Part shown: in pieces, positions 1-64,000 of the stretch
Layout of the letters: each line of letters begins with the position of its first letter
How positions within the stretch are numbered: the stretch's first letter is position 1
DNA from: an uncultured Prevotellaceae bacterium
Lineage (GTDB): Bacteria > Bacteroidota > Bacteroidia > Bacteroidales > Bacteroidaceae
Length of the DNA: 64,000 bases
Assembly (NCBI GenBank): GCA_900315105.1
Contig: OMXX01000022.1
Span: forward strand, 1-64,000
Reading direction: 5' to 3'
The notes under the pieces: model-generated
The model's input: only the letters and a program-made list of their open reading frames with translations
What the model was told of the DNA's origin: nothing
Databases searched by the model: none
Made by a program: the position numbers and the translations under genes

Positions 1-22
1 CAGCAAGAGGCGAGGAACGAGA

Positions 23-60
23 CTCTAAGACATTAAGGGGTTTTTATTGTTTTTGTATTA
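23..60. repeat. 38-bp dispersed repeat, copy 1
   Basis: The run CTCTAA, two bases, then CATTAAGGGG followed by a T-rich stretch ending TTTGTATTA recurs nearly identically at 20623-20660. The text just upstream (AGCAAGAGG here, AGCAGGAGA there) is also similar. Function is unknown; it could be a terminator remnant or an integration-site duplicate. Confidence 0.6.
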
Positions 61-185
61 TTCATAGGCTTACCAAGATTCAATTTCTTGATGGAAGGTC
101 AGTTACAGAGGTTTATCGGACAGTAATAGCTTAATAATCATAGGAGAGAATGTGAATGACAAGAGGTGCAAGTGAAAAAATCAAG

Positions 186-393
186 AGAGTTCAAAGAGGG
201 GGGTGCACTTTTAATGAAAAAACGACTTATATACATTGATAATCAGTGATTTACGTTTAGTGTACCTCCCCCCCTAAAACAAGTGCACCCTATCTCCCAG
301 TTTTGGGGGGAGGTGCACGCTTCGTTATCTTTTGATTATCAAAGCGTTATATGCCTAAAACCGGTAAAAGTGCACCCCCCCCTTTCAACTCTC
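186..393. repeat. Concentric inverted repeats upstream of the VirE-type gene
   Basis: The 510 bases before the first gene hold no convincing ORF. They contain an outer inverted pair (186-213 with 365-393, each containing the GGGGGTGCACTTTTA motif or its complement) and an inner pair (260-280 with 299-318, GTGYACCTCCCCCC and its complement). Both pairs share a centre near base 289. GTGCAC thus occurs three times, with a GTGTAC variant. This resembles a binding region for a replication or regulatory protein of the neighbouring element. The function is inferred; the symmetry is seen directly. Confidence 0.7.
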
Positions 394-510
394 GCAAAAA
401 AAATTACTTAGCCGTTTGTTTCAAAAGAAAAAATGCAGAAACCTATTGATAGAAAACCAATATATTTGGTAGTAGAGTTCATATTATTCAATTATTAATC
501 TAATCGCATT

Positions 511-1695
511 ATGGCAAAAATGAAACTTGCTGATCAGGTAGCTCTCGTGGAGAGATTCCTGAATGAGAACTTCGCCTTCAGATACAATGAAGTGCGTGAC
601 ACATTTGAGTTCAAGGTTCTCAATCCCGAAATGGGAGGGAGCCTTACTAACACCGACTTTGTGCCTCTTCAAGACGAGGCACTCAACTCCATCATCCTTG
701 AGGCGATGAAGGCTGGCATTGAGGGAAAGGTAACTGACCTCGTTAAGCGTATCATCTACTCAGAGGCCACAGAATCTTTCAATCCTCTTCTGTCCTATCT
801 CAAAGGTCTTCCGAAATGGGACGGCAAGGATCGTGTGAGTGAAGTCATCAGTAGCATACCTTCTGTTGACGATGAAAAGGGGTATTTCGTCCGTATCTGG
901 TTCAGGTCAGTAGTGGCTCACTGGCTATGTATGGAAAGCATCTATGGCAATCAGCTCGTCGTGATGTTCATAGGTGATCAGGGCTGTGGAAAGGGCTCTT
1001 TCATCAAGAAACTCCTTCCAGAACAACTCCAGATGTACTATCTCGATCACATCAATCTTGTCAACAAGCACGACACAGACATGGCACTCGCCAACTGCGG
1101 TCTTGTGAATCTTGATGAGTTTGACCGCTACACGAAGAGCCAGCAGGCTACCCTGAAGTACATCATCACAAAGGCAGATGTCAATGCCCGAAAGATCTTT
1201 GGAGGCAACATCACCTATCGTCATCGTATGGCTTCATTCGTAGCTACCACCAATGAGACTCGTCCTTTGAAGGATAAGACAGGAACCCGCCGTTTCATCG
1301 TTATCAATGTCCCTTCAGGTTCTCAGATGCCCAACCTTGAGATTGACTACGACCAGTTCTATGCCCAGCTTGTATATGAGGTGTGCGAGCAGAAGGAAGT
1401 GTACTGGCTCAATCAGGAGGAGAACCGTCGTTTGCAGATACTCAACAAGGACTATTGTGAAGTAGATGACTTTAGTACAATGATCAGCACATGTTTCCGT
1501 AAGCCGGAAGAAGGAGAAGAAGGTTGTGAGATGTTAAGTGTGGATATTCTTAGAGTAGTTCAGATGAGATATCCGGGTGTGAAGATTGACCATAGGACTC
1601 GTTCCATCCTTGGTGCTAATCTCTCGTCTATGGGTATCAAGAGTCATCGCACGAACAAAGGGTATTGCTATACCGTGGTGCAGATAGCAGCATAA
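511..1695 (+). CDS. VirE/DUF3874-type P-loop ATPase (SF3-like helicase domain)
   Basis: This 394-residue protein belongs to the virulence-associated E family found on Bacteroidetes mobile elements and prophages. Residues 155-163 form the Walker A loop GDQGCGKGS, and residues 198-205 (LVNLDEFD) the Walker B strand. A sensor-like segment FVATTNETRPL and a conserved GTRRFIVI arginine pair follow near 243-265, an order seen in primase-helicases of superfamily 3. The C-terminal 100 residues look like the winged-helix DUF3874 tail. It lacks the N-terminal primase-like domain of longer relatives, so it may act as a stand-alone helicase. It is preceded by the concentric repeats at 186-393, its possible target, and is convergent with the defence-type cassette. 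Start: ATG at 511, no Shine-Dalgarno. Confidence 0.8.
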   Translation: MAKMKLADQVALVERFLNENFAFRYNEVRDTFEFKVLNPEMGGSLTNTDFVPLQDEALNSIILEAMKAGIEGKVTDLVKRIIYSEATESFNPLLSYLKGLPKWDGKDRVSEVISSIPSVDDEKGYFVRIWFRSVVAHWLCMESIYGNQLVVMFIGDQGCGKGSFIKKLLPEQLQMYYLDHINLVNKHDTDMALANCGLVNLDEFDRYTKSQQATLKYIITKADVNARKIFGGNITYRHRMASFVATTNETRPLKDKTGTRRFIVINVPSGSQMPNLEIDYDQFYAQLVYEVCEQKEVYWLNQEENRRLQILNKDYCEVDDFSTMISTCFRKPEEGEEGCEMLSVDILRVVQMRYPGVKIDHRTRSILGANLSSMGIKSHRTNKGYCYTVVQIAA

Positions 1696-1717
1696 GTTGT
1701 TTAGAGTTAATGAAAAG

Positions 1718-1744
1718 GGCAGCCAAGCGTAATGCTTGGCTGCC
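1718..1744. terminator. Bidirectional hairpin terminator
   Basis: An 11-bp perfect stem (GGCAGCCAAGC with its complement) around a five-base loop lies between the convergent VirE-type and helicase genes. T-rich sequence follows on both strands, so it can end both transcripts. Confidence 0.85.
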
Positions 1745-1770
1745 TTTCTTGCAAATTTTTTCATATTTTA

Positions 1771-3924
1771 TCAATTTAATTCGAGTTCTTTCAATTTTTC
1801 CCATGCAGCATCAACATCCAAATATATGGATGCATATTGTATATCTAACAATTCGTCAGACAACAAGTAGTCATATTTTTTGCTTTCTTTTGTGAATCTC
1901 ATTAAGAATGGACAAAGAGACGTTGCCTTTGGTTTGGGGAATCTTACGAGTTCAGTCAAATCATCTTTGTTGAATCTTGTTATATAAATATGATTATAGC
2001 CTGTCACTTTGTCTAAATACAATTTTGCAATAAGACTGATGGTACGGTTTATCTTGGCACCAGCCCACGTTAGCATAATTTCGTTATCCCCATGTCTGCT
2101 AAAGGTTCCCTGTAACTTGTAAATCTGAAAATATTTCCGCGCTTCTTGCAAGCACGTTATAGCTTCAGTTTTGCTATCTAAATATGGATAAGATTCCTTT
2201 GAAAGATAGACCTCTTTCATTTTTTGAGAAATAATAGAGTCTATTTCGTATCCGTCATTGAGAAATCTGGGTAGTCCACCCCAGTCAGAAGGAATTACGT
2301 ATGCTCTGTTTGCCTTGTAGTCAATATCTTTAATTTCCCATTTGATTCCTCCAAAGACAATACAAAATCCCACTTTGATGAAATTTAATAAAGAACCTAT
2401 ATGTTGTCCGTTTAGGGCATTTATAATCTCTATTTCTGGATAAGTATTGAAAGCGGCATAAAATTCTTTATCTGCAAGCAACATCTCTCCTTCTGAACCA
2501 ATCACTATTTGACCACTATTTGTCTGCCTAATAATATCTTTATCTCCTAAGTCTTTCAATAATTTCAAGAATAGTGTGGGCGATACATTTTCAAATGCGC
2601 CTTCTTCACATAAGAGTCTCCATCCATCTTTGGGGTAGAAACTTCCAAATTCAGCAATAATAGATAAGATTTGTTGTATAAGAGTTGAAAGATGGATGCC
2701 ATTTATGCTTGGCTTCTCATACTTGTGTTCTTTTAGCAATTCAATGACAGCAATGTTTTGAATAAGATGGTTCTTTAATTGATCTAATAGTCCAGCATTA
2801 TCTCCATTGTAGTCTTTTGAATAAACTCTTAAAATAGAAGCTTCATTTCTCCTTCCTGAACGTCCTAATCGTTGTCTTAGACTTGAAATGGAATCAGCCA
2901 CATCTATCTGTGCGATTGATTTGACCTTCCCTATATCCACTCCCAACTCTAATGTGGCTGTACAAATGGCTGTTATCGGAGTTCTCCCCGATTGTAATTC
3001 CTGTTCAGTCTTAGTTCTTGATTCTTTGGATATACTACCATGATGTATTCTAAACTCATTTGGAACATGGGCTTCCAAACACTTGTCGTTTAGGAGTGAA
3101 CAAAATCGTTCGCAGTCTTCTCTTCTATTTGTAAAAACCAAATTGTTTGTTCCTCTTAAACGAAGGAAAATGTCATTAGCTATTTTTGCATCAGCAATTT
3201 TTTCTTCATTATATCCGTAATTATATTCCTTTATAAGGACTTTTATCTCGTGATTGCTTGTACCTTGGTCAGGTATAACACAAGGAAGGCTATTATCTTG
3301 TCGTAAGAATCTTTTCACAACTTCATAATCCGAGAATGTTGCACTCATCGCAATCCGTGGAATTTGTTTTCTTATGATATGCTCAATCCTTGACATCAGA
3401 GATTGCAATTGTTTGCCCCGTTCCGAAGGAATAAAAGCATGCAATTCATCAATCACAACAAACCTCAATTTACCAAATGCATTTTTCAATTTATCATGAT
3501 GATGCATTAAAAGAGACTCCAGTGATTCGGGTGTAATAATGAGGATCCCATTTGGAGCTGCTAAAGACTTCTTTTTCTTACAGGACGAAATATCACCATG
3601 CCAAGGAGTTATATTAGTAATTCCTTGTGCAATATCTGTCAGTCTTCGATACTGGTCGTTTATCAAGGACTTTAATGGACTAATGTATAGAACCTGATAA
3701 CCCTGTTCTTCTTTATCACGAAGAATTGTGGTTAATACAGGGAGAAATACTGCTTCTGTTTTCCCTCCAGCTGTTGCTGCGCTAATAATTACATCGCAAT
3801 CTCCATCTAATATTGGAGGTATAGCATTCTCTTGGATGTCTTTCAACGAAGTCCATCCTTGCCTCCATATCCATTTCTGAACTTTGGGTTCAAGTAAATC
3901 AAAAGATGAAGATTTTTGTGCCAT
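1771..3924 (-). CDS. Lhr-type DEAD/DEAH-box helicase of putative defence cassette
   Basis: A 717-residue superfamily 2 helicase. Motif I is AATAGGKT at 49-56, motif II DELH at 159-162, motif III SAT at 194-196, motif V ATLELGVDIG near 323-332 and motif VI QRLGRSGRR at 351-359. After the two RecA folds come about 350 residues of Lhr-core-like accessory sequence; full-length Lhr proteins are about twice as long. Lhr-like helicases pair with BrxD ATPases in BREX-type defence loci (brxHI). Here the gene starts 8 bp after the BrxD-like gene and is the last of four co-transcribed genes. I infer that it remodels nucleic acid under control of the upstream ATPase. No nuclease domain was seen. Confidence 0.85.
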   Translation of the reverse strand: MAQKSSSFDLLEPKVQKWIWRQGWTSLKDIQENAIPPILDGDCDVIISAATAGGKTEAVFLPVLTTILRDKEEQGYQVLYISPLKSLINDQYRRLTDIAQGITNITPWHGDISSCKKKKSLAAPNGILIITPESLESLLMHHHDKLKNAFGKLRFVVIDELHAFIPSERGKQLQSLMSRIEHIIRKQIPRIAMSATFSDYEVVKRFLRQDNSLPCVIPDQGTSNHEIKVLIKEYNYGYNEEKIADAKIANDIFLRLRGTNNLVFTNRREDCERFCSLLNDKCLEAHVPNEFRIHHGSISKESRTKTEQELQSGRTPITAICTATLELGVDIGKVKSIAQIDVADSISSLRQRLGRSGRRNEASILRVYSKDYNGDNAGLLDQLKNHLIQNIAVIELLKEHKYEKPSINGIHLSTLIQQILSIIAEFGSFYPKDGWRLLCEEGAFENVSPTLFLKLLKDLGDKDIIRQTNSGQIVIGSEGEMLLADKEFYAAFNTYPEIEIINALNGQHIGSLLNFIKVGFCIVFGGIKWEIKDIDYKANRAYVIPSDWGGLPRFLNDGYEIDSIISQKMKEVYLSKESYPYLDSKTEAITCLQEARKYFQIYKLQGTFSRHGDNEIMLTWAGAKINRTISLIAKLYLDKVTGYNHIYITRFNKDDLTELVRFPKPKATSLCPFLMRFTKESKKYDYLLSDELLDIQYASIYLDVDAAWEKLKELELN

Positions 3925-3932
3925 ACCAATAT

Positions 3933-5261
3933 TTACAATTTAAATGTTGTAAACTCATCCTCTTCCATAGACTCGTTATGTCCTAGTGCCGATAAAGCAC
4001 TTCCAATTTCTGTTGGTTCAATGTCTTTTTCAATTTCTATTTTTTCTATGATATCATCCCATTTCATAGATGGATATTGTTCCAGTATAGACAATAAATC
4101 CAAAAAGCCCTTAATGGTATTTCTTGGTGTCCTAAAATAACTATCACCTATTCTGTTAGCGCAATAATTCATATATGCAATTAGCGCTTCATCAGGCACT
4201 AAATAGTCTTCTTCCTTGCCTTTGGCAAAAACATTGCGAAGATTCTTCAGTAATACATACAATTCCTCTTTTGAGAGATTGGGCAGACGCAGTACGGTAG
4301 AATTATAGTCAGTTAATCCTAATTGTTTTGAAAAGCCATTCTCTGCCAACCTGGAGCGCAAAGCTTCATAGCTATATAATCCACGTTGTGTATCTGTTAG
4401 AAATTCGGGTGTTCCGCTCATTATAAAACCTATATTGGAAATCGTCCCCTGTAGCGTATTATTAAGAATACTAAGAATCTCCTCATAATTCATCTTGCGG
4501 GAAATACTGTTGGGATTCTTGTACAAATTCACCATTTCGTCTAAATTAACAAGCAATCCTTTATACCCTGCTTTCTTTACGAATATAGAGTATATTTTAA
4601 GCGTGTTGTAAAAAGATGCATCATTAATGAAATCTCGAATTCCGAGATCTTTCATAGTGTCTGTCTTTGTGGAATATTCACCTTTCAACCATTTGATGGC
4701 ATTATCTTTTAAAGATTCATCACCTTCTTCAAATGCTTTCCAATATTTGTTTACAACATACGCAAAGCTGTTGCCGTTTGGATAATCGTTTAAGTCACTT
4801 AACAATGCTTTTATCTTGAAAGAAGTTTCAACTCCATCCTTTTGAGCTTTTTCCTGTGCGATAGAGATGAACTTTTCCAAGATATTAATCAAGGCATTCC
4901 CATCTTGTTTTGTTCGTGTAGATATACTCGTCACCAAATCAGAGAGAAGTCTTCTCGCTTGGCCTTCGGTTCCATGCAATCTTTTTGAAGGACTAAGATC
5001 TGCATTCATTGTTACTAAGCCCTTTTCTAATGCAATACTTCGTACCAATGACAAGAAGAATGTTTTACCAGAGCCGTATTCACCAATGACTAGTCTAAAA
5101 GAAGAACCTCCATCCGCAATGGTATCAACATCTTTCACAAAAGACTTAAGTTCTTCACTTCTGCCTACTTGTATATGTTGCAAGCCAATCCTTGGAACAA
5201 CTCCGCTCCTAAGCGCTTGGATAATTGTTTCGCGTTCTTTGGGCTTAATTATTTTTATCAT
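3933..5261 (-). CDS. BrxD-like ATP-binding protein (DUF2791)
   Basis: A 442-residue P-loop ATPase with Walker A GEYGSGKT at 60-67 and Walker B LLVNLDE at 236-242. The N-terminal IIQALRSGVVPRIGLQHIQ and the VGRSEEL segment are typical of the DUF2791/BrxD family, and the length matches BrxD (about 440). In BREX type 2 and related loci BrxD partners with an Lhr-like helicase, which follows here after 8 bp. Its ATG overlaps the stop of the TerB gene (ATGA), indicating translational coupling. No BREX methylase (PglX) or phosphatase (PglZ) is present, so this is not a standard BREX locus. Confidence 0.85.
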   Translation of the reverse strand: MIKIIKPKERETIIQALRSGVVPRIGLQHIQVGRSEELKSFVKDVDTIADGGSSFRLVIGEYGSGKTFFLSLVRSIALEKGLVTMNADLSPSKRLHGTEGQARRLLSDLVTSISTRTKQDGNALINILEKFISIAQEKAQKDGVETSFKIKALLSDLNDYPNGNSFAYVVNKYWKAFEEGDESLKDNAIKWLKGEYSTKTDTMKDLGIRDFINDASFYNTLKIYSIFVKKAGYKGLLVNLDEMVNLYKNPNSISRKMNYEEILSILNNTLQGTISNIGFIMSGTPEFLTDTQRGLYSYEALRSRLAENGFSKQLGLTDYNSTVLRLPNLSKEELYVLLKNLRNVFAKGKEEDYLVPDEALIAYMNYCANRIGDSYFRTPRNTIKGFLDLLSILEQYPSMKWDDIIEKIEIEKDIEPTEIGSALSALGHNESMEEDEFTTFKL

Positions 5262-7429
5262 ATCAACTTGTCTTTATATTCAGTCATAACATATATTGTA
5301 TCACCGTCATCTTCAATGACAGCATCTTCTATTTTAGTATAAGAGAAATCATTTATCTGTTCCAATACAGAGCCAATCATTAGATGATGTTCCTTACATA
5401 GACTTTCAACCTCTTCTCTCTTCCATAATTCTTTCGAGAGGAGAATTTTAAGTATAACCAAAAAGACCTTATTCTCATGGGCAGTCGATTTTATGCTATC
5501 ATCATCATCTTCAAAGATATCTGACAAAAGGTCTTGAGCCTGCTTTGTTTGCTCCTCGATTTCTGCAAGACGTTCGCCACTCAATGTGAATCCGTTCCTA
5601 TTTGCAGTACTTACTTTATCAATTGTGAATTCTGATGTATTTGTTACTTTCTCTATAGTCGCAAATTCTTCATCACTAGATATTAAACTACGATGAATTA
5701 ATGTATGTATAGCCTGGGATTCTATACCAAACAATGGGAGTATATCTTTTAATTTTTCTTCTCGTTTTGAAATAGATAAATTATTTAAACTAGCTATTCT
5801 CGCTAAGATAACGCTATAACGATTCTTCAGAATGCTCGGTAATTGTTGAATGTCGTTTTTGTCTGATTTAGTTAACTTGTATGTTGATAACATAATCCAG
5901 CGAAGATATGCTGCGAGATACCTTCGTGTAGGCGCATGATTCACTTCATTATTAATGAGATTATCAAGAAATATTGTGTCTGTTTCGGTTATTGTGGCAT
6001 CAATGATAGCAACGCAAGCTTTTATTAAAGACTCTATTTGATTGGATATTGTTGTATCAATGTCTTCACTATCTGTATTGTGGTATATAATACAATTGTC
6101 CCCAAAGGAAAAACGCGTCTTGTCAACCATATAATTTGGAACTATACCATATCCAATTCGTCTAACACATTTAATAATTGATGTGATTTGGTTCTTGTCT
6201 ATAGTTCCTTTTTTTTCTGCGCCGCAATTTTCAATGTCTAAAATATCATTTATTGAAACTGTGACGTATTCTTGTGACTCTGTCTTTTTCTTAAGCTTTT
6301 CAATATATGTGACTGTTCCCTCATAATCATCAGCGTTAAAAGAAGATGGGAGAGCAAAGAAAGATAGCGTAGGTGATAATTTATTCAATTTTCTATAATC
6401 ATTCAATTTTGCATATGTTTCTTTGCAATAATACTTTATAGAATCTCTTATTGTATAGCATATTTGATAATCTTCTCGCAAACGAATATTGAATAATAGG
6501 TCATAACAGAATAGCGGATCTGATAGTGTACCTGATATATGCGCAAAAGAATAGTACATACTAAGATAACTTCTTGGCGACGTAATTGTATCCTTTGAAT
6601 TCACTAAAATATTGATTTCAGATTCAACGAATTGTTGTACATGATTAACATAATAATTTGTAATTAATCCTTCTGGAATGTAATTTCCTTGCCCTCTTAC
6701 TATGCAATTGCAGATAGCATATATTAAGCTACTTCCTTTTTCCTGATTTTTATTATATTGACCATTAAAACAGTTGTTTAGAATTTCAATCTCTCGTCCT
6801 CTAAAAAAGCAACAAATTGCTGCATTGATAAATAATTCAAGTTCGTTTAAATATAAAGTATGGGCCTTATAACCTAAACATTGAGAGTATAAGGCTAGAG
6901 CATGAACAATAATGTCCAGTCTCTCTTTGTTATCCGTAGAATCATCTATGAACATTCTTAACTGAAGTCCCAATAGATATAAAAGCAACAATGAGGACGA
7001 TATCTCTGAAATGTTTTTTTCTCCAGCCAGCCACAATAGATATTCATATCTATGAGTCGGATGCATATCTATGTAGCTACTAAAAGGAATTATTTTTAGC
7101 TCGCCCACCTCTATTGATAAACCGTCTTGGATAACTGGACCAAATATTCGTGACGATTTATATTCACGATTATAAGTTTGATCAATATTGTCTTCAAATC
7201 GTTTTTTCTTGTATGATTTAGGAATCTCAAAATAATCACCAACATAGAAATAACCCTTTTTTAGTGGAATGCCATTAACAGAGATTATTTCTCCTGGCTG
7301 TATCCATTTACAACAGGGAGTCACTTTGGGTGTGATATTGTTTAACACTTCAGCATGCTTATGCTGAAGAGATTTCCGAATATTTTCATACTCGAACCAA
7401 TCTATCCTTGTATCAGGTACTTTATACAT
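5258..7429 (-). CDS. TerB-N/TerB-C domain protein of putative defence cassette
   Basis: A 723-residue protein. Residues about 60-230 resemble the TerB-N domain: a segment with FYVGDYFEIP, a phrase ending IIPFSSYIDMHPTHRYEYL, then YLLWLAG. The last 150 residues resemble TerB-C, with an acidic linker (FEDDDDS) followed by LCKEHHLMIGSVLEQIND and a terminal strand. These domains flank TerB modules in tellurite-resistance and phage-stress proteins and are known to occur with P-loop ATPases and helicases. Coupling is tight: its start overlaps the upstream stop (TAATG) and its stop overlaps the next start (ATGA). The central 300 residues are not recognised. I infer a sensor or scaffold role for the ATPase-helicase pair. 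Confidence 0.75.
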   Translation of the reverse strand: MYKVPDTRIDWFEYENIRKSLQHKHAEVLNNITPKVTPCCKWIQPGEIISVNGIPLKKGYFYVGDYFEIPKSYKKKRFEDNIDQTYNREYKSSRIFGPVIQDGLSIEVGELKIIPFSSYIDMHPTHRYEYLLWLAGEKNISEISSSLLLLYLLGLQLRMFIDDSTDNKERLDIIVHALALYSQCLGYKAHTLYLNELELFINAAICCFFRGREIEILNNCFNGQYNKNQEKGSSLIYAICNCIVRGQGNYIPEGLITNYYVNHVQQFVESEINILVNSKDTITSPRSYLSMYYSFAHISGTLSDPLFCYDLLFNIRLREDYQICYTIRDSIKYYCKETYAKLNDYRKLNKLSPTLSFFALPSSFNADDYEGTVTYIEKLKKKTESQEYVTVSINDILDIENCGAEKKGTIDKNQITSIIKCVRRIGYGIVPNYMVDKTRFSFGDNCIIYHNTDSEDIDTTISNQIESLIKACVAIIDATITETDTIFLDNLINNEVNHAPTRRYLAAYLRWIMLSTYKLTKSDKNDIQQLPSILKNRYSVILARIASLNNLSISKREEKLKDILPLFGIESQAIHTLIHRSLISSDEEFATIEKVTNTSEFTIDKVSTANRNGFTLSGERLAEIEEQTKQAQDLLSDIFEDDDDSIKSTAHENKVFLVILKILLSKELWKREEVESLCKEHHLMIGSVLEQINDFSYTKIEDAVIEDDGDTIYVMTEYKDKLI

Positions 7430-8355
7430 TAGTAGTCACGTTCTATTTGTTCAAAAGAAGATATTTTACTAATCAAATTCATTCGCTGACTTTCGGACAA
7501 ATTACATCCGAGCACATTGTTCCCTTTGCTGAGGCAGGAATGAATTAGAAGATTCCTTTCTGACTCCTTTGAGACAACAATATGAGTTATTAACGATGTT
7601 ATATCTACACAATCGAAATGTAGATAAAGTTCAGAAGGGTAATTGTCCAATAGTTTTATCTTGTAATGCTCAAATTGCTCTTTTGAAATATATTTTAGCC
7701 AACCTAAATTTGGTGCTGGTCTGTTGCAATCTGGTATAATAATGCGCCATTCCCTCTCTGACATATAGTCATCTCCACATTTGCCTTGATATGGTTTAGA
7801 GAAGCCTATGATACTATCAATTGCTGTTATTTTCTGTATTTCTTCTTTGTACTTCTCTCTTATTTCTGATCGCATAATTAAGTTGGAGAACTTCATTTCA
7901 TCCCGCTTCTCACCTTTTCTAATCTCTATACCTCCTATAGGTATTTCCGAAGATTCAATCTGAGAGATAAAACAACTCTTCTGAATTGAAAGTTCTTCCA
8001 GCTGTTCATCAAAAAATGGATGGCACCTATATTGTACAGGGTTAAGCATGTATTTTGTTGCGTTAACAACATTAATTAAGGCTTCTCGATTAAAACCAAT
8101 CATATAGTCGCCAAACTTCTTTCGATGTTCTCGTGTTCTTAGTAAAGGTATATCACAAAATGAAATCATAGGTATTGCTATGCCTTTGCAATTAAGGACT
8201 TTATCACTTTTTTTTAGTTCTATATCCCAGCCTTGTTTTGCAACGATTTCTCCGAAAGGTTCATAACAATAGCTAAATCGTAACCCCTCAGTTATGATTT
8301 GCCTGAAAGTTCCGAATTCTCTTGTGAAATGAAATAGTGAAGAAGGATTTATCAT
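7429..8355 (-). CDS. AbiGi-antitoxin-like / DUF2971-like protein, first gene of cassette
   Basis: A 308-residue protein opening with LFHFTREFGTFRQIITEGLR, then ISFCDIPLLRTREH, KFGDYMIGF, NPVQYR and a late SEREWRI. This order (LFHFT, FCDIPL with H, YGxGL, PVxY, EREWR) matches the family annotated as abortive-infection AbiGi antitoxin, close to DUF2971. Biochemistry of the family is unclear; some relatives are suspected of an ADP-ribosyltransferase-like fold, which I cannot confirm. It is the first gene of the cassette, 37 bp below a -7 box. Being coupled to the TerB gene (TAATG), it is probably a cassette component and not a chance neighbour. Confidence 0.65.
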   Translation of the reverse strand: MINPSSLFHFTREFGTFRQIITEGLRFSYCYEPFGEIVAKQGWDIELKKSDKVLNCKGIAIPMISFCDIPLLRTREHRKKFGDYMIGFNREALINVVNATKYMLNPVQYRCHPFFDEQLEELSIQKSCFISQIESSEIPIGGIEIRKGEKRDEMKFSNLIMRSEIREKYKEEIQKITAIDSIIGFSKPYQGKCGDDYMSEREWRIIIPDCNRPAPNLGWLKYISKEQFEHYKIKLLDNYPSELYLHFDCVDITSLITHIVVSKESERNLLIHSCLSKGNNVLGCNLSESQRMNLISKISSFEQIERDY

Positions 8356-8398
8356 ACTTGATTGACTTTACTTTCGTAGATTTGCCAAATTCTGACCA

Positions 8399-8406
8399 CA
8401 AAGATA
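8399..8406 (-). promoter_or_regulatory. -7 box for the defence cassette
   Basis: TATCTTTG on the minus strand matches the Bacteroidetes -7 consensus TAnnTTTG. Predicted transcription start is near 8392, giving a leader of about 37 nt. No clear TTTG -33 element was found at the right distance. Confidence 0.5.
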
Positions 8407-8613
8407 TAAAAATAATTGTAGATTATCATAAGAACGGATTGATAATCTGCAATATTTATAATTTTTTGTGATATAAATCGTTTTTTTTGACGCAGCAATG
8501 TGACAAAAAGCGAGAGTTATCCCTTCTTTTTATGCAATTTCCATTTTACCACCTTCGGTGTTTGCCTGACTGTCATAACTTTATATCTTATGGGCGCAAA
8601 AATGTAAAAATAA

Positions 8614-8731
8614 TCAGATTAAGCAAGAAATACGTGTGTTTATTTTGAATTTTGGCGATTATTGCCTGTTTTATGCCGTTCTTGATTACTCTTCTTTGCT
8701 TTTTGGCATTGAGGAAATCTAAAAGGGTTTG
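8614..8731. repeat. Direct repeat flanking the DUF4143 ATPase, left copy
   Basis: A 78-base core (8654-8731) is repeated almost exactly at 10471-10547, with one base inserted. The upstream piece CAGATTAAgCAAGAAATA (8614-8632) also recurs at 10451-10468, separated from the core here by about 20 extra bases. The two copies bracket the ATPase gene. The rest of 8356-9016 is AT-rich and otherwise holds only a tandem repeat and a promoter. Confidence 0.85.
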
Positions 8732-8828
8732 CATTTAAAAAAAAATATGTAGCTTTGCCTCAAAAGTCGGTACTAAAATGTGTGGCCACGAACTTATTTG
8801 ATAGTTTTATGGTTTCGGATTCTTGCCT

Positions 8829-8947
8829 TTTACTTTGGTTTTGTTACAAGAAATTATAAATTTTACTTTGGTTTTGTTACAGATTTTTGCTATATTTACT
8901 TTGGTTTTGTTACAAGAAATTGTGAATTTTACTTTGGTTTTGTTACA
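8829..8947. repeat. 33-bp tandem direct repeats (four units)
   Basis: TTTACTTTGGTTTTGTTACA occurs at 8829, 8862, 8895 and 8928 with exact 33-bp spacing and variable 13-base intervals. A decayed fifth unit around 8957-8976 overlaps the -33 box of the following promoter. The ORFs that cross the array (repeating FTLVLLQ or FYFGFVT) are by-products of the 33-bp period. I infer a protein-binding array or duplicated promoter half-sites that regulate the ATPase gene. Confidence 0.85.
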
Positions 8948-8961
8948 AAATATAGGAAAAG

Positions 8962-8993
8962 TTTGGTTCTTTCACACAAAATATATATCTTTG
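8962..8993 (+). promoter_or_regulatory. Promoter of the DUF4143 ATPase gene
   Basis: TTTG at 8962-8965 and TATCTTTG at 8986-8993 are separated by 20 bp, which matches the Bacteroidetes -33/-7 consensus. Start of transcription is expected near 9000, about 17 nt before the ATG. Confidence 0.75.
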
Positions 8994-9016
8994 CACTCAT
9001 ATAAAGATCGTATAGT

Positions 9017-10396
9017 ATGTTTGAAAGAAAAGCTTTGAACTGGTTACGCTCATGGCGTAATAATAAGGACCATAAGCCTCTGGTTATCAGAGGAGCAAGA
9101 CAGGTGGGCAAGACTTCGCTTGTCAATATGTTTGCCAAGGAGTTTGATTGTTATCTGCGATTCAATCTGGATGTAGAGGACGATCTTAGACTATTTGAGA
9201 AGGAAATGCCTGTCAAGGATCTGTATTCGCTTTTGTTGGTTATGCGAAACAAGGTTCGAAATGAGGGTTCTACACTTATTTTTATAGACGAAATTCAGAA
9301 CTCACCTCTTGCCATCAAGATGCTCAGATATTTTCGCGAGGAGCTTCCAGAGGTATATGTTATTGCAGCAGGTTCGCTTTTGGAAACTATGCTCGATAAG
9401 AACAAGCAGGTAAGTTTTCCTGTGGGGCGAGTGGAGTATATGGCTTTGAGACCTTGTACTTTTGAAGAGTTTCTTGGTGCTATGGGCGAGACTGGTTTGC
9501 AAGAGATGCTATGTAGTGCGCAGATTCCAGAGGTATTACATACGAGGATAATGAGTTTGTTCAATAGGTATTCGCTTATTGGTGGAATGCCACAGGTTGT
9601 GGCTTCGTATGCTGAGACTAAGGATATTGTAGCACTTGATGGTGTGTATCAGTCGCTTATTGCCGGCTATATGGATGATGTGGAGAAATATACCAAGTCA
9701 GAAACTCTTCGTAATGTTATCCGCCATATTATCGTCAATGGCTGGGGGTATGCTGATGAGCAGATAACGTTTGACCACTTTGCAGCATCTAATTATAAGA
9801 GTCGTGAAGTGGGTGAGGCGATGAGGATTTTACAGAAGACAATGTTGTTGGAGTTGGTATACCCTTCTGTTGAGACTAATCTACCTATTGTTCCAGATAT
9901 GAAGAAGCGTCCACGTTTGATGTGGCTTGACACAGGATTGGTCAATTATGCTGCAGGGGTGCAATCTGAGTTATATAGCGTTGATGACCTTAATGATGCT
10001 TGGCGAGGAAAGATAGCTGAGCATATCATTGGTCAGGAATTGCTTGGGCAAAACAATCTGTTTCTTGAAAAGAGGACTTTTTGGATTCGTGATAGTAAGA
10101 ATTCTCAGGCTAAGTTGGATTATCTATATAATAGTCGTAGGTATGGACTTGTGCCAATAGAAGTAAAGGCAGGCAGTAATGCACATCTAAAGTCATTACA
10201 AGAGTTTATGTTTGATTCACGATGCAAGTATGCCATTCGTTTCTGGAATAAGCCAGAGCGGAAAGATGTGGTTCATATAGAGAAGAAGGATAGGGATGGC
10301 ACTATCATAAAGAGTAGGGACTATACGCTATATAGCCTTCCGTATTATTACGCTGGGCAATTGGAGAAGGTTATGGAAAGGATTGACTCAATGTAA
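9017..10396 (+). CDS. AAA_14/DUF4143 ATPase
   Basis: A 459-residue protein of a very common Bacteroidetes family. The N-terminal AAA domain has Walker A GARQVGKTSLV (about residues 21-31) and Walker B LIFIDEIQNS (about 84-93), followed by YVIAAGSLLE. The C-terminal DUF4143 half ends with PIEVKAGSNAHLKSLQEF, a PD-(D/E)xK-like EVK motif preceded by KLDYLY. The role is not established; the nuclease-like tail makes a DNA- or toxin-related function plausible. It sits alone between two direct repeats, has its own promoter and terminator, and a 33-bp tandem array just upstream. This suggests a self-contained cassette gained as a unit. Confidence 0.85.
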   Translation: MFERKALNWLRSWRNNKDHKPLVIRGARQVGKTSLVNMFAKEFDCYLRFNLDVEDDLRLFEKEMPVKDLYSLLLVMRNKVRNEGSTLIFIDEIQNSPLAIKMLRYFREELPEVYVIAAGSLLETMLDKNKQVSFPVGRVEYMALRPCTFEEFLGAMGETGLQEMLCSAQIPEVLHTRIMSLFNRYSLIGGMPQVVASYAETKDIVALDGVYQSLIAGYMDDVEKYTKSETLRNVIRHIIVNGWGYADEQITFDHFAASNYKSREVGEAMRILQKTMLLELVYPSVETNLPIVPDMKKRPRLMWLDTGLVNYAAGVQSELYSVDDLNDAWRGKIAEHIIGQELLGQNNLFLEKRTFWIRDSKNSQAKLDYLYNSRRYGLVPIEVKAGSNAHLKSLQEFMFDSRCKYAIRFWNKPERKDVVHIEKKDRDGTIIKSRDYTLYSLPYYYAGQLEKVMERIDSM

Positions 10397-10402
10397 AAGA
10401 AA

Positions 10403-10436
10403 GGCTGCAACGATACATAATGTATTAATTGCAGCC
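10403..10436 (+). terminator. Hairpin terminator after the ATPase
   Basis: GGCTGCAA pairs with TTGCAGCC, with an inner ATACAT/ATGTAT stem. It lies 7 bp after the stop and is followed by an A/T-rich tract. Confidence 0.7.
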
Positions 10437-10450
10437 ATATAAAAAAATAT

Positions 10451-10547
10451 CAGATTAAACAAGAAATATGGGCGATTATTGCCTGTTTTATGCCGTTCTT
10501 GATTACTCTTCTTTGCTTTTTGGCATTGAGGAAATCTAAAGGGTTTG
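10451..10547. repeat. Direct repeat flanking the DUF4143 ATPase, right copy
   Basis: This is the second copy of the repeat at 8614-8731, shorter by about 20 bases between its two parts. The remaining intergenic DNA to 10861 holds a possible -7 box at 10766 and a fragment of the GGCTCACCAAGC repeat family (10804-10833). Short ORFs here show no coding signs. Confidence 0.85.
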
Positions 10548-10765
10548 TTGACTGTATTGCCTTTCTTGCTTTGTTATTGTATTATTTCTTCTACCTCTTC
10601 TGCTGGGATAAACACTTTCAGGGCATCTAATAAAGCAGGAAGGGCGAGGTATGTTTTCGTCGTGTATTTATGTGAGTTCGATGAAAAAAATAGAAATAAC
10701 GTTATAATAGGGAAATTCCCTGCCGATATAGGGAAAAAGGAGTAGGATAGTTTGTAGAAAAACAT

Positions 10766-10773
10766 TACCTTTG
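10766..10773 (+). promoter_or_regulatory. -7 box for the DUF3108 gene
   Basis: TACCTTTG fits TAnnTTTG. The leader of about 85 nt contains a small AACCC/GGGTT hairpin (10783-10797). No TTTG was found at the expected -33 distance. Confidence 0.45.
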
Positions 10774-10861
10774 CCTTTAGAAACCCAAGGTGGGTTCTAT
10801 AAAATGTTCGCAAGGCTCACCAAGCTAAAGCAAGTTTTCACCGTAAAAATAGTAATGACTT

Positions 10862-11629
10862 ATGAACAAGAAAATAACAATCCTACTCTTCTTCTCAATG
10901 CTCATCTGCTCTCAGGCAAATGCGCAATGCACTTTCCGCAATACTGCCCTCACGGGTAATGAGAAGATAAGTTATAACCTTTACTTCAACTGGAAGTTCA
11001 TTTGGGTAAAGGCTGGCACAGCCAATATGAGCACAGTATATAGTACCTTCAATGGCACTCCATCGTTCAAATGCAGTCTGACAACAAGCACTTCAAAGAA
11101 GGTGGATAAGTTCTTCAGAATGCGTGATACCTTGCTCGTACATTGTTCTCGTGACATTGCTCCTCTCTACTACAAGAAGATGTCGCATGAAGGAAAACGA
11201 TACTATGTTGACGAGGCAACATACAGCTATCCTAACGGAAAATGTGCTGTCTCTATGCGTCATTTACACTCAGATGGCACGGTTTCATCGGAGAAGAAGA
11301 CATACGACCATTGTGTCTATGATATGCTTAACATCTTCCTCCGTGCCCGTAATTTTGATGCAAGCAACTGGAAGAAAGGTCATGTTGTGAACATCGATAT
11401 TACAGGTGGTTCTGAACTTACAAAGGCAAAGCTCATCTATCGTGGCAAGGATAAGGTGAAGGCAGATAATGGTACTAAATACGATTGTCTCGTCCTCTCA
11501 TACGTAGAGAAAGACGGCAACAAAGATAAGGAAATCGTTCGTTTCTTCGTTACTGACGATGTAAAGCATATCCCTGTACGCCTTGATATGTTCCTTAGGT
11601 TCGGCTCTGCCAAGGCATTCCTTGCATAA
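10862..11629 (+). CDS. DUF3108 exported protein
   Basis: A 255-residue protein with a signal peptide (hydrophobic ITILLFFSMLICSQANA, cleavage after ANA near residue 21). The mature part begins with NEKISYNLYFNWKFIWVKAG and continues through a beta-rich fold including DMLNIFLRAR and a closing VRLDMFLRFGSAKAF. This is the layout of DUF3108, a periplasmic or outer-membrane-associated family widespread in Bacteroidetes and proteobacteria. The biochemical role is unknown; some relatives are linked to lipid or lipoprotein handling. It is a single gene with the TIR-bounded repeat element directly 3' of it. Confidence 0.8.
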   Translation: MNKKITILLFFSMLICSQANAQCTFRNTALTGNEKISYNLYFNWKFIWVKAGTANMSTVYSTFNGTPSFKCSLTTSTSKKVDKFFRMRDTLLVHCSRDIAPLYYKKMSHEGKRYYVDEATYSYPNGKCAVSMRHLHSDGTVSSEKKTYDHCVYDMLNIFLRARNFDASNWKKGHVVNIDITGGSELTKAKLIYRGKDKVKADNGTKYDCLVLSYVEKDGNKDKEIVRFFVTDDVKHIPVRLDMFLRFGSAKAFLA

Positions 11630-11640
11630 GGTTATATAGA

Positions 11641-12059
11641 ATAACGTGAGTTCGACAAATTCAAGATTGCGAGGGCTGAACGTCGAAGAGGTCGAAAGCC
11701 GTAGGAGACTTGCGCAGCTTGATGAGCTTTGCGAATAAAGCCAAAGCCCGACACCTAATAGGGCAGTCCGTAAGGGCTGTTATATGATGATTTGTTGGTA
11801 ATTAGAGCACTGTAAGTGCGATATCTAAAAACATAGATAAATACAACAGGTGTCGGTCCTTCAGACCTCAATGTACCATAACAACCTATATGACAGCCCT
11901 AACGGACTGCCCTTTTAGGTATCGCTCCTTCAGAGCTCTTTCAACTACGTGATATTCAATATATATACAAGTAGACAAATTTTTCGCTGAAGTTCAACAA
12001 GCTAAAGCAAGTTCTTCGCAAGGCGAATCAAGCTATGCAAGTCATCGAACTCACGTTAT
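11641..12059. repeat. TIR-bounded structured repeat element E1
   Basis: A 419-bp non-coding element with perfect 15-bp terminal inverted repeats (ATAACGTGAGTTCGA and its complement). Inside, a 20-bp stem (11761-11780 with 11893-11912, one mismatch) encloses CGACACCT/AGGTGTCG pairing (11749-11756 with 11848-11855). The sequence is shared with element E2 at 50805-51162. It lies between convergent genes and supplies the stop codon of the MATE gene. MITE-like mobility or a terminator role is inferred. Confidence 0.75.
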
Positions 12060-13414
12060 TTTACGAATCCCTTGTTAGCCCATTTGAAACTATTCCAACG
12101 CGATACGAAGATTGCACCGCGGATGTTCTCATCGAGCACAAAGGCAAACCACATTCCGATAAGTCCGAAGCCGAACACAATACCGAAAAGATAGCCGAAA
12201 CCAACGCCTACGAGCCACTGTACGATGATTCCTAGGTAGAATGGGAAGAAGATATCACCAGTTGCACGAAGGGTGTTTGTAGCCCATATATTGATGCATT
12301 TTCCAACCTCCAATAATACATCTATCCAGAAGCACCAGCAGACAAGGGTAGATATTTCCTCATTATCGGTTAACGAACCTGCTATGAATGGTCCTGCCAA
12401 TGCACATAGCACGGAGAATGTAAGCGTGATAATAGCCCCTCTGTGCCATGCAAATTTTCCTATCACGTATGATGCCTGTGTCTTCTCCACACCAGTCAGA
12501 TGTCCTACCATAATGGAACTTCCCTGCGCTATACAGATAGCATACAGATATACGAACATCACCACGTTTCCAACATAGATACGAGCCGTGAGGGCCTCAT
12601 TGCCTATCATGTTGATAAAATAGATGATAGTTAGCTGCTGAAGGTTATAGGAGATATTCTCACCGGCAGAAGGAAGTCCGATTTTGAGAAGCTTTCGCAT
12701 CTCGGAGAAGGGGAACGGACGGAACAGGCGCAATGGGAAACTTGGTATGAGCTTGCGGTTAAGCATCACGATAAGCATCAGCATAGATACCGTGCGCGAG
12801 ATACTTGTTGAGATAGCTGCACCCTCTGCTCCAAGGGCAGGCATACCGAACTTACCGAAGATAAGCGTATAGTTGCCGATGATATTCAGGATGTTCACCA
12901 CAACAATAACCATCATAGGATAGATAGGCTTATTTGAAGCTCGCAGAATAGCGCTTATGGTTGTCGTTATGGCTTGGGCAAAGGCAAGAGAACCTACAAT
13001 CTGGAGATATGGCTTTCCATAAACCATCAGTTCAGGACGAAGTCCCATAAACAAAAGCACAGGCTCTGCAAAGAGGAAGAGCATTAGACTGGACATCAAA
13101 CCAATAGTGAGATTGAGCATAAGAGCTACTCCACTTACTTTGACAAAGCGATCCTGTAGCTTTGCACCAAAATACTGTGAACAAAGCACAGAGGTACCAG
13201 CATTGATAATGGTGAAAAGAAGGAAAACAAGTTGCAGAATCTGGTTGTCCATTCCCACAGCAGCCACGGCATCATCACTATGCTGAGACAACATGAAAGT
13301 ATCCACACCACCGAGAAGGAAGGTGAGGAGGGTTTCAAGGAGAATAGGCAATACGAGCCTGTTCAACTGCCGTTGAAGTCTTATTTCAATTCTTTTCTGG
13401 TTGCCGTTATCCAT
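12056..13414 (-). CDS. MATE family multidrug efflux transporter
   Basis: A membrane protein of about 452 residues with twelve predicted helices in two six-helix halves. It begins MDNGNQKRIEIRLQRQ, then LNRLVLPILLETLLTFLLGGVDTFMLSQHSDDAVAAVG, the typical MATE first-helix region. Later features are YFGAKL and, in the second half, KIGLPSAGENISYNLQQ. MATE pumps exchange cationic drugs or metabolites for H+ or Na+ across the inner membrane. The ORF can be read back to 13492, but the extra residues come from a repeated leader sequence, so I chose ATG 13414. The TAA stop is formed by the inverted repeat of element E1. Confidence 0.9.
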   Translation of the reverse strand: MDNGNQKRIEIRLQRQLNRLVLPILLETLLTFLLGGVDTFMLSQHSDDAVAAVGMDNQILQLVFLLFTIINAGTSVLCSQYFGAKLQDRFVKVSGVALMLNLTIGLMSSLMLFLFAEPVLLFMGLRPELMVYGKPYLQIVGSLAFAQAITTTISAILRASNKPIYPMMVIVVVNILNIIGNYTLIFGKFGMPALGAEGAAISTSISRTVSMLMLIVMLNRKLIPSFPLRLFRPFPFSEMRKLLKIGLPSAGENISYNLQQLTIIYFINMIGNEALTARIYVGNVVMFVYLYAICIAQGSSIMVGHLTGVEKTQASYVIGKFAWHRGAIITLTFSVLCALAGPFIAGSLTDNEEISTLVCWCFWIDVLLEVGKCINIWATNTLRATGDIFFPFYLGIIVQWLVGVGFGYLFGIVFGFGLIGMWFAFVLDENIRGAIFVSRWNSFKWANKGFVK

Positions 13415-13429
13415 AATGCAAATGTTATC

Positions 13430-13556
13430 CGAGTACAACGTGCAAAGGCTGGCGCACGTTTCCAATTTCCGAGTGCAAAGGCCTCTTCGCACGAAGAAAA
13501 TAGTGCGTGTCAGCCCAAAGGCTGGCGCACGTTTCTAATTTTCGAGTGCAAAGTTA
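13430..13556 (-). promoter_or_regulatory. Repeated promoter-leader element, copy 1 (MATE gene)
   Basis: Read on the minus strand it starts with the -7 box TAACTTTG (13549-13556), then CACTCGAAAAT, and a hairpin at 13503-13530 (two 5-bp stems, GTGCG/CGCAC and CAGCC/GGCTG, CAAA loop). The CGCAC segment at 13488-13492 can pair instead with 13503-13507, giving two exclusive folds. A partial second unit lies at 13438-13480. Related copies are at 16778-16871 and 20681-20797. Confidence 0.7.
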
Positions 13557-13645
13557 CAAAAAAATAATTTCAGCACCGAAGGTTTGTCAATTTTTCGATA
13601 CTGAAATTATTGCAAATCAAGACCAAACGAATGAAATTGAGAAAG

Positions 13646-14452
13646 TTACGCTCTTTTCATTATGCGATTAAGCAGCAAGATACATGGAATTGCAATAATA
13701 ATCGAAGCTATGACAGACATGATAAGAGCCGTCTCGTTACCTCCAAAATATTCAATTAATTTAGCATCTGTTTTGACATTAGGAAATATCCGCACGAGCA
13801 GGAATGGCATGGAATTATTGATCCAATGGAAAATGAATCCCGGAATGATGCTTCCTGTGCGATAGTACAGCCATCCAATTAATAAACCACCCAAGAAAGC
13901 ATGAGGAATCTGTGCAGGATTGAGATGTATTGCAGAAAAGAACACGGCAGAAATAACGATTGCTATCCATGCCTTTTTATTCGTAAACTCACCGAAACTA
14001 TTCTTCATCCATTCCAAGAGCGCACGAAGTATTGCACCTCGAAAAACGACTTCTTCCACTAAAGGGGCTGCAAGACCAATGACGATGTATCCCTCCGGGC
14101 ATCTAAGCAGTTTGTCAAAGATCTCTGCGAGTAAATCCTTCGTCCATTTATCAGGCAGAAGTTCAAGCATCCATGTTGATGGCAGGATAAGAGTCAAGGA
14201 AAGCAATGAAACCAATCCTAATACCTTCACAGGCTTTGAACTAATATAGTTACCCGAAACAGGGCACCACTTCGCTCCAAGGAAGACGACGAGTGTTACT
14301 ATGGAATAAAGAATGGTGGTTAATAGCGTATATAAAACTACAACATCGCAATCTGAGCCAAGAAAGAAAGGCACAATGGCATATTTTACCAATAATGCCG
14401 ACAATTCCATACATACTAAGAAAATACCTACAAAGATTAAAGCGTGTCTCAT
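13646..14452 (-). CDS. CPBP family intramembrane glutamic protease
   Basis: A 268-residue multi-pass membrane protein of the CAAX protease/bacteriocin-processing (Abi) family. Its motifs are EEVVFRG with glutamates 133-134 and arginine 138, FFSAIHLNP with His176, and FHWINNS with His209 and Asn212-213. These supply the expected Glu/His/Asn active site. Substrates of bacterial members are mostly unknown; proposed roles are bacteriocin self-immunity and envelope protein processing. It lies 35 bp after ribF on the same strand and probably shares its transcript. A GGGGTTAGAGG mini-repeat patch fills the gap. Confidence 0.85.
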   Translation of the reverse strand: MRHALIFVGIFLVCMELSALLVKYAIVPFFLGSDCDVVVLYTLLTTILYSIVTLVVFLGAKWCPVSGNYISSKPVKVLGLVSLLSLTLILPSTWMLELLPDKWTKDLLAEIFDKLLRCPEGYIVIGLAAPLVEEVVFRGAILRALLEWMKNSFGEFTNKKAWIAIVISAVFFSAIHLNPAQIPHAFLGGLLIGWLYYRTGSIIPGFIFHWINNSMPFLLVRIFPNVKTDAKLIEYFGGNETALIMSVIASIIIAIPCILLLNRIMKRA

Positions 14453-14454
14453 TT

Positions 14455-14495
14455 GAGGGGTTGGGGTTAGAGGTTAGAGGTTAGGGGTTAGAGAG
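14455..14495. repeat. GGTTAGAGG mini-repeat patch
   Basis: Tandem-like GGGGTTAGAGGTTAGAGG units lie between the CPBP and ribF genes. The same degenerate repeat recurs at 27549-27630, 29651-29712, 31497-31525 and 46475-46520, often inside coding sequence. Confidence 0.6.
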
Positions 14496-15486
14496 AAGAG
14501 GCTGCTCTGAAAAACCTTCTTCTCGTCAGAGGCAGGGCATCAGGATGCAGGAGGTATTTGTTTGCCTCAAACGCATCATCTGCCAGTTGTCTTGCAAGAT
14601 CAGAGATGGAATCGAAACGGCGTTCAAGCCTTAGTTTCTTACAGAACTCTACACGTATCTTTTTTCCGTATATGTTTTCTCGGAAACGGAATATGTTCGT
14701 TTCAAGCGTGAGTTCATTGATTCCGTATGTAGGACGATGCCCAATGTTCATCATTCCGTTATGCATCTGGATATCACCCTCAACCCTCACCTTTACGGCA
14801 TATACTCCGCCTACAGGGATTATCTTCTGTGGGTCAATATCAAGATTTGCTGTTGGGAAGCCTATCTTCCTTCCTTCATGGTAACCTTCTACAACAGTTC
14901 CCTCAACACTATAGCGATGACCAAGACATTCAGCTGCTTCATCTACTCTGCCTTCTGCAAGAAGTTCCCTGACCAATGTAGAAGAAACTCGCTTTCCATC
15001 TGCAAGCTCAAGAGGATCACATTCCACCACCTCGATACCAATAGCCTTGCCATAGCGAACATAGTCCTCAAAGCCTTCATCTGGTTTCCTACGTCCAAAA
15101 CGGTTGTCATAGCCGAGAAGAAGAAGCCTTACTCCGAGTTGATCACGAAGAACTACCCTCATAAAGTCCTCTGCCGACATAGAAGCCATTTCTTTATCAA
15201 ATCGCAGAACTGCACATACATCCACACCAACCTGCGATATTATCAGTCTTCGCTCATCTACGGTGGTAAGCATGTTCGGAATAAAATCCTTATCAAAGAC
15301 CGTGCGAGGATGTCGGTCGAATGAGATTGCCATAGATTGAGTCAATCCCCTCTCTTTCGCCAGCATACAAAGGCGACGGAGTACATGCTGGTGACCCAGA
15401 TGTACCCCATCGAAATGACCTATCGTTGCCGCACAAGGTACGGGAACAAAGGTTCCTTCTGTATATGGAACAGTTATGTTTGTCAA
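14488..15486 (-). CDS. ribF: Bifunctional riboflavin kinase / FAD synthetase
   Basis: A 332-residue enzyme that makes FMN from riboflavin and FAD from FMN. The N-terminal nucleotidyltransferase has GHFDGVHLGHQ at 23-33 and SSTLVRELLAEG. The C-terminal flavokinase has EGRKIGFPTANLD and a late LRLERRFDS segment. Length matches RibF (about 310). No ATG precedes the GHFDG motif in frame; the only start that preserves the domain is TTG at 15486, 3 bp after the stop of the upstream thioredoxin-like gene. It is probably co-transcribed with that gene and with the CPBP protease gene. Confidence 0.92.
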   Translation of the reverse strand: MTNITVPYTEGTFVPVPCAATIGHFDGVHLGHQHVLRRLCMLAKERGLTQSMAISFDRHPRTVFDKDFIPNMLTTVDERRLIISQVGVDVCAVLRFDKEMASMSAEDFMRVVLRDQLGVRLLLLGYDNRFGRRKPDEGFEDYVRYGKAIGIEVVECDPLELADGKRVSSTLVRELLAEGRVDEAAECLGHRYSVEGTVVEGYHEGRKIGFPTANLDIDPQKIIPVGGVYAVKVRVEGDIQMHNGMMNIGHRPTYGINELTLETNIFRFRENIYGKKIRVEFCKKLRLERRFDSISDLARQLADDAFEANKYLLHPDALPLTRRRFFRAASSL

Positions 15487-15489
15487 ATT

Positions 15490-16662
15490 CTACTTGGCAA
15501 GAAGACTCTTGATCTCCGCATCCAGATCCTTAATCTGGGCATCACGCTTGTGAAGTGCGTTAGCACGAGTGATAAGGAAGAATGTTGGGATGCTCTGAAC
15601 ATTATATCGTCCAAGATACTCTGACTGAAGATTGTTAGGATCATGAACGTTAATCCAAGGAAGGGCTGCTGTCTGAGTCTTCCAGAAATGCTCATCAGGA
15701 TCTACTGAAACCTGATAGATTTCAAGTCCCTGAGCGTGATACTTGTTATATACCTCACGAAGTTTCATGATGCGCTGTGTACTACCAGGAGCAGAGAATG
15801 CATGGAAGTCAAGAAGCACAACCTTACCCTTCAGTTCTGTAAGTGAACGACGGTTTCCGTGATTGTCAACCAAAGGAACATCGATAATCTCAGATACAAT
15901 AACCTTTGAAGGATCAATGTTTACAGCCTGCTGCTTTGCCTGAAGGATGCGCTGTGTTTTCATTCCCTCAATGGCAATGTTGTGGAGGTTCTTGCCACGC
16001 TCTGCATCTGGATAAAAGGTGTCCCAACTTGTAGCAACAGCATTAAATACACGCATATCCTCTACACTCTCATGAGGATTGAAGATAAGACGATTACCGA
16101 GAGCTTGGAAAAGAGCGAAATATGAGTATGCCTTGTTTGGCTCCTTGAAGATATAGTCGAGTTTCACCTTCTCCTTGTAGGCATTCACAAGCTTATTGAC
16201 GCTGTCATTAGTCTGCTGAACGCTGAGAGAATAGTTCTTGTTCAGGGCAATGACCTGATTGAGCAGGTTAATCTGCATAAGTGAGAGATCCTTGATCTTC
16301 ACGCAGTTCTCCGAACCACTAACCTCATACTTCACAGCCATTGTTGGGTATGAAGCCTTGAACTCAACAGTCTCGGTTGAGTCGATGCTGACGTTAATGA
16401 TGCTGTTCTTGATACGGAGACGATAGAACTCAGGAGCAGATGGCTTCTCACCAGAGAAGTCGAAGCTACCATCAGCCGAGAGTTTCACGGAGTCAATGAC
16501 AACAGGGCCGTCAAGACTCATATTCTCGAAATAAAGTACGGAATCCTGTGCATCGGTAATATTACCAGTCACATGGAACTTATTCTGCTGGCAAGAGGCA
16601 AAAGCCACTACCATAGCTACTACGGCGGTGCATCGTGCGATGCGAGAAATAATATGATTCAT
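15490..16662 (-). CDS. TlpA-like thioredoxin-fold lipoprotein with DUF4369, lacking CXXC
   Basis: A 390-residue lipoprotein. The signal sequence AVVAMVVAFASC ends in a lipobox (Cys24). Residues about 28-125 form a DUF4369 beta-domain (FHVTGNITDAQDS, then RLRIKNS). A helical linker follows, then a TlpA/AhpC thioredoxin fold from about 265 with LTELKGKVVLLDFHAFSAPGS and the cis-proline segment VQSIPTFFLI. In active relatives the segment after LLDF is WASWCGPC; here it is HAFSAPGS with no cysteine, so the protein cannot act as a CXXC thiol oxidoreductase. A binding or structural role is more likely. It is transcribed from a consensus promoter at 16864-16894 with a long leader. Confidence 0.85.
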   Translation of the reverse strand: MNHIISRIARCTAVVAMVVAFASCQQNKFHVTGNITDAQDSVLYFENMSLDGPVVIDSVKLSADGSFDFSGEKPSAPEFYRLRIKNSIINVSIDSTETVEFKASYPTMAVKYEVSGSENCVKIKDLSLMQINLLNQVIALNKNYSLSVQQTNDSVNKLVNAYKEKVKLDYIFKEPNKAYSYFALFQALGNRLIFNPHESVEDMRVFNAVATSWDTFYPDAERGKNLHNIAIEGMKTQRILQAKQQAVNIDPSKVIVSEIIDVPLVDNHGNRRSLTELKGKVVLLDFHAFSAPGSTQRIMKLREVYNKYHAQGLEIYQVSVDPDEHFWKTQTAALPWINVHDPNNLQSEYLGRYNVQSIPTFFLITRANALHKRDAQIKDLDAEIKSLLAK

Positions 16663-16777
16663 TTTAATTACAGATTTTCGAGTGCAATGTGCGTCAAAAG
16701 AGTATGGATTAAAGATTACAGATTAATGGTTATCAGTATCAAACTTTATTCCTTATTCTATTAACCTTATTCCAATT

Positions 16778-16871
16778 CGAGTGCAACGTGCAAAAGCATC
16801 CTCGCACGAAGAAAATAGTGCGTGTCAGCCCAAAGGCTGGCGCACGTCTCTGATTTTCGAGTGCAAAGTTA
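16778..16871 (-). promoter_or_regulatory. Repeated promoter-leader element, copy 2 (TlpA-like gene)
   Basis: The -7 box TAACTTTG (16864-16871) is followed by the conserved leader and the hairpin at 16818-16845, identical in its stems to copy 1. TTTG at 16891-16894 stands 19 bp away as the -33 box. The predicted leader is about 195 nt long. The 334-bp intergenic region also holds the promoter of the divergent DUF4294 gene. Confidence 0.75.
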
Positions 16872-16979
16872 CACCAAATCAGCTAAAAAACAAAATATTA
16901 TTAGGCTTTTCTTCTTTGTCACCGTGCTAATAATAATTAAATAATGGATTAAAAAGTACCGAATTAGCGAAAATATCAG

Positions 16980-16987
16980 TACTTTTG
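16980..16987 (+). promoter_or_regulatory. -7 box immediately before the DUF4294 gene
   Basis: TACTTTTG at 16980-16987 matches TAnnTTTG and lies only 9 bp before ATG 16997. Predicted transcription starts within a few bases of the start codon, giving a nearly leaderless mRNA. The upstream TTG at 16985 is part of this box, which rules it out as the start codon. Confidence 0.65.
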
Positions 16988-16996
16988 CCTTTCGAA

Positions 16997-17638
16997 ATGA
17001 AATTTTCACGTTTCATCATATCGCTGACTCTATGCGTCCTGCCTTTTTCTGCCAATGCACAGAAAGAGAAGAAAATCAATCCGGAGGATCGCAATGTTGA
17101 CATGGACACCCCAACGTTCGTGCCAATGGTTCGTGTGTCTAAAGTCCTTGAAGGTAATGACAGCATCCAGTATGTCGAGATGAACAACATCTATGTCTAT
17201 GGTCCTATTGATTTCAAGGATGAACGCCAGCGAAAATCATACAACCGCCTTGTATATAACGTGAAGAAAGTGCTTCCGATAGCCAAGGAAGTAAACCGTG
17301 CCGTTCTTGAGACATACGAATATCTCCAAACTCTTCCCGACGATAAGGCTCGCAAGGAGCACATGAAGTATGTGGAGAAGAGCCTTATGGCAGAGTATAA
17401 GCCTCGAATGAAGAAACTCACATACTCTCAAGGCAAGCTCCTCATCAAACTCATATACCGTGAGACCAACTCTTCAAGCTACGAGCTTGTTCAGGTATTC
17501 TTCGGACCTACCCGTGCCGGTTTCTACCAGGCCTTTGCCTGGGTTCTTGGTGCTAGCCTAAAGAAATCCTATGATCCAAATGGAGTGGATCGCCTCACGG
17601 AAAGGGTAGTTAGACAGGTGGAATCGGGACAGTTGTAA
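16997..17638 (+). CDS. DUF4294 exported protein
   Basis: A 213-residue protein with a signal peptide (FIISLTLCVLPFSANA). The body contains YVYGPIDFKDERQRKSYNRLV, VKKVLPIAKE, LTYSQGKLLIKLIYRET and FYQAFAWVLGASLK. These identify the Bacteroidetes-specific DUF4294 family. The function is unknown, and no catalytic residues are obvious. ATG 16997 was chosen because the earlier TTG falls within the promoter. It stands alone, divergent from the TlpA-like/ribF operon. Confidence 0.85.
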   Translation: MKFSRFIISLTLCVLPFSANAQKEKKINPEDRNVDMDTPTFVPMVRVSKVLEGNDSIQYVEMNNIYVYGPIDFKDERQRKSYNRLVYNVKKVLPIAKEVNRAVLETYEYLQTLPDDKARKEHMKYVEKSLMAEYKPRMKKLTYSQGKLLIKLIYRETNSSSYELVQVFFGPTRAGFYQAFAWVLGASLKKSYDPNGVDRLTERVVRQVESGQL

Positions 17639-17650
17639 GTCTCAAGTGAA

Positions 17651-18267
17651 GAGTGAATTCGACGAATTCATTAGCCGTTTAATTGATGAGCCACGAAGCG
17701 GACGACAACCTTTAGTCTTGGCAATCCCCAAAGATCATACGCCCTAACCAATGAACAAACAAAAGGTTGAGAAGCATAAAGACAACACCAGAAATGGTAT
17801 ATATTGCAAATTCAGAATAGGAGCCGCCTCTTAAGCAAAAATTTTTGATTCCCCACCAAGCACCAGGTATAAATAGAACGCTTGTTACAAGGCCGGGAAC
17901 ATAGCCTCTAATGACTATACCCAGTATGACATGAACAAACAAATGAAGCGAGAATGCTATAAAGGCTGCCTCCCAAATATAACTACCGAAAGGTATGATT
18001 TCTTTTTCTGGAGAAGATGCTAAAAATATGATGACAAACTCTTCCAAAGCGGCTAATGCAAATGCCTTAGTATTTAGTTTCAGCAAATACTCTATTATCG
18101 GTTTCGCTTTAGGAAAGCGTTCTTCCAATTCTTCATAATGGTTAAGCATCCATTCTCTTTGATAGTAAATTTCCTCCAATTCGTGTATTAGAAATACCAT
18201 GGGAAATCCTATTATCAATATTAATCCGTCCATGTATAGTTATCTTATATTTCGTTGAACTCACGTT
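17651..18267. repeat. Degenerate TIR-family ends around the HXXEE gene (element E4)
   Basis: GAGTGAATTCGAC at 17651-17663 and TCGTTGAACTCACGTTA at 18251-18267 resemble the inverted termini of elements E1 and E3. Between them lies only the HXXEE gene. The left end is weak. Confidence 0.35.
17712..18233 (-). CDS. HXXEE domain membrane protein
   Basis: A 173-residue protein with about four hydrophobic segments. It begins with ILIIGFPMVFLIHELEEIYYQREWM, where HELEE is the HXXEE signature, and continues with HLFVHVILGIVIRGYVPGLVT and two further helices. The conserved histidines and glutamates suggest metal binding or an enzyme in the membrane, but no function is established for the family. It is flanked by sequences resembling the ends of the TIR repeat family, so it may be cargo or simply sit between two insertions. 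Confidence 0.8.
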   Translation of the reverse strand: MDGLILIIGFPMVFLIHELEEIYYQREWMLNHYEELEERFPKAKPIIEYLLKLNTKAFALAALEEFVIIFLASSPEKEIIPFGSYIWEAAFIAFSLHLFVHVILGIVIRGYVPGLVTSVLFIPGAWWGIKNFCLRGGSYSEFAIYTISGVVFMLLNLLFVHWLGRMIFGDCQD

Positions 18268-18270
18268 AGC

Positions 18271-19254
18271 TTATTTCTCAAACCACCTCTCATATGTGAA
18301 CTTCAACAGAAAGAACACAGCAATTGCTGAGAAGAAACCTGCGATTGCATCGACTGCGTAGTGGGGTAGGAGATAGACAGTACCCATGCAGAGGAAAATC
18401 CAAGGTATAGCCCAGATAAGCACGAACTTATATTCCTTAAGCCATAGGGCGATTATCATCGTAAGCGTGGAAACACCTACGTGAGAGCTTGGGAAAGCAG
18501 CCGTTGGGCGTTCTCCCGTCTCGTGCGCTTTCTGCACAAGGTTGCGGAAAAATCCATCCTCCCAACCAGGAATAGGAAGGCACTCCGTATGTTTGGCAAA
18601 ATATGTACCTACTTCTGGGAAATGTCCCCTCGCAATCTCGTCAACACCTACTGCGAGATAGTAATACTGAGGTCCTACAACCGGGAAAAGCACGAACACC
18701 ACATAATATACGAAGAACGAAGTAATCAGAATGAAAGACACCTTCTGGAAGTCCTCATATCGCTTTATGAACACATAGAACGTAAGCGAAACGAACATCA
18801 GGAAATAGAGCGAATAGCCCATTGCCATCAGTTCCGATACTATATGACTTGGATATGCCTTACTCCAAAGAAGTGCCGGCTGGAATCCGAACAACTTCTG
18901 GTCCCATGAAGCAAACACATGGTCAAGGTTCTCAAAATGGCAGTTCAGTACGTATGTATCTGGATACCACCAACTCAATGTCACAAGTAGCAGTCCTATA
19001 CGTGCAAAAGCCATTGCCCTACAAGGCCAAACCCTATACACAAGCCATAGAGCCAATGTAAGCAAAACCACCCTTACGCGCCACCATATCAATGCTTCTG
19101 GATTATGTAATGATGTGGAAGTGAATAAAATGATGAAAATGGTGAAAATGGCATAGATAACCATACCTATTTCTACAGGAAACAGCCATTTCATCGGCTT
19201 TTTCTCACTACTTTTAAGGAATAAATCCGACAGAATATTATTTTTCTTTGCCAT
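18271..19254 (-). CDS. PAP2-family membrane phosphatase
   Basis: A 327-residue polytopic protein. Its phosphatase signature is spread over ERPTAAFPSSHVGVST (the SxxH motif) and LPHYAVDAIAGF (the HxxxD motif). It resembles the PAP2_3 group, which includes inositol-phosphoceramide-synthase-like enzymes. Bacteroidetes make sphingolipids, so a lipid phosphate phosphatase or head-group transferase acting at the periplasmic face is plausible. The ATG at 19254 overlaps the stop of the epimerase gene (TAATG); the longer ORF to 19263 would need TTG. Co-expression with the epimerase suggests a shared lipid or glycan pathway, which is inferred. Confidence 0.85.
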   Translation of the reverse strand: MAKKNNILSDLFLKSSEKKPMKWLFPVEIGMVIYAIFTIFIILFTSTSLHNPEALIWWRVRVVLLTLALWLVYRVWPCRAMAFARIGLLLVTLSWWYPDTYVLNCHFENLDHVFASWDQKLFGFQPALLWSKAYPSHIVSELMAMGYSLYFLMFVSLTFYVFIKRYEDFQKVSFILITSFFVYYVVFVLFPVVGPQYYYLAVGVDEIARGHFPEVGTYFAKHTECLPIPGWEDGFFRNLVQKAHETGERPTAAFPSSHVGVSTLTMIIALWLKEYKFVLIWAIPWIFLCMGTVYLLPHYAVDAIAGFFSAIAVFFLLKFTYERWFEK

Positions 19255-20249
19255 TACAACCAACCGTTTTCCTTATACCATGCGATAGCCTCTTTCACAC
19301 CGCGCTCCAGATTATATTCCGGCTTGAAGTCCATATCACGCTTTGCGGGAGTGATATCGCACATCCAGTTACGCTGCTTAAGAATATTGAACTTGTCATT
19401 ATTCAATGCGCTCATCTTACCCGTCATCTTCATCCAACGGTCACCAACGGCTGTAACAATCCTGAGCACCCATATAGGAGCCTTGATGCGGATAAGGAAC
19501 TTAATGCCCAGTTCCTTCTTGATGAGGTCAGAGAAAGTAACTGATTCATACACATCACCGTCACTCAGGAAATACGCCTTTCCCACGCATTCATCGTGCT
19601 CCATCGACTTGAAAACAGCCTGTACCAAATCCTTTACATAGATGAAAGTGATATCCTGACGGTCATATCCCACGGCAAAGTCGCTATGCCCCTTGATGCT
19701 TTTCGCCATGAGGAAATAGTCGGTCTCACGAGGTCCATACACACCTGTTGGGCGCAGAACAACCAACGGAAGATTATCTTGCTGAAAGAGCCATTTCTCA
19801 GCTTCATACTTACTCTTTCCGTATGCCGTATTAGGTTGCGGAGTATCAGTATCGAGAATCTCAGTATGAGGCATTTTTTCACGAATAGCACCAAACACGC
19901 TCAGCGATGATAGGTAAACGAACCTTTTCATCGGCTGATTGGTAGCCTTCAGGGCATTCACGAAGTTCTTTGTGCCCTCGGTATTCACCTTGAAGAAGTC
20001 CTCTGCCTTGATGCACTTTGTAGCGCCAGCCGCATGAACAACATAGTCAAAGGCATGATTAGCAAGTACGCTTTTCAGCTGCTCTTCATCTCCAAGGTTA
20101 AGTTCAAGGAAATTGATACGCTCATCCTTCAGGTACTTCCTGTTGGTACTCTTACGTACAGCAACCCAGACCTCAAGTCCGCGACTCAAAGCCTCTTCCA
20201 CTATAAAACTGCCAATGAAGCCCGATGCTCCAGTGATTAGAATCTTCAT
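19254..20249 (-). CDS. NAD-dependent epimerase/dehydratase (extended SDR)
   Basis: A 331-residue extended short-chain dehydrogenase. The N-terminal Rossmann motif is GASGFIGSF (residues 7-15), with DYVVHAAGATK near 69-79. The catalytic YGKSK (YxxxK) lies near 142-146, preceded by the active-site region YLSSLSVFG. The family includes UDP-sugar epimerases, dihydroflavonol-reductase-like and 3-beta-HSD-like enzymes; the substrate cannot be read from sequence. It is the first gene of a coupled pair with the PAP2 phosphatase. Its transcript may begin at the repeated promoter-leader near 20797 and carry the multi-hairpin element at 20300-20429, 50 bp upstream of the ATG. Confidence 0.88.
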   Translation of the reverse strand: MKILITGASGFIGSFIVEEALSRGLEVWVAVRKSTNRKYLKDERINFLELNLGDEEQLKSVLANHAFDYVVHAAGATKCIKAEDFFKVNTEGTKNFVNALKATNQPMKRFVYLSSLSVFGAIREKMPHTEILDTDTPQPNTAYGKSKYEAEKWLFQQDNLPLVVLRPTGVYGPRETDYFLMAKSIKGHSDFAVGYDRQDITFIYVKDLVQAVFKSMEHDECVGKAYFLSDGDVYESVTFSDLIKKELGIKFLIRIKAPIWVLRIVTAVGDRWMKMTGKMSALNNDKFNILKQRNWMCDITPAKRDMDFKPEYNLERGVKEAIAWYKENGWL

Positions 20250-20299
20250 ATATTTTATATTTAAGTTTCGCTTGTAATGTTGACAAAAACCGTAAATAC

Positions 20300-20429
20300 A
20301 CCTTCAAGTTTATATGCTTCTGCGAAGCCTATGCCGTCTTGCTTGTATAAAATCCTTGTAAGCCTTGAGGCTTCCAGTCTTTCATCCAATCAAGCCGTCA
20401 CCATCTGCGATGGCTTGAAACTTGAAGGT
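20300..20429 (-). other. Multi-hairpin structured element
   Basis: A 12-bp perfect stem (ACCTTCAAGTTT at 20300-20311 with its complement at 20418-20429) encloses at least three hairpins when read on the minus strand: CAAGCC/GGCTTG with an inner CATC-GCA-GATG, AAGCC/GGCTT, and GCTTC-GCA-GAAGC. This gives a multi-branch junction in the leader of the epimerase gene. It may be a structured RNA or a repeat element. The rest of 20250-20970 holds repeat fragments and two promoters, and no gene. Confidence 0.5.
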
Positions 20430-20460
20430 AAAAAACAAGAAAAAGCCGAATGTTAATTGT

Positions 20461-20491
20461 TCGCAAGGCTCACCAAGCTACGCAAGTGTTA
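20461..20491. repeat. GGCTCACCAAGC repeat fragment
   Basis: TTCGCAAGGCTCACCAAGCT followed by ACGCAAGT is a copy of a roughly 30-bp unit. Others are at 10804, 11710, 11994, 25727, 50850, 51117, 51910 and 52109, most of them within TIR-bounded elements. Confidence 0.6.
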
Positions 20492-20622
20492 ATTGATTCG
20501 CTTTTTTATGTTTTTTTCCTTAATGTCTTGCCGTAGGTCTGATATGAGTTTTTATTTTATTTGGAAGCCTGTAGGCTTACAAGGAAAATAAAGGCTCATA
20601 GCAGGAGAGACTCTGTAGGAGG

Positions 20623-20660
20623 CTCTAATACATTAAGGGGTTTTTATTGTTTTTGTATTA
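20623..20660. repeat. 38-bp dispersed repeat, copy 2
   Basis: This copy matches the repeat at 23-60, differing mainly in two bases after CTCTAA. It follows an AAGCCTGTAGGCTT hairpin at about 20565-20578. Confidence 0.6.
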
Positions 20661-20680
20661 CACAACTTGCGAATTTTTTT

Positions 20681-20797
20681 GCAACGTGCGATTTACACAT
20701 ACTCCGATATTATCAACATCGGACTTCCTCGCGCGAAGAGAATAGTGCGAGTCAACTTGAAGTTGGCGCACGTTTTTAATTTTCGAGCGCAAAGATA
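20681..20797 (-). promoter_or_regulatory. Repeated promoter-leader element, copy 3 (epimerase side)
   Basis: The -7 box is TATCTTTG at 20790-20797. The hairpin at 20745-20771 keeps the outer GTGCG/CGCAC stem but replaces the inner CAGCC/GGCTG pair by CAACT/AGTTG. Both sides have changed in step, which supports selection for the fold. The leader would run about 540 nt to the epimerase start. Confidence 0.65.
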
Positions 20798-20903
20798 CTA
20801 AATTTATTAATCATTTTACAATGAAAACAGCATAAAAATTGCGCTATTGGCAAATTAATGCAAAATAAACATCCAAAAATTGCCTATTCTCGATTTTATT
20901 TCG

Positions 20904-20911
20904 TATGTTTG
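20904..20911 (+). promoter_or_regulatory. -7 box of rnr
   Basis: TATGTTTG fits TAnnTTTG. The leader of about 53 nt has a CGTAAG/CTTACG hairpin at 20933-20950 shortly before the ATG, which could affect translation. Confidence 0.55.
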
Positions 20912-20970
20912 CAGCATAATTAATAACTGTTCCGTAAGTATTTTCTTACGACTAAACAATTTCATCATCT

Positions 20971-23217
20971 ATGGGAAAAGGAAAGAAAGCCGGTAAAAGG
21001 CTAAACAAGAAACAAATGAGTGCTCTGTTGGAAGAGTTCTTCCGCGAGAATCCAGGTAAGGCATATTCGTTCAAAGAGATATTCCACAAATGTCATCTCG
21101 ATACGCATCCTCTGAAGATGCTCGCCATCGACGTGCTTGAGGAAATGGCATGGGACGATTTCCTGTCGCGTGCAAGCGAGAACTCCTACAAACTCAACGA
21201 GAGCGGTTCTGTTCTCGAAGGCACGTTCATCACCAAGTTCAATGGCAAATGCTCCTTCATGCCCGATGGCTCCGACAAGCCTATCTTCGTGGCTGAGCGC
21301 AACTCCATGTGGGCTCTCAACGGCGATCGTGTCAAGGTTTCAATGATGGCACGTCGTGCAAAGCATATCCGTGAGGCACAGGTAATCGAGATTATCAAGA
21401 GGGCAAAGGATCAGTTTGTCGGCATTATCAAGGCTGATCGCGAAATGACCTATCTCGTTCCTACCGATCCTATGACCGTCAGCATCTTCATTCCGAAGCG
21501 CAAGCTGAAGGATGCCAAGGATGGTGATAGAGCCGTGGTTAAGGTAATAGAATGGCCTGATGCAGAGCACAGAAGCATTGTGGCTGGCGTTGTTGATGTC
21601 CTCGGAAAGCAAGGTGACAACGATGCTGAGATGAACACTATCCTTGCTCAGTATGGTCTTCCTTATAAATATCCAAAGGCTGTGGAAGATGCTGCCAACA
21701 AGATTAGCGATGAGATTACTCCCGATGAAATCGCACGTCGTGAGGATTTCCGCGATGTCTTCACCTGCACTATCGACCCACACGATGCCAAGGACTTCGA
21801 CGATGCCCTCAGTATTAAGCGTCTCGACAACGGACTATGGGAAGTAGGTGTTCATATCGCCGATGTCAGCCATTATGTCACAGAAGGCTCTGTTATCGAC
21901 AAGGAGGCAAGGGAACGCGCCACAAGTATCTATCTCGTGGACCGTACCATTCCAATGCTCCCGGAGCGACTCTGTAACTATATCTGCTCACTTCGTCCTG
22001 ATGAGGACAAACTCGCATACTCTGTTATCTTCAATCTCGACAATGAGGCAAAGGTAAAGGCATACCGCATCGTCCACACCGTGATACGAAGCAACCGTCG
22101 CTATGCCTACGAGGAAGTACAGGATATTCTCAATGCCAACCTCAACCCTAATCCTAATGTTGAGTTGCCAGAACTTCCAATGGCTGATGCCGATGAAATC
22201 GAGAAAAAAGAGGCTAAGGGAGCGCTTAAAGGTGAGAATGCCTATCTCCTCCTTATTCTCGACCGCCTCGCCAAACTCCTTCGTGCCCAGCGTTTCAAGA
22301 ATGGTGCTGTGAAGTTCGACCGTGAAGAGATGCGTTTCGACATCGATGAGACAGGCAAGCCTATCCGTTGCTACTTCAAGCGTTCAAAGGATGCCAACAA
22401 ACTCATCGAGGAGTTCATGCTCCTTGCCAACCGCACAGTAGCCGAGAGCGTAGGCAGGGTGGCAAAGGGTAAGGTTGCCAAGACATTGCCTTATCGTGTT
22501 CACGATGATCCAGACCCACAGAAACTTGAGACCTTGAAGTCTTTCGTTGCCAAGTTCGGATATAAGATGAAGAGTACAGGCACAAAGGGAGCTACGGCTC
22601 GTTCTCTCAATCAGCTCATGGATAGCGTTGAGGGCAAGAAAGAGTCTAATGTCATCCAGCTTGTTGCTCTCCGTGCAATGATGAAAGCGAAGTATTCCGT
22701 TCATAACATCGGACACTTCGGACTTGCTTTCGACTACTACACCCACTTCACCTCACCAATCCGTCGTTATCCTGACACAATGGTTCACCGCCTCCTCACT
22801 CGCTACGAGCAGGGAGGAAAGTCTGCCAACAAGGATAAGTACGAGGAACTTTGCGAACACTCAAGCGAGATGGAGCAGATAGCAGCCAATGCCGAGCGCG
22901 ATTCCATCAAGTATAAGATGGTGGAATTCATGAGTCAGTATATCGGCTATGAGTTCGATGCCCATATCTCAGGTATCACCAGCTACGGCATATATTGCGA
23001 GATTGACGAGAACCATTGTGAAGGAATGGTACGTATCGAAGACCTCGACGATGACTACTACGAGTTCGATGAGAAGAACTACTGTCTCATCGGTCGCCGC
23101 CGTCACCACACCTATCAGCTTGGCGATGAGCTCCGCATCAAGGTAGCAAAGGCAAACCTTGAAAAGAAACAGCTCGACTTCGTATTGGCTGAGGAAAAAG
23201 GCAAAGCAAAGAAGTAA
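20971..23217 (+). CDS. rnr: Ribonuclease R
   Basis: A 748-residue 3'-5' exoribonuclease of the RNase II/R family that degrades structured RNA. The N-terminal basic winged-helix region (1-75) has NKKQMSALLEEFF and YSFKEIF. Two cold-shock OB domains follow to about 230. The RNB catalytic domain begins with CTIDPHDAKDFDDALS (about 268-283), whose aspartates bind Mg2+. Later come GLAFDYYTHFTSPIRRYPD, diagnostic of the family, and a C-terminal S1 domain (FDAHISGITSYGIYCEI). Length is near that of B. subtilis RNase R (779), without the long lysine-rich tail of the E. coli protein. It is a single gene. Confidence 0.95.
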   Translation: MGKGKKAGKRLNKKQMSALLEEFFRENPGKAYSFKEIFHKCHLDTHPLKMLAIDVLEEMAWDDFLSRASENSYKLNESGSVLEGTFITKFNGKCSFMPDGSDKPIFVAERNSMWALNGDRVKVSMMARRAKHIREAQVIEIIKRAKDQFVGIIKADREMTYLVPTDPMTVSIFIPKRKLKDAKDGDRAVVKVIEWPDAEHRSIVAGVVDVLGKQGDNDAEMNTILAQYGLPYKYPKAVEDAANKISDEITPDEIARREDFRDVFTCTIDPHDAKDFDDALSIKRLDNGLWEVGVHIADVSHYVTEGSVIDKEARERATSIYLVDRTIPMLPERLCNYICSLRPDEDKLAYSVIFNLDNEAKVKAYRIVHTVIRSNRRYAYEEVQDILNANLNPNPNVELPELPMADADEIEKKEAKGALKGENAYLLLILDRLAKLLRAQRFKNGAVKFDREEMRFDIDETGKPIRCYFKRSKDANKLIEEFMLLANRTVAESVGRVAKGKVAKTLPYRVHDDPDPQKLETLKSFVAKFGYKMKSTGTKGATARSLNQLMDSVEGKKESNVIQLVALRAMMKAKYSVHNIGHFGLAFDYYTHFTSPIRRYPDTMVHRLLTRYEQGGKSANKDKYEELCEHSSEMEQIAANAERDSIKYKMVEFMSQYIGYEFDAHISGITSYGIYCEIDENHCEGMVRIEDLDDDYYEFDEKNYCLIGRRRHHTYQLGDELRIKVAKANLEKKQLDFVLAEEKGKAKK

Positions 23218-23244
23218 TATGCCATAGTCTGATAAACCTTTGAC

Positions 23245-23257
23245 GCACCTTTGGTGC
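23245..23257 (+). terminator. Small hairpin after rnr
   Basis: GCACC-TTT-GGTGC lies 28 bp after the stop. No strong T-run follows, so it is a weak terminator at best. Confidence 0.35.
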
Positions 23258-23452
23258 TGAACTGACAATAATCAGCGATCTTACCAATCTTAATCCAATA
23301 AGAAACGGGGCTTGCGCCCTGATGTGGAAAGTAAATTAAAAGAAAATTAAACTAGCAAATTAATTTACAGATAAAATTTATTGCTAATTTGCTTTCCTTA
23401 ATTCGCGTCAGCGAGCCTTTCTTTATGGTAAAAGATTGGTAAGATTATTATA

Positions 23453-24049
23453 ATGAATACGTTCAATTCTATGAGAAATCTTCTGATATCTTTATCTGTA
23501 TTTGCTTTATCTGCCTTGGTTGGATGTACCCAAACAAGCAACAAGGAGAAAATGGTCTCTACAGAAGAAGTTGTTGCAACTGATTCTGTTAATATGATAT
23601 CATACTATGAGCAATTCCTGGGGTGTAATATTGATTCTATACCTCATATTGCCAACTATCAGAAAGAGAGCAAAAAAGAGTATGGTGATGAAGGTGTATC
23701 GTGGAAATCGCTTAATTTCTCTATTGAAGGGAAGAATGCTATTTCGATGGAAACAAATTGGGAAGATATTATTCATATAAGTAGGATTACCATTTCTACT
23801 GATAAGATAAGGATGGGAAACGTATATATCGGTCAAACGATAGCGAGTTTCAAGAATAAAGTCCCATATTCAATAGAACCTTGTCAAGATGGATATCTCC
23901 TTCTCCAACTTGATAAGCACAAGAACATCCATTTGCAAATGAATCTCTCGAATGTTTCTCCGGATTCTCCCTTATGGTTGGGTGAATGTAGTGTAAATGA
24001 AATCCCTGACACATTATGTATTGAAAGCATTGTATTATCTAATGATTAG
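23453..24049 (+). CDS. Hypothetical lipoprotein
   Basis: A 198-residue protein with a lipoprotein signal: ISLSVFALSALVGC, lipobox LVGC with Cys at about 25. An internal ATG at 23471 (M7) gives the more usual signal-peptide length and is an alternative start. The mature domain is mixed beta, with VYIGQTIASFKNKVPYSIEPC and YLLLQLDKHKNIHLQM. The family was not recognised. It begins a run of four small envelope genes on the plus strand with short gaps, suggesting a shared transcript. Confidence 0.6.
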   Translation: MNTFNSMRNLLISLSVFALSALVGCTQTSNKEKMVSTEEVVATDSVNMISYYEQFLGCNIDSIPHIANYQKESKKEYGDEGVSWKSLNFSIEGKNAISMETNWEDIIHISRITISTDKIRMGNVYIGQTIASFKNKVPYSIEPCQDGYLLLQLDKHKNIHLQMNLSNVSPDSPLWLGECSVNEIPDTLCIESIVLSND

Positions 24050-24054
24050 TCGCA

Positions 24055-24294
24055 ATGAGTAAATATCTTAAAGTCGTTCTCATAGTAACCATTATTGTAA
24101 CCATCTATGTAGTTTCGCTATATTTTTACAGAACATCAACAAACAGTGTTCCTGATGGTCCTCGTTGTGCCTTCAACGATGATTTGTTTATGTGCTCTAT
24201 GATATGGATTGTAATCGAGATCATCCTCATACCGATAAGTTTGTTATTGACCAAAGTTATATCTATCCTTATAGACATTTATGGCAAGAAATAA
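24055..24294 (+). CDS. Small membrane protein, hypothetical
   Basis: A 79-residue protein with two predicted membrane helices (VVLIVTIIVTIYVVSLYFY and IVIEIILIPISLLLTKVISILI) and a short acidic, cysteine-containing loop (GPRCAFNDDLFMC). It starts 5 bp after the previous stop, supporting co-translation. No family was recognised. Confidence 0.55.
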   Translation: MSKYLKVVLIVTIIVTIYVVSLYFYRTSTNSVPDGPRCAFNDDLFMCSMIWIVIEIILIPISLLLTKVISILIDIYGKK

Positions 24295-24338
24295 CGTTTT
24301 CATCCGCTCATTCATAGTTTCCCATAAATAGCCCTTCT

Positions 24339-24965
24339 ATGTTTAAACTCCTTTATACATTCATACTCGTATTGTTCTTAGCGTCATGTTCTTCTGGTGT
24401 GAATCGTGAACATAACTCTCAAAAGCAGGATTCAATAGCATCTGATACGAACGTCGTATTCTCTAAAGTTGCTGTGCTTAAAATCCCATTCCCGGAGGAG
24501 TTGAATGATTCTGTACATATATTTAATACTGACATGTCGGTATATGCTACATTCTCATACGATAGTATCTCTGAAGAAACAAGATGCAAGGCTCTTGAAG
24601 GAAAGGTGATAACCTATGCTCCGTCATGGAATCTGATAGATTGCTTCTATGAAGATTATGATGCTGAGTATGGAAAGATACGAATAGGTGACAGTTGGAA
24701 ACTGATAAGAAAAGAAGCCATCTATGATGTTCATAGTTTGGATTCATATTTCTCTTCATTAGAATATTACCCTGAAAAATCAGATGTATTCTATCAGGAA
24801 GATTTGCATACAATAATACCACATAAAGACCCTTCATCCCTGAAGTGCAAGGTTATGAAGGTTAAGAACGACTGGTTTCTCATCCAAGACGGTGATTTCA
24901 AGGCATGGGTAAGATGGAAGCATGGTTCTAAAGTGCTGCAAGATAGATTAAGATATGACATTTAA
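24339..24965 (+). CDS. Hypothetical lipoprotein with SH3-like tail
   Basis: A 208-residue lipoprotein with signal LYTFILVLFLASC (Cys17), followed by a Ser/Asn/Gln-rich linker. The C-terminal half (GKIRIGDSWKLIRKE, then KCKVMKVKNDWFLIQDGDFKAWVRW) has the rhythm of a bacterial SH3-type fold, where xxVxxxxDWxxIxxGxxxGWV is typical. That reading is tentative. It lies 44 bp after the small membrane protein gene. Confidence 0.6.
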   Translation: MFKLLYTFILVLFLASCSSGVNREHNSQKQDSIASDTNVVFSKVAVLKIPFPEELNDSVHIFNTDMSVYATFSYDSISEETRCKALEGKVITYAPSWNLIDCFYEDYDAEYGKIRIGDSWKLIRKEAIYDVHSLDSYFSSLEYYPEKSDVFYQEDLHTIIPHKDPSSLKCKVMKVKNDWFLIQDGDFKAWVRWKHGSKVLQDRLRYDI

Positions 24966-25038
24966 TATTGTTTATCTATATGATGGCATAGGATTTTTAA
25001 GATAATACATACGTTTTCTGCTAAAAACACATAAGCCA

Positions 25039-25503
25039 ATGAGAAAAATAATCCCAGTACTCCTTTTTTTGTGCATCTGCTTTGCTTGCAACAATAGCAA
25101 GCCAAATGCGGATAACACCGATAATATTACCTCTCAATCTCTGGTTGATGGAGAGCCGTTCTCCGAGTTTATCGAGAAGTTTCATTCCGATTCCCTTTTT
25201 GCCATGACTCGTATAGCAGAAAAGACAGAGGGGTTTAGTTCTGATTTGGTAGTATTCGATTCTTTACAGGATGATTTTGTTGGTGGAGAATGTTTTTGGA
25301 CAAAAAAGGAAATGAGAAGTGACTGGTGCTATATAAACTATATACGCCAAATAAAAGATGAATATAAGGTGAAATACGAGATGCGAAACGATTCTGCGTT
25401 TGAGTGTGTCTATATACCTGAATCAGATTGTTTGATAGATATCATTTTCAAACTCAAAAACAAGGAATGGTATCTTGTATATTTATCACATAATAATTTA
25501 TAG
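25039..25503 (+). CDS. DUF4348-like lipoprotein
   Basis: A 154-residue lipoprotein with signal PVLLFLCICFAC (Cys17). The mature part reads GEPFSEFIEKFHSDSLFAMTRI, a pattern seen in the Bacteroidetes DUF4348 family (xxFxxFxxKFxxDxxFQxSRI), and ends KNKEWYLVYL. The function is unknown. It is last of the four-gene envelope run and is followed by partial TIR-family repeats. Confidence 0.6.
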   Translation: MRKIIPVLLFLCICFACNNSKPNADNTDNITSQSLVDGEPFSEFIEKFHSDSLFAMTRIAEKTEGFSSDLVVFDSLQDDFVGGECFWTKKEMRSDWCYINYIRQIKDEYKVKYEMRNDSAFECVYIPESDCLIDIIFKLKNKEWYLVYLSHNNL

Positions 25504-25695
25504 TATTTTGAATATTTCCTCACGGAGTAGGAACGTGTAATATCACGTCAATTCTTTCATCTGAACACAGAAAACACAAAGCTGTTATTAACGGTAAGTT
25601 GTTGTTTTCATAAATTTCAGGCATTAATCTCGTGCCTTCACTCCTTCACTGCTCTTTCAACTACGTTATATTCAACAATATAAGAGTGGAAAAAT

Positions 25696-25780
25696 TCGTT
25701 GAACTCACGTTATAATACTGTATTAACTAATTTTTCGCTTTGGCTCATCAAGTTAAAGCAAGAGTTCGAGATCACGTTTA
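25696..25780. repeat. Partial TIR-family repeat (E5)
   Basis: TCGTTGAACTCACGTTAT at 25696-25713 matches the right end of elements E1 and E3. It is followed by GGCTCATCAAGTTAAAGCAAG and a second degenerate end at 25764-25778. The 25504-25852 intergenic region lies between convergent genes and holds no ORF of note. Confidence 0.5.
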
Positions 25781-25800
25781 ATAGTGAACCAACAAAAAAT

Positions 25801-25832
25801 ATGCCAGTCCTAAGTTTATTTAGAACTGGCAT
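25801..25832 (-). terminator. Terminator of the 15-gene operon
   Basis: ATGCCAGT and CTAA pair with TTAG and ACTGGCAT, about 12 bp with one mismatch and a short loop. On the minus strand ATTTTTTG follows directly, a classic intrinsic terminator, 20 bp past the last stop codon. Confidence 0.8.
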
Positions 25833-25852
25833 GATATAATCAAATTAAATGC

Positions 25853-27133
25853 TTACTTTATCTTATAAGCATAGAATGCTCCGGCATGACGGACGTAGAG
25901 AATGCCATTGGCAATGGTTGGGTGTGCCCAATAAGGTCCGCTACCCTTCATAATACGGAACTCGCTTACTACGTTGAAAGCATCAGGCACGGCTTTTACA
26001 AGTCCTACAATACCACGACGCTCGTCATAGCAGTATAGCTTGTCATCGGCTGTGATGATAGAGCCTTTGCCTTTTCCCTGCCAAGCAGTTTCGTATTTTG
26101 TCTTACCTGTGTTCCAGTCTATGCAGCACCAGTTGCCTGCATTGTTGTTAATCCAGTTAGAGCCGTAGATATAGTCGCCTACGAGTACATAACCGCCATG
26201 ATGGGTGTCAAGAGTCTCTGTGCGCCATACGCAAGTAACGCTCTTCAAATCGTCAGAGAGCTGGAGCTGGAAGCCGTTGATGTCATAACCATGACAGAAG
26301 AATATCTTACCGTCACGATAGAGTGGTGAATTGGTGGTGATGTTATCAAAACGGCTTGAATTGCCATAGTGCTTTGGTCCCCAATCGTCGAAAGTCCATT
26401 CTATCTCACCTGTCTCTGGATTAACACCGAAGACTGTGAGAGCAGAAGAGCCGATGATCTGTCGCTTGCCCTTATACTCGATAAGGATAGGTGACACATA
26501 GCCGCTCTTGTTGTTCAGGGCACGAGTCTTCCATACTTCCTCGCCTGTGAACTTATTGAGGGCAACCATAGTAGTCTTATCGCCACAAGGAGTATAGATT
26601 ACCTTGTCGTCATATACCAGCGGACACTCGCTTGTGCCCCACATGCCTGTGTTACGGCTGTACTTCTCGCCACCGTTTACAGACCATACTATCTTGCCGT
26701 CCTCAGCCTTGATACATACAACCTCGCCCATACCGCTCACCACGTAGAGATTGCCATCGCTATATGTAGGTGTTGTACGAACCTCTGGATAAGAACCAGT
26801 CCAACGGTTGCCATATTCAACAGAATATACTTTTGTACCGTCAAGCTTATAACAGGTGAGCATTTCCTTGTCTTCCTGATCATTGAGACCGGTGAGGTAG
26901 ATACGGTCGCCCACTACCTGTGCAGAGGAATATCCCTTTCCGGCATTTTCTACCTCAAAGATTTTCTGAGGACCCTCGGCAGGCCACTCGTTGAGCAGTC
27001 CCTTGTCTGGATAGGAACCATTGTTCTGGGCTCCACGCCATCCGTTCACGCTCGAACCTTTGGTGAACTGCGTCTGAGCCGTTGATGTGCAGGCACTTAC
27101 TACGAGTGCCATCATGATTAACACGTTTCGCAT
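25853..27133 (-). CDS. PQQ-like beta-propeller exported protein (operon gene 15)
   Basis: A 426-residue exported protein: signal VLIMMALVVSACTSTAQ, possibly a lipoprotein with Cys at about 13. The domain is an eight-bladed PQQ-like propeller of the BamB type. Blade signatures include VVCIKAEDGKIVWSV, MVALNKFTGEEVWKT and CCIDWNTGKTKYETAW. The opening WRGAQNNGSYPDKGLLNEWP is typical of periplasmic propellers. ATG 27133 overlaps the end of the permease gene by 16 bp; the longer ORF to 27316 would lie within that gene. No PQQ synthesis genes are seen, so the fold is probably structural. Confidence 0.85.
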   Translation of the reverse strand: MRNVLIMMALVVSACTSTAQTQFTKGSSVNGWRGAQNNGSYPDKGLLNEWPAEGPQKIFEVENAGKGYSSAQVVGDRIYLTGLNDQEDKEMLTCYKLDGTKVYSVEYGNRWTGSYPEVRTTPTYSDGNLYVVSGMGEVVCIKAEDGKIVWSVNGGEKYSRNTGMWGTSECPLVYDDKVIYTPCGDKTTMVALNKFTGEEVWKTRALNNKSGYVSPILIEYKGKRQIIGSSALTVFGVNPETGEIEWTFDDWGPKHYGNSSRFDNITTNSPLYRDGKIFFCHGYDINGFQLQLSDDLKSVTCVWRTETLDTHHGGYVLVGDYIYGSNWINNNAGNWCCIDWNTGKTKYETAWQGKGKGSIITADDKLYCYDERRGIVGLVKAVPDAFNVVSEFRIMKGSGPYWAHPTIANGILYVRHAGAFYAYKIK

Positions 27134-30039
27134 TGTCTGATTGTTTTTTTTGTTATACTTATATATATGATTATGCATGTAAATACTATTATTGGCAAGA
27201 GGCATAGGAGGAATGTGGAAAGACTGAAGCTGAAGGTAGGAAGGAGGACTGATATAAGCAGACACACTCCCGCACCTGTAAGTATAGCGAGCAGAGGCAC
27301 GATGAGTTGTTCGCATCGGAACATGCGCACTATGGTAGCTGTTGGGAAACCTAAAGCATGGTAAAGGCGTATCTCCTCACTACGTGCCACCAGATTCTTA
27401 CGAATGACAATAATCAGACTGACCAAACCGAGCATCAGACCGAGTAATCCGAGGGAGAGGAAGATACGGAGATAGGTATCGGTCACTTCGAAGAAATGAA
27501 GCAGACGCTCTACGGACGGGATAAGGGTGAAGCCGTAGTCGGAGAGAGATGTGGTGAGGGTGGAGGTTAGGGTGTTGGGTGTTGGGTGCTGGGTGTTGGG
27601 GTTAGAACCTTCTACCTTTGACTTTTGCCCATCTTCCCTTACCAATACCACACGACTGCCCATTTCATCAGGCCAGAGCTGACGGAAACAGTCGATAGGC
27701 ATAATGGCATTTCCATGGAAGATGCCTGTAGGATATTCGGCTGCTATAACGACATTAACCTTACGTCCGTCACTTGCGTGATAGGTAAGCGTATCACCCA
27801 CCTTCTTCATCATACTCCAAAGCAGAGCCTCAGAATCAATGGCGATGGGGATTGTAAATTTACTTTCTTCTTTATACTTTACACTTTCTACTTCAGAGAT
27901 ATTTATTCCGAATGCCTTCATATCTTCGAGAGACATGCCAAAGACTGAAGGATTCTCGACATGATTCAGATTCAAGCAGCTTGCCTCATCCTCAGTATGC
28001 TTTGGCAACTGAAGGAAACGGAGATCGGATGGCAGATTGTCAAGATGCAGATGATGGCGACCTGCGGCCGTGTTGAGGTCATACTGCAAAGGGATGCGAC
28101 TCTCGCCATAATACTGATATCCTCCTGTTGCGGATTCTGAAGAATGGGAAAAATCAGGACGGTTTACTCCCACGGCAAAAACTGTCAGCACACCTAATGC
28201 CAATGTGATGAATGAAAGGCTATGCTGGTGGCGGAAGTATTTTATAATTGATAATTGATAATCGATAATTGATAATTTATTTTGACCTTCGACCTTTGCC
28301 TTTTGCCTTTTGCCTTTTGACATTTTACTTTCGCCTTTTAACTTTTGACCTCCCCTGACAGTAAGCGCAAGAACGACAAAGGCAAGGATGACAGAGAGTA
28401 TAAAAGACAGAACAACCGTCATGATATTTGCATGTATGGCAAAACCATCGGTATGCACTACCCCACTCCACGGACCTGCCAAAAGCTGGAGAATGACAGC
28501 AGCGTAGGCATAGCCCAATAATACACCTATGGGTGCAGATACGAGCACTACAGGTACAGCCTCAGAGAACAGTCTTCGGAACACCTGACGCTTGCTGAAT
28601 CCCAAGGCATTGAGCAATTGTATCTCAGGGCGTCGCAACTGATACATCTCTGAAAGAGGGTTCTGCATCAGCAGTGTTGCAGCGATAATGATGAAGAAGC
28701 CTAAAGCCAGGAAGAGCGTACCGAAGTCGGTGCCATTCTGTGCAGCATCAAGGGCTGCTATGCGAGGATGCACCACCGCTATACCGAATGATTGCGGAGT
28801 GAGTTGTTTCATACGAGCGGTATCGCACATCACCCTTGTTGCAACACCATAAGAACCTATCCAATCCTTTCCTACGGCATCGAGGCTCACAAGAGCCTTG
28901 GGAGTTTGACGATATTCAGCCCAATAGTTCTCATCAGCCTTTGTTATACGACTCATGTCAATAGGCAGGTCGCTATTCCAGTCCGTACAACGCTTAACGC
29001 CCGATAGTCCCGGGAAATCGGCAGTTATCACGTCAGCCTGTTTCTGAAACTCACTTATAGGAACGATACGACTCACACGAAAACGATGGCTGCGTGTCAG
29101 TAATTTCTTCAATCCACCTTGTGAGACGTAATATTCCATAGTGACAGAATCGCCTACATGAGCATTCATACGTCGGGCGGCATAGTCTGTCAGTATTGTC
29201 TCATCGCCTTTCAGCCTATCAGTAGCCGTAACAAACGAATAAGGTATCGTGCAGAGGCTGTTGACAAAATAAGCCAGATAGCGGGTAGATGGGTTGAGAG
29301 TTTCCACTACACTCTGAGGCAGGAATACTCGGTCTATGCCAATTATACTGTCACTATTGTTTTGCAGTCCTGAGTATTCTGGTCGCCATACTCCGTGGAA
29401 GGTATCGGAAGTAATGTTGTTTGGCGATAGGATGACATTAACCTTACCCTTTACTCCCAATGCCTCTGCCAACTGCTGACGATTGATAAACACGTTAAGC
29501 GGACGTACCTGCTCATTATGAAGCAATATGTTTCCCCCATCCTGAGCCGACTTTATTCCCTTTACGGTGAGTCGCAACTGCGTGGCATGACTCTGGGAGA
29601 TGAAAAGCGAGCCAGAGCCAACGAGATTGTTTGAGGGCAGATGGAGGATGATGGGGTTAGGGGTTAGAGGGGAGGGGTTAGAGATCAGAGTTGAGAGTTG
29701 AGGGTTTAGAGTAGCCTCATCATAATTCAGGGAATCATTGTCGGTACCCCAAACCATGACAGGAATCATCTTGCCTTCAGAAGAAATGAAGCCTTCAGAA
29801 AGCAGATAGCCTTTGGCATCTGATAGAATTTCGTTGTTAAGAATGGAATCGCTCAGAAAACCTGTGCCAGTCTGTATGAGTGTTTCTGAGTTTCCAAGTC
29901 GTTCGCTGACACGTTCCATAAGAGAGCCACGCACAGAATCGCCTAAAACGAGACTGCCCGTAAGCACGGCTGTCATCACCGCGATAGCCACAGCGACGAG
30001 CCTATAGAATCTTATGTAATATGAACGACTTTTTTTCAT
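27118..30039 (-). CDS. ABC transporter permease, duplicated FtsX domains (operon gene 14)
   Basis: A 973-residue permease of the LolCE/MacB type. One membrane helix (about 15-35) precedes a large periplasmic region. A first FtsX domain lies near 440-570 (FFIIIAATLLMQNPLSEMYQLRRPEIQLLNALG), and a second one at the C-terminus has IRKNLVARSEEIRLYHALG. Such permeases extract lipids or lipoproteins from the outer leaflet or drive export of periplasmic substrates. ATG 30039 is preferred to TTG 30057. Three patches of degenerate mini-repeat DNA lie in frame inside the gene (27549-27630, 28239-28352, 29651-29712), lengthening the loops. It is paired with the ATPase upstream. Confidence 0.85.
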   Translation of the reverse strand: MKKSRSYYIRFYRLVAVAIAVMTAVLTGSLVLGDSVRGSLMERVSERLGNSETLIQTGTGFLSDSILNNEILSDAKGYLLSEGFISSEGKMIPVMVWGTDNDSLNYDEATLNPQLSTLISNPSPLTPNPIILHLPSNNLVGSGSLFISQSHATQLRLTVKGIKSAQDGGNILLHNEQVRPLNVFINRQQLAEALGVKGKVNVILSPNNITSDTFHGVWRPEYSGLQNNSDSIIGIDRVFLPQSVVETLNPSTRYLAYFVNSLCTIPYSFVTATDRLKGDETILTDYAARRMNAHVGDSVTMEYYVSQGGLKKLLTRSHRFRVSRIVPISEFQKQADVITADFPGLSGVKRCTDWNSDLPIDMSRITKADENYWAEYRQTPKALVSLDAVGKDWIGSYGVATRVMCDTARMKQLTPQSFGIAVVHPRIAALDAAQNGTDFGTLFLALGFFIIIAATLLMQNPLSEMYQLRRPEIQLLNALGFSKRQVFRRLFSEAVPVVLVSAPIGVLLGYAYAAVILQLLAGPWSGVVHTDGFAIHANIMTVVLSFILSVILAFVVLALTVRGGQKLKGESKMSKGKRQKAKVEGQNKLSIIDYQLSIIKYFRHQHSLSFITLALGVLTVFAVGVNRPDFSHSSESATGGYQYYGESRIPLQYDLNTAAGRHHLHLDNLPSDLRFLQLPKHTEDEASCLNLNHVENPSVFGMSLEDMKAFGINISEVESVKYKEESKFTIPIAIDSEALLWSMMKKVGDTLTYHASDGRKVNVVIAAEYPTGIFHGNAIMPIDCFRQLWPDEMGSRVVLVREDGQKSKVEGSNPNTQHPTPNTLTSTLTTSLSDYGFTLIPSVERLLHFFEVTDTYLRIFLSLGLLGLMLGLVSLIIVIRKNLVARSEEIRLYHALGFPTATIVRMFRCEQLIVPLLAILTGAGVCLLISVLLPTFSFSLSTFLLCLLPIIVFTCIIIYISITKKTIRQCETC
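27549..27630. repeat. In-frame mini-repeat patch in the permease gene
   Basis: Degenerate GTTGGGTGTTGGG and GGTTAG units are read in frame as an Asn/Pro/Thr-rich stretch of the permease. Similar patches lie at 28239-28352 (ATTGATAATTG and CTTTTGCC units) and 29651-29712. Confidence 0.55.
28239..28352. repeat. In-frame mini-repeat patch in the permease gene
   Basis: Two different simple repeats abut here: ATAATTGATAATTGAT units and CCTTTTGCCTTTTGCC units. They encode a Lys-rich then Ile/Ser-rich insertion between membrane segments. Confidence 0.55.
29651..29712. repeat. In-frame GGGTTAGAG patch in the permease gene
   Basis: GGGGTTAGGGGTTAGAGG-type units are read in frame as Ser/Pro/Asn-rich residues in the periplasmic domain. 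Confidence 0.55.
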
Positions 30040-30082
30040 TTTTATGTTTAAAGTCAAAAGACTAAGGTCAAAGGTCTAAGGT

Positions 30083-30772
30083 CTAGTTTAGAGTTGGACA
30101 AAATACCTTGCCTTCTTTAAGCACATATCGTTTATCGGCAATGGAAGCCAATTCCTCTGAGTGGGTGACAAGTATAATGGTCATGCCCATCTGAGTGTTT
30201 ACGTGCCTTAACAACTGCCCAACCTCCTTGGCATGCTGACTATCAAGCTGTCCTGTAGGCTCATCTGCCAAGAGCAGTTTAGGACGCATAATAAGGGCAC
30301 GGCATAGGGCTACACGACTTTTCTCTCCTCCAGAAAGAGTTTCTGGCAACTGTTGCAAAATATCGCTTATACCCATTTGTTGTGCAAGCTGCATTGCCCA
30401 CTGCGTTTCCTCCGTTGTAGGTTTCTTATGGATTGCCAATGTAGGTATCAGGATATTCTGCAATGCCGTGAACTGAGGCAGGAGACGGTAATCCTGAAAC
30501 ATAAATCCAATCTGACGGTTACGAATCTGCAACAGCCTTGCTTCATCATCGTATGGTATCTGCTCTTCGCCTAAAAGATAGGTACCACCATCAGGCTTCA
30601 GAAGCGTTCCAAGCACATTCAGCAATGTGGTCTTGCCTGTACCTGATACGCCAGTCACAGCCACAAAGGCACCCTGCTCTACTTCCAAACTAAGTTCGTC
30701 GAGCACAATGCGCTGCCCGCCATTGCCATCGGCAAAGCTCTTTTGTATATTGTTCAGTTCGATATATGCCAT
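30083..30772 (-). CDS. ABC transporter ATP-binding protein, LolD/MacB-like (operon gene 13)
   Basis: A 229-residue ATPase subunit. Walker A is GVSGTGKTTLLNVLG, the signature LSGGEKSRVALCRAL, Walker B LLLADEPTGQLD and the H-loop ILVTHSEE. All are intact. It pairs with the FtsX permease 43 bp downstream. The ORF can be read to 30817 with GTG, but ATG 30772 (MAYIELNNIQKSF) fits family starts. Its place directly after the redox and terpene genes suggests transport of the pathway product or of its lipoproteins, which is inferred. Confidence 0.9.
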   Translation of the reverse strand: MAYIELNNIQKSFADGNGGQRIVLDELSLEVEQGAFVAVTGVSGTGKTTLLNVLGTLLKPDGGTYLLGEEQIPYDDEARLLQIRNRQIGFMFQDYRLLPQFTALQNILIPTLAIHKKPTTEETQWAMQLAQQMGISDILQQLPETLSGGEKSRVALCRALIMRPKLLLADEPTGQLDSQHAKEVGQLLRHVNTQMGMTIILVTHSEELASIADKRYVLKEGKVFCPTLN

Positions 30773-30813
30773 GTTATAGTTGAGGGTTGAGAGTTTAGAG
30801 TTGAGTGATAAAT

Positions 30814-32835
30814 TCACTCTTCACGTTCTCCAAAGCACAGCAAGGTGCCACGTGCAGTTTGTATGTAAAAATGCGAACCTATAACAAGCGGTTGCGCTAT
30901 GATTTGTTCTCCTGTTTCATATTCCCAGAGCTGCCTTCCTGTTGAAACTTCATGAATGCTGACAATACCTGTCTTGGTACATACCAGCAGACGGTTATCC
31001 ACCAATATAGGACTACACTCACCCGTATCACCTTTAAGTGAGGCAAACCATTTCTCCTTTCCATCCTTGCGGTCGAGACACACCAAACGGCGGTCGGTTG
31101 TCAATAGGTAGAGTGCATCCTCAGTAACAACAGGTACGGAAAGCATTCCACCATCATCCTCCGCAGCAGGAAGCAACTTCCGATGGTTCGCTATGCGACC
31201 TCCATCGGCAAGGGTAAGTTCATATACATCGCCACGATAATCAGCCACATACACATTATCCCCATCAACCACAGGAGAGGCAGGGATATAGGCATCTAAT
31301 TTTAGAGAATCGGCAGGAATTCCTGTTGTTCCGTTAACGATACGTACCCATGAATCGCAGCCTCCGAAGAGGACATAATCCTGCCAAAGCACAGCAGCAC
31401 CATTGATATAATTACCTGTTTCTACACGATTGATAAGCTTACCAGTAAGAGGCGAGAGCGTGTACATGTAATTGTCGTAGCTGCCTATGAAGAGGGCTGA
31501 AGGGGAGGGGTTAGAGGTTATGGTTGGTTTCGCCATAATCTGCCCTTCTGTGGCAAAGCTCCATCGCTCTGAACCGTCAGGCAAAGACAGAGAACGCACT
31601 TTACCGTCAAGCATTCCAACATAGAGCGTAGAATCCTCTATTGTAAACGAAGCCTCCATATCAGAACCAAGTGCAAGACTAAGCCTTTGCTCACCTGTTT
31701 CCTCATCGAGCCCCACCATCTGTCCGTGCTTGTCGCAAGTGAGCACCATGCCGTTATATGCGTCAGGAGAAGCCACCGTCCTCACATTGTGACGATGCTC
31801 CCACAACAGCTTTGGATGTTCTGGAAGTTCAGCATTTACCGACATACTTTCAGGCAAAGAACGACAGCCTGTGAGCAAAACCAACAACGGAAGCAGGAGT
31901 TTCAATACAAGGGCACCAGTAGGACATAATTCTGCAATTTTTTCGCTAATATGATTCTTGCTCTCCTCCGGGACAACCACCCGCATATCAAAACCACGGC
32001 GTTCAAAGGTAAAGCCGTCGTTAGAGTTATATACGCACAGACCGCAACGAATGCACTTGGCAGGTTCATAAACCAAATTTCCTATGACAGGAATCTGTTC
32101 CTTGACAGGCAATGAAGACTGTAATCCATAGCGAGTAACCTTGATACCAGCCTCCGTGGAATACTTACGCAACTTACATTTTTCCTTTCCGTCACAGGCA
32201 CAATGCAGACAATGGCTCGGCTGCGTATAGATTTCCTTCAAACGCAGTTTCTCCTTATCGGTGAAACGACCTAAACGGCTGTTAAATTTAGAGGTTATAG
32301 AGGAGGACTTAGAGGTTTGCGACGAGTGTTGGTTATCCTCCAAAAGGCTTCCAAGTATCTCTCTAATCTTTACCCCTTCGTCAACGGTAGAACGCCTACA
32401 TGCTTTCTCGCACGGAGCCTTGCAACCTTCACATGACACACCGCCCAGCAATTCACGAGCCTCATCCAGTTTGCCAAGATCATAGAGATTGATTACACCT
32501 GCTACATCTATGCCACGCTGACAAACTATCGAGCATGGCCCCTCGCAATCGGCACGATGGTCACTCAACAGCAGTTCCAGAGAAAGGCGACGCAGTTCCT
32601 TTACTTCATCACTATCAGTCTCTATCTGCATACCTTCGTATGGCTTTGTGGAGCAAGAAGGCACCATTTGTCCTGTCCTTAAATCCTTCACCATACACAC
32701 CATGCACGAAGGCTGATGCTCTTTTCCTTCCGCATAGCACATTGAAGGCACATGAATGCCTATTTCTCGCAGTTCCTCAATAAGAGGGCGCTGACCGCTG
32801 ACCGATATATCCTTGTTATTTACGCTTATTCTCAT
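30814..32835 (-). CDS. NuoG-like Fe-S protein fused to a membrane-anchored PQQ-like propeller (operon gene 12)
   Basis: A protein of about 673 residues with two unlike halves. The N-terminal half has a plant-type [2Fe-2S] domain (MCYAEGKEHQPSCMVC, later SC) and a GltD-like Fer4_20 region (DCEGPCSIVCQRGIDV, CEGCKAPCEKACRRSTVDE). A CLHCACDGKEKC cluster and a NuoG-type CIRCGLCVYN with LCPTGAL follow. Then comes a hydrophobic stretch with a lipobox-like end (LLLPLLVLLTGC), followed by a complete BamB-type propeller. Clusters inside and propeller outside, joined by this helix, is the simplest topology. The start ATG 32835 overlaps the NuoEF gene. In-frame mini-repeats occur at 31497-31525 and 32280-32335. 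Confidence 0.8.
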   Translation of the reverse strand: MRISVNNKDISVSGQRPLIEELREIGIHVPSMCYAEGKEHQPSCMVCMVKDLRTGQMVPSCSTKPYEGMQIETDSDEVKELRRLSLELLLSDHRADCEGPCSIVCQRGIDVAGVINLYDLGKLDEARELLGGVSCEGCKAPCEKACRRSTVDEGVKIREILGSLLEDNQHSSQTSKSSSITSKFNSRLGRFTDKEKLRLKEIYTQPSHCLHCACDGKEKCKLRKYSTEAGIKVTRYGLQSSLPVKEQIPVIGNLVYEPAKCIRCGLCVYNSNDGFTFERRGFDMRVVVPEESKNHISEKIAELCPTGALVLKLLLPLLVLLTGCRSLPESMSVNAELPEHPKLLWEHRHNVRTVASPDAYNGMVLTCDKHGQMVGLDEETGEQRLSLALGSDMEASFTIEDSTLYVGMLDGKVRSLSLPDGSERWSFATEGQIMAKPTITSNPSPSALFIGSYDNYMYTLSPLTGKLINRVETGNYINGAAVLWQDYVLFGGCDSWVRIVNGTTGIPADSLKLDAYIPASPVVDGDNVYVADYRGDVYELTLADGGRIANHRKLLPAAEDDGGMLSVPVVTEDALYLLTTDRRLVCLDRKDGKEKWFASLKGDTGECSPILVDNRLLVCTKTGIVSIHEVSTGRQLWEYETGEQIIAQPLVIGSHFYIQTARGTLLCFGEREE

Positions 32836-35206
32836 ACTTAATGGCATTAAAGTCACATTCGTCTATGCACAGTCCGCAGAGAGTGCAACGCTCCGTATCA
32901 ATAGTATGCTTCTCGTATGGCACGAAAGGAATGGCATCAGCAGGACAGCATCGAGCACACTTGGTACAACCGATACAATCGTCGGTTACAGTCAATGTCA
33001 CCATCTGCTTGCAACTGCCAGTACGGCAAATACCCTGCACATGCTCCTCATACTCCTTTCGGAAATGTCGGAGAGTTGACAGAACAGGATTCGGTGCTGT
33101 TTTGCCCAATCCACAGAGCGCAGCCTTCTTCACGGCTTTTGCCAATACCTCCAGATTGTCAATATCGGTTATAGTACCCTTGCCCGATGCAAGACGGTCA
33201 AGGATATCCAACATCCTCTTAGCACCAACCCTACAGAACGTACACTTGCCACAACTCTCACCAGATATGAAAGTCAGGAAATAGCGTGCCACATCCACCA
33301 TACAATCACTCTCACTCAACACCACAAGACCGCCCGATCCCATGATAGCCCCCATCTCGTTGAGAGCATCGAAATCAACGGCCACATCGCATAGCTCAGT
33401 AGGGATACAGCCTCCTGAAGGGCCGCCTGTCTGTACCGCCTTCAGTTTCTCACCGTTCTCCATGCCACCGCCTATACGCTCCACAATCTGTCGTAGCGTT
33501 ATACCCATAGGCACTTCGATAAGTCCGCCATGGCGCACCTTTCCAGCCAAGGCAAACACCTTTGTTCCCTTGCTGTTCTCCGTACCAATCTCTCGGTAGG
33601 CATCTGCGCCACGACTTACGATAAATGGCACCTGACTCAGCGTTTCTACGTTGTTTATCAGAGTAGGATGTCCGAACAGTCCACGCTGTGCAGGATAAGG
33701 CGGACGCAGATGCGGGAATCCACGCTTACCTTCTATTGATGCTATCAATGCCGTTTCCTCACCGCATACGAAAGCACCTGCACCCTCAAAGATTCTTACA
33801 TCAACAGAGAAATCCGTGCCAAGTATTTTTTCCCCTACAAATCCATGTTCGCTGCACATCTCCAATGCACGACGAATACGAATCACAGCCTGCGGATATT
33901 CAGCACGAATATATAATATAGCCTTATGCGCACCCACGGCATATGCAGCAATAACCAAGCCCTCGATTACGCGCAACGGATAACTCTCCAAAAGGATACG
34001 ATCCATAAAAGCACCTGGGTCGCCCTCATCACCATTACAGATGACGTACTTTTCCTGATCCTTCTCCCCGGCTACAAGCAGCCACTTGCGTCCTGACGGG
34101 AAGCCACCGCCACCACGTCCACGAATACCGCTCTTGAGAACCTCATCTATCAAGGCTTCCCTATCCATAGTCAGAGCCTTACGCAGACCTTCAAATCCAC
34201 CTCTGCTGATGTATTCGTCTATGTCGAGAGGGTTCATCAAACCGTAGCCCTCAGTAGAAATGCGATGCTGCCCTTCAAGGAAGGTGTTTATGTTCTCGTT
34301 GCGTTGTGTGTCACTTTGATAGACGATGTTATCCCAAGTCTGGTCAGTATGGAATGTATCTACCTGATTAAGCAGGGCATTGCGAAGGCGAAGCAAACGA
34401 GATGCAGGACGGAAATGATGCAACAATACCTCCTTCACCTCCTCCGGACGTATGTTGGGATAGCGTGTTATCTTGCCATCAGGCATAGCAACATCGATAA
34501 GAGGCACAAGGTTACAGGCACCAACACACGACACTGGCTTGAGCGTCACGTTGATGCCCAATTCACGACAAGCCTGTTCAACAGCCTCGCGCACTTCGGC
34601 AGTTCCGCTTGCCTGGCAACAATTCTCCATACCTATGCGTACCTCGCCCTGAATCGCTTTCTTGCTCTCGGCTTTATCAGCTTCATCAGAATCAGCCGTC
34701 GTACGCTCGAACTCTGCCAATACCTCATTAACACGTCCTGGCTGCACATGACCGAAGATTTTATTATCAATCTGCACCACAGGAGCCAGTGCACAGCAAC
34801 CCAGACAGGCAATCTTCTCTATTGAGTATCGCTGGTCATCGGTAGTGATAGTGTCCTCGTTCATGTTCAGTTCGCGTCGGAAAGCATCATACACGGTATT
34901 AGCTCCTTTCACATGACAGGCAGTACCACAACAAACGCGGATGGTATGCCTACCATATGGAATCATTCGGAACTGGGCATAGAACGTTGCTACGGAAATG
35001 GCCTGTGCCCGGTCAATATCCGTAGTTTCATATACACGTTCCAAAGCATCGGAAGGCAGATAGCTGAACTCCGTCTGCAAGGCCTGTAGCAAAGGGATGA
35101 TATGCTCACGTCCCTTTCCTATCCTTTCTATGACGGCATCAGTTCTGTTACGGATAGCCTCTCGAGCCTCCTCTGGTGAGGTGATGTTACAATTCTCACA
35201 TGTCAT
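32816..35206 (-). CDS. NuoE-NuoF fusion, NADH-oxidising Fe-S flavoprotein (operon gene 11)
   Basis: A 796-residue protein that should oxidise NADH and pass electrons to Fe-S centres. Residues 1-165 are a NuoE-type [2Fe-2S] domain (VCCGTACHVKGA, CLGCCALAPV). A second thioredoxin-like ferredoxin follows near 190-265 (NCCQASG, SCVGACN). The NuoF core has the FMN/NADH loops RGRGGGGFPSG and NGDEGDPGAFMDR and the 4Fe-4S site ESCGKCTFC. Two C-terminal 4Fe-4S motifs are CIGCTKCARCCP and CTLCGLCIDEC. This order resembles HydB/HndC subunits of electron-bifurcating hydrogenases, but no hydrogenase or complex I membrane gene is nearby. The likely partner is the NuoG-like fusion downstream, whose start overlaps its end. 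Confidence 0.9.
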   Translation of the reverse strand: MTCENCNITSPEEAREAIRNRTDAVIERIGKGREHIIPLLQALQTEFSYLPSDALERVYETTDIDRAQAISVATFYAQFRMIPYGRHTIRVCCGTACHVKGANTVYDAFRRELNMNEDTITTDDQRYSIEKIACLGCCALAPVVQIDNKIFGHVQPGRVNEVLAEFERTTADSDEADKAESKKAIQGEVRIGMENCCQASGTAEVREAVEQACRELGINVTLKPVSCVGACNLVPLIDVAMPDGKITRYPNIRPEEVKEVLLHHFRPASRLLRLRNALLNQVDTFHTDQTWDNIVYQSDTQRNENINTFLEGQHRISTEGYGLMNPLDIDEYISRGGFEGLRKALTMDREALIDEVLKSGIRGRGGGGFPSGRKWLLVAGEKDQEKYVICNGDEGDPGAFMDRILLESYPLRVIEGLVIAAYAVGAHKAILYIRAEYPQAVIRIRRALEMCSEHGFVGEKILGTDFSVDVRIFEGAGAFVCGEETALIASIEGKRGFPHLRPPYPAQRGLFGHPTLINNVETLSQVPFIVSRGADAYREIGTENSKGTKVFALAGKVRHGGLIEVPMGITLRQIVERIGGGMENGEKLKAVQTGGPSGGCIPTELCDVAVDFDALNEMGAIMGSGGLVVLSESDCMVDVARYFLTFISGESCGKCTFCRVGAKRMLDILDRLASGKGTITDIDNLEVLAKAVKKAALCGLGKTAPNPVLSTLRHFRKEYEEHVQGICRTGSCKQMVTLTVTDDCIGCTKCARCCPADAIPFVPYEKHTIDTERCTLCGLCIDECDFNAIKYENKRK

Positions 35207-35210
35207 ACCG

Positions 35211-36977
35211 TTATGATTTCTTCTTTACTACATAAAGACTCTTATCCGTTCGCACAACCATCATACCATCGGTAAAGGCTGGAGTGGCAAATGTCTTTTC
35301 GCCAGTCTCAAAACTGGTTATAAGCTTGAAGTCCTTGCCTGTGGAGAAGACATAGCACTTACCACTATTACTGAACAGCCATATCTTTCCGTCAGCAATG
35401 ACTGGCGATGAATAGAATGGGGTGGATAGCTCATGCTGCTTCACAACCGTGCCATCCTTAGCATTGTAGGCACATACAGCCCCGTAACTTGTAGCTACAT
35501 AGAGCATATCCTTTGTGGCTACAGGACTTGAACACTCGGGCAGACAATCACCTGCTTCCCATAGCTTCTCTCCTGTTGCAGCATTGATAGCTATACATGT
35601 GGCATACTCGCTTGCTCCAAAAATGATACCGTTGGATGCACATGGACTACTACCTACTTCTCCGCTCATGCATTCTACACGCCAAAGCTCTGAACCATTA
35701 GAAACACTATAAGCAGTAATAGCAGGATTTCCCATCACAATGACTGCTTGCTGACCAGATGCCTTGGCAATGATAGGTGAACTCCACGCTATCTTGTCCT
35801 TACGGCTCTTGCTCCACAACTGGTTTCCATTAACCGTGCTGAGAGCTATCAGCTTGGCATTCGAATTATTGTCGTATTGGATAATCAATTCGTTACCATA
35901 CATAAGCAACGACGATGCAAAGCCGTAATGGTTCTCAGGAACTCCAAGGTTCTTTGCCCATAGGCGCTTACCGTCCATATCGGCACATATCACATCGCCA
36001 GTGGCAAAGATAGCACATACCTGCTTTCCGTTGGTGGCTACAGTAGAAGCTGCCAGTCCTGTGTCTGCCGTCACATTAGGCATTGATGATGGTGAACCGC
36101 TAATTCCGTCAGCTTTCACCGTCCAGCGCAGCTCTCCCGTCCATAGGTCGAAGCAATAAAGCTCACGCGACTTCTTGTCTGCTCCTGTCAGGAAGATATT
36201 ACGACCATTGATAACAGGCGAGTTATAACCATGCTTAGGAATTGCTTTCTGCCATAATATGTTCTTGCCATTCTTCAGATTCCACGAAGTGGGAATATTA
36301 CGTGCAGAGGAATGACCAGAGGAGTTATTGCCACGGAAAGCATTGGAGGTGAGCTTTGGAACAGGGAAAGTATCGGCTGGCTCCTCTGCCTTTGCCACAA
36401 GCGCACTATCTACTTTCTGAGTATCGGCTACAGTCGTTCCTGACATCAATGCGGTACTCGTAGTATCCGCAGAAACAGAATCATTTGCTGCCAACGTATC
36501 GCGCATTCCGTTTATCCAGCCTCGTAGCGTACCTGAGGTAAACACGGCAAAAACCAACACTAAACACCCAATACCAAGCATCCCATACCCGATATATCTG
36601 CGGGCATTGCATTTTATCATCCACTCATCAATAGGGTCGAGTTCTTTTTCAGGGAGGTTCTTCGTGTCCTTGAAATACATACGCAGACTCAGACCTATGA
36701 CAACTGCCATAGCACAGAGAATCCATGCTCCAACCTTGAGATGGGTTTCCTGTGTGAAGTAAGCCTTTCGAGAGAGCAGATCAAGTTGACGTATCTGTTC
36801 CGCCAGTTCTGCATTTTCCGTATTACTCTCGTTAAATTGCTTCAGTGTCTCCATTACCTCTGTTTGGAGTGGAGTGACCTGACGCATCTGTACCCAACTC
36901 ACCCCCATCATCACCAACAGGACGAGAGCGAAAAGCACAGTAACCAAAGCTATATTCCTATATACGTTTCTTTTCAT
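35211..36977 (-). CDS. Membrane-anchored PQQ-like beta-propeller protein (operon gene 10)
   Basis: A 588-residue protein. An N-terminal helix (ALVTVLFALVLLVMMGVSW), a helical segment, a second helix near 85-105 and a third near 130-150 precede a Ser/Thr/Asp-rich linker. Residues about 215-585 form a BamB-type propeller with blades such as LYCFDLWTGELRWTV, LIALSTVNGNQLW and CIAINAATGEKLWE. It would display the propeller in the periplasm. It overlaps the NapH-like gene by 20 bp and precedes the NuoEF gene by 4 bp. The role is unknown; a scaffold for the exported redox partners is possible. Confidence 0.85.
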   Translation of the reverse strand: MKRNVYRNIALVTVLFALVLLVMMGVSWVQMRQVTPLQTEVMETLKQFNESNTENAELAEQIRQLDLLSRKAYFTQETHLKVGAWILCAMAVVIGLSLRMYFKDTKNLPEKELDPIDEWMIKCNARRYIGYGMLGIGCLVLVFAVFTSGTLRGWINGMRDTLAANDSVSADTTSTALMSGTTVADTQKVDSALVAKAEEPADTFPVPKLTSNAFRGNNSSGHSSARNIPTSWNLKNGKNILWQKAIPKHGYNSPVINGRNIFLTGADKKSRELYCFDLWTGELRWTVKADGISGSPSSMPNVTADTGLAASTVATNGKQVCAIFATGDVICADMDGKRLWAKNLGVPENHYGFASSLLMYGNELIIQYDNNSNAKLIALSTVNGNQLWSKSRKDKIAWSSPIIAKASGQQAVIVMGNPAITAYSVSNGSELWRVECMSGEVGSSPCASNGIIFGASEYATCIAINAATGEKLWEAGDCLPECSSPVATKDMLYVATSYGAVCAYNAKDGTVVKQHELSTPFYSSPVIADGKIWLFSNSGKCYVFSTGKDFKLITSFETGEKTFATPAFTDGMMVVRTDKSLYVVKKKS

Positions 36978-38193
36978 CTTTTACAGCTATGTTTTGTGGA
37001 CAATATTCAAAGCACTTACCGCAAGCCACACAGGCTGACGGCTCTATCTCGTAGGTCTTTCGTGTTCGTTTCACGGAGAGACGGATGAGTTTGCAACCGA
37101 GTACAAAGCCGATAAGTGCGCCTGTCAACCATGACCAGCGGTTGTAACTCTCACGCACACTGACTACCGATGCCTCCAGATCTTTCATTGAACGTCCCAT
37201 CTCGTGGAAAGCTTCTACCTCGGCTGGCATAACATCACTGTTTGTTTCTTGTTGCAACAAGGTGTAGAGATATACATCACGATGGGCAATGCTCAACGTA
37301 TCGCTCTGACTAGATAATAGCCAGCCACCACCAATAGTGAGCATAGGTAACAGCACAATATAAAGCAACACACGACGTACTCCCGTCATGCGATTTTCGC
37401 CTCCTTTGTTGGCATACGGTTCACGAATGGCATCTACCGGACAGGCATTATGACAAAGCGCACAGTTGATACATGTTTTCTTCGTTACCTCCACACGTTT
37501 CAATGCTACATTACTTACAACGCCGAGAATAGCTCCGTAAGGACAGAGAAACCGACAGAAAGGTCGTCCCACGAATACAGCAAGTATCAATAATGATACT
37601 CCAAAGACAATCATTCCCACATCGCCACTCAGACGGAATATAGGTATGAAAGGATCAAAGCGGCAGATTATAAACTGACTACGTGTAGCAGCATAGAGAA
37701 TGGCAAAACTTAAATAAATCCAAGGAAAGAAACTCAATGCTGATGCCACGGCGCGTGAGATACGGAAATTGCGCACATTGACCAGTTCCTGCAAGGCTCC
37801 CATCGGACAGACTCCTGCACAGAACACTCGTCCGAAGAACAAAGTGAACACCAATGGCAACAGAAACAGCAATAGTACCACGAAAGGTAGCTTATAGCCA
37901 TTGTCTGCTAAAGCCAACACCACATTCTGTATCGACCCGACACTACATACACACCCTGTGCGGAAGAATCCGAAATATAGCACCGACACGATACTCACGG
38001 AAAAGAGAATTCTCCTACTTGGCTTACGATGTACAGCCCAAGCAACAAGACTCATCATACCCAGAAGCAGCACCACATCGAGCCACGACCAGAATGTCTC
38101 CCACGGCATTCCGTGGATAATCTCAGGATACTGATATCCCGAAGTGAAATCGGGCTTCGGAAATCGCGCTATACCTAATATTATACTATGCAT
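36958..38193 (-). CDS. NapH/YccM-like polytopic 4Fe-4S membrane protein (operon gene 9)
   Basis: A 411-residue membrane protein with about six helices. Two paired cysteine motifs characteristic of NapH/CcoG/RdxA proteins are GRVFCAGVCPMGAL and GRPFCRFLCPYGAI. They are followed by a ferredoxin motif CINCALCHNACPVDAI and, at the C-terminus, CVACGKCFEYCPQNI. A third helix-embedded pair (FRTGCVCSVG) is unusual. Relatives carry electrons between cytoplasm or quinol and periplasmic Fe-S proteins. It overlaps the Tat ferredoxin gene by 8 bp, matching the napGH pairing. It is the best candidate for moving electrons across the membrane in this operon. Confidence 0.85.
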   Translation of the reverse strand: MHSIILGIARFPKPDFTSGYQYPEIIHGMPWETFWSWLDVVLLLGMMSLVAWAVHRKPSRRILFSVSIVSVLYFGFFRTGCVCSVGSIQNVVLALADNGYKLPFVVLLLFLLPLVFTLFFGRVFCAGVCPMGALQELVNVRNFRISRAVASALSFFPWIYLSFAILYAATRSQFIICRFDPFIPIFRLSGDVGMIVFGVSLLILAVFVGRPFCRFLCPYGAILGVVSNVALKRVEVTKKTCINCALCHNACPVDAIREPYANKGGENRMTGVRRVLLYIVLLPMLTIGGGWLLSSQSDTLSIAHRDVYLYTLLQQETNSDVMPAEVEAFHEMGRSMKDLEASVVSVRESYNRWSWLTGALIGFVLGCKLIRLSVKRTRKTYEIEPSACVACGKCFEYCPQNIAVKDEKKRI

Positions 38194-38764
38194 GATCTTT
38201 CAGTTTATAACCCTGACTGACAGGTACACGCTGGATGGCACCCGAAACACATACCTTTGATATCTTACACTCATTGCAATTAAGACACAGTTCCTGCTGA
38301 ATCTGTAGGAAGAGTGAACCATTGCCAAACGATGTACAACCCTTTACGCATTTGCCACAACCATTGCAGAGATTCTCATCAATGGTATATTCAAAGTATG
38401 GCTCTTCTACAAACAGTCGTGTAATGGCTCCTGTTGGACACATCATATTCTCAGCTGCCGTGTTCAGTTCCTTCACGTTAGCTCTGTAATAGCCTCCACA
38501 GAGGTCGCAGTAGCCGCACACCTGATTAGCATGGAAGCATTTAACCGCTGATACTGGCAGTACACAATCAGTTGCACATCTTCCGCATTGCAGGCACTTC
38601 TCCGGGTCTATCTGCCACATCATCTCACCTTCCCTGACAGATGCCTTCGAAGTCAATACTCCACCAACAGCAACCAACGAGGCTCCTGTCAGCATTGCAC
38701 TACACTTTCGCAGGAACTCGCGTCGTGCCATTGGACTATTTAGTTTCTTATCATTCTCTTCCAT
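38186..38764 (-). CDS. Tat-exported polyferredoxin, NapG-like (operon gene 8)
   Basis: A 192-residue protein with a twin-arginine signal (ARREFLRK followed by a hydrophobic segment). It carries about four 4Fe-4S sites: CLQCGRCATDCVLP, CGYCDLCGGYY with a later MMCPTGAI, CNGCGKCVKGC, and CLNCNECKISKVC. Tat export implies that the clusters are inserted in the cytoplasm before crossing. The neighbour is the NapH-like membrane protein, as in napGH, but no nitrate reductase is present. I infer that it receives electrons from the membrane protein on the periplasmic side. Confidence 0.88.
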   Translation of the reverse strand: MEENDKKLNSPMARREFLRKCSAMLTGASLVAVGGVLTSKASVREGEMMWQIDPEKCLQCGRCATDCVLPVSAVKCFHANQVCGYCDLCGGYYRANVKELNTAAENMMCPTGAITRLFVEEPYFEYTIDENLCNGCGKCVKGCTSFGNGSLFLQIQQELCLNCNECKISKVCVSGAIQRVPVSQGYKLKDHA

Positions 38765-38770
38765 AACACC

Positions 38771-39799
38771 TTAACTAACTACTTTCAACGGACATTCTAT
38801 AGTACAAGTCCCACAGAGCGTTTGTGCTGAACGACGGGCATCATACTGAAACACCGAAATTTTATTGCCTCCTGCTACGATGAGTTTATCACCAAGCATG
38901 CGCATATCGTATGCCGAATGTCCACCTCCCAATGCCTTGTCATCAAGCAGAATACTATGGAACGTACCATCGCTTCCGTAGCAACTGATACGAGGCAATC
39001 CTTTCTCACTCGTAAGCAACTCTCCTTTTTCCGTTGCTATGATCTGCACCGGATTGCAGCAACCGCTGAACTCTCCAGCGCCCATACCTGACTTTCCAAA
39101 CGATGCCACATATTCACCATTGACCGTGTATTGCTCCACTATATGACGACCTGGATTACTACAGAACACATGACCATTAATGTTTGTTATGCCAAACGAA
39201 TAGCTGGGCACTACGAAACCGTTAGGACTCTTTATGAATCGTGCCAACGTTCCGTCAAGCTTATACTGACATATATTCTTCGCTGCTGCATCGGTTACAA
39301 AAACACCTTCTTTCAATACCGTAAGCTGGCAATAGTCGGCATCATCACTACATGCCTCCCATTCCTGAATAGCCTCCCCCTGTCTGTCATACACCTCAAT
39401 TCTCGATGGAAAAAGGAGATAGAGTTTGTCATTATAGACTGCCACATCACGTAAGCCGCTACGCACAGAAAAATTGCCCTGCAACTCTCCGTTTATTCCG
39501 TATCTATATATGTTATTCGACGTACCCACCACTATCTGATCGCCAATCAATTCAATTGCCGTGATTTCATCGGGTACCACAAAACCAAACGTACGACGGT
39601 AAGGCGATACGAACTGCACGCGCTCCAGTTCATCCTTCATGCGCTTCGCCTCCTTGCCATCATAGAATATATCAGCAGGATTAGTCAGCATTTTCCACAG
39701 ACTACGCCCCATCACACCGGCAAAGGCTGCTCCCAGCATGATAGAACCTCCCACTTGCAGAAACCTGCGTCGTGACATATTGTTCTGTTCTTTCTCCAT
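38771..39799 (-). CDS. Tat-exported NHL-type beta-propeller with C-terminal Cys motif (operon gene 7)
   Basis: A 342-residue protein with Tat signal MSRRRFLQVGG and a hydrophobic stretch. The body is a six-bladed NHL/SMP30-like propeller (ITAIELIGDQIVVGTSNNIYRY, YDRQGEAIQEWE, VEQYTVNGEYVASFGKSGMGAGEFSGCCNP). It ends with LCGTCTIECPLKVVS. This CxxCxxxCP tail resembles part of a ferredoxin motif and, with another cysteine donor, could hold a cluster or contact the polyferredoxin encoded 6 bp downstream. Tat export of a plain propeller would be unusual, so folding with a cofactor is plausible. Confidence 0.8.
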   Translation of the reverse strand: MEKEQNNMSRRRFLQVGGSIMLGAAFAGVMGRSLWKMLTNPADIFYDGKEAKRMKDELERVQFVSPYRRTFGFVVPDEITAIELIGDQIVVGTSNNIYRYGINGELQGNFSVRSGLRDVAVYNDKLYLLFPSRIEVYDRQGEAIQEWEACSDDADYCQLTVLKEGVFVTDAAAKNICQYKLDGTLARFIKSPNGFVVPSYSFGITNINGHVFCSNPGRHIVEQYTVNGEYVASFGKSGMGAGEFSGCCNPVQIIATEKGELLTSEKGLPRISCYGSDGTFHSILLDDKALGGGHSAYDMRMLGDKLIVAGGNKISVFQYDARRSAQTLCGTCTIECPLKVVS

Positions 39800-39804
39800 A
39801 TATT

Positions 39805-41241
39805 CTAATTTTGGGTTATCTTAAAACATTTCAACGTCTTGGCATCACGTAGCAACAGCATTCCGTCAGCGTATGCCATCGGTCCCCATGCGTCTGCTCC
39901 ATCTTTGATGACGTTTTGCCTATTCCTTAATCTCATCTCCTTACCTTTTATTTCATACACGAACAATTGTCCGTCTTCTTTCAAAGCAAAGAGATATCCG
40001 TCTATGACGATATAAGGGCCTAAACCAAAACGCTCGTCATTGGCAGATGTCCATACGGCTTTGTGCAAGTCTGTGGGCTGATAGATACACACGCGCTCTC
40101 GCATTCCTCCTCCGTCTTTTGGTAGAATGGTTATGACATTACCCTTGTATAGTATAGGGGTCTGTTGCTCACTACTCATACCCTTGTCTGCCTTATATTG
40201 GTCAACAACCCTTGCCTGCCAACCGTTACCTGCCCTATCCACTTGCAGCAATGCACCTCCTGCACCATATCCCGCCACAAGGAATATTTGATTGCTGCTG
40301 AGTTGTAGCGGTGACGGTGCAATGACACTAGGCTGCCATTGGTTAGTAAACCAAAGTATCTTTCCTTTGTCTGCCCCTTCAGCAGAAACACCACAAACTC
40401 CACCAATGCCAGCATATACTAAAGTTGATTTTCCACCCAAAGTCATCGGCATCACCGATGAATGCGACATTTTCAGTTTTTTTTCATTAGAAGCTGCCCA
40501 GCGTATAGCTCCTGTTGCCACATTGAGACCTACCATCAGTGTGTCTGCTCCGGCAGGAGCTACGACAAGTTCATCACCCACTATCAAAGGGCACTGACCT
40601 GCATACCAGAACGGCACTTCCGTAGAGAACCTTTTTTTGAGATCCAGCGTCCATAGTAAATCGCCTGTCTCACCATTGCAGCACATTACATGTCCTTCAG
40701 GTCCGATGGTCATCACCTTGCCATCCTCCGTTACCGCAGGTATGGTACGGCTGAATCCGTGATTACGCTTCATCGGAACTCGATACCAACGTCGCCATAG
40801 CTCTGCTCCCGTCTTCAAGTCGAAGCATCTGAGGGCATCGCTGGAAAGCTGCTCATTATAGTCAAGCATATAGACGCGTCCTTTCCATATAGCAGGAGCA
40901 GCATGCCCCTCACCTGTCTCAACAGTCCATAGCTCCTTAAAATTTCCTTCCGCTAACTTTATAGGAACGGCATGACTTACAATGTTAGTCCTGTCTTTTC
41001 CTCTAAATCCTGACCATTGATCTTTCATGCCTTCCGTAAAGGTGGCATCGTATTTCATAAAGAACTCGCCTATCACTACGTCATCTGCCTTACGCGCACT
41101 ACCCACAGGACGCTTGTCTGCTCCCGGTTCGAACTTAACGAATCGGGAACTAGGGTCATATAGATGCCAGCCTATCAGGACTACAGTCCAAAAGGCAATG
41201 GTGGCAAGTGTGATATATCGACTTCTTTTCTTCATTTTCAT
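39805..41241 (-). CDS. Membrane-anchored PQQ-like beta-propeller protein (operon gene 6)
   Basis: A 478-residue protein with one N-terminal helix (TLATIAFWTVVLIGWHLY) and an eight-bladed BamB-like propeller. Blades include RCFDLKTGAELWRRW, MCCNGETGDLLWTLDL, LVVAPAGADTLMVGL, and a start WSGFRGKDRTNIVSH typical of the family. Its ATG overlaps the stop of the cyclase gene (ATGA) and it ends 5 bp before the Tat propeller gene. The catalytic Asp/Ca2+ site of quinoprotein dehydrogenases was not seen. Confidence 0.85.
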   Translation of the reverse strand: MKMKKRSRYITLATIAFWTVVLIGWHLYDPSSRFVKFEPGADKRPVGSARKADDVVIGEFFMKYDATFTEGMKDQWSGFRGKDRTNIVSHAVPIKLAEGNFKELWTVETGEGHAAPAIWKGRVYMLDYNEQLSSDALRCFDLKTGAELWRRWYRVPMKRNHGFSRTIPAVTEDGKVMTIGPEGHVMCCNGETGDLLWTLDLKKRFSTEVPFWYAGQCPLIVGDELVVAPAGADTLMVGLNVATGAIRWAASNEKKLKMSHSSVMPMTLGGKSTLVYAGIGGVCGVSAEGADKGKILWFTNQWQPSVIAPSPLQLSSNQIFLVAGYGAGGALLQVDRAGNGWQARVVDQYKADKGMSSEQQTPILYKGNVITILPKDGGGMRERVCIYQPTDLHKAVWTSANDERFGLGPYIVIDGYLFALKEDGQLFVYEIKGKEMRLRNRQNVIKDGADAWGPMAYADGMLLLRDAKTLKCFKITQN

Positions 41242-42971
41242 AACATGGGGCGAAGAGCCGTGAGAATATAAATGGGGTTATACAAGTCTTCAGAGTACCA
41301 TAGACGTGAGAAATAGAGTCCGATGGGTTCGCGACTATAGAGAGTACCTGTCTCATATCGGGCATAGAGATAGTCAACTGCACGACGGATAGCCTCATCT
41401 GTCTCAGGAAGGAAATGGCGTAAAGCACCTATAGCCTTAGCTGTGAGTGTCACTTTCGAAGGAACACCACGATTGCCTCCCCAACCTCCATCAGGATTCT
41501 GACATTTCAACAGGAAATCCTTGGGAGCCAAAGTCAATGTGATTCCTGCAGTCTTCATATAGTCGATGATAGTCGCAGCACCATAGACAGGGTTGGCTTC
41601 CACTTTAAACTCTAAGCCCTCAACTCTAAACTTTGAGGTTGCCTCTTGATCTCCGAACCATAACGGATTCCATGATCCCTCATCCATCATCGTTTTAGTT
41701 AACCATGACTTCATGCGAGCAATACTCTTACGGCATCGCGACTGCTGACTGTCAGGCAGGACATCGCACCACAGACTCATAGCAAGGATGGCATGGGCTG
41801 TAATATCGGGTGTGCTACGGTCGAATGGCAGCTTTCCCCATCCACGGCAAAAAGTCGGCATACCACCATCACGGTTCTGGAGCTTTATAAGCCAGTCTAT
41901 GCCAGCTCCTACCTCTGGAACATACTGTCCTTTGAGCAAGGAATGAAGCGCAACGAGTGCACCCGAAGTATCATCGCCATCAGGCACACTACCACTCAGA
42001 TTTGTCCATCCCCATCCTCCTGCCGGTGCTCCAGTAAAAGGATGCCGCTGCTTAGTGGCATTCTGACGGATGGTGTCTGATAAAGCCTTACAATCGGCTT
42101 TTGATAACATATCTCTTAAAGCACGGCAGCTTAGTGACGTTACCCATCCCGCAAGGTTAGTGTCGATGGGCCATGCTCCATCCTCACGCTGCGTCTGATG
42201 AAGAAACTGAGCACAGCGATGTGTCACAGGATGTTCCTTCAGTCCTGCCTCTGCCATACACATAGAGACGAATGCCGTCAAGGGTGCTGCCTCAAGAAAA
42301 CCTCCGTCTTCTGGCTGCAAAGTGGTAAGCACACGGAGTGCTTTAGGCACAAATAGTTCTCGTACTGGACTGAACAATGTCTTACGTCGCCTGTTCTGCA
42401 ATATTCCAACGGCTATCAATGCCGGGATAGCATAGCTTACCACAGGCAAGTTGAGGAATCGGAACGTACTCTGTGGTAATACTGCCAGTTCAAAAGGGAA
42501 TGGAGGTATACGCTTCCAGTTGCTTATGACTCCTGCCAAGGCGCACATCATCAAGATAGGCACAGAGAAAGTGAGGTCTTTACCATAATAGGCTAATACA
42601 CCATCGATAAGCTGCGCCTCATCTTTCCAACCCAACGTCTCACGAATATAGCGTTTAGTGGCATCAGGCACCTGATGCAGATGACTCAGAGCTGTGTATG
42701 ACAGAAGCGTCGCCGTCATATTTACAGGACTTTCTATACTATCACCCCATGCGCCTTCCGGCTTCATGGTCTGCTTAAGCCATTGCATACCACGTTCTAT
42801 CTCCTTTTGATATTCCTCGTGGTCTATCACACTCAGGGCGAATATAGATACAGAGGTGGATATGGCAGAACTTGAAAGGTGTCCTTCCCACATTCCGTCT
42901 TCGCGTCTCATAGAGAGCAGTCGCTTTGACGCATCGTTTACTATCGTCTGTATCTTCTCTTCCGTTGTCAT
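41238..42971 (-). CDS. Squalene-hopene-cyclase-like class II terpene cyclase (operon gene 5)
   Basis: A protein of about 577 residues with the two alpha/alpha barrels of class II cyclases. QW-type repeats include QTQREDGAWP (about 260), QNRDGGMPTF and KCQNPDGGWGG. The segment GGWGWTNLSGSVPDGDDTSGAL contains DGDD at about 331-334, matching the DxDD acid that starts squalene and hopene cyclisation. Two hydrophobic segments at 130-205 may dip into the membrane. Typical SHCs are about 630 residues. ATG 42971 overlaps the upstream stop (ATGA); ATG 42980 is possible. The substrate may come from the prenyl synthase of the same operon. A mini-repeat patch lies in frame at 41603-41650. Confidence 0.8.
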   Translation of the reverse strand: MTTEEKIQTIVNDASKRLLSMRREDGMWEGHLSSSAISTSVSIFALSVIDHEEYQKEIERGMQWLKQTMKPEGAWGDSIESPVNMTATLLSYTALSHLHQVPDATKRYIRETLGWKDEAQLIDGVLAYYGKDLTFSVPILMMCALAGVISNWKRIPPFPFELAVLPQSTFRFLNLPVVSYAIPALIAVGILQNRRRKTLFSPVRELFVPKALRVLTTLQPEDGGFLEAAPLTAFVSMCMAEAGLKEHPVTHRCAQFLHQTQREDGAWPIDTNLAGWVTSLSCRALRDMLSKADCKALSDTIRQNATKQRHPFTGAPAGGWGWTNLSGSVPDGDDTSGALVALHSLLKGQYVPEVGAGIDWLIKLQNRDGGMPTFCRGWGKLPFDRSTPDITAHAILAMSLWCDVLPDSQQSRCRKSIARMKSWLTKTMMDEGSWNPLWFGDQEATSKFRVEGLEFKVEANPVYGAATIIDYMKTAGITLTLAPKDFLLKCQNPDGGWGGNRGVPSKVTLTAKAIGALRHFLPETDEAIRRAVDYLYARYETGTLYSREPIGLYFSRLWYSEDLYNPIYILTALRPML

Positions 42972-43690
42972 AACAGACATCCTAATGCCAGCAGACCATA
43001 AAATTCATATTCAACATCGCCTTGCTCATCAAGCAGGGTAGCAGCAAAACTACCGTCATCCTGCCAATGTGCCTCGATGAAAGGGCGTACTTCGTATTTA
43101 AGGGTGACTCCTTTCTCATAAAGGGCAAAGAGCGCAACACCTGTACTAAGCATATCAGGCAAGACTATTCCTTCATGAGCCTTGAAACCTCCAGTCTCAT
43201 GCTGCATAGATAGCAGTTTCTCCACAAGCTCGACATCATGTTCCTGCGTAATGGCAAGTCGTGCAGCCCATGCGTTGGTTCCTTCTCCACTACCATGACT
43301 CTGGTAGATATCAAAGAAACGGAGAATTGTATCTCCACTCGCCCTCTCCAATAGAGATGGAGGCATAAACCTTGGCAAGGACATGAGACTGTCGATTTGC
43401 TTACATACTGTAAAAACAGTCTGATGAAGAGCATCTAGCTCTGCCGTTTCAATTGCTTTCAAGTATGCCTTTCGTCGAGAACTGTCAGTACTGATACCTA
43501 AGACATAGCATAGCATCCAACCAAACATCGTGTAGTATAGGTCTGGTTGCCCACCACGATTCATAAAAGCCTCATCCGTCATACGCTGACTGTTCACAAA
43601 CTGACATACACGCTCACGGGCATCAGCATTTAACTGTTCTGCCCCATGCCGCAAAGCCTGCAACAATCGATATGATAATGTACGCGCCAA
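42968..43690 (-). CDS. Alpha/alpha-toroid protein, prenyltransferase-beta-like (operon gene 4)
   Basis: A 240-residue protein resembling half of a terpene cyclase or prenyltransferase-beta toroid: PDLYYTMFGWMLCYVLG, an ETGGFKAHEG turn, MLSTGVALFALYEKGV, and WQDDGSFAATLLDEQGDVEYEFYGLLALG. The DxDD acid is absent. It could form the missing part of, or a partner for, the adjacent cyclase, or bind a prenyl chain. The only start preserving the first helix is TTG at 43690; the first internal ATG would remove 34 residues. Its stop overlaps the cyclase start. Confidence 0.7.
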   Translation of the reverse strand: MARTLSYRLLQALRHGAEQLNADARERVCQFVNSQRMTDEAFMNRGGQPDLYYTMFGWMLCYVLGISTDSSRRKAYLKAIETAELDALHQTVFTVCKQIDSLMSLPRFMPPSLLERASGDTILRFFDIYQSHGSGEGTNAWAARLAITQEHDVELVEKLLSMQHETGGFKAHEGIVLPDMLSTGVALFALYEKGVTLKYEVRPFIEAHWQDDGSFAATLLDEQGDVEYEFYGLLALGCLL

Positions 43691-43747
43691 TTGTTTTCTT
43701 AATTTTAAAAGGAAGAGATGATTGTGAGATTAAGAACTTATGATCTC

Positions 43748-45244
43748 TTAATTTCTCAAAATTCTTTCCGTTGCCTGAAATAGTAGTCGCTTTAACTCGA
43801 AACTGTCTATCTCTGCCAATGATGCAAGAGCACGGGTTTGATATTCTTCCACCATGACCGACATCTTATCCCTTATCTCTTCATCTGATATTCCCGGGAA
43901 TTGTAGTCTGAGTGCATATACAGCCGATGGCTTGGCAGTATGCTCGCTGTTGATATCAGACATATCATCCTTCAATTGATAGGCAATGCCAAGTGCTTCC
44001 GAATAGTCATGAAGCTTTTGGGCTGTATGTTCGTCACCATTTGCTGAGAGCAATCCCAAAGAAAGAGCCACTTCAAAGGCTGGCACTGTCTTCTGACGGA
44101 ATATCTGCAATACCTCCTCAATTGTTACGGGTTGTCCTGGCTGCCAAGATAGTTCTGCTCCCTGTCCGAGACAAAGGCTGACATGGGCATTGGCTACAAC
44201 GCCAAGCAGTTCCTTATTTGGTAGGGATGCCAACAGCCGATAACCCTCACCAAGCAACAGGTCTCCAATATTGATTGCCATCGCCTCGCCATATCGTGCA
44301 TGAACGGTAGGCTGACCATAACGCTCTTCATCGTTGTCCTGTATATCATCATGCACAAGAGAAGCCTTATGAAAGCACTCCACGGCTATAGCAGCGCGCA
44401 TCACCTCGTCAGGAATTGAAAAACGATCTTCAACCTTGCCCTTTTCACTTTCTACTTTTATCGCAGCATAGACAGCAGCCAACAGGAACGGACGCCATCG
44501 ACTACCTCCACACAGCATCCACTCTAAAGCAGCTTTTGTCGTGGTGTCTCTTACTGGAGTAAGTACCGAGGCAAGTGCCTCTGGCTCAAACCATTTATCT
44601 ACCTCTTCGCGCACACTGTCGTAATCAAGTAGCACCATTGTTTCTTCACTACGCTTCGATAACAACTGCGCTACATAGTCGGTATCTACATGAGTATCCT
44701 TGCATCCTCCATCGTTAAGAGCCACGGCAATGCCAGGAACGGCATGACTGACAAGCAGAGGGAAAGCCTTTTCAAGGGAATCAAGACAACTAACACCAAT
44801 AACCGCATCTACCACATGCTGACGTATCAGTTCGATAACGGATGTGAAACCCTCCGCAACCATCGAAAGCATTCCTATATGGTCTGCCTGAGTCTGTAGG
44901 TCAGGAATGACACAGCGCTCACAGCGATGACATAGCAGTCCGAGGTCATCCATTTCTCCCTCGCATCGCTTGGAGTCTCTCAGGCATTTAGGCAACAACA
45001 ACAGACGGCGCGAATATGGGATGCTTGCCACCATAGGCAACCACACAGCATTGTGTATCTCGACCATCAGCCAGTCTCGCAATCCCTCATCAAGATTATT
45101 CTTCCTGACAAACTCAGCAGCCAATGCTTCAAGGTCGCTGAGCATCACAGGCGGATGCAATGCCTTTTCGCTGACAAAGTCGTGAGCCAGCTGGCGCAGT
45201 CTTCTGCGTTCAGCCAACGTCTGAGGTATAGTGCGGTTAGCCAT
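43748..45244 (-). CDS. DUF116-polyprenyl diphosphate synthase fusion (operon gene 3)
   Basis: A 498-residue two-domain protein. Residues about 75-195 match DUF116: LLPKCLRD, a cysteine set with CHRCERCVI, VAEGFTSVIELI, DAVIGVSCLDSL, and GCKDTHVDTD. The cysteines could bind a metal or Fe-S centre. Residues 230-498 are a trans-isoprenyl diphosphate synthase with the first Asp-rich motif HDDIQDNDEERYG (about 298-310) and the second YQLKDDMSD. This enzyme condenses isopentenyl diphosphate onto an allylic primer. The combination ties chain synthesis to a probable metal-dependent activity. ATG 45244 overlaps the radical SAM stop; TTG 45253 is less likely. Confidence 0.85.
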   Translation of the reverse strand: MANRTIPQTLAERRRLRQLAHDFVSEKALHPPVMLSDLEALAAEFVRKNNLDEGLRDWLMVEIHNAVWLPMVASIPYSRRLLLLPKCLRDSKRCEGEMDDLGLLCHRCERCVIPDLQTQADHIGMLSMVAEGFTSVIELIRQHVVDAVIGVSCLDSLEKAFPLLVSHAVPGIAVALNDGGCKDTHVDTDYVAQLLSKRSEETMVLLDYDSVREEVDKWFEPEALASVLTPVRDTTTKAALEWMLCGGSRWRPFLLAAVYAAIKVESEKGKVEDRFSIPDEVMRAAIAVECFHKASLVHDDIQDNDEERYGQPTVHARYGEAMAINIGDLLLGEGYRLLASLPNKELLGVVANAHVSLCLGQGAELSWQPGQPVTIEEVLQIFRQKTVPAFEVALSLGLLSANGDEHTAQKLHDYSEALGIAYQLKDDMSDINSEHTAKPSAVYALRLQFPGISDEEIRDKMSVMVEEYQTRALASLAEIDSFELKRLLFQATERILRN

Positions 45245-46451
45245 AAGCTCCAAATCCGAAAAAATAGCGTTTCTTTAATGTCTTATACAGTGGATTCTTC
45301 TCAGGTATGGCTTTGTCCTTCATATCGTGACCAGCCACATGATGCATCCGTTTCAGTTCCTCAAGGAACGTGGCGCGTGAGGTTGTCTCAAAACCACCGT
45401 GTGATTCCAGGAAATCAGCAAGTTTCTCAGGAGATTCCATCAATATGCAGCCTCGCGTTGTCTCGGCTATCATCTTTCGCATATCTGCCAGAAACTCCGA
45501 CTTCTGACATATCTCCACAAGATTACTGCCTTCGGAATTTAGTCGTTCCATCGCCATCTGCAATGGTGGACAGAACTCTACATAGCCTGATGGCGATATG
45601 TGGTGACTCATACCCGTAGCTCCCGGACATATTGCCTTGCCTTCTGCATCCCAATAGACATCAATGATAAGAAGAGGCGCATTGCGACGCTGCTCCACGA
45701 TGAATTCACGCAACCGATGTATCTGCTCTTGACTTAGCGCATTCTCCGGATGGGCATCAGCACCCACAGGACGATATATATAATACCACATAAAAGCAGC
45801 TCCTTCACGAGCCATATCCTCTAAATGCTTACGACAAACAAGGTCGTCAAAGTTCGACTTGCAGATGCTTGCAGCAACACCGAAGATAAGCTTTGCCTCA
45901 CGACACATTCGCAGTCCTCTGAGTGTACGTTCATATACATCATCCCTACCCCTTCGGCGGTCACTCTCATCGCGCAGTCCTTCTATGCTTATTAATGGCG
46001 TTACATTGCCAAGCTTATTCATGCGTTGAGCAATCTCTGCTGTAATCAGCGTTGCATTGGTGAAAAGCTGAAAATAACAGTCTGGATGCTTCGCAAGCAC
46101 GTCGAAGAGTCCGCGATACATCAGCGGCTCTCCTCCTAATATTCCAAAGAAATAGCTTCCCTGAGATTTAGACTGACGAATGATACCGTCAAGCTGTTCG
46201 GGTGTCAGACTCTTCCTGCCTCCCCTTGTCACCCAGCATCCGGAACATGCCAGGTTGCAAGCCTCCGTCACCGATATCATCATAAAGGCAGGAAAGAAAG
46301 GTTTACCTTTGTTTACCCTTCTCTCAAAAGCCGCCATATTCGAGAGATTGCGCAATCCAAAGTTCCTGACAAACTTCCACAGCAACCGAGGGGTTGTTCC
46401 TTTGACAACCCGACACGAAGCTTTTACTATGGATGTATAATCAGATAACAT
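45237..46451 (-). CDS. Radical SAM enzyme with C-terminal SPASM-like region (operon gene 2)
   Basis: A 404-residue radical SAM protein. The cluster motif CNLACSGC has cysteines 65, 69 and 72 (CxxxCxxC). It is followed by the GGEP motif (GILGGEPLMY), LFTNATLI and SIEGLRDESDRRRG. The C-terminal part has cysteines in ICPG, VEFCPP and RGC that could bind an auxiliary cluster. The general fold is near HpnH and SPASM proteins, and HpnH acts on hopanoids, which is suggestive beside a cyclase gene. The substrate cannot be stated. It lies upstream of the prenyl synthase and overlaps it. Confidence 0.85.
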   Translation of the reverse strand: MLSDYTSIVKASCRVVKGTTPRLLWKFVRNFGLRNLSNMAAFERRVNKGKPFFPAFMMISVTEACNLACSGCWVTRGGRKSLTPEQLDGIIRQSKSQGSYFFGILGGEPLMYRGLFDVLAKHPDCYFQLFTNATLITAEIAQRMNKLGNVTPLISIEGLRDESDRRRGRDDVYERTLRGLRMCREAKLIFGVAASICKSNFDDLVCRKHLEDMAREGAAFMWYYIYRPVGADAHPENALSQEQIHRLREFIVEQRRNAPLLIIDVYWDAEGKAICPGATGMSHHISPSGYVEFCPPLQMAMERLNSEGSNLVEICQKSEFLADMRKMIAETTRGCILMESPEKLADFLESHGGFETTSRATFLEELKRMHHVAGHDMKDKAIPEKNPLYKTLKKRYFFGFGAYG

Positions 46452-46474
46452 TGTTATTTGTTCCCCTCATAAGG

Positions 46475-46560
46475 GGAGGTTAGGGGTTAGAGTTTAGAGT
46501 GGAGAGGTTAGGGGTTAGAGCCTTAATCCTTTGACTTTCGACTTTAGCCTTTAGACTTTG
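46475..46560. repeat. Mini-repeat patch between operon genes 1 and 2
   Basis: GGGGTTAGAG units and CTTTGACTTTCGACTTTAG units fill the 92-bp gap, the longest inside the 15-gene run. Both repeat types also occur inside coding sequence of the same operon. Confidence 0.55.
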
Positions 46561-47179
46561 AATCATCCTTAAACAACGGTGTGCCGAAATTTCTCCTCTC
46601 CAACAGTCTTGCCCTGAAGGCATCAGCATAGAGCATTGAATGGTCAACTCTCAGTGCCTGCTCTTCCTGTTCGGCTCCACCATTGATAGGGCTTCGACCG
46701 TATTTAGGGAAGATGATTGCCTCCGACGGACAGTTACGGGCACAGGCAGGACAGTTGTTCTTGCAATTTGTAGGATTCACCACCCGCACACGGTCATCAA
46801 CCATTTCATAAACACCAAAAGGACAGAAATCGAAACACTTTCCGCATTCCGTGCAGCGATCCTTATCGATTACAGGATACCAGGCATCATCACCGGGTCC
46901 AGTATCGCCAATGCCTTCCCTAAGGTCAATAAGCTCCTTGACCTCTACACCTCGCCAAAGCAACAAACTCCTTACTGCCCGTTTATGGCAGGCAGCTATC
47001 GTTCCTTTAGCCAGACGAGAGACCTCAGCCTCATCACCTTTTTCCATCAACTCGCATAAATCATCCACGTACTCAACTTCCCGACCTTCTGCTTCGGCAT
47101 GTGCAACAAGTTCCGAAAGTTTTTCCTGTGAAATAAACTTACGCCAGCGACAGGTGCATATCACCAATCGTTCTGTCAT
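46544..47179 (-). CDS. 4Fe-4S dicluster protein (operon gene 1)
   Basis: A 211-residue protein. The N-terminal half (LVICTCRWRKFIS, then AACHKRAVRSLLLWRGVEVKELIDLRE) resembles the cysteine-bearing segment seen in HdrA-type and related Fe-S proteins. The C-terminal half has CTECGKCFDFCPFG and NCKNNCPACARNCPSEAI, binding two 4Fe-4S clusters. A soluble electron donor for the radical SAM enzyme encoded next is a likely role, which is inferred. It is the first gene of the operon, about 40 nt after the predicted transcription start. Confidence 0.8.
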   Translation of the reverse strand: MTERLVICTCRWRKFISQEKLSELVAHAEAEGREVEYVDDLCELMEKGDEAEVSRLAKGTIAACHKRAVRSLLLWRGVEVKELIDLREGIGDTGPGDDAWYPVIDKDRCTECGKCFDFCPFGVYEMVDDRVRVVNPTNCKNNCPACARNCPSEAIIFPKYGRSPINGGAEQEEQALRVDHSMLYADAFRARLLERRNFGTPLFKDDSKSKG

Positions 47180-47226
47180 TATCTTTAGTTATTATGATTA
47201 TGATATAATAGACGAAAAAATCACTA

Positions 47227-47234
47227 CAAAGATA
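47227..47234 (-). promoter_or_regulatory. -7 box of the 15-gene operon
   Basis: TATCTTTG on the minus strand matches TAnnTTTG. Transcription would start near 47220, 40 nt before the first ATG. The -33 region lacks a perfect TTTG. Confidence 0.55.
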
Positions 47235-47393
47235 GTTTTATTCTATCAAATCATCCATAAAAAAATAGTAAAGTGATGGTTTTTTAACCTGTTTTAACTA
47301 TTGCTAGACGGTATTTACTGCAAAAAAGACGGAATAGATACATATAAGAGGGTTCCATTTATAAAATGGAAATAGTTCCTTAATCACCTATGG

Positions 47394-47433
47394 GGTGTCT
47401 CTAAAAATTATTGTACTATTGTACCATTGTACC
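47394..47433. repeat. 40-bp perfect inverted repeat, left arm
   Basis: The arm contains TTGTACTATTGTACC and is the exact reverse complement of 48264-48303 over 40 of 40 bases. The pair bounds 910 bp without genes; no target-site duplication was seen. Confidence 0.9.
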
Positions 47434-47584
47434 AAAAAGGCTCCTCGCTATTCGGGTTTACGAATCTGAAAATCTCTAATGCCATGCAAACACACAGGAG
47501 ATTATTTTGAAGTTTCGCGAATTATCACTACTATTGCAAATAAAAGCAAACTCCCCTTCATGAGGCTTCTATCTCTCATATATG

Positions 47585-47628
47585 GGAACGGACTTGAAAC
47601 GGACCTGAAACGGACCTGGAACGGAGGT
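47585..47628. repeat. 11-bp tandem repeats (four units)
   Basis: GGAACGGACTT, GAAACGGACCT twice, and GGAACGGAGGT follow each other without gaps. The 11-bp period places all units on one face of the helix, as in protein-binding arrays. Confidence 0.85.
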
Positions 47629-47632
47629 GAAA

Positions 47633-47800
47633 AGTCAACAAAAACAGTATGAGTAGTAAACAATATCAGTCGAAAGTCAACGTTATTAGGAAAAGAGTCA
47701 ACCAACTCAGTGAAAGTAGTCTACATTTCCCAGTACTGGTAGTCAACCTTTTCTGTATGGGTAGCCAAATGTTAAAAATCTAAGCCTGAAAAGAGTCAAC
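47633..47800. repeat. Iteron-like AGTCAAC array (eight units)
   Basis: AGTCAAC or a one- to two-base variant starts at 47633, 47655, 47675, 47696, 47718, 47741, 47763 and 47794. Spacing is 20-23 bp except the last (31 bp). Spacers share TGTATGGGT or TAGGAAAAG text. Iterons of replication origins have this spacing. No initiator gene is adjacent. Confidence 0.75.
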
Positions 47801-47832
47801 CTTTTTTAGGAAAAGACAAAAGCCCTAAAAAA

Positions 47833-48004
47833 GGTACAATGGTACAATAGTACAACATTTTTTACACACACCCTTTCTTTTTCCAGTTTTTCAGCCAATA
47901 ATATATAATATAATAATTAATTATTATATTATATATTATTGAATTAGAAGAGCGATATTTTTAGGGTCTATTAAAAAAATATTGTACTATTGTACCATTG
48001 TACC
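47833..48004. repeat. Concentric inverted repeats around a 44-bp perfect palindrome
   Basis: The AT-only palindrome at 47897-47940 is perfect over 22 bp per arm. GGTACAATGGTACAATAGTACAA-type arms at 47833-47855 and 47982-48004 are inverted around exactly the same centre (47918.5). This fold could extrude as a cruciform or serve as an initiator or dimer-binding site. Confidence 0.9.
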
Positions 48005-48263
48005 AAGCAAGAAAAAGTTTTAACAACGCAAAGTGTTGATAGATAGTGATTTAAATGGAACTTATAGAAAAATCTCAGAAGAATAATGGTTCAACATTTT
48101 CCATTTATACCGATTTCCCACTTAAATTTTCAAAGGAACTAAAAAGTGTCTTTTACAGAATTAATGTTTTTTTTGAGGGGGGAGGGAATGCCAAAACCAT
48201 CAACAAGGTTTTCTTTGTCTAGTAATAAAATGCAAGAATTTAATGTGTTTAAATGAAATTTTA

Positions 48264-48303
48264 GGTACAATGGTACAATAGTACAATAATTTTTAGAGAC
48301 ACC
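48264..48303. repeat. 40-bp perfect inverted repeat, right arm
   Basis: This is the exact reverse complement of 47394-47433. It ends 11 bp before the SulP terminator hairpin. Confidence 0.9.
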
Positions 48304-48314
48304 GCTTTACAAAA

Positions 48315-48355
48315 AATCCTCCCCATCTTACTGATACAGCATGATAGGGAGGATT
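48315..48355 (-). terminator. Terminator of the SulP gene
   Basis: AATCCTCCC pairs with GGGAGGATT (9 bp). On the minus strand a run of T follows at 48311-48316. A second hairpin, AAGTCCC/GGGACTT, lies at 48365-48385 next to the stop codon. Confidence 0.8.
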
Positions 48356-48390
48356 CTGTTATAAAAGTCCCATGCACAGGGACTTCCTGT

Positions 48391-50055
48391 TTATTTTGAT
48401 GCCAATTCCTTAGCCTTTTCGAGGGCAATGTCAATGTGCGGACAGATGTGGTCTTCTCCGATGATATCGTAGAAATGCGCTTTCTCAAGTACCGCGTGTA
48501 CCTTCGGATTAACACCTGAAAGCACCACGTCGATGTTCTGATGCTTTGAAGTAATACAGATGTTCGTGAGGTTGTGAATACCTGTTGAATCAATGAACGG
48601 TACTCTACGCATACGGATTATACGAACCTTTGGAAGATCACGCAGGGATGACATAAGCTCCTCTGCCTTGTTTCCTGCTCCGAAGAAGTAAGGACCGTTA
48701 ATCTCATATACCTGAATGCCCTCTGGCACAACAAGATGCTCATCCTGATTTGACTGAAGGTCTGATTCCTCCTCTACGTCGATATCGCTCACAAGCTTCA
48801 CGTCTGATGTCTCTGCCATACGGCGCATGAAGAGCAGACAAGCAATTACGATACCTACCTCGATAGCGATTGTAAGGTCGAAGATGATAGTGAGGAAGAA
48901 GGTAACGAGCAATACGGTTACATCAGACTTCGGATTACGGAGAATACCCAAGAATGAAGGAATACCGCACATGTTATAGCTCACAACAACTAGCACACCT
49001 GCCAGACATGCCATTGGGATATACTGTGCCAAAGGCATGAGGAAGAGGAAAATAAGCAGCAATACAATGGCGTGGATGATACCTGCAACCGGAGTCTTAC
49101 CGCCATTGTTGATGTTAGTCATAGTACGTGCAATGGCACCAGTAGCAGGAATACCACCAACGAGTGGAGTTACGAGGTTGGTTATACCCTGACCAATAAG
49201 CTCATTGTTTGAGTTATGACGATCGCTGATAACACCATCGGCAACGGTAGCAGAAAGCAAAGACTCGATAGCACCGAGGATTGCAATGGTGAGAGCTGGA
49301 GACATAAGTCCCTTGAGAACGTCAAGAGAAAGATCTGGCATCTCAATACCCGGAAGAGTAGCAGAGATAGTGAAACGGTCGCCGATAGTCTCGATGCTAT
49401 CAACACCGGCATACTGTTTCAGCACAACAACAAGAATTGTTGTAAAGATGATAGCAACAAGCGATCCTGGTATCTTTCTGCTTATCTTAGGAGTGAAGAT
49501 GATAATAAGGATACTGAGCAGTCCGATGCCGAATGACCATATATCCATCGTTGAGAAATTCTGTATATAACACCACCATTTCTCGATGAAATCGCTTGGA
49601 ACCTTATCTATCTGCAATCCGAAGAGATCCTTTATCTGAGTAGTGAAGATGGTTATGGCGATACCTGATGTGAAGCCCACCACAATAGGGTAAGGTATGA
49701 ATTTGATAATGCTTCCGAGGCGCATTACGCCTAAAAGGATGAGGAACACACCAGCCATGAACGTGGCAATGGTAAGTCCTGACATACCATATTGTTCAAT
49801 GATTCCGTAGATGATGACGATGAAAGCACCCGTAGGGCCACCGATCTGCACCTTTGAACCTCCAAAAAGACTGATTAAGATTCCTGCAACAATAGCGGTG
49901 ATAATACCTTTCTCTGGCGATACACCTGAAGCAATACCAAAGGCGATAGCAAGTGGGAGTGCTACAATACCCACGATGATACCTGCCATAAGGTCTGCCA
50001 TAAATGTCTTCTTATCGTAATTACGAAGACAACTGACTAACTTTGGTTTGTACAT
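48391..50055 (-). CDS. SulP family anion transporter with STAS domain
   Basis: A 554-residue inner-membrane transporter. It starts with MADLMAGIIVGIVALPLAIAFGIASGVSPEKGI, the SulP first-helix motif, and continues through 10-14 helices including LFGGSKVQIGGPTGAF. The C-terminal STAS domain begins near 440 (GIQVYEINGPYFFGAG, then RMRRVPFIDSTGIHNL). Members move sulfate, bicarbonate, dicarboxylates or other anions; specificity cannot be told. A single gene with its own promoter (50132-50139) and terminator. Confidence 0.92.
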   Translation of the reverse strand: MYKPKLVSCLRNYDKKTFMADLMAGIIVGIVALPLAIAFGIASGVSPEKGIITAIVAGILISLFGGSKVQIGGPTGAFIVIIYGIIEQYGMSGLTIATFMAGVFLILLGVMRLGSIIKFIPYPIVVGFTSGIAITIFTTQIKDLFGLQIDKVPSDFIEKWWCYIQNFSTMDIWSFGIGLLSILIIIFTPKISRKIPGSLVAIIFTTILVVVLKQYAGVDSIETIGDRFTISATLPGIEMPDLSLDVLKGLMSPALTIAILGAIESLLSATVADGVISDRHNSNNELIGQGITNLVTPLVGGIPATGAIARTMTNINNGGKTPVAGIIHAIVLLLIFLFLMPLAQYIPMACLAGVLVVVSYNMCGIPSFLGILRNPKSDVTVLLVTFFLTIIFDLTIAIEVGIVIACLLFMRRMAETSDVKLVSDIDVEEESDLQSNQDEHLVVPEGIQVYEINGPYFFGAGNKAEELMSSLRDLPKVRIIRMRRVPFIDSTGIHNLTNICITSKHQNIDVVLSGVNPKVHAVLEKAHFYDIIGEDHICPHIDIALEKAKELASK

Positions 50056-50131
50056 AAAAAATAATGACGAATGACTAATTACGAATTACGATTCGTGTCT
50101 TTATCCTGAATGTTATAATTTTTTGAGGTTG

Positions 50132-50139
50132 CAAAGGTA
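50132..50139 (-). promoter_or_regulatory. -7 box of the SulP gene
   Basis: TACCTTTG on the minus strand fits TAnnTTTG, with TTGC about 20 bp upstream. The leader is about 70 nt. Confidence 0.6.
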
Positions 50140-50266
50140 GTAAAAAAACACGAAATGAGCAACTTTTTGAGCAAAAATCACCTATTACGACCTTATATTA
50201 TTGATGCAGATTAAACATAAATACGCAAAATAACGTTGTTTGTGTCTTTATTTGGATTTTTATTCG

Positions 50267-50274
50267 TATCTTTG
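50267..50274 (+). promoter_or_regulatory. -7 box of the GNAT gene
   Basis: TATCTTTG fits the consensus; transcription would begin near 50280, about 35 nt before the ATG. TTTG occurs upstream but at 12 or 24 bp, off the usual 19-21. Confidence 0.55.
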
Positions 50275-50314
50275 ACACCAAAACGTATTCTTCTACTTTT
50301 TTCATAAAGATAAT

Positions 50315-50800
50315 ATGATAATTAGAACATTCAAAAAGGAAGATGCTCCAATCATTCTCGGTTGGATAAAGAACAAGACTGATTTACGTAAATGGAGCGC
50401 AGACAGATACCGCGATTACCCAGCCACGCCCGATGAAATGGTACAATTATATGCTCCTGACAATATGACTCCCCTTACGGCAGAGGATGAAAACGGCAAT
50501 GTCATTGCGCATATTGCAATACGTATTCCTGACATTGCCAACCCTAAAGCCGTGAAACTGGGCTTCATCATAGTGGATGATTCTCTTCGGGGAAAAGGAT
50601 ACGGCAAGGAACTAATCCGTCAGACAATAGATTATGCCCGAAAGAATCTAAATGCTACAAGCATTTCTCTCGGTGTTTTCAAGAATAATCCCCCTGCCCT
50701 GCATTGCTATGAATCCATAGGTTTCAAGGAAATAGGGCATGAAGCATATAGTATCGATGGAGATACATGGGATTGTATAGAAATGGAGTTGGAAGGTTAA
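50315..50800 (+). CDS. GNAT family N-acetyltransferase
   Basis: A 161-residue acetyltransferase. The fold begins IIRTFKKEDAPIILGWI. The acetyl-CoA loop is VDDSLRGKGYGKELI (R/Q-x-x-G-x-G/A type), followed by SISLGVFKNNPPALHCYESIGF, where the Asn-Pro-Ala-x-x-x-Tyr-x-x-x-GF pattern is typical. The substrate is unknown; RimJ/RimL-like proteins and small-molecule acetylases share this plan. A single gene followed by repeat element E2. Confidence 0.9.
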   Translation: MIIRTFKKEDAPIILGWIKNKTDLRKWSADRYRDYPATPDEMVQLYAPDNMTPLTAEDENGNVIAHIAIRIPDIANPKAVKLGFIIVDDSLRGKGYGKELIRQTIDYARKNLNATSISLGVFKNNPPALHCYESIGFKEIGHEAYSIDGDTWDCIEMELEG

Positions 50801-50804
50801 AAAG

Positions 50805-51162
50805 AAATGACTGCGAGGGCTGAACGTCGAAGAGGTCGGCGGCCGAAGGGACTTGCGCAGCTTGATGAGCATTGCGACTTGCTTCAGCTTGTTGAGCCTT
50901 AGCGAAAGGGCAGTCCGTAAGGGCTGTTATTCAGTAGATACGTGATTAAAGGAGCGCTGTAAGTGCGACATCTGAAGACTTTAGGTGTCGGTCCTACAGA
51001 CCTCATCCCTCAAATAACGGCAAATAAACAGCCCTCACGGACTGCCCTTTTAGGTATCGCTCCTTCAGAGCTCTTTCATCCACATGATAGTCAATAATAT
51101 ACGACTGAGGAAATTTTTCGCTAAGGCTCAACAAGCTACGCAAGTCGTCGAACTCACGTTAT
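50805..51162. repeat. Structured repeat element E2
   Basis: This shares with E1 the GCGAGGGCTGAACGTCGAAG start, the GGGCAGTCCGTAAGGGCTGT / ACAGCCCTcACGGACTGCCC inverted pair, the TTAGGTGTCGGTCCT box and the right terminal repeat TCGAACTCACGTTAT (51148-51162). The left terminal repeat is lost. The 50801-51282 region holds no gene. Confidence 0.75.
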
Positions 51163-51282
51163 TTAAAACGAACACAGATTAAACGGATAATTACGCTCGT
51201 GATTTGCATCCGTGTTATCCTGAATATCTGTGGTCAATAAAATTTACTGAATAATATTTACTGGTCATTTACTTTCGTTCAA

Positions 51283-51903
51283 ATGAAAAGAGAAATAAAC
51301 CCACAGGAAACTTCGCGTGCTGATGCTTTCAGCCTTTGGATGTCATCGCCAATGCCTATGGTGACATTGGTCAAGACATTCAACGTTTCTAAGATTGTGA
51401 AGTATAGCAAGAGGCATGACATAAGCTTCAATATGCTTCTTTGCTGGTGCATTGGCAAGGCTGCAAGTAAGATGGAGGAATTCTATATCCTACCTGAAAA
51501 TGGCAAGCTTTACCATTACGACAAACTCGCTGTCAATGTGATAGTCAACAATAAGAAAGGTGGCATAAACTCATGCGATATCCCTTTCTGCGAAGACATC
51601 AGGCAGTTTCAAGACAAGTATTCCGTTCTTACTCGATCTGCATCTGACAGTTGCGAAAGCAGTTTCGTTGATGATGCTATGGTTATCGGCACGTCTGCAA
51701 TGATAGCCACCGAACTGGATTGCATCGTAAATCAATACACCGATAAGTTCTGCAACCCTATGGTGATGTGGGGAAAATATCGCAAGGGATGGTTCAAGAC
51801 CTCTCTGCCTATCTCCTTCCAGTTTCATCACGTTCAGATGGACGGAGGACATGGAGCAAAGTTTCTTGAAATATTACAGCATACTATCAACAATTTAACG
51901 TGA
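51283..51903 (+). CDS. CAT-fold acetyltransferase (CatA-like)
   Basis: A 206-residue protein of the chloramphenicol acetyltransferase fold. The catalytic motif FHHVQMDGGHGAKF corresponds to HHxxxDG, with the general-base His near 187 and Asp near 191. Residues PISFQ before it and the FNMLLCWCIGKAAS helix also fit. Many Bacteroidetes members are not known to give chloramphenicol resistance, so a resistance call is not justified. The stop TGA is formed by the terminal inverted repeat of element E3. Confidence 0.85.
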   Translation: MKREINPQETSRADAFSLWMSSPMPMVTLVKTFNVSKIVKYSKRHDISFNMLLCWCIGKAASKMEEFYILPENGKLYHYDKLAVNVIVNNKKGGINSCDIPFCEDIRQFQDKYSVLTRSASDSCESSFVDDAMVIGTSAMIATELDCIVNQYTDKFCNPMVMWGKYRKGWFKTSLPISFQFHHVQMDGGHGAKFLEILQHTINNLT

Positions 51904-52156
51904 GTTCGACAACTTGCTTTAGCTTGATGAGCCTTGCGAATAAAACAAACCGCTTGCCACAAGAATAAATTAATGCGACATTAATGTGTCATTTGTGACA
52001 ATTAATGTAGGTTCGCAGAGCGAAAACATATAAGATCTCATTAATATTACATTAATACCGCATTAATTTTCCGTAAAGTACAAGCATCGGAGATGCATCC
52101 ATGGAATTGTTCGCTATGGTTCACCAAGCAGAAGCAAGTCGTCGAACTCACGTTAA
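51895..52156. repeat. TIR-bounded element E3
   Basis: A 262-bp element with perfect 16-bp terminal inverted repeats (TTAACGTGAGTTCGAC and its complement). It carries two GGCTCA-type units at its ends and an internal ATTAATG-rich stretch different from E1 and E2. It lies between convergent genes. Confidence 0.8.
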
Positions 52157-52168
52157 TTATAACTATGT

Positions 52169-54244
52169 TTAGTAAGTTTCCGGTGCTCTGATTCCCTTTT
52201 CACGGGCGCGCTCAGCATTACGTTGCTTGATGGTCTTTTCCTTGTCTGCCTTCTGCTTGGTTATCTCGCCAGGCTTCTGCTTGTCGAGAGGACGGGCAAG
52301 GAGATTCCATTCGCGTGTGACATCCCACTTCTCGCGACAGGTGACCTTTTCATGATAATAATATACCTCTTCAGGCTGTAGGCCTGCTTCAAAATTACCA
52401 GTATCCCACTTACCGTTACCATTGTTATCTATGAACGCACGAAGATAGTATTCACCAGGCTTGACATAGTAAAATTCCGCGATTCCATCGACGGCAACAG
52501 CTTGTTTTATCACCCTCTCGCCCTTGTCAAGCATCTGCACAACAATATCAAGGGTATCACCTCCCGGATAGTGAGGCTTGACGAAAAGTGAACTGAAATC
52601 ATCGGTTGTACTGACCTTGATACCTGCCTTATAAGGATGAGACTTCTTCCCATAAATATCCTCAAAGGCAAGAGTGTCTATCTCGAAACTATACTCAGCA
52701 CCATCCTTCCACTCTGCTATCAACTCAAGATGACGAGGGGTGGCATTCTTCGACTGTCTCTGACGTAGTACAAAACGATCGTTATACCATTTTTCATCTT
52801 GCTTGATATAGAGATGTATGGCAGTTGTATCAATCCTTTGAATAGGAGTCGGCATCGTGATATAGATGCTCTGGTCAGGTGCCATCCTTTGATGGATTTC
52901 ATACTTTGGCTCAAGAGGCTTGACAGGGAAGAGAGTATCCTTGACTTCCTCGCCACGCTTACGCTTCTTGGCTATTTTCTTTTCCCAGTCCTCCATTTCC
53001 TTCTTCAACTGCTTCATACGTTTTTCGTATGGCTGTTTTGAAAGGATTTCAACAGCAGAGTCCGTTTGGAGTGTGAGATGGCCAAGAGAGTCGGTGGCCT
53101 CATAGGTCAAATCCATTCTGAGCGTATCATTATCAATCAACGCAGAATCCTTTATCCAATAGGTAATAGTATCAAGTTTTGGAGTGTATTCCACTACAAA
53201 AGCATTGGTTTCATCGAAGTTCAGACCCTTAATCTGCGGCATCATCTCACTTGGTCCGCTGAAGAACATCTGGAACATATTAGCTTCCTTGCGCTCAATC
53301 TTGAGGAAGAAACGATCTGTCTGTTCCTTAACAAACTGACGCAACACAATATTATCAGGTCGGAAGTGTGTGTATGGCACTTGTTTGATGTCACGGATAT
53401 GGATAGTGTCAGCCCAGATGGTGTCCTGTCGCACATCTGGAGCACAGCTTGGCACTATCACGTCATAGTTGTATGCAAAGCCTTCTGCTGCCTGTGAATA
53501 CATGAAATTATCATCCATGTCGTTAAGAGCCACGACACGATATGAGCCTGGGGCTATGCCACGAATGACAAACTTGCCTCGTGAGTCTGTTCTTGCCACA
53601 CGGATGAACGGATTCTTGAAGATGACCGTATCAAAAGCGTTGACTGGCATACCGTTGGCAATTCCATCCAACTGACTTTCGGTAAGGCGGTAAAGACCTA
53701 CGAGTGTTCCCTTTACTGGCTCAAGGTTCTCAGCTGCAAGTACTGTACCTGAAACCTCAAGTGTATCAATCTGATCACCTGTAGAGAAACTGTAAGTGTA
53801 GTTGCCAAGAGGGTTTCCCTCGTTGTTATCTGTGATAGCGTCAGAGAAATCCACAGTATAGGTAGTGTTTTCTTTGAGCGTATCCTTTAGTTCTATGATT
53901 ATTCGCTTGCCGGCAGCCTTTATCTCCGGTTGTTCGTGCTGAGGAGGTGAGATTACAACCTTTTCGCTTGCATTCTCAAGTTTGATATACTCATCAAAAT
54001 TGATGATCACCTTCTTGTTCTTGCTGTTAGTGCCCCTATCAGAAGGAGAGGCACTCAATACACGAGGTGGAGTCTCATCATACCATCCACCGTCAGGGTT
54101 TCCCATACGGGCACAGGAAGTGAAGAGAAGAAGAAAGGCAAGACAAAAGAACAGTGGCCCCTCACCCGTCACTATGTGACGCCCTCTCCCCAAGGGGCGA
54201 GGGAAAAGATAGTTTTTAACGCTATGTAGGAAACGATTATTCAC
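52169..54244 (-). CDS. Large lipoprotein with Ig-like (SbsA/Big_5) N-terminal domain
   Basis: A lipoprotein of up to 691 residues. The signal segment FFCLAFLLLFTSC (Cys44) is followed by GGWYDETPPRVLSASPSDRGTNSKNKKVIINFDEYI, a Big_5/SbsA-type Ig domain, then carboxypeptidase-like beta units (LVGLYRL, RGKFVIRGIAPGSYRVVALND). The tail is Lys/Arg-rich. This family is common in Bacteroidetes envelopes; the function is unknown. The first start is GTG 54244. The next 20 residues come from an inverted repeat (54160-54205), inside which another GTG (54172) gives a signal peptide of normal length, so the true start is uncertain. Confidence 0.75.
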   Translation of the reverse strand: MNNRFLHSVKNYLFPRPLGRGRHIVTGEGPLFFCLAFLLLFTSCARMGNPDGGWYDETPPRVLSASPSDRGTNSKNKKVIINFDEYIKLENASEKVVISPPQHEQPEIKAAGKRIIIELKDTLKENTTYTVDFSDAITDNNEGNPLGNYTYSFSTGDQIDTLEVSGTVLAAENLEPVKGTLVGLYRLTESQLDGIANGMPVNAFDTVIFKNPFIRVARTDSRGKFVIRGIAPGSYRVVALNDMDDNFMYSQAAEGFAYNYDVIVPSCAPDVRQDTIWADTIHIRDIKQVPYTHFRPDNIVLRQFVKEQTDRFFLKIERKEANMFQMFFSGPSEMMPQIKGLNFDETNAFVVEYTPKLDTITYWIKDSALIDNDTLRMDLTYEATDSLGHLTLQTDSAVEILSKQPYEKRMKQLKKEMEDWEKKIAKKRKRGEEVKDTLFPVKPLEPKYEIHQRMAPDQSIYITMPTPIQRIDTTAIHLYIKQDEKWYNDRFVLRQRQSKNATPRHLELIAEWKDGAEYSFEIDTLAFEDIYGKKSHPYKAGIKVSTTDDFSSLFVKPHYPGGDTLDIVVQMLDKGERVIKQAVAVDGIAEFYYVKPGEYYLRAFIDNNGNGKWDTGNFEAGLQPEEVYYYHEKVTCREKWDVTREWNLLARPLDKQKPGEITKQKADKEKTIKQRNAERAREKGIRAPETY

Positions 54245-54357
54245 AATTAACTATTGATGTATTCGCAATTAATATTCTTGCTCCCCTTGATTAGAAATAC
54301 TAACTTCCCCCTCGCCCCTTGGGGAGAGGGTGTCACATAGTGACGGGTGAGGGGCAG
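54158..54357. repeat. 47-bp inverted repeat across the 5' end of the lipoprotein gene
   Basis: The arm at 54158-54204 (CCCCTCACCCGTCACTATGT onward) is the near-perfect inverted copy of 54310-54357, with about one mismatch. The right arm ends at the stop of the GH3 gene and the left arm lies within the first codons of the lipoprotein gene. Confidence 0.8.
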
Positions 54358-54358
54358 T

Positions 54359-55867
54359 TTATCCATTCATCTCTATCAACGCCTCAACGTAATCCCTTGA
54401 GTTGGAGAGTCTTGGTACTTTGTTCTGACCACCAAGCTTTCCACGGCTCTTCATCCATTGCTCAAAGAGACCTTGACGAGCCTTGACAATCTTCAGACAA
54501 ACCATGTTGATGTCCTTATAACGCTTTGCCTCATAGTCGGAATTGAGTTCCTGAAGTTTTGAGTCGAGAGCATCGGCAAACTCATCCAAATCCTCTGGTT
54601 CCTTTGAGAACTCGATAACCCATTGATGATGAGGCACTACGCCCTCACTTCTAAAGACAGGAGCGGCAGTATATTCTCGTACTTGGGCATTACATTTCTG
54701 ACAGGCGAACTTCAAACCTTTCTCCGCATTATCCACAATAAGTTCCTCACCAAAGGCATTTATAAAGTGCTTTGTACGACCAGAGATATAGAACTTATAA
54801 GGATTCTTCGATGTGAAGATTACGGTATCGCCTATCATATATCGCCAAAGACCACAACTCGTACTTATGAGCATAGCGTAGTTTTTGCCGATTTCAACGC
54901 CTTCAAGCGGCACAATGTTAGGGTTATCCTTCCCAAATTCATCCATTGGCAAGAACTCATAGAACACGTCATAGTCGAGCATGAGGAGCATGGACTTGTC
55001 GTTAGGATCATTCTGAAGTCCGAAGAATCCCTCTGAAGCATTATAAGTCTCCATATATTGCATCTTAGGAGACGTGATAAGCTGCTCATACTGACTGCGA
55101 TATGGAGTAAAGGCGATACCTCCGTGGAAGAACACCTCAAGATTCGGCCATACCTCCTCAAGATGCTGTTTTCCTGAAAGTTCCATAACTCGCATCAAGA
55201 CTGACATCATCCATGAAGGGACACCAGAGAGATTAGTCACGTTCTTATCAAGACACAGATGGGCTATACGGTCACGCTTAACCTCGAAATCAGATATCAA
55301 AGCCGTCTTCTTGTCTGGTACACGTACAAGATTCACAAGAGGGTTGATATTCTCGATAAGGATTGCGCTAAGGTCGCCAACAAGTGAACCTGCCACGTTA
55401 TAGTTTGGCGAGTGTGAGCCTCCAAGAATGAGAGAGCGACCATCGAACAATCGGCTCTTCGGATTATTCTGGAGATACATAGCCACAGCATCATTACCTC
55501 CCTGATAATGAATGTGTTTCAATCCTTCAGGACTAACAGGAATGAACTTCGACTTATCGTTTGTCGTACCAGATGACTTGGCATACCACTTCACTTGTCC
55601 TGGCCAAAGGATATCCTTCTCGCCATGACGCATACGGTCAATGTCGCCTTTAAGTTCCTCGTAGGTATTGACAGGCACGTTATGGGCGAAATCCTCATAC
55701 GACCTGGTCATATTGAAGATATGATCTCTTCCATACTCAGTATCACTTGCCCGACGAAGCAGACTCATGAGGACATCATTCTGCATCTGGGCACCCTCAT
55801 TCATGTGGCGCTCAAGCTCTTTCTGTCTCTTTAGGAAGTACAATCTTGCTATGGATGTTATGCTCAT
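54359..55867 (-). CDS. GH3 family acyl-adenylating protein
   Basis: A 502-residue member of the GH3 family, named for plant auxin-amide synthetases and part of the ANL adenylating superfamily. Its ATP-binding motif is YAKSSGTTNDKSKFIP (about 90-105), followed by YNASEGFFG and LISTSCGLWRYMIGDTVIF. Plant members join amino acids to hormones; bacterial substrates are unknown. It has a consensus promoter 36 bp upstream and appears monocistronic, with the lipoprotein gene downstream. Confidence 0.9.
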   Translation of the reverse strand: MSITSIARLYFLKRQKELERHMNEGAQMQNDVLMSLLRRASDTEYGRDHIFNMTRSYEDFAHNVPVNTYEELKGDIDRMRHGEKDILWPGQVKWYAKSSGTTNDKSKFIPVSPEGLKHIHYQGGNDAVAMYLQNNPKSRLFDGRSLILGGSHSPNYNVAGSLVGDLSAILIENINPLVNLVRVPDKKTALISDFEVKRDRIAHLCLDKNVTNLSGVPSWMMSVLMRVMELSGKQHLEEVWPNLEVFFHGGIAFTPYRSQYEQLITSPKMQYMETYNASEGFFGLQNDPNDKSMLLMLDYDVFYEFLPMDEFGKDNPNIVPLEGVEIGKNYAMLISTSCGLWRYMIGDTVIFTSKNPYKFYISGRTKHFINAFGEELIVDNAEKGLKFACQKCNAQVREYTAAPVFRSEGVVPHHQWVIEFSKEPEDLDEFADALDSKLQELNSDYEAKRYKDINMVCLKIVKARQGLFEQWMKSRGKLGGQNKVPRLSNSRDYVEALIEMNG

Positions 55868-55902
55868 TGTTATCTTGTTGCAAATAATGCCATATATTCG
55901 TG

Positions 55903-55933
55903 CAAAATTACGAAATAACTCGCAGATAACAAA
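55903..55933 (-). promoter_or_regulatory. Promoter of the GH3 gene
   Basis: On the minus strand, TTTG (55930-55933) and TAATTTTG (55903-55910) are separated by 19 bp, a full match to the Bacteroidetes consensus. Confidence 0.75.
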
Positions 55934-56129
55934 ATATCATAACATTTTTTGACATTACACCATCGAAGAACTCCTCACGCTAATACATAATAAAATGCAA
56001 AGACACTAAGACGCAGAGATTAATTTTGAACACGGAAATCACAGAACAAACGAAATATTCTTTGGAATTATTCTGTGTCCGAAAAACTCAGCGACTTAGC
56101 GTCTTTGCGTTATAAAAAAGACAAGATAT

Positions 56130-57572
56130 CTATTCGTTCAAACCATTGATATTGAACTTCTTGCCGTTCTTGACAATTACGATTTTTCCATTCTCAAGAT
56201 ACTTTTTGCTCTTCGTGCTATTATCAGTATTGATATTGATAATGCCAGTTGAACTTCCAGACAGTTTTTCGTAAGTTTTTTCGGCTTCGATCAAGAGGTT
56301 TGTGTTCTTAACGAGAGCTTGAACTTCCTTACTAAGAGAATCAAAAGCAAAACGAGCTGTAGTAATCTTTGATTTGCAATCAGCAGTATTCTTAACAGTA
56401 CCGATAGCATTAATCAAACCTTCTATTGTCAGAGCTGCAACTTCCTCTGCATCATCAATAACATTGAAATAATTCCATTCTTTTGCATTCTGGTATGCTT
56501 CTTTACATCCAACAGGAACATGCAAATCCCCATAAGTACTATAATCAGTCAAAACCCAAAAGAGATTCTGTGGAATGCTTGACAAATTGATTACAGAAGA
56601 CAATTTGGGACAACCACCAAACGCTCCATCATCAATTTTTGTCACAGAACTTGGTATTATTACTGATGCAAGTTTGGCACAGCCATCGAATGTATAAGAA
56701 TTAATGCAATCAAGTTTATTAGATATGCTGACAAATGAAAGTTCAGTACACTCTGAAAATGCAAGCCTACCTATAAATGTCACAGAGTTAGGAATCGATA
56801 GTGATGTGATTGAAGCACATTGATAAAACGCTTGGTCACCAATTGTCTCCAACGTATTGGGAAACTCGATTGTCTTAAGATTGTCACATAATTGAAAAGC
56901 CATATCGCCTATGTTGATGATGTTGTCAGGTATGCTAATCGATTTAAGTGCATCGCAGTTATAGAAGCTGCTATGTGGAATTTCTTTTAAGCCACTACCT
57001 AAAGAAACCGATGACAGATTAGTACACTCTGAAAAAACACTAAATCCCATTTCCGTTACAGAATCTGGAATTTTGATAGAAGTCAAGCCTTCACAGCCAG
57101 AGAAAGCAACATCTCCAATGTTTGTCACAGAGTTAGGGATGATGATTGAAGTGAGGCCTTCACAACCTCGAAAAGCAATATCTCCAATGTTTGTCACAGA
57201 GTTAGGGATAATGATCGAAGTGAGACTTTCGCAATAACCAAAAGCTTCCGTTCCAATACTCGTCACGGAATTAGGGATGGTGATTGAAGTGAGATTTTTA
57301 CACCAACAAAAAGCATAATTTCCAATGGTTGTCACTTTGTATGTTACTCCTTCATGGGTAATAAACGAAGGGATGGTTATAGCGCCTACATATTGACCAG
57401 GGTCACTAGAACTTTCCAAACGATGATTTCCGTTATAAGTAACACTCGCCTTTCTAGTTGCCCTATCGAGGTTGTATGAAATACCATCAATACAGGCATC
57501 AGCTGCAAAACTTACCAATGACATCATCAATGCCACGGCAAGCGTAAAAATGCGGTTGTAAATAGTCTTCAT
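56130..57572 (-). CDS. BspA-type leucine-rich repeat surface protein
   Basis: A 480-residue exported protein with signal peptide (FTLAVALMMSLVSFAADA). Residues about 60-355 hold at least ten LRR_5 repeats of 23 residues, such as LTSITIPNSVTSIGTEAFGYC. A FIVAR-like three-helix segment follows (EGLINAIGTVKN, then LIEAEKTYEKL). The last residues KYLENGKIVIVKNGKKFNING are a tail often found on Prevotella exported proteins. BspA-like proteins bind host or matrix proteins, which is inferred here. ATG 57572 is chosen because the promoter -7 box lies at 57611, within the longer ORF. Confidence 0.85.
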   Translation of the reverse strand: MKTIYNRIFTLAVALMMSLVSFAADACIDGISYNLDRATRKASVTYNGNHRLESSSDPGQYVGAITIPSFITHEGVTYKVTTIGNYAFCWCKNLTSITIPNSVTSIGTEAFGYCESLTSIIIPNSVTNIGDIAFRGCEGLTSIIIPNSVTNIGDVAFSGCEGLTSIKIPDSVTEMGFSVFSECTNLSSVSLGSGLKEIPHSSFYNCDALKSISIPDNIINIGDMAFQLCDNLKTIEFPNTLETIGDQAFYQCASITSLSIPNSVTFIGRLAFSECTELSFVSISNKLDCINSYTFDGCAKLASVIIPSSVTKIDDGAFGGCPKLSSVINLSSIPQNLFWVLTDYSTYGDLHVPVGCKEAYQNAKEWNYFNVIDDAEEVAALTIEGLINAIGTVKNTADCKSKITTARFAFDSLSKEVQALVKNTNLLIEAEKTYEKLSGSSTGIININTDNSTKSKKYLENGKIVIVKNGKKFNINGLNE

Positions 57573-57610
57573 TTTTTCTTGAATTTTAAAAGTTTTAAGT
57601 TTTTCGGGCA

Positions 57611-57618
57611 CAAAAGTA
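57611..57618 (-). promoter_or_regulatory. -7 box of the LRR gene
   Basis: TACTTTTG on the minus strand fits TAnnTTTG, about 32 nt before ATG 57572 after allowing for the start-site offset. A TTGG near 57638 could be the -33 box. Confidence 0.6.
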
Positions 57619-57758
57619 TGGAATGTTTCTAATTCCTCCAAGCAATCTCTCAATTATTTTCGATTTTTTATCGTGGTTTCTTTGCTTTTCTTTCTCTTAC
57701 CTTCCTCTCTTGTTGCTCTTCTCTTATTCTTTTCTTCCTCTTCTTGTCCGAAGATACT

Positions 57759-57839
57759 CCATCGATTCTCCATCGATACTCCATCGATGGTCCATCGTTT
57801 CGATGGAGGATCGATGGACTAACGATGGAGTACTGATGG
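57759..57839. repeat. 11-bp-phased CCATCGAT hairpin array
   Basis: CCATCGAT or CCATCG starts at 57759, 57770, 57781 and 57792. The inverted form CGATGG (last unit TGATGG) starts at 57801, 57812, 57823 and 57834. Arms of 39 bp face each other around TTT with about eight mismatches. The 11-bp phase matches the array at 47585. Confidence 0.85.
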
Positions 57840-57939
57840 ACTATCCTCGGAGAAAATGCGAAGAAAAAGCGCGCTCTCTGGAATTGCCTAAACAACATTT
57901 TTAATGCCCGAAAATAAAAAAAATATAAAAAACGAAAAA

Positions 57940-57966
57940 AAAGTGGAGAAAAGTGGTGGAAAGTGG
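57940..57966 (+). promoter_or_regulatory. MraZ operator: three AAAGTGG boxes
   Basis: AAAGTGG occurs at 57940, 57950 and 57960, exactly 10 bp apart. MraZ is known to bind three or more short G-rich repeats with 10-bp spacing upstream of its own gene. The boxes overlap the expected -33 region, consistent with autorepression of the dcw operon. Confidence 0.8.
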
Positions 57967-57977
57967 GGAAAATTGTG

Positions 57978-57985
57978 TAATTTTG
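57978..57985 (+). promoter_or_regulatory. -7 box of the mraZ-dcw operon
   Basis: TAATTTTG fits TAnnTTTG, 11 bp past the last MraZ box. Transcription would begin near 57991, giving a leader of about 44 nt. Confidence 0.65.
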
Positions 57986-58034
57986 AACGCAAATTATAAT
58001 ATAAATTAACATGCGCGTGGTTATATAACTATAA

Positions 58035-58517
58035 ATGAGATTCTTAGGCAACATAGAGGCAAAGGCAGACAGTAAGGGACGAGTGTTTCTTCCTGCAGGT
58101 TTTCGCAAGGTGCTCCAGGCATCTGGCGAGAATCAGATTGTCATGCGCAAGGATGTGTTCCAAGATTGTCTCGTGCTATATCCCGAAAGCGTATGGAATG
58201 AGCAGGTCGATCAGCTTCGCTCAAAACTCAATCGCTGGAACAAGCAGCATCAGCAGATATATCGTCAGTTTGTGTCTGACGTGGAGCTGGTAAATCTTGA
58301 CGCGAGCGGTAGAATGTTGATACCTCGACGTTATCAGCAGTTGGTGGGCATAACACAGGATGTTCGCTTCCTCGGTGTTGGTGACACTATCGAGATATGG
58401 GCTGGCGGTAAGGATAGCAAGCCGTTTATGGATGCTGAGGACTTCGGCAAGGCATTGGAGGAGTTGATGAGGCCTCTCCCCCCGCCCTCCCCCGTAGGGA
58501 GGGAGCCGGAGTGCTAA
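58035..58517 (+). CDS. mraZ: Transcriptional regulator MraZ
   Basis: A 160-residue protein with two SpoVT/AbrB-like repeats. The first has LGNIEAKADSKGRVFLPAGFRK (residues 4-25) and the second VELVNLDASGRMLIPRRYQQLVG (about 82-104), both with the conserved D-x-x-G-R. MraZ controls the division and cell-wall cluster and binds repeats upstream of itself, seen here at 57940-57966. It is the first gene of the dcw cluster. The C-terminus is Pro-rich (LPPPSPVG), perhaps from a short repeat at 58475-58510. Confidence 0.93.
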   Translation: MRFLGNIEAKADSKGRVFLPAGFRKVLQASGENQIVMRKDVFQDCLVLYPESVWNEQVDQLRSKLNRWNKQHQQIYRQFVSDVELVNLDASGRMLIPRRYQQLVGITQDVRFLGVGDTIEIWAGGKDSKPFMDAEDFGKALEELMRPLPPPSPVGREPEC

Positions 58518-58615
58518 AGGCACACAAAGAAAACCTCTTAATAAAACCAGCAAAAGTAACTAAGTAATTAGTAACTTGTAATTCGTAATAAACAAAAATT
58601 TGTAACTAATAACCG

Positions 58616-59530
58616 ATGTATCATATTCCAGTTTTGCTCAACGAGAGTATTGACGGTCTGGATATCCGTCCGGGTGGCATCTATGTAGATGTGACTTTTG
58701 GAGGTGGTGGCCATAGCCGTGAGATACTACGCAGACTGAATGGTACAGGACATCTTTACAGTTTCGATCAGGATGCGGATGCCGAGCAGAATATAGGGGA
58801 GGCTCCAGAGAACTTCACATTCGTGAGAAGCAATTTCAGATACCTGAACAACTGGATGAGATACTATGGCGTGGATCATATAGACGGTCTGCTTGCCGAC
58901 CTTGGAGTATCTTCACATCACTTTGACGATGAGACGCGAGGTTTCTCCTTCCGCTTCGACGCTCCTCTTGACATGAGGATGAACAAGCGTGCCGGAGCGA
59001 CTGCCGCTGATATAGTGAACAACTACGAGGAAGAGCGGTTGGCTGATATCTTCTATCTCTACGGAGAGATGAAGAACTCACGAAAGATAGCCTCTGCATT
59101 GGTGAAATACCGTCAGACGCAGAAGATAGAGACCACACAGGATTTCCTGAAGGCGGTGGAGCCTTTCTTCAAGCATGAACGTGAGAAGAAGGATATGGCA
59201 AAGCTCTTTCAGGCTTTGCGCATTGAGGTGAACCACGAGATGGACGCCTTGCGCGAGATGCTATACGCAGCAACAAACTGGCTTGGTGAAGGTGGCAGGC
59301 TCTCTGTTATAACCTACCACAGTCTTGAGGACAGGATTGTGAAGAACATCATCAAGACAGGCAACGTGGAAGGAAAGCGTAACGAGGACTTCTACGGAAG
59401 GGTGAGTACCCCATACAAGGCAATCAACAACAAAGTCATCGTACCTGATGACGATGAGCAGAGGGAGAATCCCCGCTCAAGAAGCGCAAAGCTGAGGATT
59501 GCCGTTAAGATTGACAACCAAAAGGAATAG
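58616..59530 (+). CDS. rsmH: 16S rRNA (cytosine-1402-N4)-methyltransferase
   Basis: A 304-residue SAM-dependent methyltransferase that modifies C1402 in the 30S P site. YHIPVLLNESIDGL, then YVDVTFGGGGHSREIL (the SAM loop), and LADLGVSSHHFDDETRGFSFRFDAPLDMRMN are diagnostic. The C-terminal ITYHSLEDRIVKN and NPRSRSAKLR are also conserved. It lies 98 bp after mraZ with a short AATTAGTAA repeat between, and 3 bp before the ftsL-like gene. Confidence 0.96.
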   Translation: MYHIPVLLNESIDGLDIRPGGIYVDVTFGGGGHSREILRRLNGTGHLYSFDQDADAEQNIGEAPENFTFVRSNFRYLNNWMRYYGVDHIDGLLADLGVSSHHFDDETRGFSFRFDAPLDMRMNKRAGATAADIVNNYEEERLADIFYLYGEMKNSRKIASALVKYRQTQKIETTQDFLKAVEPFFKHEREKKDMAKLFQALRIEVNHEMDALREMLYAATNWLGEGGRLSVITYHSLEDRIVKNIIKTGNVEGKRNEDFYGRVSTPYKAINNKVIVPDDDEQRENPRSRSAKLRIAVKIDNQKE

Positions 59531-59533
59531 GAA

Positions 59534-60067
59534 ATGATGCAAGAGGATAAAGACATAAAAATGACTATTACTCCTACGCCGGCAGAGGAATCTGAGGTGC
59601 AGGAAAGTCTTGCATCTGCCTCAGTAGAGGAGAATATTGACAAGGATCTTGCAGAGAATGCGCAGGAGGCTTCCCAACACGACCCTACAGCCAAGACCCT
59701 TGAGGATATCATGCATCAGGAGGCGCATGAGTCGGAGACCCAACCACCATCAAACTTCTCTTTGAGCAGAACCCTTGGTGGCGCTATCCTTGCACATATC
59801 ATCCAGAGCCAGATAAAACTGGTTCTGCTCATAACTCTTTTCCTTATTATATATATAACATGCCGTTATCAATGTCAGCAGAAGATGGTGGAGATAGACC
59901 GTATGGAGCAGCAACTTACAGCTATCAGATACAAGGCCACCGTTGTGACAAGTTTCCTGACGGAGAAAAGCAGAGAAAGTAATATTATGGATATGCTGGA
60001 ACAGAAAGGCGACAGTACCTTGCAGATTCCAAAGGATCCACCATATAAAATTAACGTGCCTGAGTAA
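59534..60067 (+). CDS. ftsL: FtsL-like division protein
   Basis: A 177-residue single-pass membrane protein. A long acidic cytoplasmic region (about 1-90) precedes one helix (LVLLITLFLIIYITC) and a periplasmic coiled-coil-like segment (CQQKMVEIDRMEQQLTAIRYKA). Sequence identity with known FtsL is low, as usual for the family. The position between rsmH and ftsI and the topology support the call. FtsL bridges FtsB/FtsQ and the FtsWI synthase. The stop is directly followed by the ftsI ATG. Confidence 0.8.
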   Translation: MMQEDKDIKMTITPTPAEESEVQESLASASVEENIDKDLAENAQEASQHDPTAKTLEDIMHQEAHESETQPPSNFSLSRTLGGAILAHIIQSQIKLVLLITLFLIIYITCRYQCQQKMVEIDRMEQQLTAIRYKATVVTSFLTEKSRESNIMDMLEQKGDSTLQIPKDPPYKINVPE

Positions 60068-62272
60068 ATGAAACAGCAGTTTGACAATAGAAAGTCAATG
60101 ACACGCTATTCCCTCATTGCAGTAGTGATGATGTTCGTTGCCGTTGCAGTATTGGGACGTGCGTTCTATGTCATGACAGCCGAGAGATCATACTGGCTTG
60201 CTGTGGCAGCTCAGGTGAAGAAGGATAGTGTTATCATTGAGCCGACAAGAGGTAATATCCTGAGCGCTGGTGGTCAGCAGTTGGCTTGTAACCTTCCGGA
60301 ATATCGTATATATATGGATTTTGAGGCTATACGCGAATCCAAGTGCGATACGCTTTGGCATGATGCCCAGGGTAAGCCGACAAAGGAACTCAGGGAACTT
60401 TGCAAAGGACTTCATAAGCTCTTCCCATCACGTTCAGCAGAAGAATTTCTTCAGAACTTAGAGGACGGCTATGCGTGGAAATCTGCTACTACGGGCAAGC
60501 ATCACAGGGCATGGCCAGTATGGAAACAGCGTATTCCATACATGAAATATACAGAGGTCAAGAAACTGCCTATCTTCAAGCTCCGTCAGGGGTTGAGCGG
60601 ATTCTATGCTCAGAAGTTCATGATTAGAAACCGTCCTTACGGTCCTATGGCTGCTTCAATAGTAGGTTCTGCATATAAGGAAACAGGAAAGGCTTATGCT
60701 GGTCTTGAACTTGCCTACGATACCGTACTTGCCGGAACTCCGGGTATCAAGCATAGACGTAAGGTGCTGAATAAGTTTATCAATATCAGCGATACAGCAG
60801 CCGTTGACGGTGAGGATATTGTTACGACTATTGACGTAAGTATTCAGGACCTTGCAGAGCGATCTTTGAAGAAAGAGCTTATCAAGGATAATGCATATAC
60901 AGGTGTGGCTATCGTGATGGAAGTGGCTACTGGCGATATCAAGGCAATGGTGAACCTTGACCGCGACTCTCTCGGCAACTATTACGAAGGTCGCAACCAC
61001 GCTATTGCCGACTTGCTTGAACCAGGTTCTGTGTTCAAGACCGCAAGTATTCTTACCGCTCTTGAGGATGGCTTTATACCAGATACAGCCAACTGCAAGG
61101 TAGATACAGGCTATGGTATCCTTGAGATGCATGGAGCCAAGATGCGTGACCATAACTGGCATAACGGTGGATATGGAGTAATCAATGTATCACGCATCCT
61201 TCAGGTGAGTTCGAATATCGGTGTCAGCGTACTGATAGACAAGTTCTATGGCAAGAACCCTGAGAAATTCGTTGCAGGCATTCATCGTCTTGGTTTGGCT
61301 ACTGACTTGAAGTTGCCATTCCCTGAATATAGCGCACCAAGAATCCGTTTCCCTAAGAGGGATAAAACAGGTCGCTATTGGTCAAACTGGAGTAAGACGG
61401 CTCTTCCTTGGATGAGTATCGGTTATGAGACGCAGGTTCCTCCAATATCAACTCTCACCTTCTATAATGCCATTGCCAATGGCGGTAAGATGGTAAAACC
61501 TCGTTTCGTCACCCGTGTGGAGAAAGACGGAGAAGTGGTAAGGGAATATCCTGTGGAGGTTATCAAAGAGCATATATGCAGCAATGCATCATTAGGCATA
61601 ATACAGGATATTCTGTTCAAGGTGGTACACGTAGGTCTTGGTAAGACTGCAGGTTCAAGGGCTTTCGACGTATCGGGAAAAACAGGTACTGCCCAGAAGG
61701 CTCATAATGGTTCTTACAAGAGCGGTACTGTGGATTATCTGCTGAGTTTCTGCGGATACTTCCCTTCAGAGAAGCCAAAGTACAGTTGTATCGTATGTAT
61801 TCAGAAGTCTGGTTTGCCTGCATCTGGTGGTCTGATGAGCGGTCAGGTGTTCCACGATATTGCCGAGGGTATTATGGCAAAGAACATAAGATACCCAAGT
61901 AAGGCTGCAAAGGATGAGCTTTCACGTTTCGTTCCTGATGTAAAGAGAGGAAATATCCTCGCTGCCGATTATGTTCTTTCAAAGCTCGGAATGAAGACCA
62001 ATGGCGGATGGAATGGCAGTTATGTAACAGGAAATCCAGTCTGGGGCTCGGCAAAGAGTGATGACAAGGAGGTAAAGCTTGAAAAGGTGGCTGCAACTCC
62101 TAGGAATCAGATGCCTGACGTAATAGGAATGGGTGCTCGTGATGCCGTATATATACTTGAGAGTCGCGGAATGAAGGTGACAATCAGGGGCAGAGGTCGT
62201 GTGATGCAGCAGAGCCTTGCTCATGGCAAGCCTTTCAAACGAGGACAAAGGATTGAGCTGATATTGAATTAA
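60068..62272 (+). CDS. ftsI: Penicillin-binding protein FtsI (PBP3) with PASTA domain
   Basis: A 734-residue septal peptidoglycan transpeptidase. One N-terminal helix (YSLIAVVMMFVAVAVLGRAFYV) is followed by a dimerisation region (IEPTRGNILSAGG). The transpeptidase domain has LEPGSVFKTAS (SxxK), VSSNIGVS (SxN) and VSGKTGTAQK (KTG). A C-terminal PASTA domain starts MPDVIGMGARDAVYIL. This layout is normal for Bacteroidetes FtsI. It lacks a gap to ftsL and precedes murE by 124 bp. Confidence 0.95.
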   Translation: MKQQFDNRKSMTRYSLIAVVMMFVAVAVLGRAFYVMTAERSYWLAVAAQVKKDSVIIEPTRGNILSAGGQQLACNLPEYRIYMDFEAIRESKCDTLWHDAQGKPTKELRELCKGLHKLFPSRSAEEFLQNLEDGYAWKSATTGKHHRAWPVWKQRIPYMKYTEVKKLPIFKLRQGLSGFYAQKFMIRNRPYGPMAASIVGSAYKETGKAYAGLELAYDTVLAGTPGIKHRRKVLNKFINISDTAAVDGEDIVTTIDVSIQDLAERSLKKELIKDNAYTGVAIVMEVATGDIKAMVNLDRDSLGNYYEGRNHAIADLLEPGSVFKTASILTALEDGFIPDTANCKVDTGYGILEMHGAKMRDHNWHNGGYGVINVSRILQVSSNIGVSVLIDKFYGKNPEKFVAGIHRLGLATDLKLPFPEYSAPRIRFPKRDKTGRYWSNWSKTALPWMSIGYETQVPPISTLTFYNAIANGGKMVKPRFVTRVEKDGEVVREYPVEVIKEHICSNASLGIIQDILFKVVHVGLGKTAGSRAFDVSGKTGTAQKAHNGSYKSGTVDYLLSFCGYFPSEKPKYSCIVCIQKSGLPASGGLMSGQVFHDIAEGIMAKNIRYPSKAAKDELSRFVPDVKRGNILAADYVLSKLGMKTNGGWNGSYVTGNPVWGSAKSDDKEVKLEKVAATPRNQMPDVIGMGARDAVYILESRGMKVTIRGRGRVMQQSLAHGKPFKRGQRIELILN

Positions 62273-62396
62273 AAGCCTAACCAAGCCTTCCCAAAGGGAA
62301 GGATGTTAGATAGTATTTCTCCTTATGGGAGCTGTGCATATTCATTGTACATACAACCCAAACAGGTAATTAGTAATTTATAATTCGTAATATATT

Positions 62397-63851
62397 ATGA
62401 AACTGAGTGATTTGCTTAAGAATATAGTTACTATCAGCATTACGGGTGATGCTGAGTGTGACATCAAGGGAGTCAACATTGATTCCCGAAAAGTGGCTGA
62501 CGGTCATCTCTTCATCGCTATGCGCGGTACTCAGGTGGATGGACATAAGTTCATACCAAAGGCTGAGGAACTTGGTGCTGCTGCTATTCTTTGTGAACAA
62601 CTTCCTGAGGAGAAGAAGCAAGGTGTAACCTATGTTCAGGTGGCAGATACAGAGGATGTCGTTGGTCAGGTGGCTACTACATTCTATGGCAATCCTACAT
62701 CGAAGCTGAAACTGGTTGGCGTGACAGGAACAAATGGTAAGACCACTATCGCCACATTATTATATAATATGTTCCGTAAGATGGGACATAAATGCGGTCT
62801 GCTCTCAACCGTCTGCAACTATGTGGAGGGTGAGGCATATCCAACAGAGCACACAACTCCAGACCCAATCGAACTGAATGAGCTGTTGGGTAAGATGGCA
62901 GATGCTGGTTGTGAGTATGCTTTTATGGAATGTTCAAGTCATGCTATCGCCCAGAAGCGTATCGGTGGACTGACATTCGCTGGCGGTATCTTCACCAACC
63001 TTACACGCGACCATCTCGACTATCACAAGACCTTGGAGAACTATCGCGATGCAAAGAAGAAGTTCTTCGACGATATGCCAAAGAATGCCTTCGCTATCAC
63101 TAATGCCGATGACAAGAACGGTATGGTAATGGTTCAGAACACCAAGGCAACCGTCAAGACATACTCTATCCGCACTATGGCAGATTTCCATGCCAAGATC
63201 ATAGAGTGCCACTTCGAGGGCATGTATCTTGAGGTAAACGGCAAGGAAGTAGGTGTGCAGTTCATCGGCAAGTTCAACGTCAGCAACCTCCTCGCAGTAT
63301 ATGGAGCAGCCGTTATGCTCGGTAAAGATCCTGAGGATGTGCTTGTTACTCTCAGCACATTGAAGAGCGTGGCAGGAAGACTTGAGCCAATTCGCTCTGC
63401 AGAAGGTGTTACAGCACTCGTTGACTATGCCCATACTCCAGACGCACTTGAGAATGTTCTCAATGCCATCCACGAGGTTATGGAAGGAAAGTCGGGTAAG
63501 ATTATTACCGTATGTGGTGCTGGCGGTAACCGAGACAAGGGTAAGCGTCCACTCATGGCACAAGAGGCTGTAAAGCAGAGTGACCGTGTTATCATCACCT
63601 CAGACAACCCTCGCTTTGAGGAACCACAGGATATCATAAATGATATGCTTGCAGGACTTAACGCACAGCAGATGAAGTCAGTAATCAGCATCGTGGATCG
63701 TCGTGAGGCTATCAGAACAGCAGTTATGATGGCAGAGAAGGGTGATGTAATCCTCATCGCAGGTAAGGGTCACGAGGACTATCAGGATGTCAAGGGCACA
63801 AAACATCACTTTGACGATAGAGAAGAGGTGAGGAAAGCCTTCGGTAATTAA
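62397..63851 (+). CDS. murE: UDP-MurNAc-tripeptide ligase MurE
   Basis: A 484-residue Mur ligase that adds the third amino acid to the UDP-MurNAc dipeptide. The ATP loop is [16 protein letters not shown] (about 109-124), followed by [14 protein letters not shown] and [19 protein letters not shown]. The segment SDNPRFEEP contains DNPR, which in characterised MurE indicates meso-diaminopimelate as substrate. It has an AATTAGTAATTTATAATTC-type repeat in the upstream gap and precedes mraY. Confidence 0.96.
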
Positions 63852-63892
63852 AAATTGAAAATTGAAAATTTAGAAATTTGTAATTCAAAAGA

Positions 63893-64000
63893 ATGTTATA
63901 TTATTTCTTTCGTTTTCTTGAGAAGTGGGACATTCCAGGTTCTGGTATGTGGAGTTATATCTCCTTCCGTGCTTTGCTGGCATTGATTCTCTCACTTATT
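63893..64000 (+). CDS. mraY: Phospho-MurNAc-pentapeptide translocase MraY, 5' part
   Basis: The first 36 codons of mraY: MLYYFFRFLEKWDIPGSGMW followed by SYISFRALLALILSLI. This matches the N-terminus of Bacteroidetes MraY (LF-x-L-x-F-R-x-x-x-A). The gene runs past the window end. It would make lipid I at the inner membrane. A simple TTGAAAA repeat fills the 41-bp gap after murE. Confidence 0.88.
   Translation, partial: MLYYFFRFLEKWDIPGSGMWSYISFRALLALILSLI

Follow-up and report, generated by a model that had tools for sequence, protein, structure and literature searches.

Described systems related to the operon

ABC exporters of the LolCDE/MacB type consist of an ATPase and an FtsX permease, and HydABC and its kin are NuoEF-type soluble electron modules. 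The NapGH pair is described as a quinol dehydrogenase whose clusters lie on both sides of the membrane, cytoplasmic and periplasmic (PMC5449189). In Pirellula staleyi, a fusion of DUF116 with a polyprenyl synthetase is encoded by Psta_0175, and it was suggested that DUF116 takes part in electron transfer (PMC5898192); in the literature searched, such a fusion was found to be touched upon in that paper only. Here, an operon is described that lies in a stretch of 64,000 nucleotides, referred to as the window, from an uncultured Prevotellaceae bacterium. Our tentative reading is that this operon joins a module T, which would produce a cyclic isoprenoid lipid, to a module E, which would carry electrons from NADH to the periplasm, with the lipid of module T as their likely acceptor.

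Organization of the operon

The operon comprises 15 ORFs, all located on the minus strand, which run from 47179 down to 25853 and are tightly packed. According to the ORF calls, the gaps between successive ORFs are 92, -17, 57, -13, -4, 5, 6, -8, -20, 4, -41, -4, 25 and -199 bp, and the largest overlaps probably result from over-long ORF starts. Module T is defined as five genes (T1 to T5) and module E as the remaining ten. Pfam domains of module T comprise radical SAM, DUF116 together with polyprenyl synthetase, the SQHop cyclase and 4Fe-4S proteins; those of module E comprise NuoE-NuoF with a C-terminal ferredoxin, a NuoG-like Fer2 domain, 4Fe-4S proteins, BamB/PQQ propellers, an ABC ATPase and FtsX. 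Positions, gaps and domains thus bear out the preliminary description, which had listed 15 packed minus-strand genes with this content. Its count of five propellers also holds: four are recognized by Pfam; for the fifth (38771-39799) the Pfam match is weak (E 0.008), but a profile of this protein picks up NHL propellers in the PDB.

A putative -7 promoter box, TATCTTTG, is located on the minus strand at 47227..47234, around 48 bases before the first start, and matches the pattern TAnnTTTG. The box proposed earlier is indeed present at 47234-47227; however, the pattern occurs 21 times on the minus strand of the window, and the box is therefore weak when taken alone. The intrinsic terminator proposed at 25801 could be recovered as a putative 13-pair stem followed by a T run on the minus strand (25801..25832, read from 25832 to 25801). 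Between 25500 and 26000, two terminator-like sites were counted on both strands together, compared with 0.3 expected from shuffled sequences.

The putative terpenoid module

T1 (46544..47179) is a 4Fe-4S ferredoxin-type protein with Fer4 domains and a Cys-rich N-terminal domain, whose CxC...DxC...AC pattern is also found in a separate small gene of other phyla. A resemblance of this N-terminus to HdrA, noticed by eye, found no support in a profile search of solved structures, in which only two hits fell under E 0.001, both with names resembling designed proteins. T2 (45237..46451) is a radical SAM enzyme (PF04055) with a CxxxCxxC motif and three further conserved cysteines; C65, C69, C72, C275 and C335 are invariant in 57 of 57 sequences, and C294 is present in 56 of them. 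The protein scores above no family cut-off among the matches listed (25 of 50 matching families), and it falls far below the HpnH model (TIGR03470, 42.7 bits against a cut-off of 225.05). T2 is replaced by a B12-type radical SAM protein in some loci of Phycisphaerae.

T3 (43748..45253) consists of an N-terminal DUF116 (PF01976) fused to a C-terminal polyprenyl diphosphate synthase (PF00348), and its true start probably lies just inside the ORF. The DUF116 half reaches 104.7 bits in PF01976, above the cut-off of 25, and contains seven invariant cysteines (C90, C97, C108, C111, C114, C156 and C184), which include a CxxCxxC motif. In the synthase half, both aspartate motifs are invariant, and 100 of 101 synthase ORFs contain FHKASxxHDDxxD, the exception being a fragment of 220 amino acids. 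Five positions ahead of the first aspartate motif lies a small residue, which would presumably fit a product longer than C20. Structure prediction yielded a pLDDT of 87.8 for the model of the fusion and likewise for that of the DUF116 half, in which a helical part is followed by a four-stranded Rossmann-like sheet. By residue numbers, C90, C156 and C184 sit shortly past the ends of strands in this model, a placement that suggests a cluster in which an iron site is left open. Fold searches with the DUF116 model returned generic Rossmann-type matches only, and DUF116 proteins lacking a synthase half are described (PMC5898192), which makes a reductive step catalyzed by DUF116 a guess.

T4 (42968..43690) is a small alpha-toroid protein of the prenyltransferase type (PF00432), and T5 (41238..42980) is a class II (DxDDT) cyclase that resembles squalene cyclases (PF13243/PF13249). 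The DGDD motif named in the preliminary description was found as PDGDDT at residues 333-338, with D334, D336, D337 and T338 invariant in 62 of 62 aligned sequences. T5 shares 20-28% identity with seven paralogues from T-bearing genomes, and the 14 members of its family form a separate clade with a support of 0.70; by sequence, T5 is a cyclase subfamily of its own. The closest solved structure to the T5 profile is squalene-hopene cyclase (E 4.6e-35), and T5 scores far under the model of that enzyme (TIGR01507, 68 bits against a cut-off of 431.1). In six of seven Bacteroidota genomes, the cyclase of the cassette is the sole PF13243 match at E 1e-10, and the seventh (G001) has none.

The domain of squalene and phytoene synthases, PF00494, could not be found in 7 of the 9 Bacteroidota genomes that carry T, five of the seven being isolates, and in 8 of 12 T genomes overall, all relatives of the bacterium of the window. 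Squalene is thus an unlikely substrate of T5 for most hosts, and a polyprenyl product is the likely one. A PF00494 protein is present in the other two of the nine genomes, which counts against a squalene-free reading. Module T is predicted to convert a polyprenyl diphosphate to a cyclic isoprenoid lipid without squalene. The synthase half of T3 would extend a prenyl diphosphate, and the Fe-S-containing DUF116 half, fed by the ferredoxin T1, would reductively process the allylic diphosphate. T5, together with T4, would initiate cyclization by protonation at the DxDDT motif, and T2 could modify the cyclized product through radical chemistry.

The putative electron transfer module

E1 (39805..41241) is a propeller (propeller A, PF13360) with an N-terminal hydrophobic anchor (residues 9-27) and a vicinal cysteine pair, Cys187-Cys188, that is invariant in 43 sequences. 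E2 (38771..39799) is the NHL-like propeller with the weak Pfam match; NHL-repeat chains match its profile, it carries an N-terminal twin-arginine motif, and a GCCNP motif is present in 19 of 19 rows. E3 (38186..38764) is a NapG-like polyferredoxin with Fer4 matches. It starts with a twin-arginine motif and has 16 cysteines that are invariant by inspection of 15 rows, a number that would suffice for four 4Fe-4S clusters. E4 (36958..38193) is a NapH-like membrane Fe-S protein with an extra C-terminal ferredoxin; it contains CxxxCP pairs and a Fer4_5 domain, 15 of its cysteines are conserved among 42 sequences, and it reaches 60.5 bits in TIGR02163, whose cut-off is 213.05. E5 (35211..36977) is propeller B (PF13360), whose N-terminal region has hydrophobic segments at residues 4-22, 78-96 and 127-145.

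Next come E6 (32816..35206), a fusion of NuoE and NuoF with a C-terminal dicluster ferredoxin (PF01257, PF01512, PF10589, Fer4), and E7/E8 (30814..32856), in which a NuoG-like Fer2 protein is joined to propeller D (Fer2_4, PQQ_2) and which probably starts inside the ORF. The window encodes the NuoG-like fusion reported previously as a single ORF; of 16 related loci whose sequence was read past that point, 13 have two separate ORFs instead. In a planctomycete relative, E7 has a pyridine-nucleotide flavin domain. The operon continues with the ABC transporter ATPase E9 (30083..30817, PF00005) and the FtsX-type permease E10 (27118..30057, PF02687 in two stretches) and ends with E11 (25853..27316), propeller C (PF13360), which by eye is a probable lipoprotein and whose true start lies inside the ORF.

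In the proposed path, electrons from NADH would enter at NuoF and pass through the Fe-S clusters of NuoE and NuoG to the cytoplasmic side of NapH, from which they would move to the periplasmic polyferredoxin E3 and on to the propellers. The lipid of module T may then accept electrons from E at the periplasm, which is the weakest step of the mechanism.

The cysteines of the propellers also allow a different explanation, which is considered very unlikely: T could make a lipid-linked cofactor or modification whose acceptors would be the propellers with conserved vicinal cysteines, and E would keep these periplasmic cysteine or metal sites reduced. The invariant Cys187-Cys188 pair of propeller A and GCCNP in E2 would fit such a role, as would genes present at T loci for CobW-type GTPases (15 of 80), MIP channels (9 of 80) and, in Planctomycetia, GcvH-like lipoyl proteins (12 of 20). 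However, GCCNP is kept in E2 of L149, a locus without T, and the cysteine sites of the propellers are therefore independent of T.

Conservation of gene order

A profile of the DUF116-synthase fusion was used to search a genome collection, which revealed at least 571 encoding stretches, and 80 loci were kept. These comprise 61 loci of the Bacteroidales type, including one titled Eubacteriales (L042), and 19 others, among which a locus titled Bacteroidales (L079) was placed for its differing gene content. Neighbor counts refer to matches on the same strand and only to loci whose contig extends far enough. The closest locus (L001), from an uncultured Bacteroidales bacterium, shares 11 genes with the operon in an unchanged order, at identities of 93-100% in the best segments, and a second one (L101) matches the remaining genes of the window at 92-97%.

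Among Bacteroidales-type loci with more than 2.5 kb upstream, the ferredoxin and the radical SAM gene were found in 52 of 52; among those with more than 4.5 kb downstream, the toroid gene was found in 50 of 51 and the cyclase gene in 49. Where more than 11 kb could be read downstream, propeller A was present in 38 of 39 loci, the Tat propeller in 37, and the Tat polyferredoxin, NapH and propeller B in 36 each; NuoEF, which lies near the end of the stretch covered, was present in 26 of 39. With both groups of loci combined, the ferredoxin lies two genes before the fusion gene in 59 of 72 loci and the radical SAM gene one before it in 60 of 78, whereas on the downstream side the toroid ORF (T4) directly follows it in 69 of 77 and the cyclase is the second gene after it in 61 of 72. 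The synteny search that the preliminary description had called for therefore found the same gene set in the same order across Bacteroidales. The earlier view that all genes form one pathway is accordingly upheld only as far as the set recurs in order, but the set is divisible, and both T without E and E without T occur.

In other phyla, the first genes of the set recur, whereas the Tat polyferredoxin, NapH and propeller B are missing from all ten loci that extend more than 11 kb downstream; in one of the ten (L071), E genes lie on the upstream side. One Phycisphaerales genome has T and E next to each other, and a Rhodopirellula MAG has them on different contigs. Distance matrices of T and E genes are correlated over 23 loci with r from 0.73 to 0.94, which fits joint inheritance as well as plain vertical descent.

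The genes for the ABC ATPase and FtsX follow the NuoG/propeller pair in 16 of 16 Bacteroidales loci that were read further, and the E11 propeller follows FtsX in most extended relatives. E loci without T mostly retain the same gene order, and all eight such Bacteroidales loci that were extended (L190 to L197) carry ABC and FtsX, directly after a glycosyltransferase in seven of them and with intervening ORFs in L190; identities to the genes of the window are 39-45% for ABC and 25-29% for FtsX. The pair is therefore no specific terpene exporter, and the proposed export of an isoprenoid was dropped as a specific function.

Several other genes were noticed near T. ABC and FtsX genes are among them at L060, a locus from Verrucomicrobia, and at L142 and L143, two of the 20 Planctomycetia loci. 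Genes for LytTR regulators occur at 18 and likely histidine kinases at 16 of the 80 loci, CobW-type GTPases at 15 and channels of the aquaporin family (MIP) at nine. Further channel genes were recognized by eye at L102, L115, L116 and L117, and a match of 26% at L136. A link to arsenic is hinted at by some T loci with a MIP channel, an ArsC-like gene and CobW in their vicinity.

Distribution of the two modules

Module T is also found in Planctomycetota, Verrucomicrobiota and a Luteitalea MAG, without E nearby. In Planctomycetia, the fusion profile matches 132 of 198 genomes at E 1e-40; three of them (G326, G331 and G494) match in the synthase half only (ORFs of 400-440 amino acids), so that at most 129 support a fusion. 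The marker of module E, the Tat polyferredoxin, was detected in 8 of the 198. At 20 Planctomycetia T loci, judged by the ORF calls, the cyclase is nearby in 18, the ferredoxin in 13, the radical SAM gene in 6 and the toroid gene in 5; the five-gene module is thus not constant in this class and is often reduced to a smaller core. GcvH-like proteins are encoded at 12 of these loci, all 12 with an E-x-x-K-A stretch, the usual context of the lipoyl-lysine.

Among 247 Bacteroidales genomes, T was found in 11, E in 42 and both in 9, compared with 1.9 expected (Fisher p 2.3e-6, in a test that ignores shared ancestry). Absence was scored as no match at E 1e-60 for T and at 1e-20 for E, thresholds that weaker relatives could escape. 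The co-occurrence in other genomes, whose absence would have refuted the preliminary description, thus held, with E in 9 of the 11 T genomes. When the two genomes known beforehand are omitted, p is 5e-5, shared ancestry again being ignored. A phylum-level sample of Bacteroidota was too sparse for use, the single match among 296 genomes being the centre genome itself. In Bacteroidales, T is usually accompanied by E (9 of 11 genomes), whereas most E genomes have no T (33 of 42), and T therefore appears to be a client of E.

The 33 genomes with E alone bear on a more stringent version of the electron carrier idea, in which the product of T is an obligate membrane carrier for E and shuttles like a quinone from NapH to the periplasmic proteins. 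Such a role would agree with the shared operon and with the description of NapGH pairs as quinol dehydrogenases (PMC5449189), but no enzyme for a redox ring, quinone-like or other head group is evident in the cassette. An obligate carrier is considered quite unlikely: of the 42 Bacteroidales genomes with the E marker, 33 lack T, and E in general must therefore be able to do without the lipid. That T strictly requires E was rejected as well, as most Planctomycetia T genomes have no E marker.

Co-regulation of T and E without chemical coupling is the strongest rival explanation. The two would be independent modules placed in one operon within a single lineage through a shared induction, anoxic and envelope-related, and the lipid would be hopanoid-like and order the membrane without a redox link. 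This is possible, though on the unlikely side. It draws on the finding of one module alone, namely T in most Planctomycetia and E in 33 of 42 Bacteroidales E genomes, and on the lack of an association in Planctomycetia, where T is present in six of the eight E genomes (p 0.47 with 132 T genomes or 0.43 with 129). The free separation of the modules, seen in Planctomycetia and in the 2 of 11 Bacteroidales T genomes without E, also counts against a coupling of T and E. However, the association in Bacteroidales persists for divergent T that does not lie beside E: when the four genomes with window-like T were left out, E was carried by five of seven, compared with 1.1 expected (p 0.0012, shared ancestry ignored). 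Three of these five T contigs measure 3.3 to 15 kb, which leaves room for a linkage of T and E there; in G623, the contig with T is 177 kb long and E lies on a different one. The adjacency of T and E in the Phycisphaerales genome likewise speaks against independent modules. Among Planctomycetia, E is enriched where T is closest (three of eight genomes, p 0.002; two of seven without G020, p 0.02), with a threshold picked after the scores were seen. The tentative reading in which the lipid of T would accept electrons from E is still preferred; gene content, order, motifs, the modular distribution and the co-occurrence in Bacteroidales are shown by the sequences, whereas the lipid, its redox role and the coupling are inferred.

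Possible biological significance

If this reading is true, a cyclic terpenoid described in none of the papers found would be made without squalene, by a pathway with core genes in around two thirds of the sampled Planctomycetia and in scattered Bacteroidales. Module E, whose marker is present in 42 of 247 sampled Bacteroidales, would deliver NADH-derived electrons to the outer side of the inner membrane. This would matter for bacteria like Bacteroides fragilis, in which complex I is described as lacking the NADH-binding subunits NuoEFG (PMC7002350); in such bacteria, a NuoEF of the E type would be a separate entry for NADH. Cultured strains with the genes include Parabacteroides sp. ZJ-118, Carboxylicivirga linearis and Mangrovibacterium marinum. 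A more far-reaching proposal, considered quite unlikely, is that the lipid, as a cyclic isoprenoid not derived from squalene, belongs to a new class of membrane redox lipids beside quinones and methanophenazine, and that E, a transmembrane machine of a new kind driven by NADH, charges it at the periplasmic face. The lipid core would then be widespread in Planctomycetia and joined to E in Bacteroidales.

Comparison with known systems

The preliminary description knew of no system with this content, and the literature search agrees, as no paper was found that appears to describe a combination of T and E. Psta_0175 is the same fusion as T3; in what PMC5898192 presents on it, Psta_0175 is linked to no cyclase, radical SAM enzyme or NADH-driven module. 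Like the hopanoid pathway (SHC, HpnCDE, HpnH), the operon encodes a class II DxDD cyclase of the squalene-cyclase superfamily together with a radical SAM enzyme. It differs in that 7 of 9 Bacteroidota hosts have no PF00494, T5 and T2 score far under SHC and HpnH, respectively, and the synthase is fused to DUF116.

Module E shares NuoE, the FMN-binding NuoF and the Fer2-containing N-terminus of NuoG with the NuoEFG arm of complex I. The NuoF domains are present, but the protein falls under the equivalog cut-off (TIGR01959, 463.6 bits against 558.65), and, unlike in complex I and HydABC, the 15 genes include neither a quinone-reducing membrane arm (NuoH, L, M, N) nor a hydrogenase H-cluster domain. 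With the NapGH quinol dehydrogenase, the operon has in common a Tat polyferredoxin and possibly the NapH-type membrane protein; it differs by its NuoE-NuoF/NuoG-like unit and five propellers, and Pfam scans of the 15 genes revealed no molybdopterin domain (NapA) and hence no molybdenum reductase. Finally, the ABC ATPase and the FtsX permease resemble exporters of the LolCDE/MacB type and may function in export, but, in contrast to what a dedicated role in the terpenoid pathway would imply, this pair goes with module E in T-less genomes too.

Loci departing from the usual arrangement

The operon joins a five-gene module T, which includes a DUF116-polyprenyl synthase fusion (DUF116-synthase) and a DxDDT cyclase, to a ten-gene module E of propellers and putative electron-transfer and ABC/FtsX proteins. 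Two DUF116-synthase loci, L033 and L046, are present in one Prevotellaceae MAG (JAISIN01). At L046, the DUF116-synthase gene is followed by the cyclase and E genes; at L033, neither cyclase nor E genes were found within 11 kb of sequence. An E cassette close to the window type (propeller A, 57%) also occurs in a Bacteroidales genome without a T match (L149), where unrelated ORFs are interspersed among the E genes.

Genomic neighbourhood

In the window, the operon and an upstream gene for a sulfate-permease/STAS protein (48391-50055, minus strand; PF00916) are separated by an AT-rich intergenic stretch of about 1 kb (47300-48300), in which short GGTACAATGGTACAATAGTACAAT-like and TTGACT-like motifs recur, as judged by eye. 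Beyond this gene, the plus strand encodes a member of the chloramphenicol-acetyltransferase fold family (51283-51903; PF00302).

In two related loci (L011:1662-4409 and L102:14824-17315), a secreted protein that by eye resembles arsenate reductases adjoins a MIP channel and a CobW GTPase near the cassette. In Planctomycetota and one Luteitalea MAG, a GcvH-like lipoyl protein is encoded near T (L065, L066, L070, L076, L080 and the Planctomycetia loci L130-L148), sometimes accompanied by a NifS-like aminotransferase and a CobW GTPase. In a Phycisphaerales genome (L071:14603-20719 and L111), T is followed by genes that by eye resemble those for HemB, HemC, Lrp/AhbA-type, HemA and AhbC/D-like radical SAM proteins, and which, by this resemblance, look like genes of heme synthesis.
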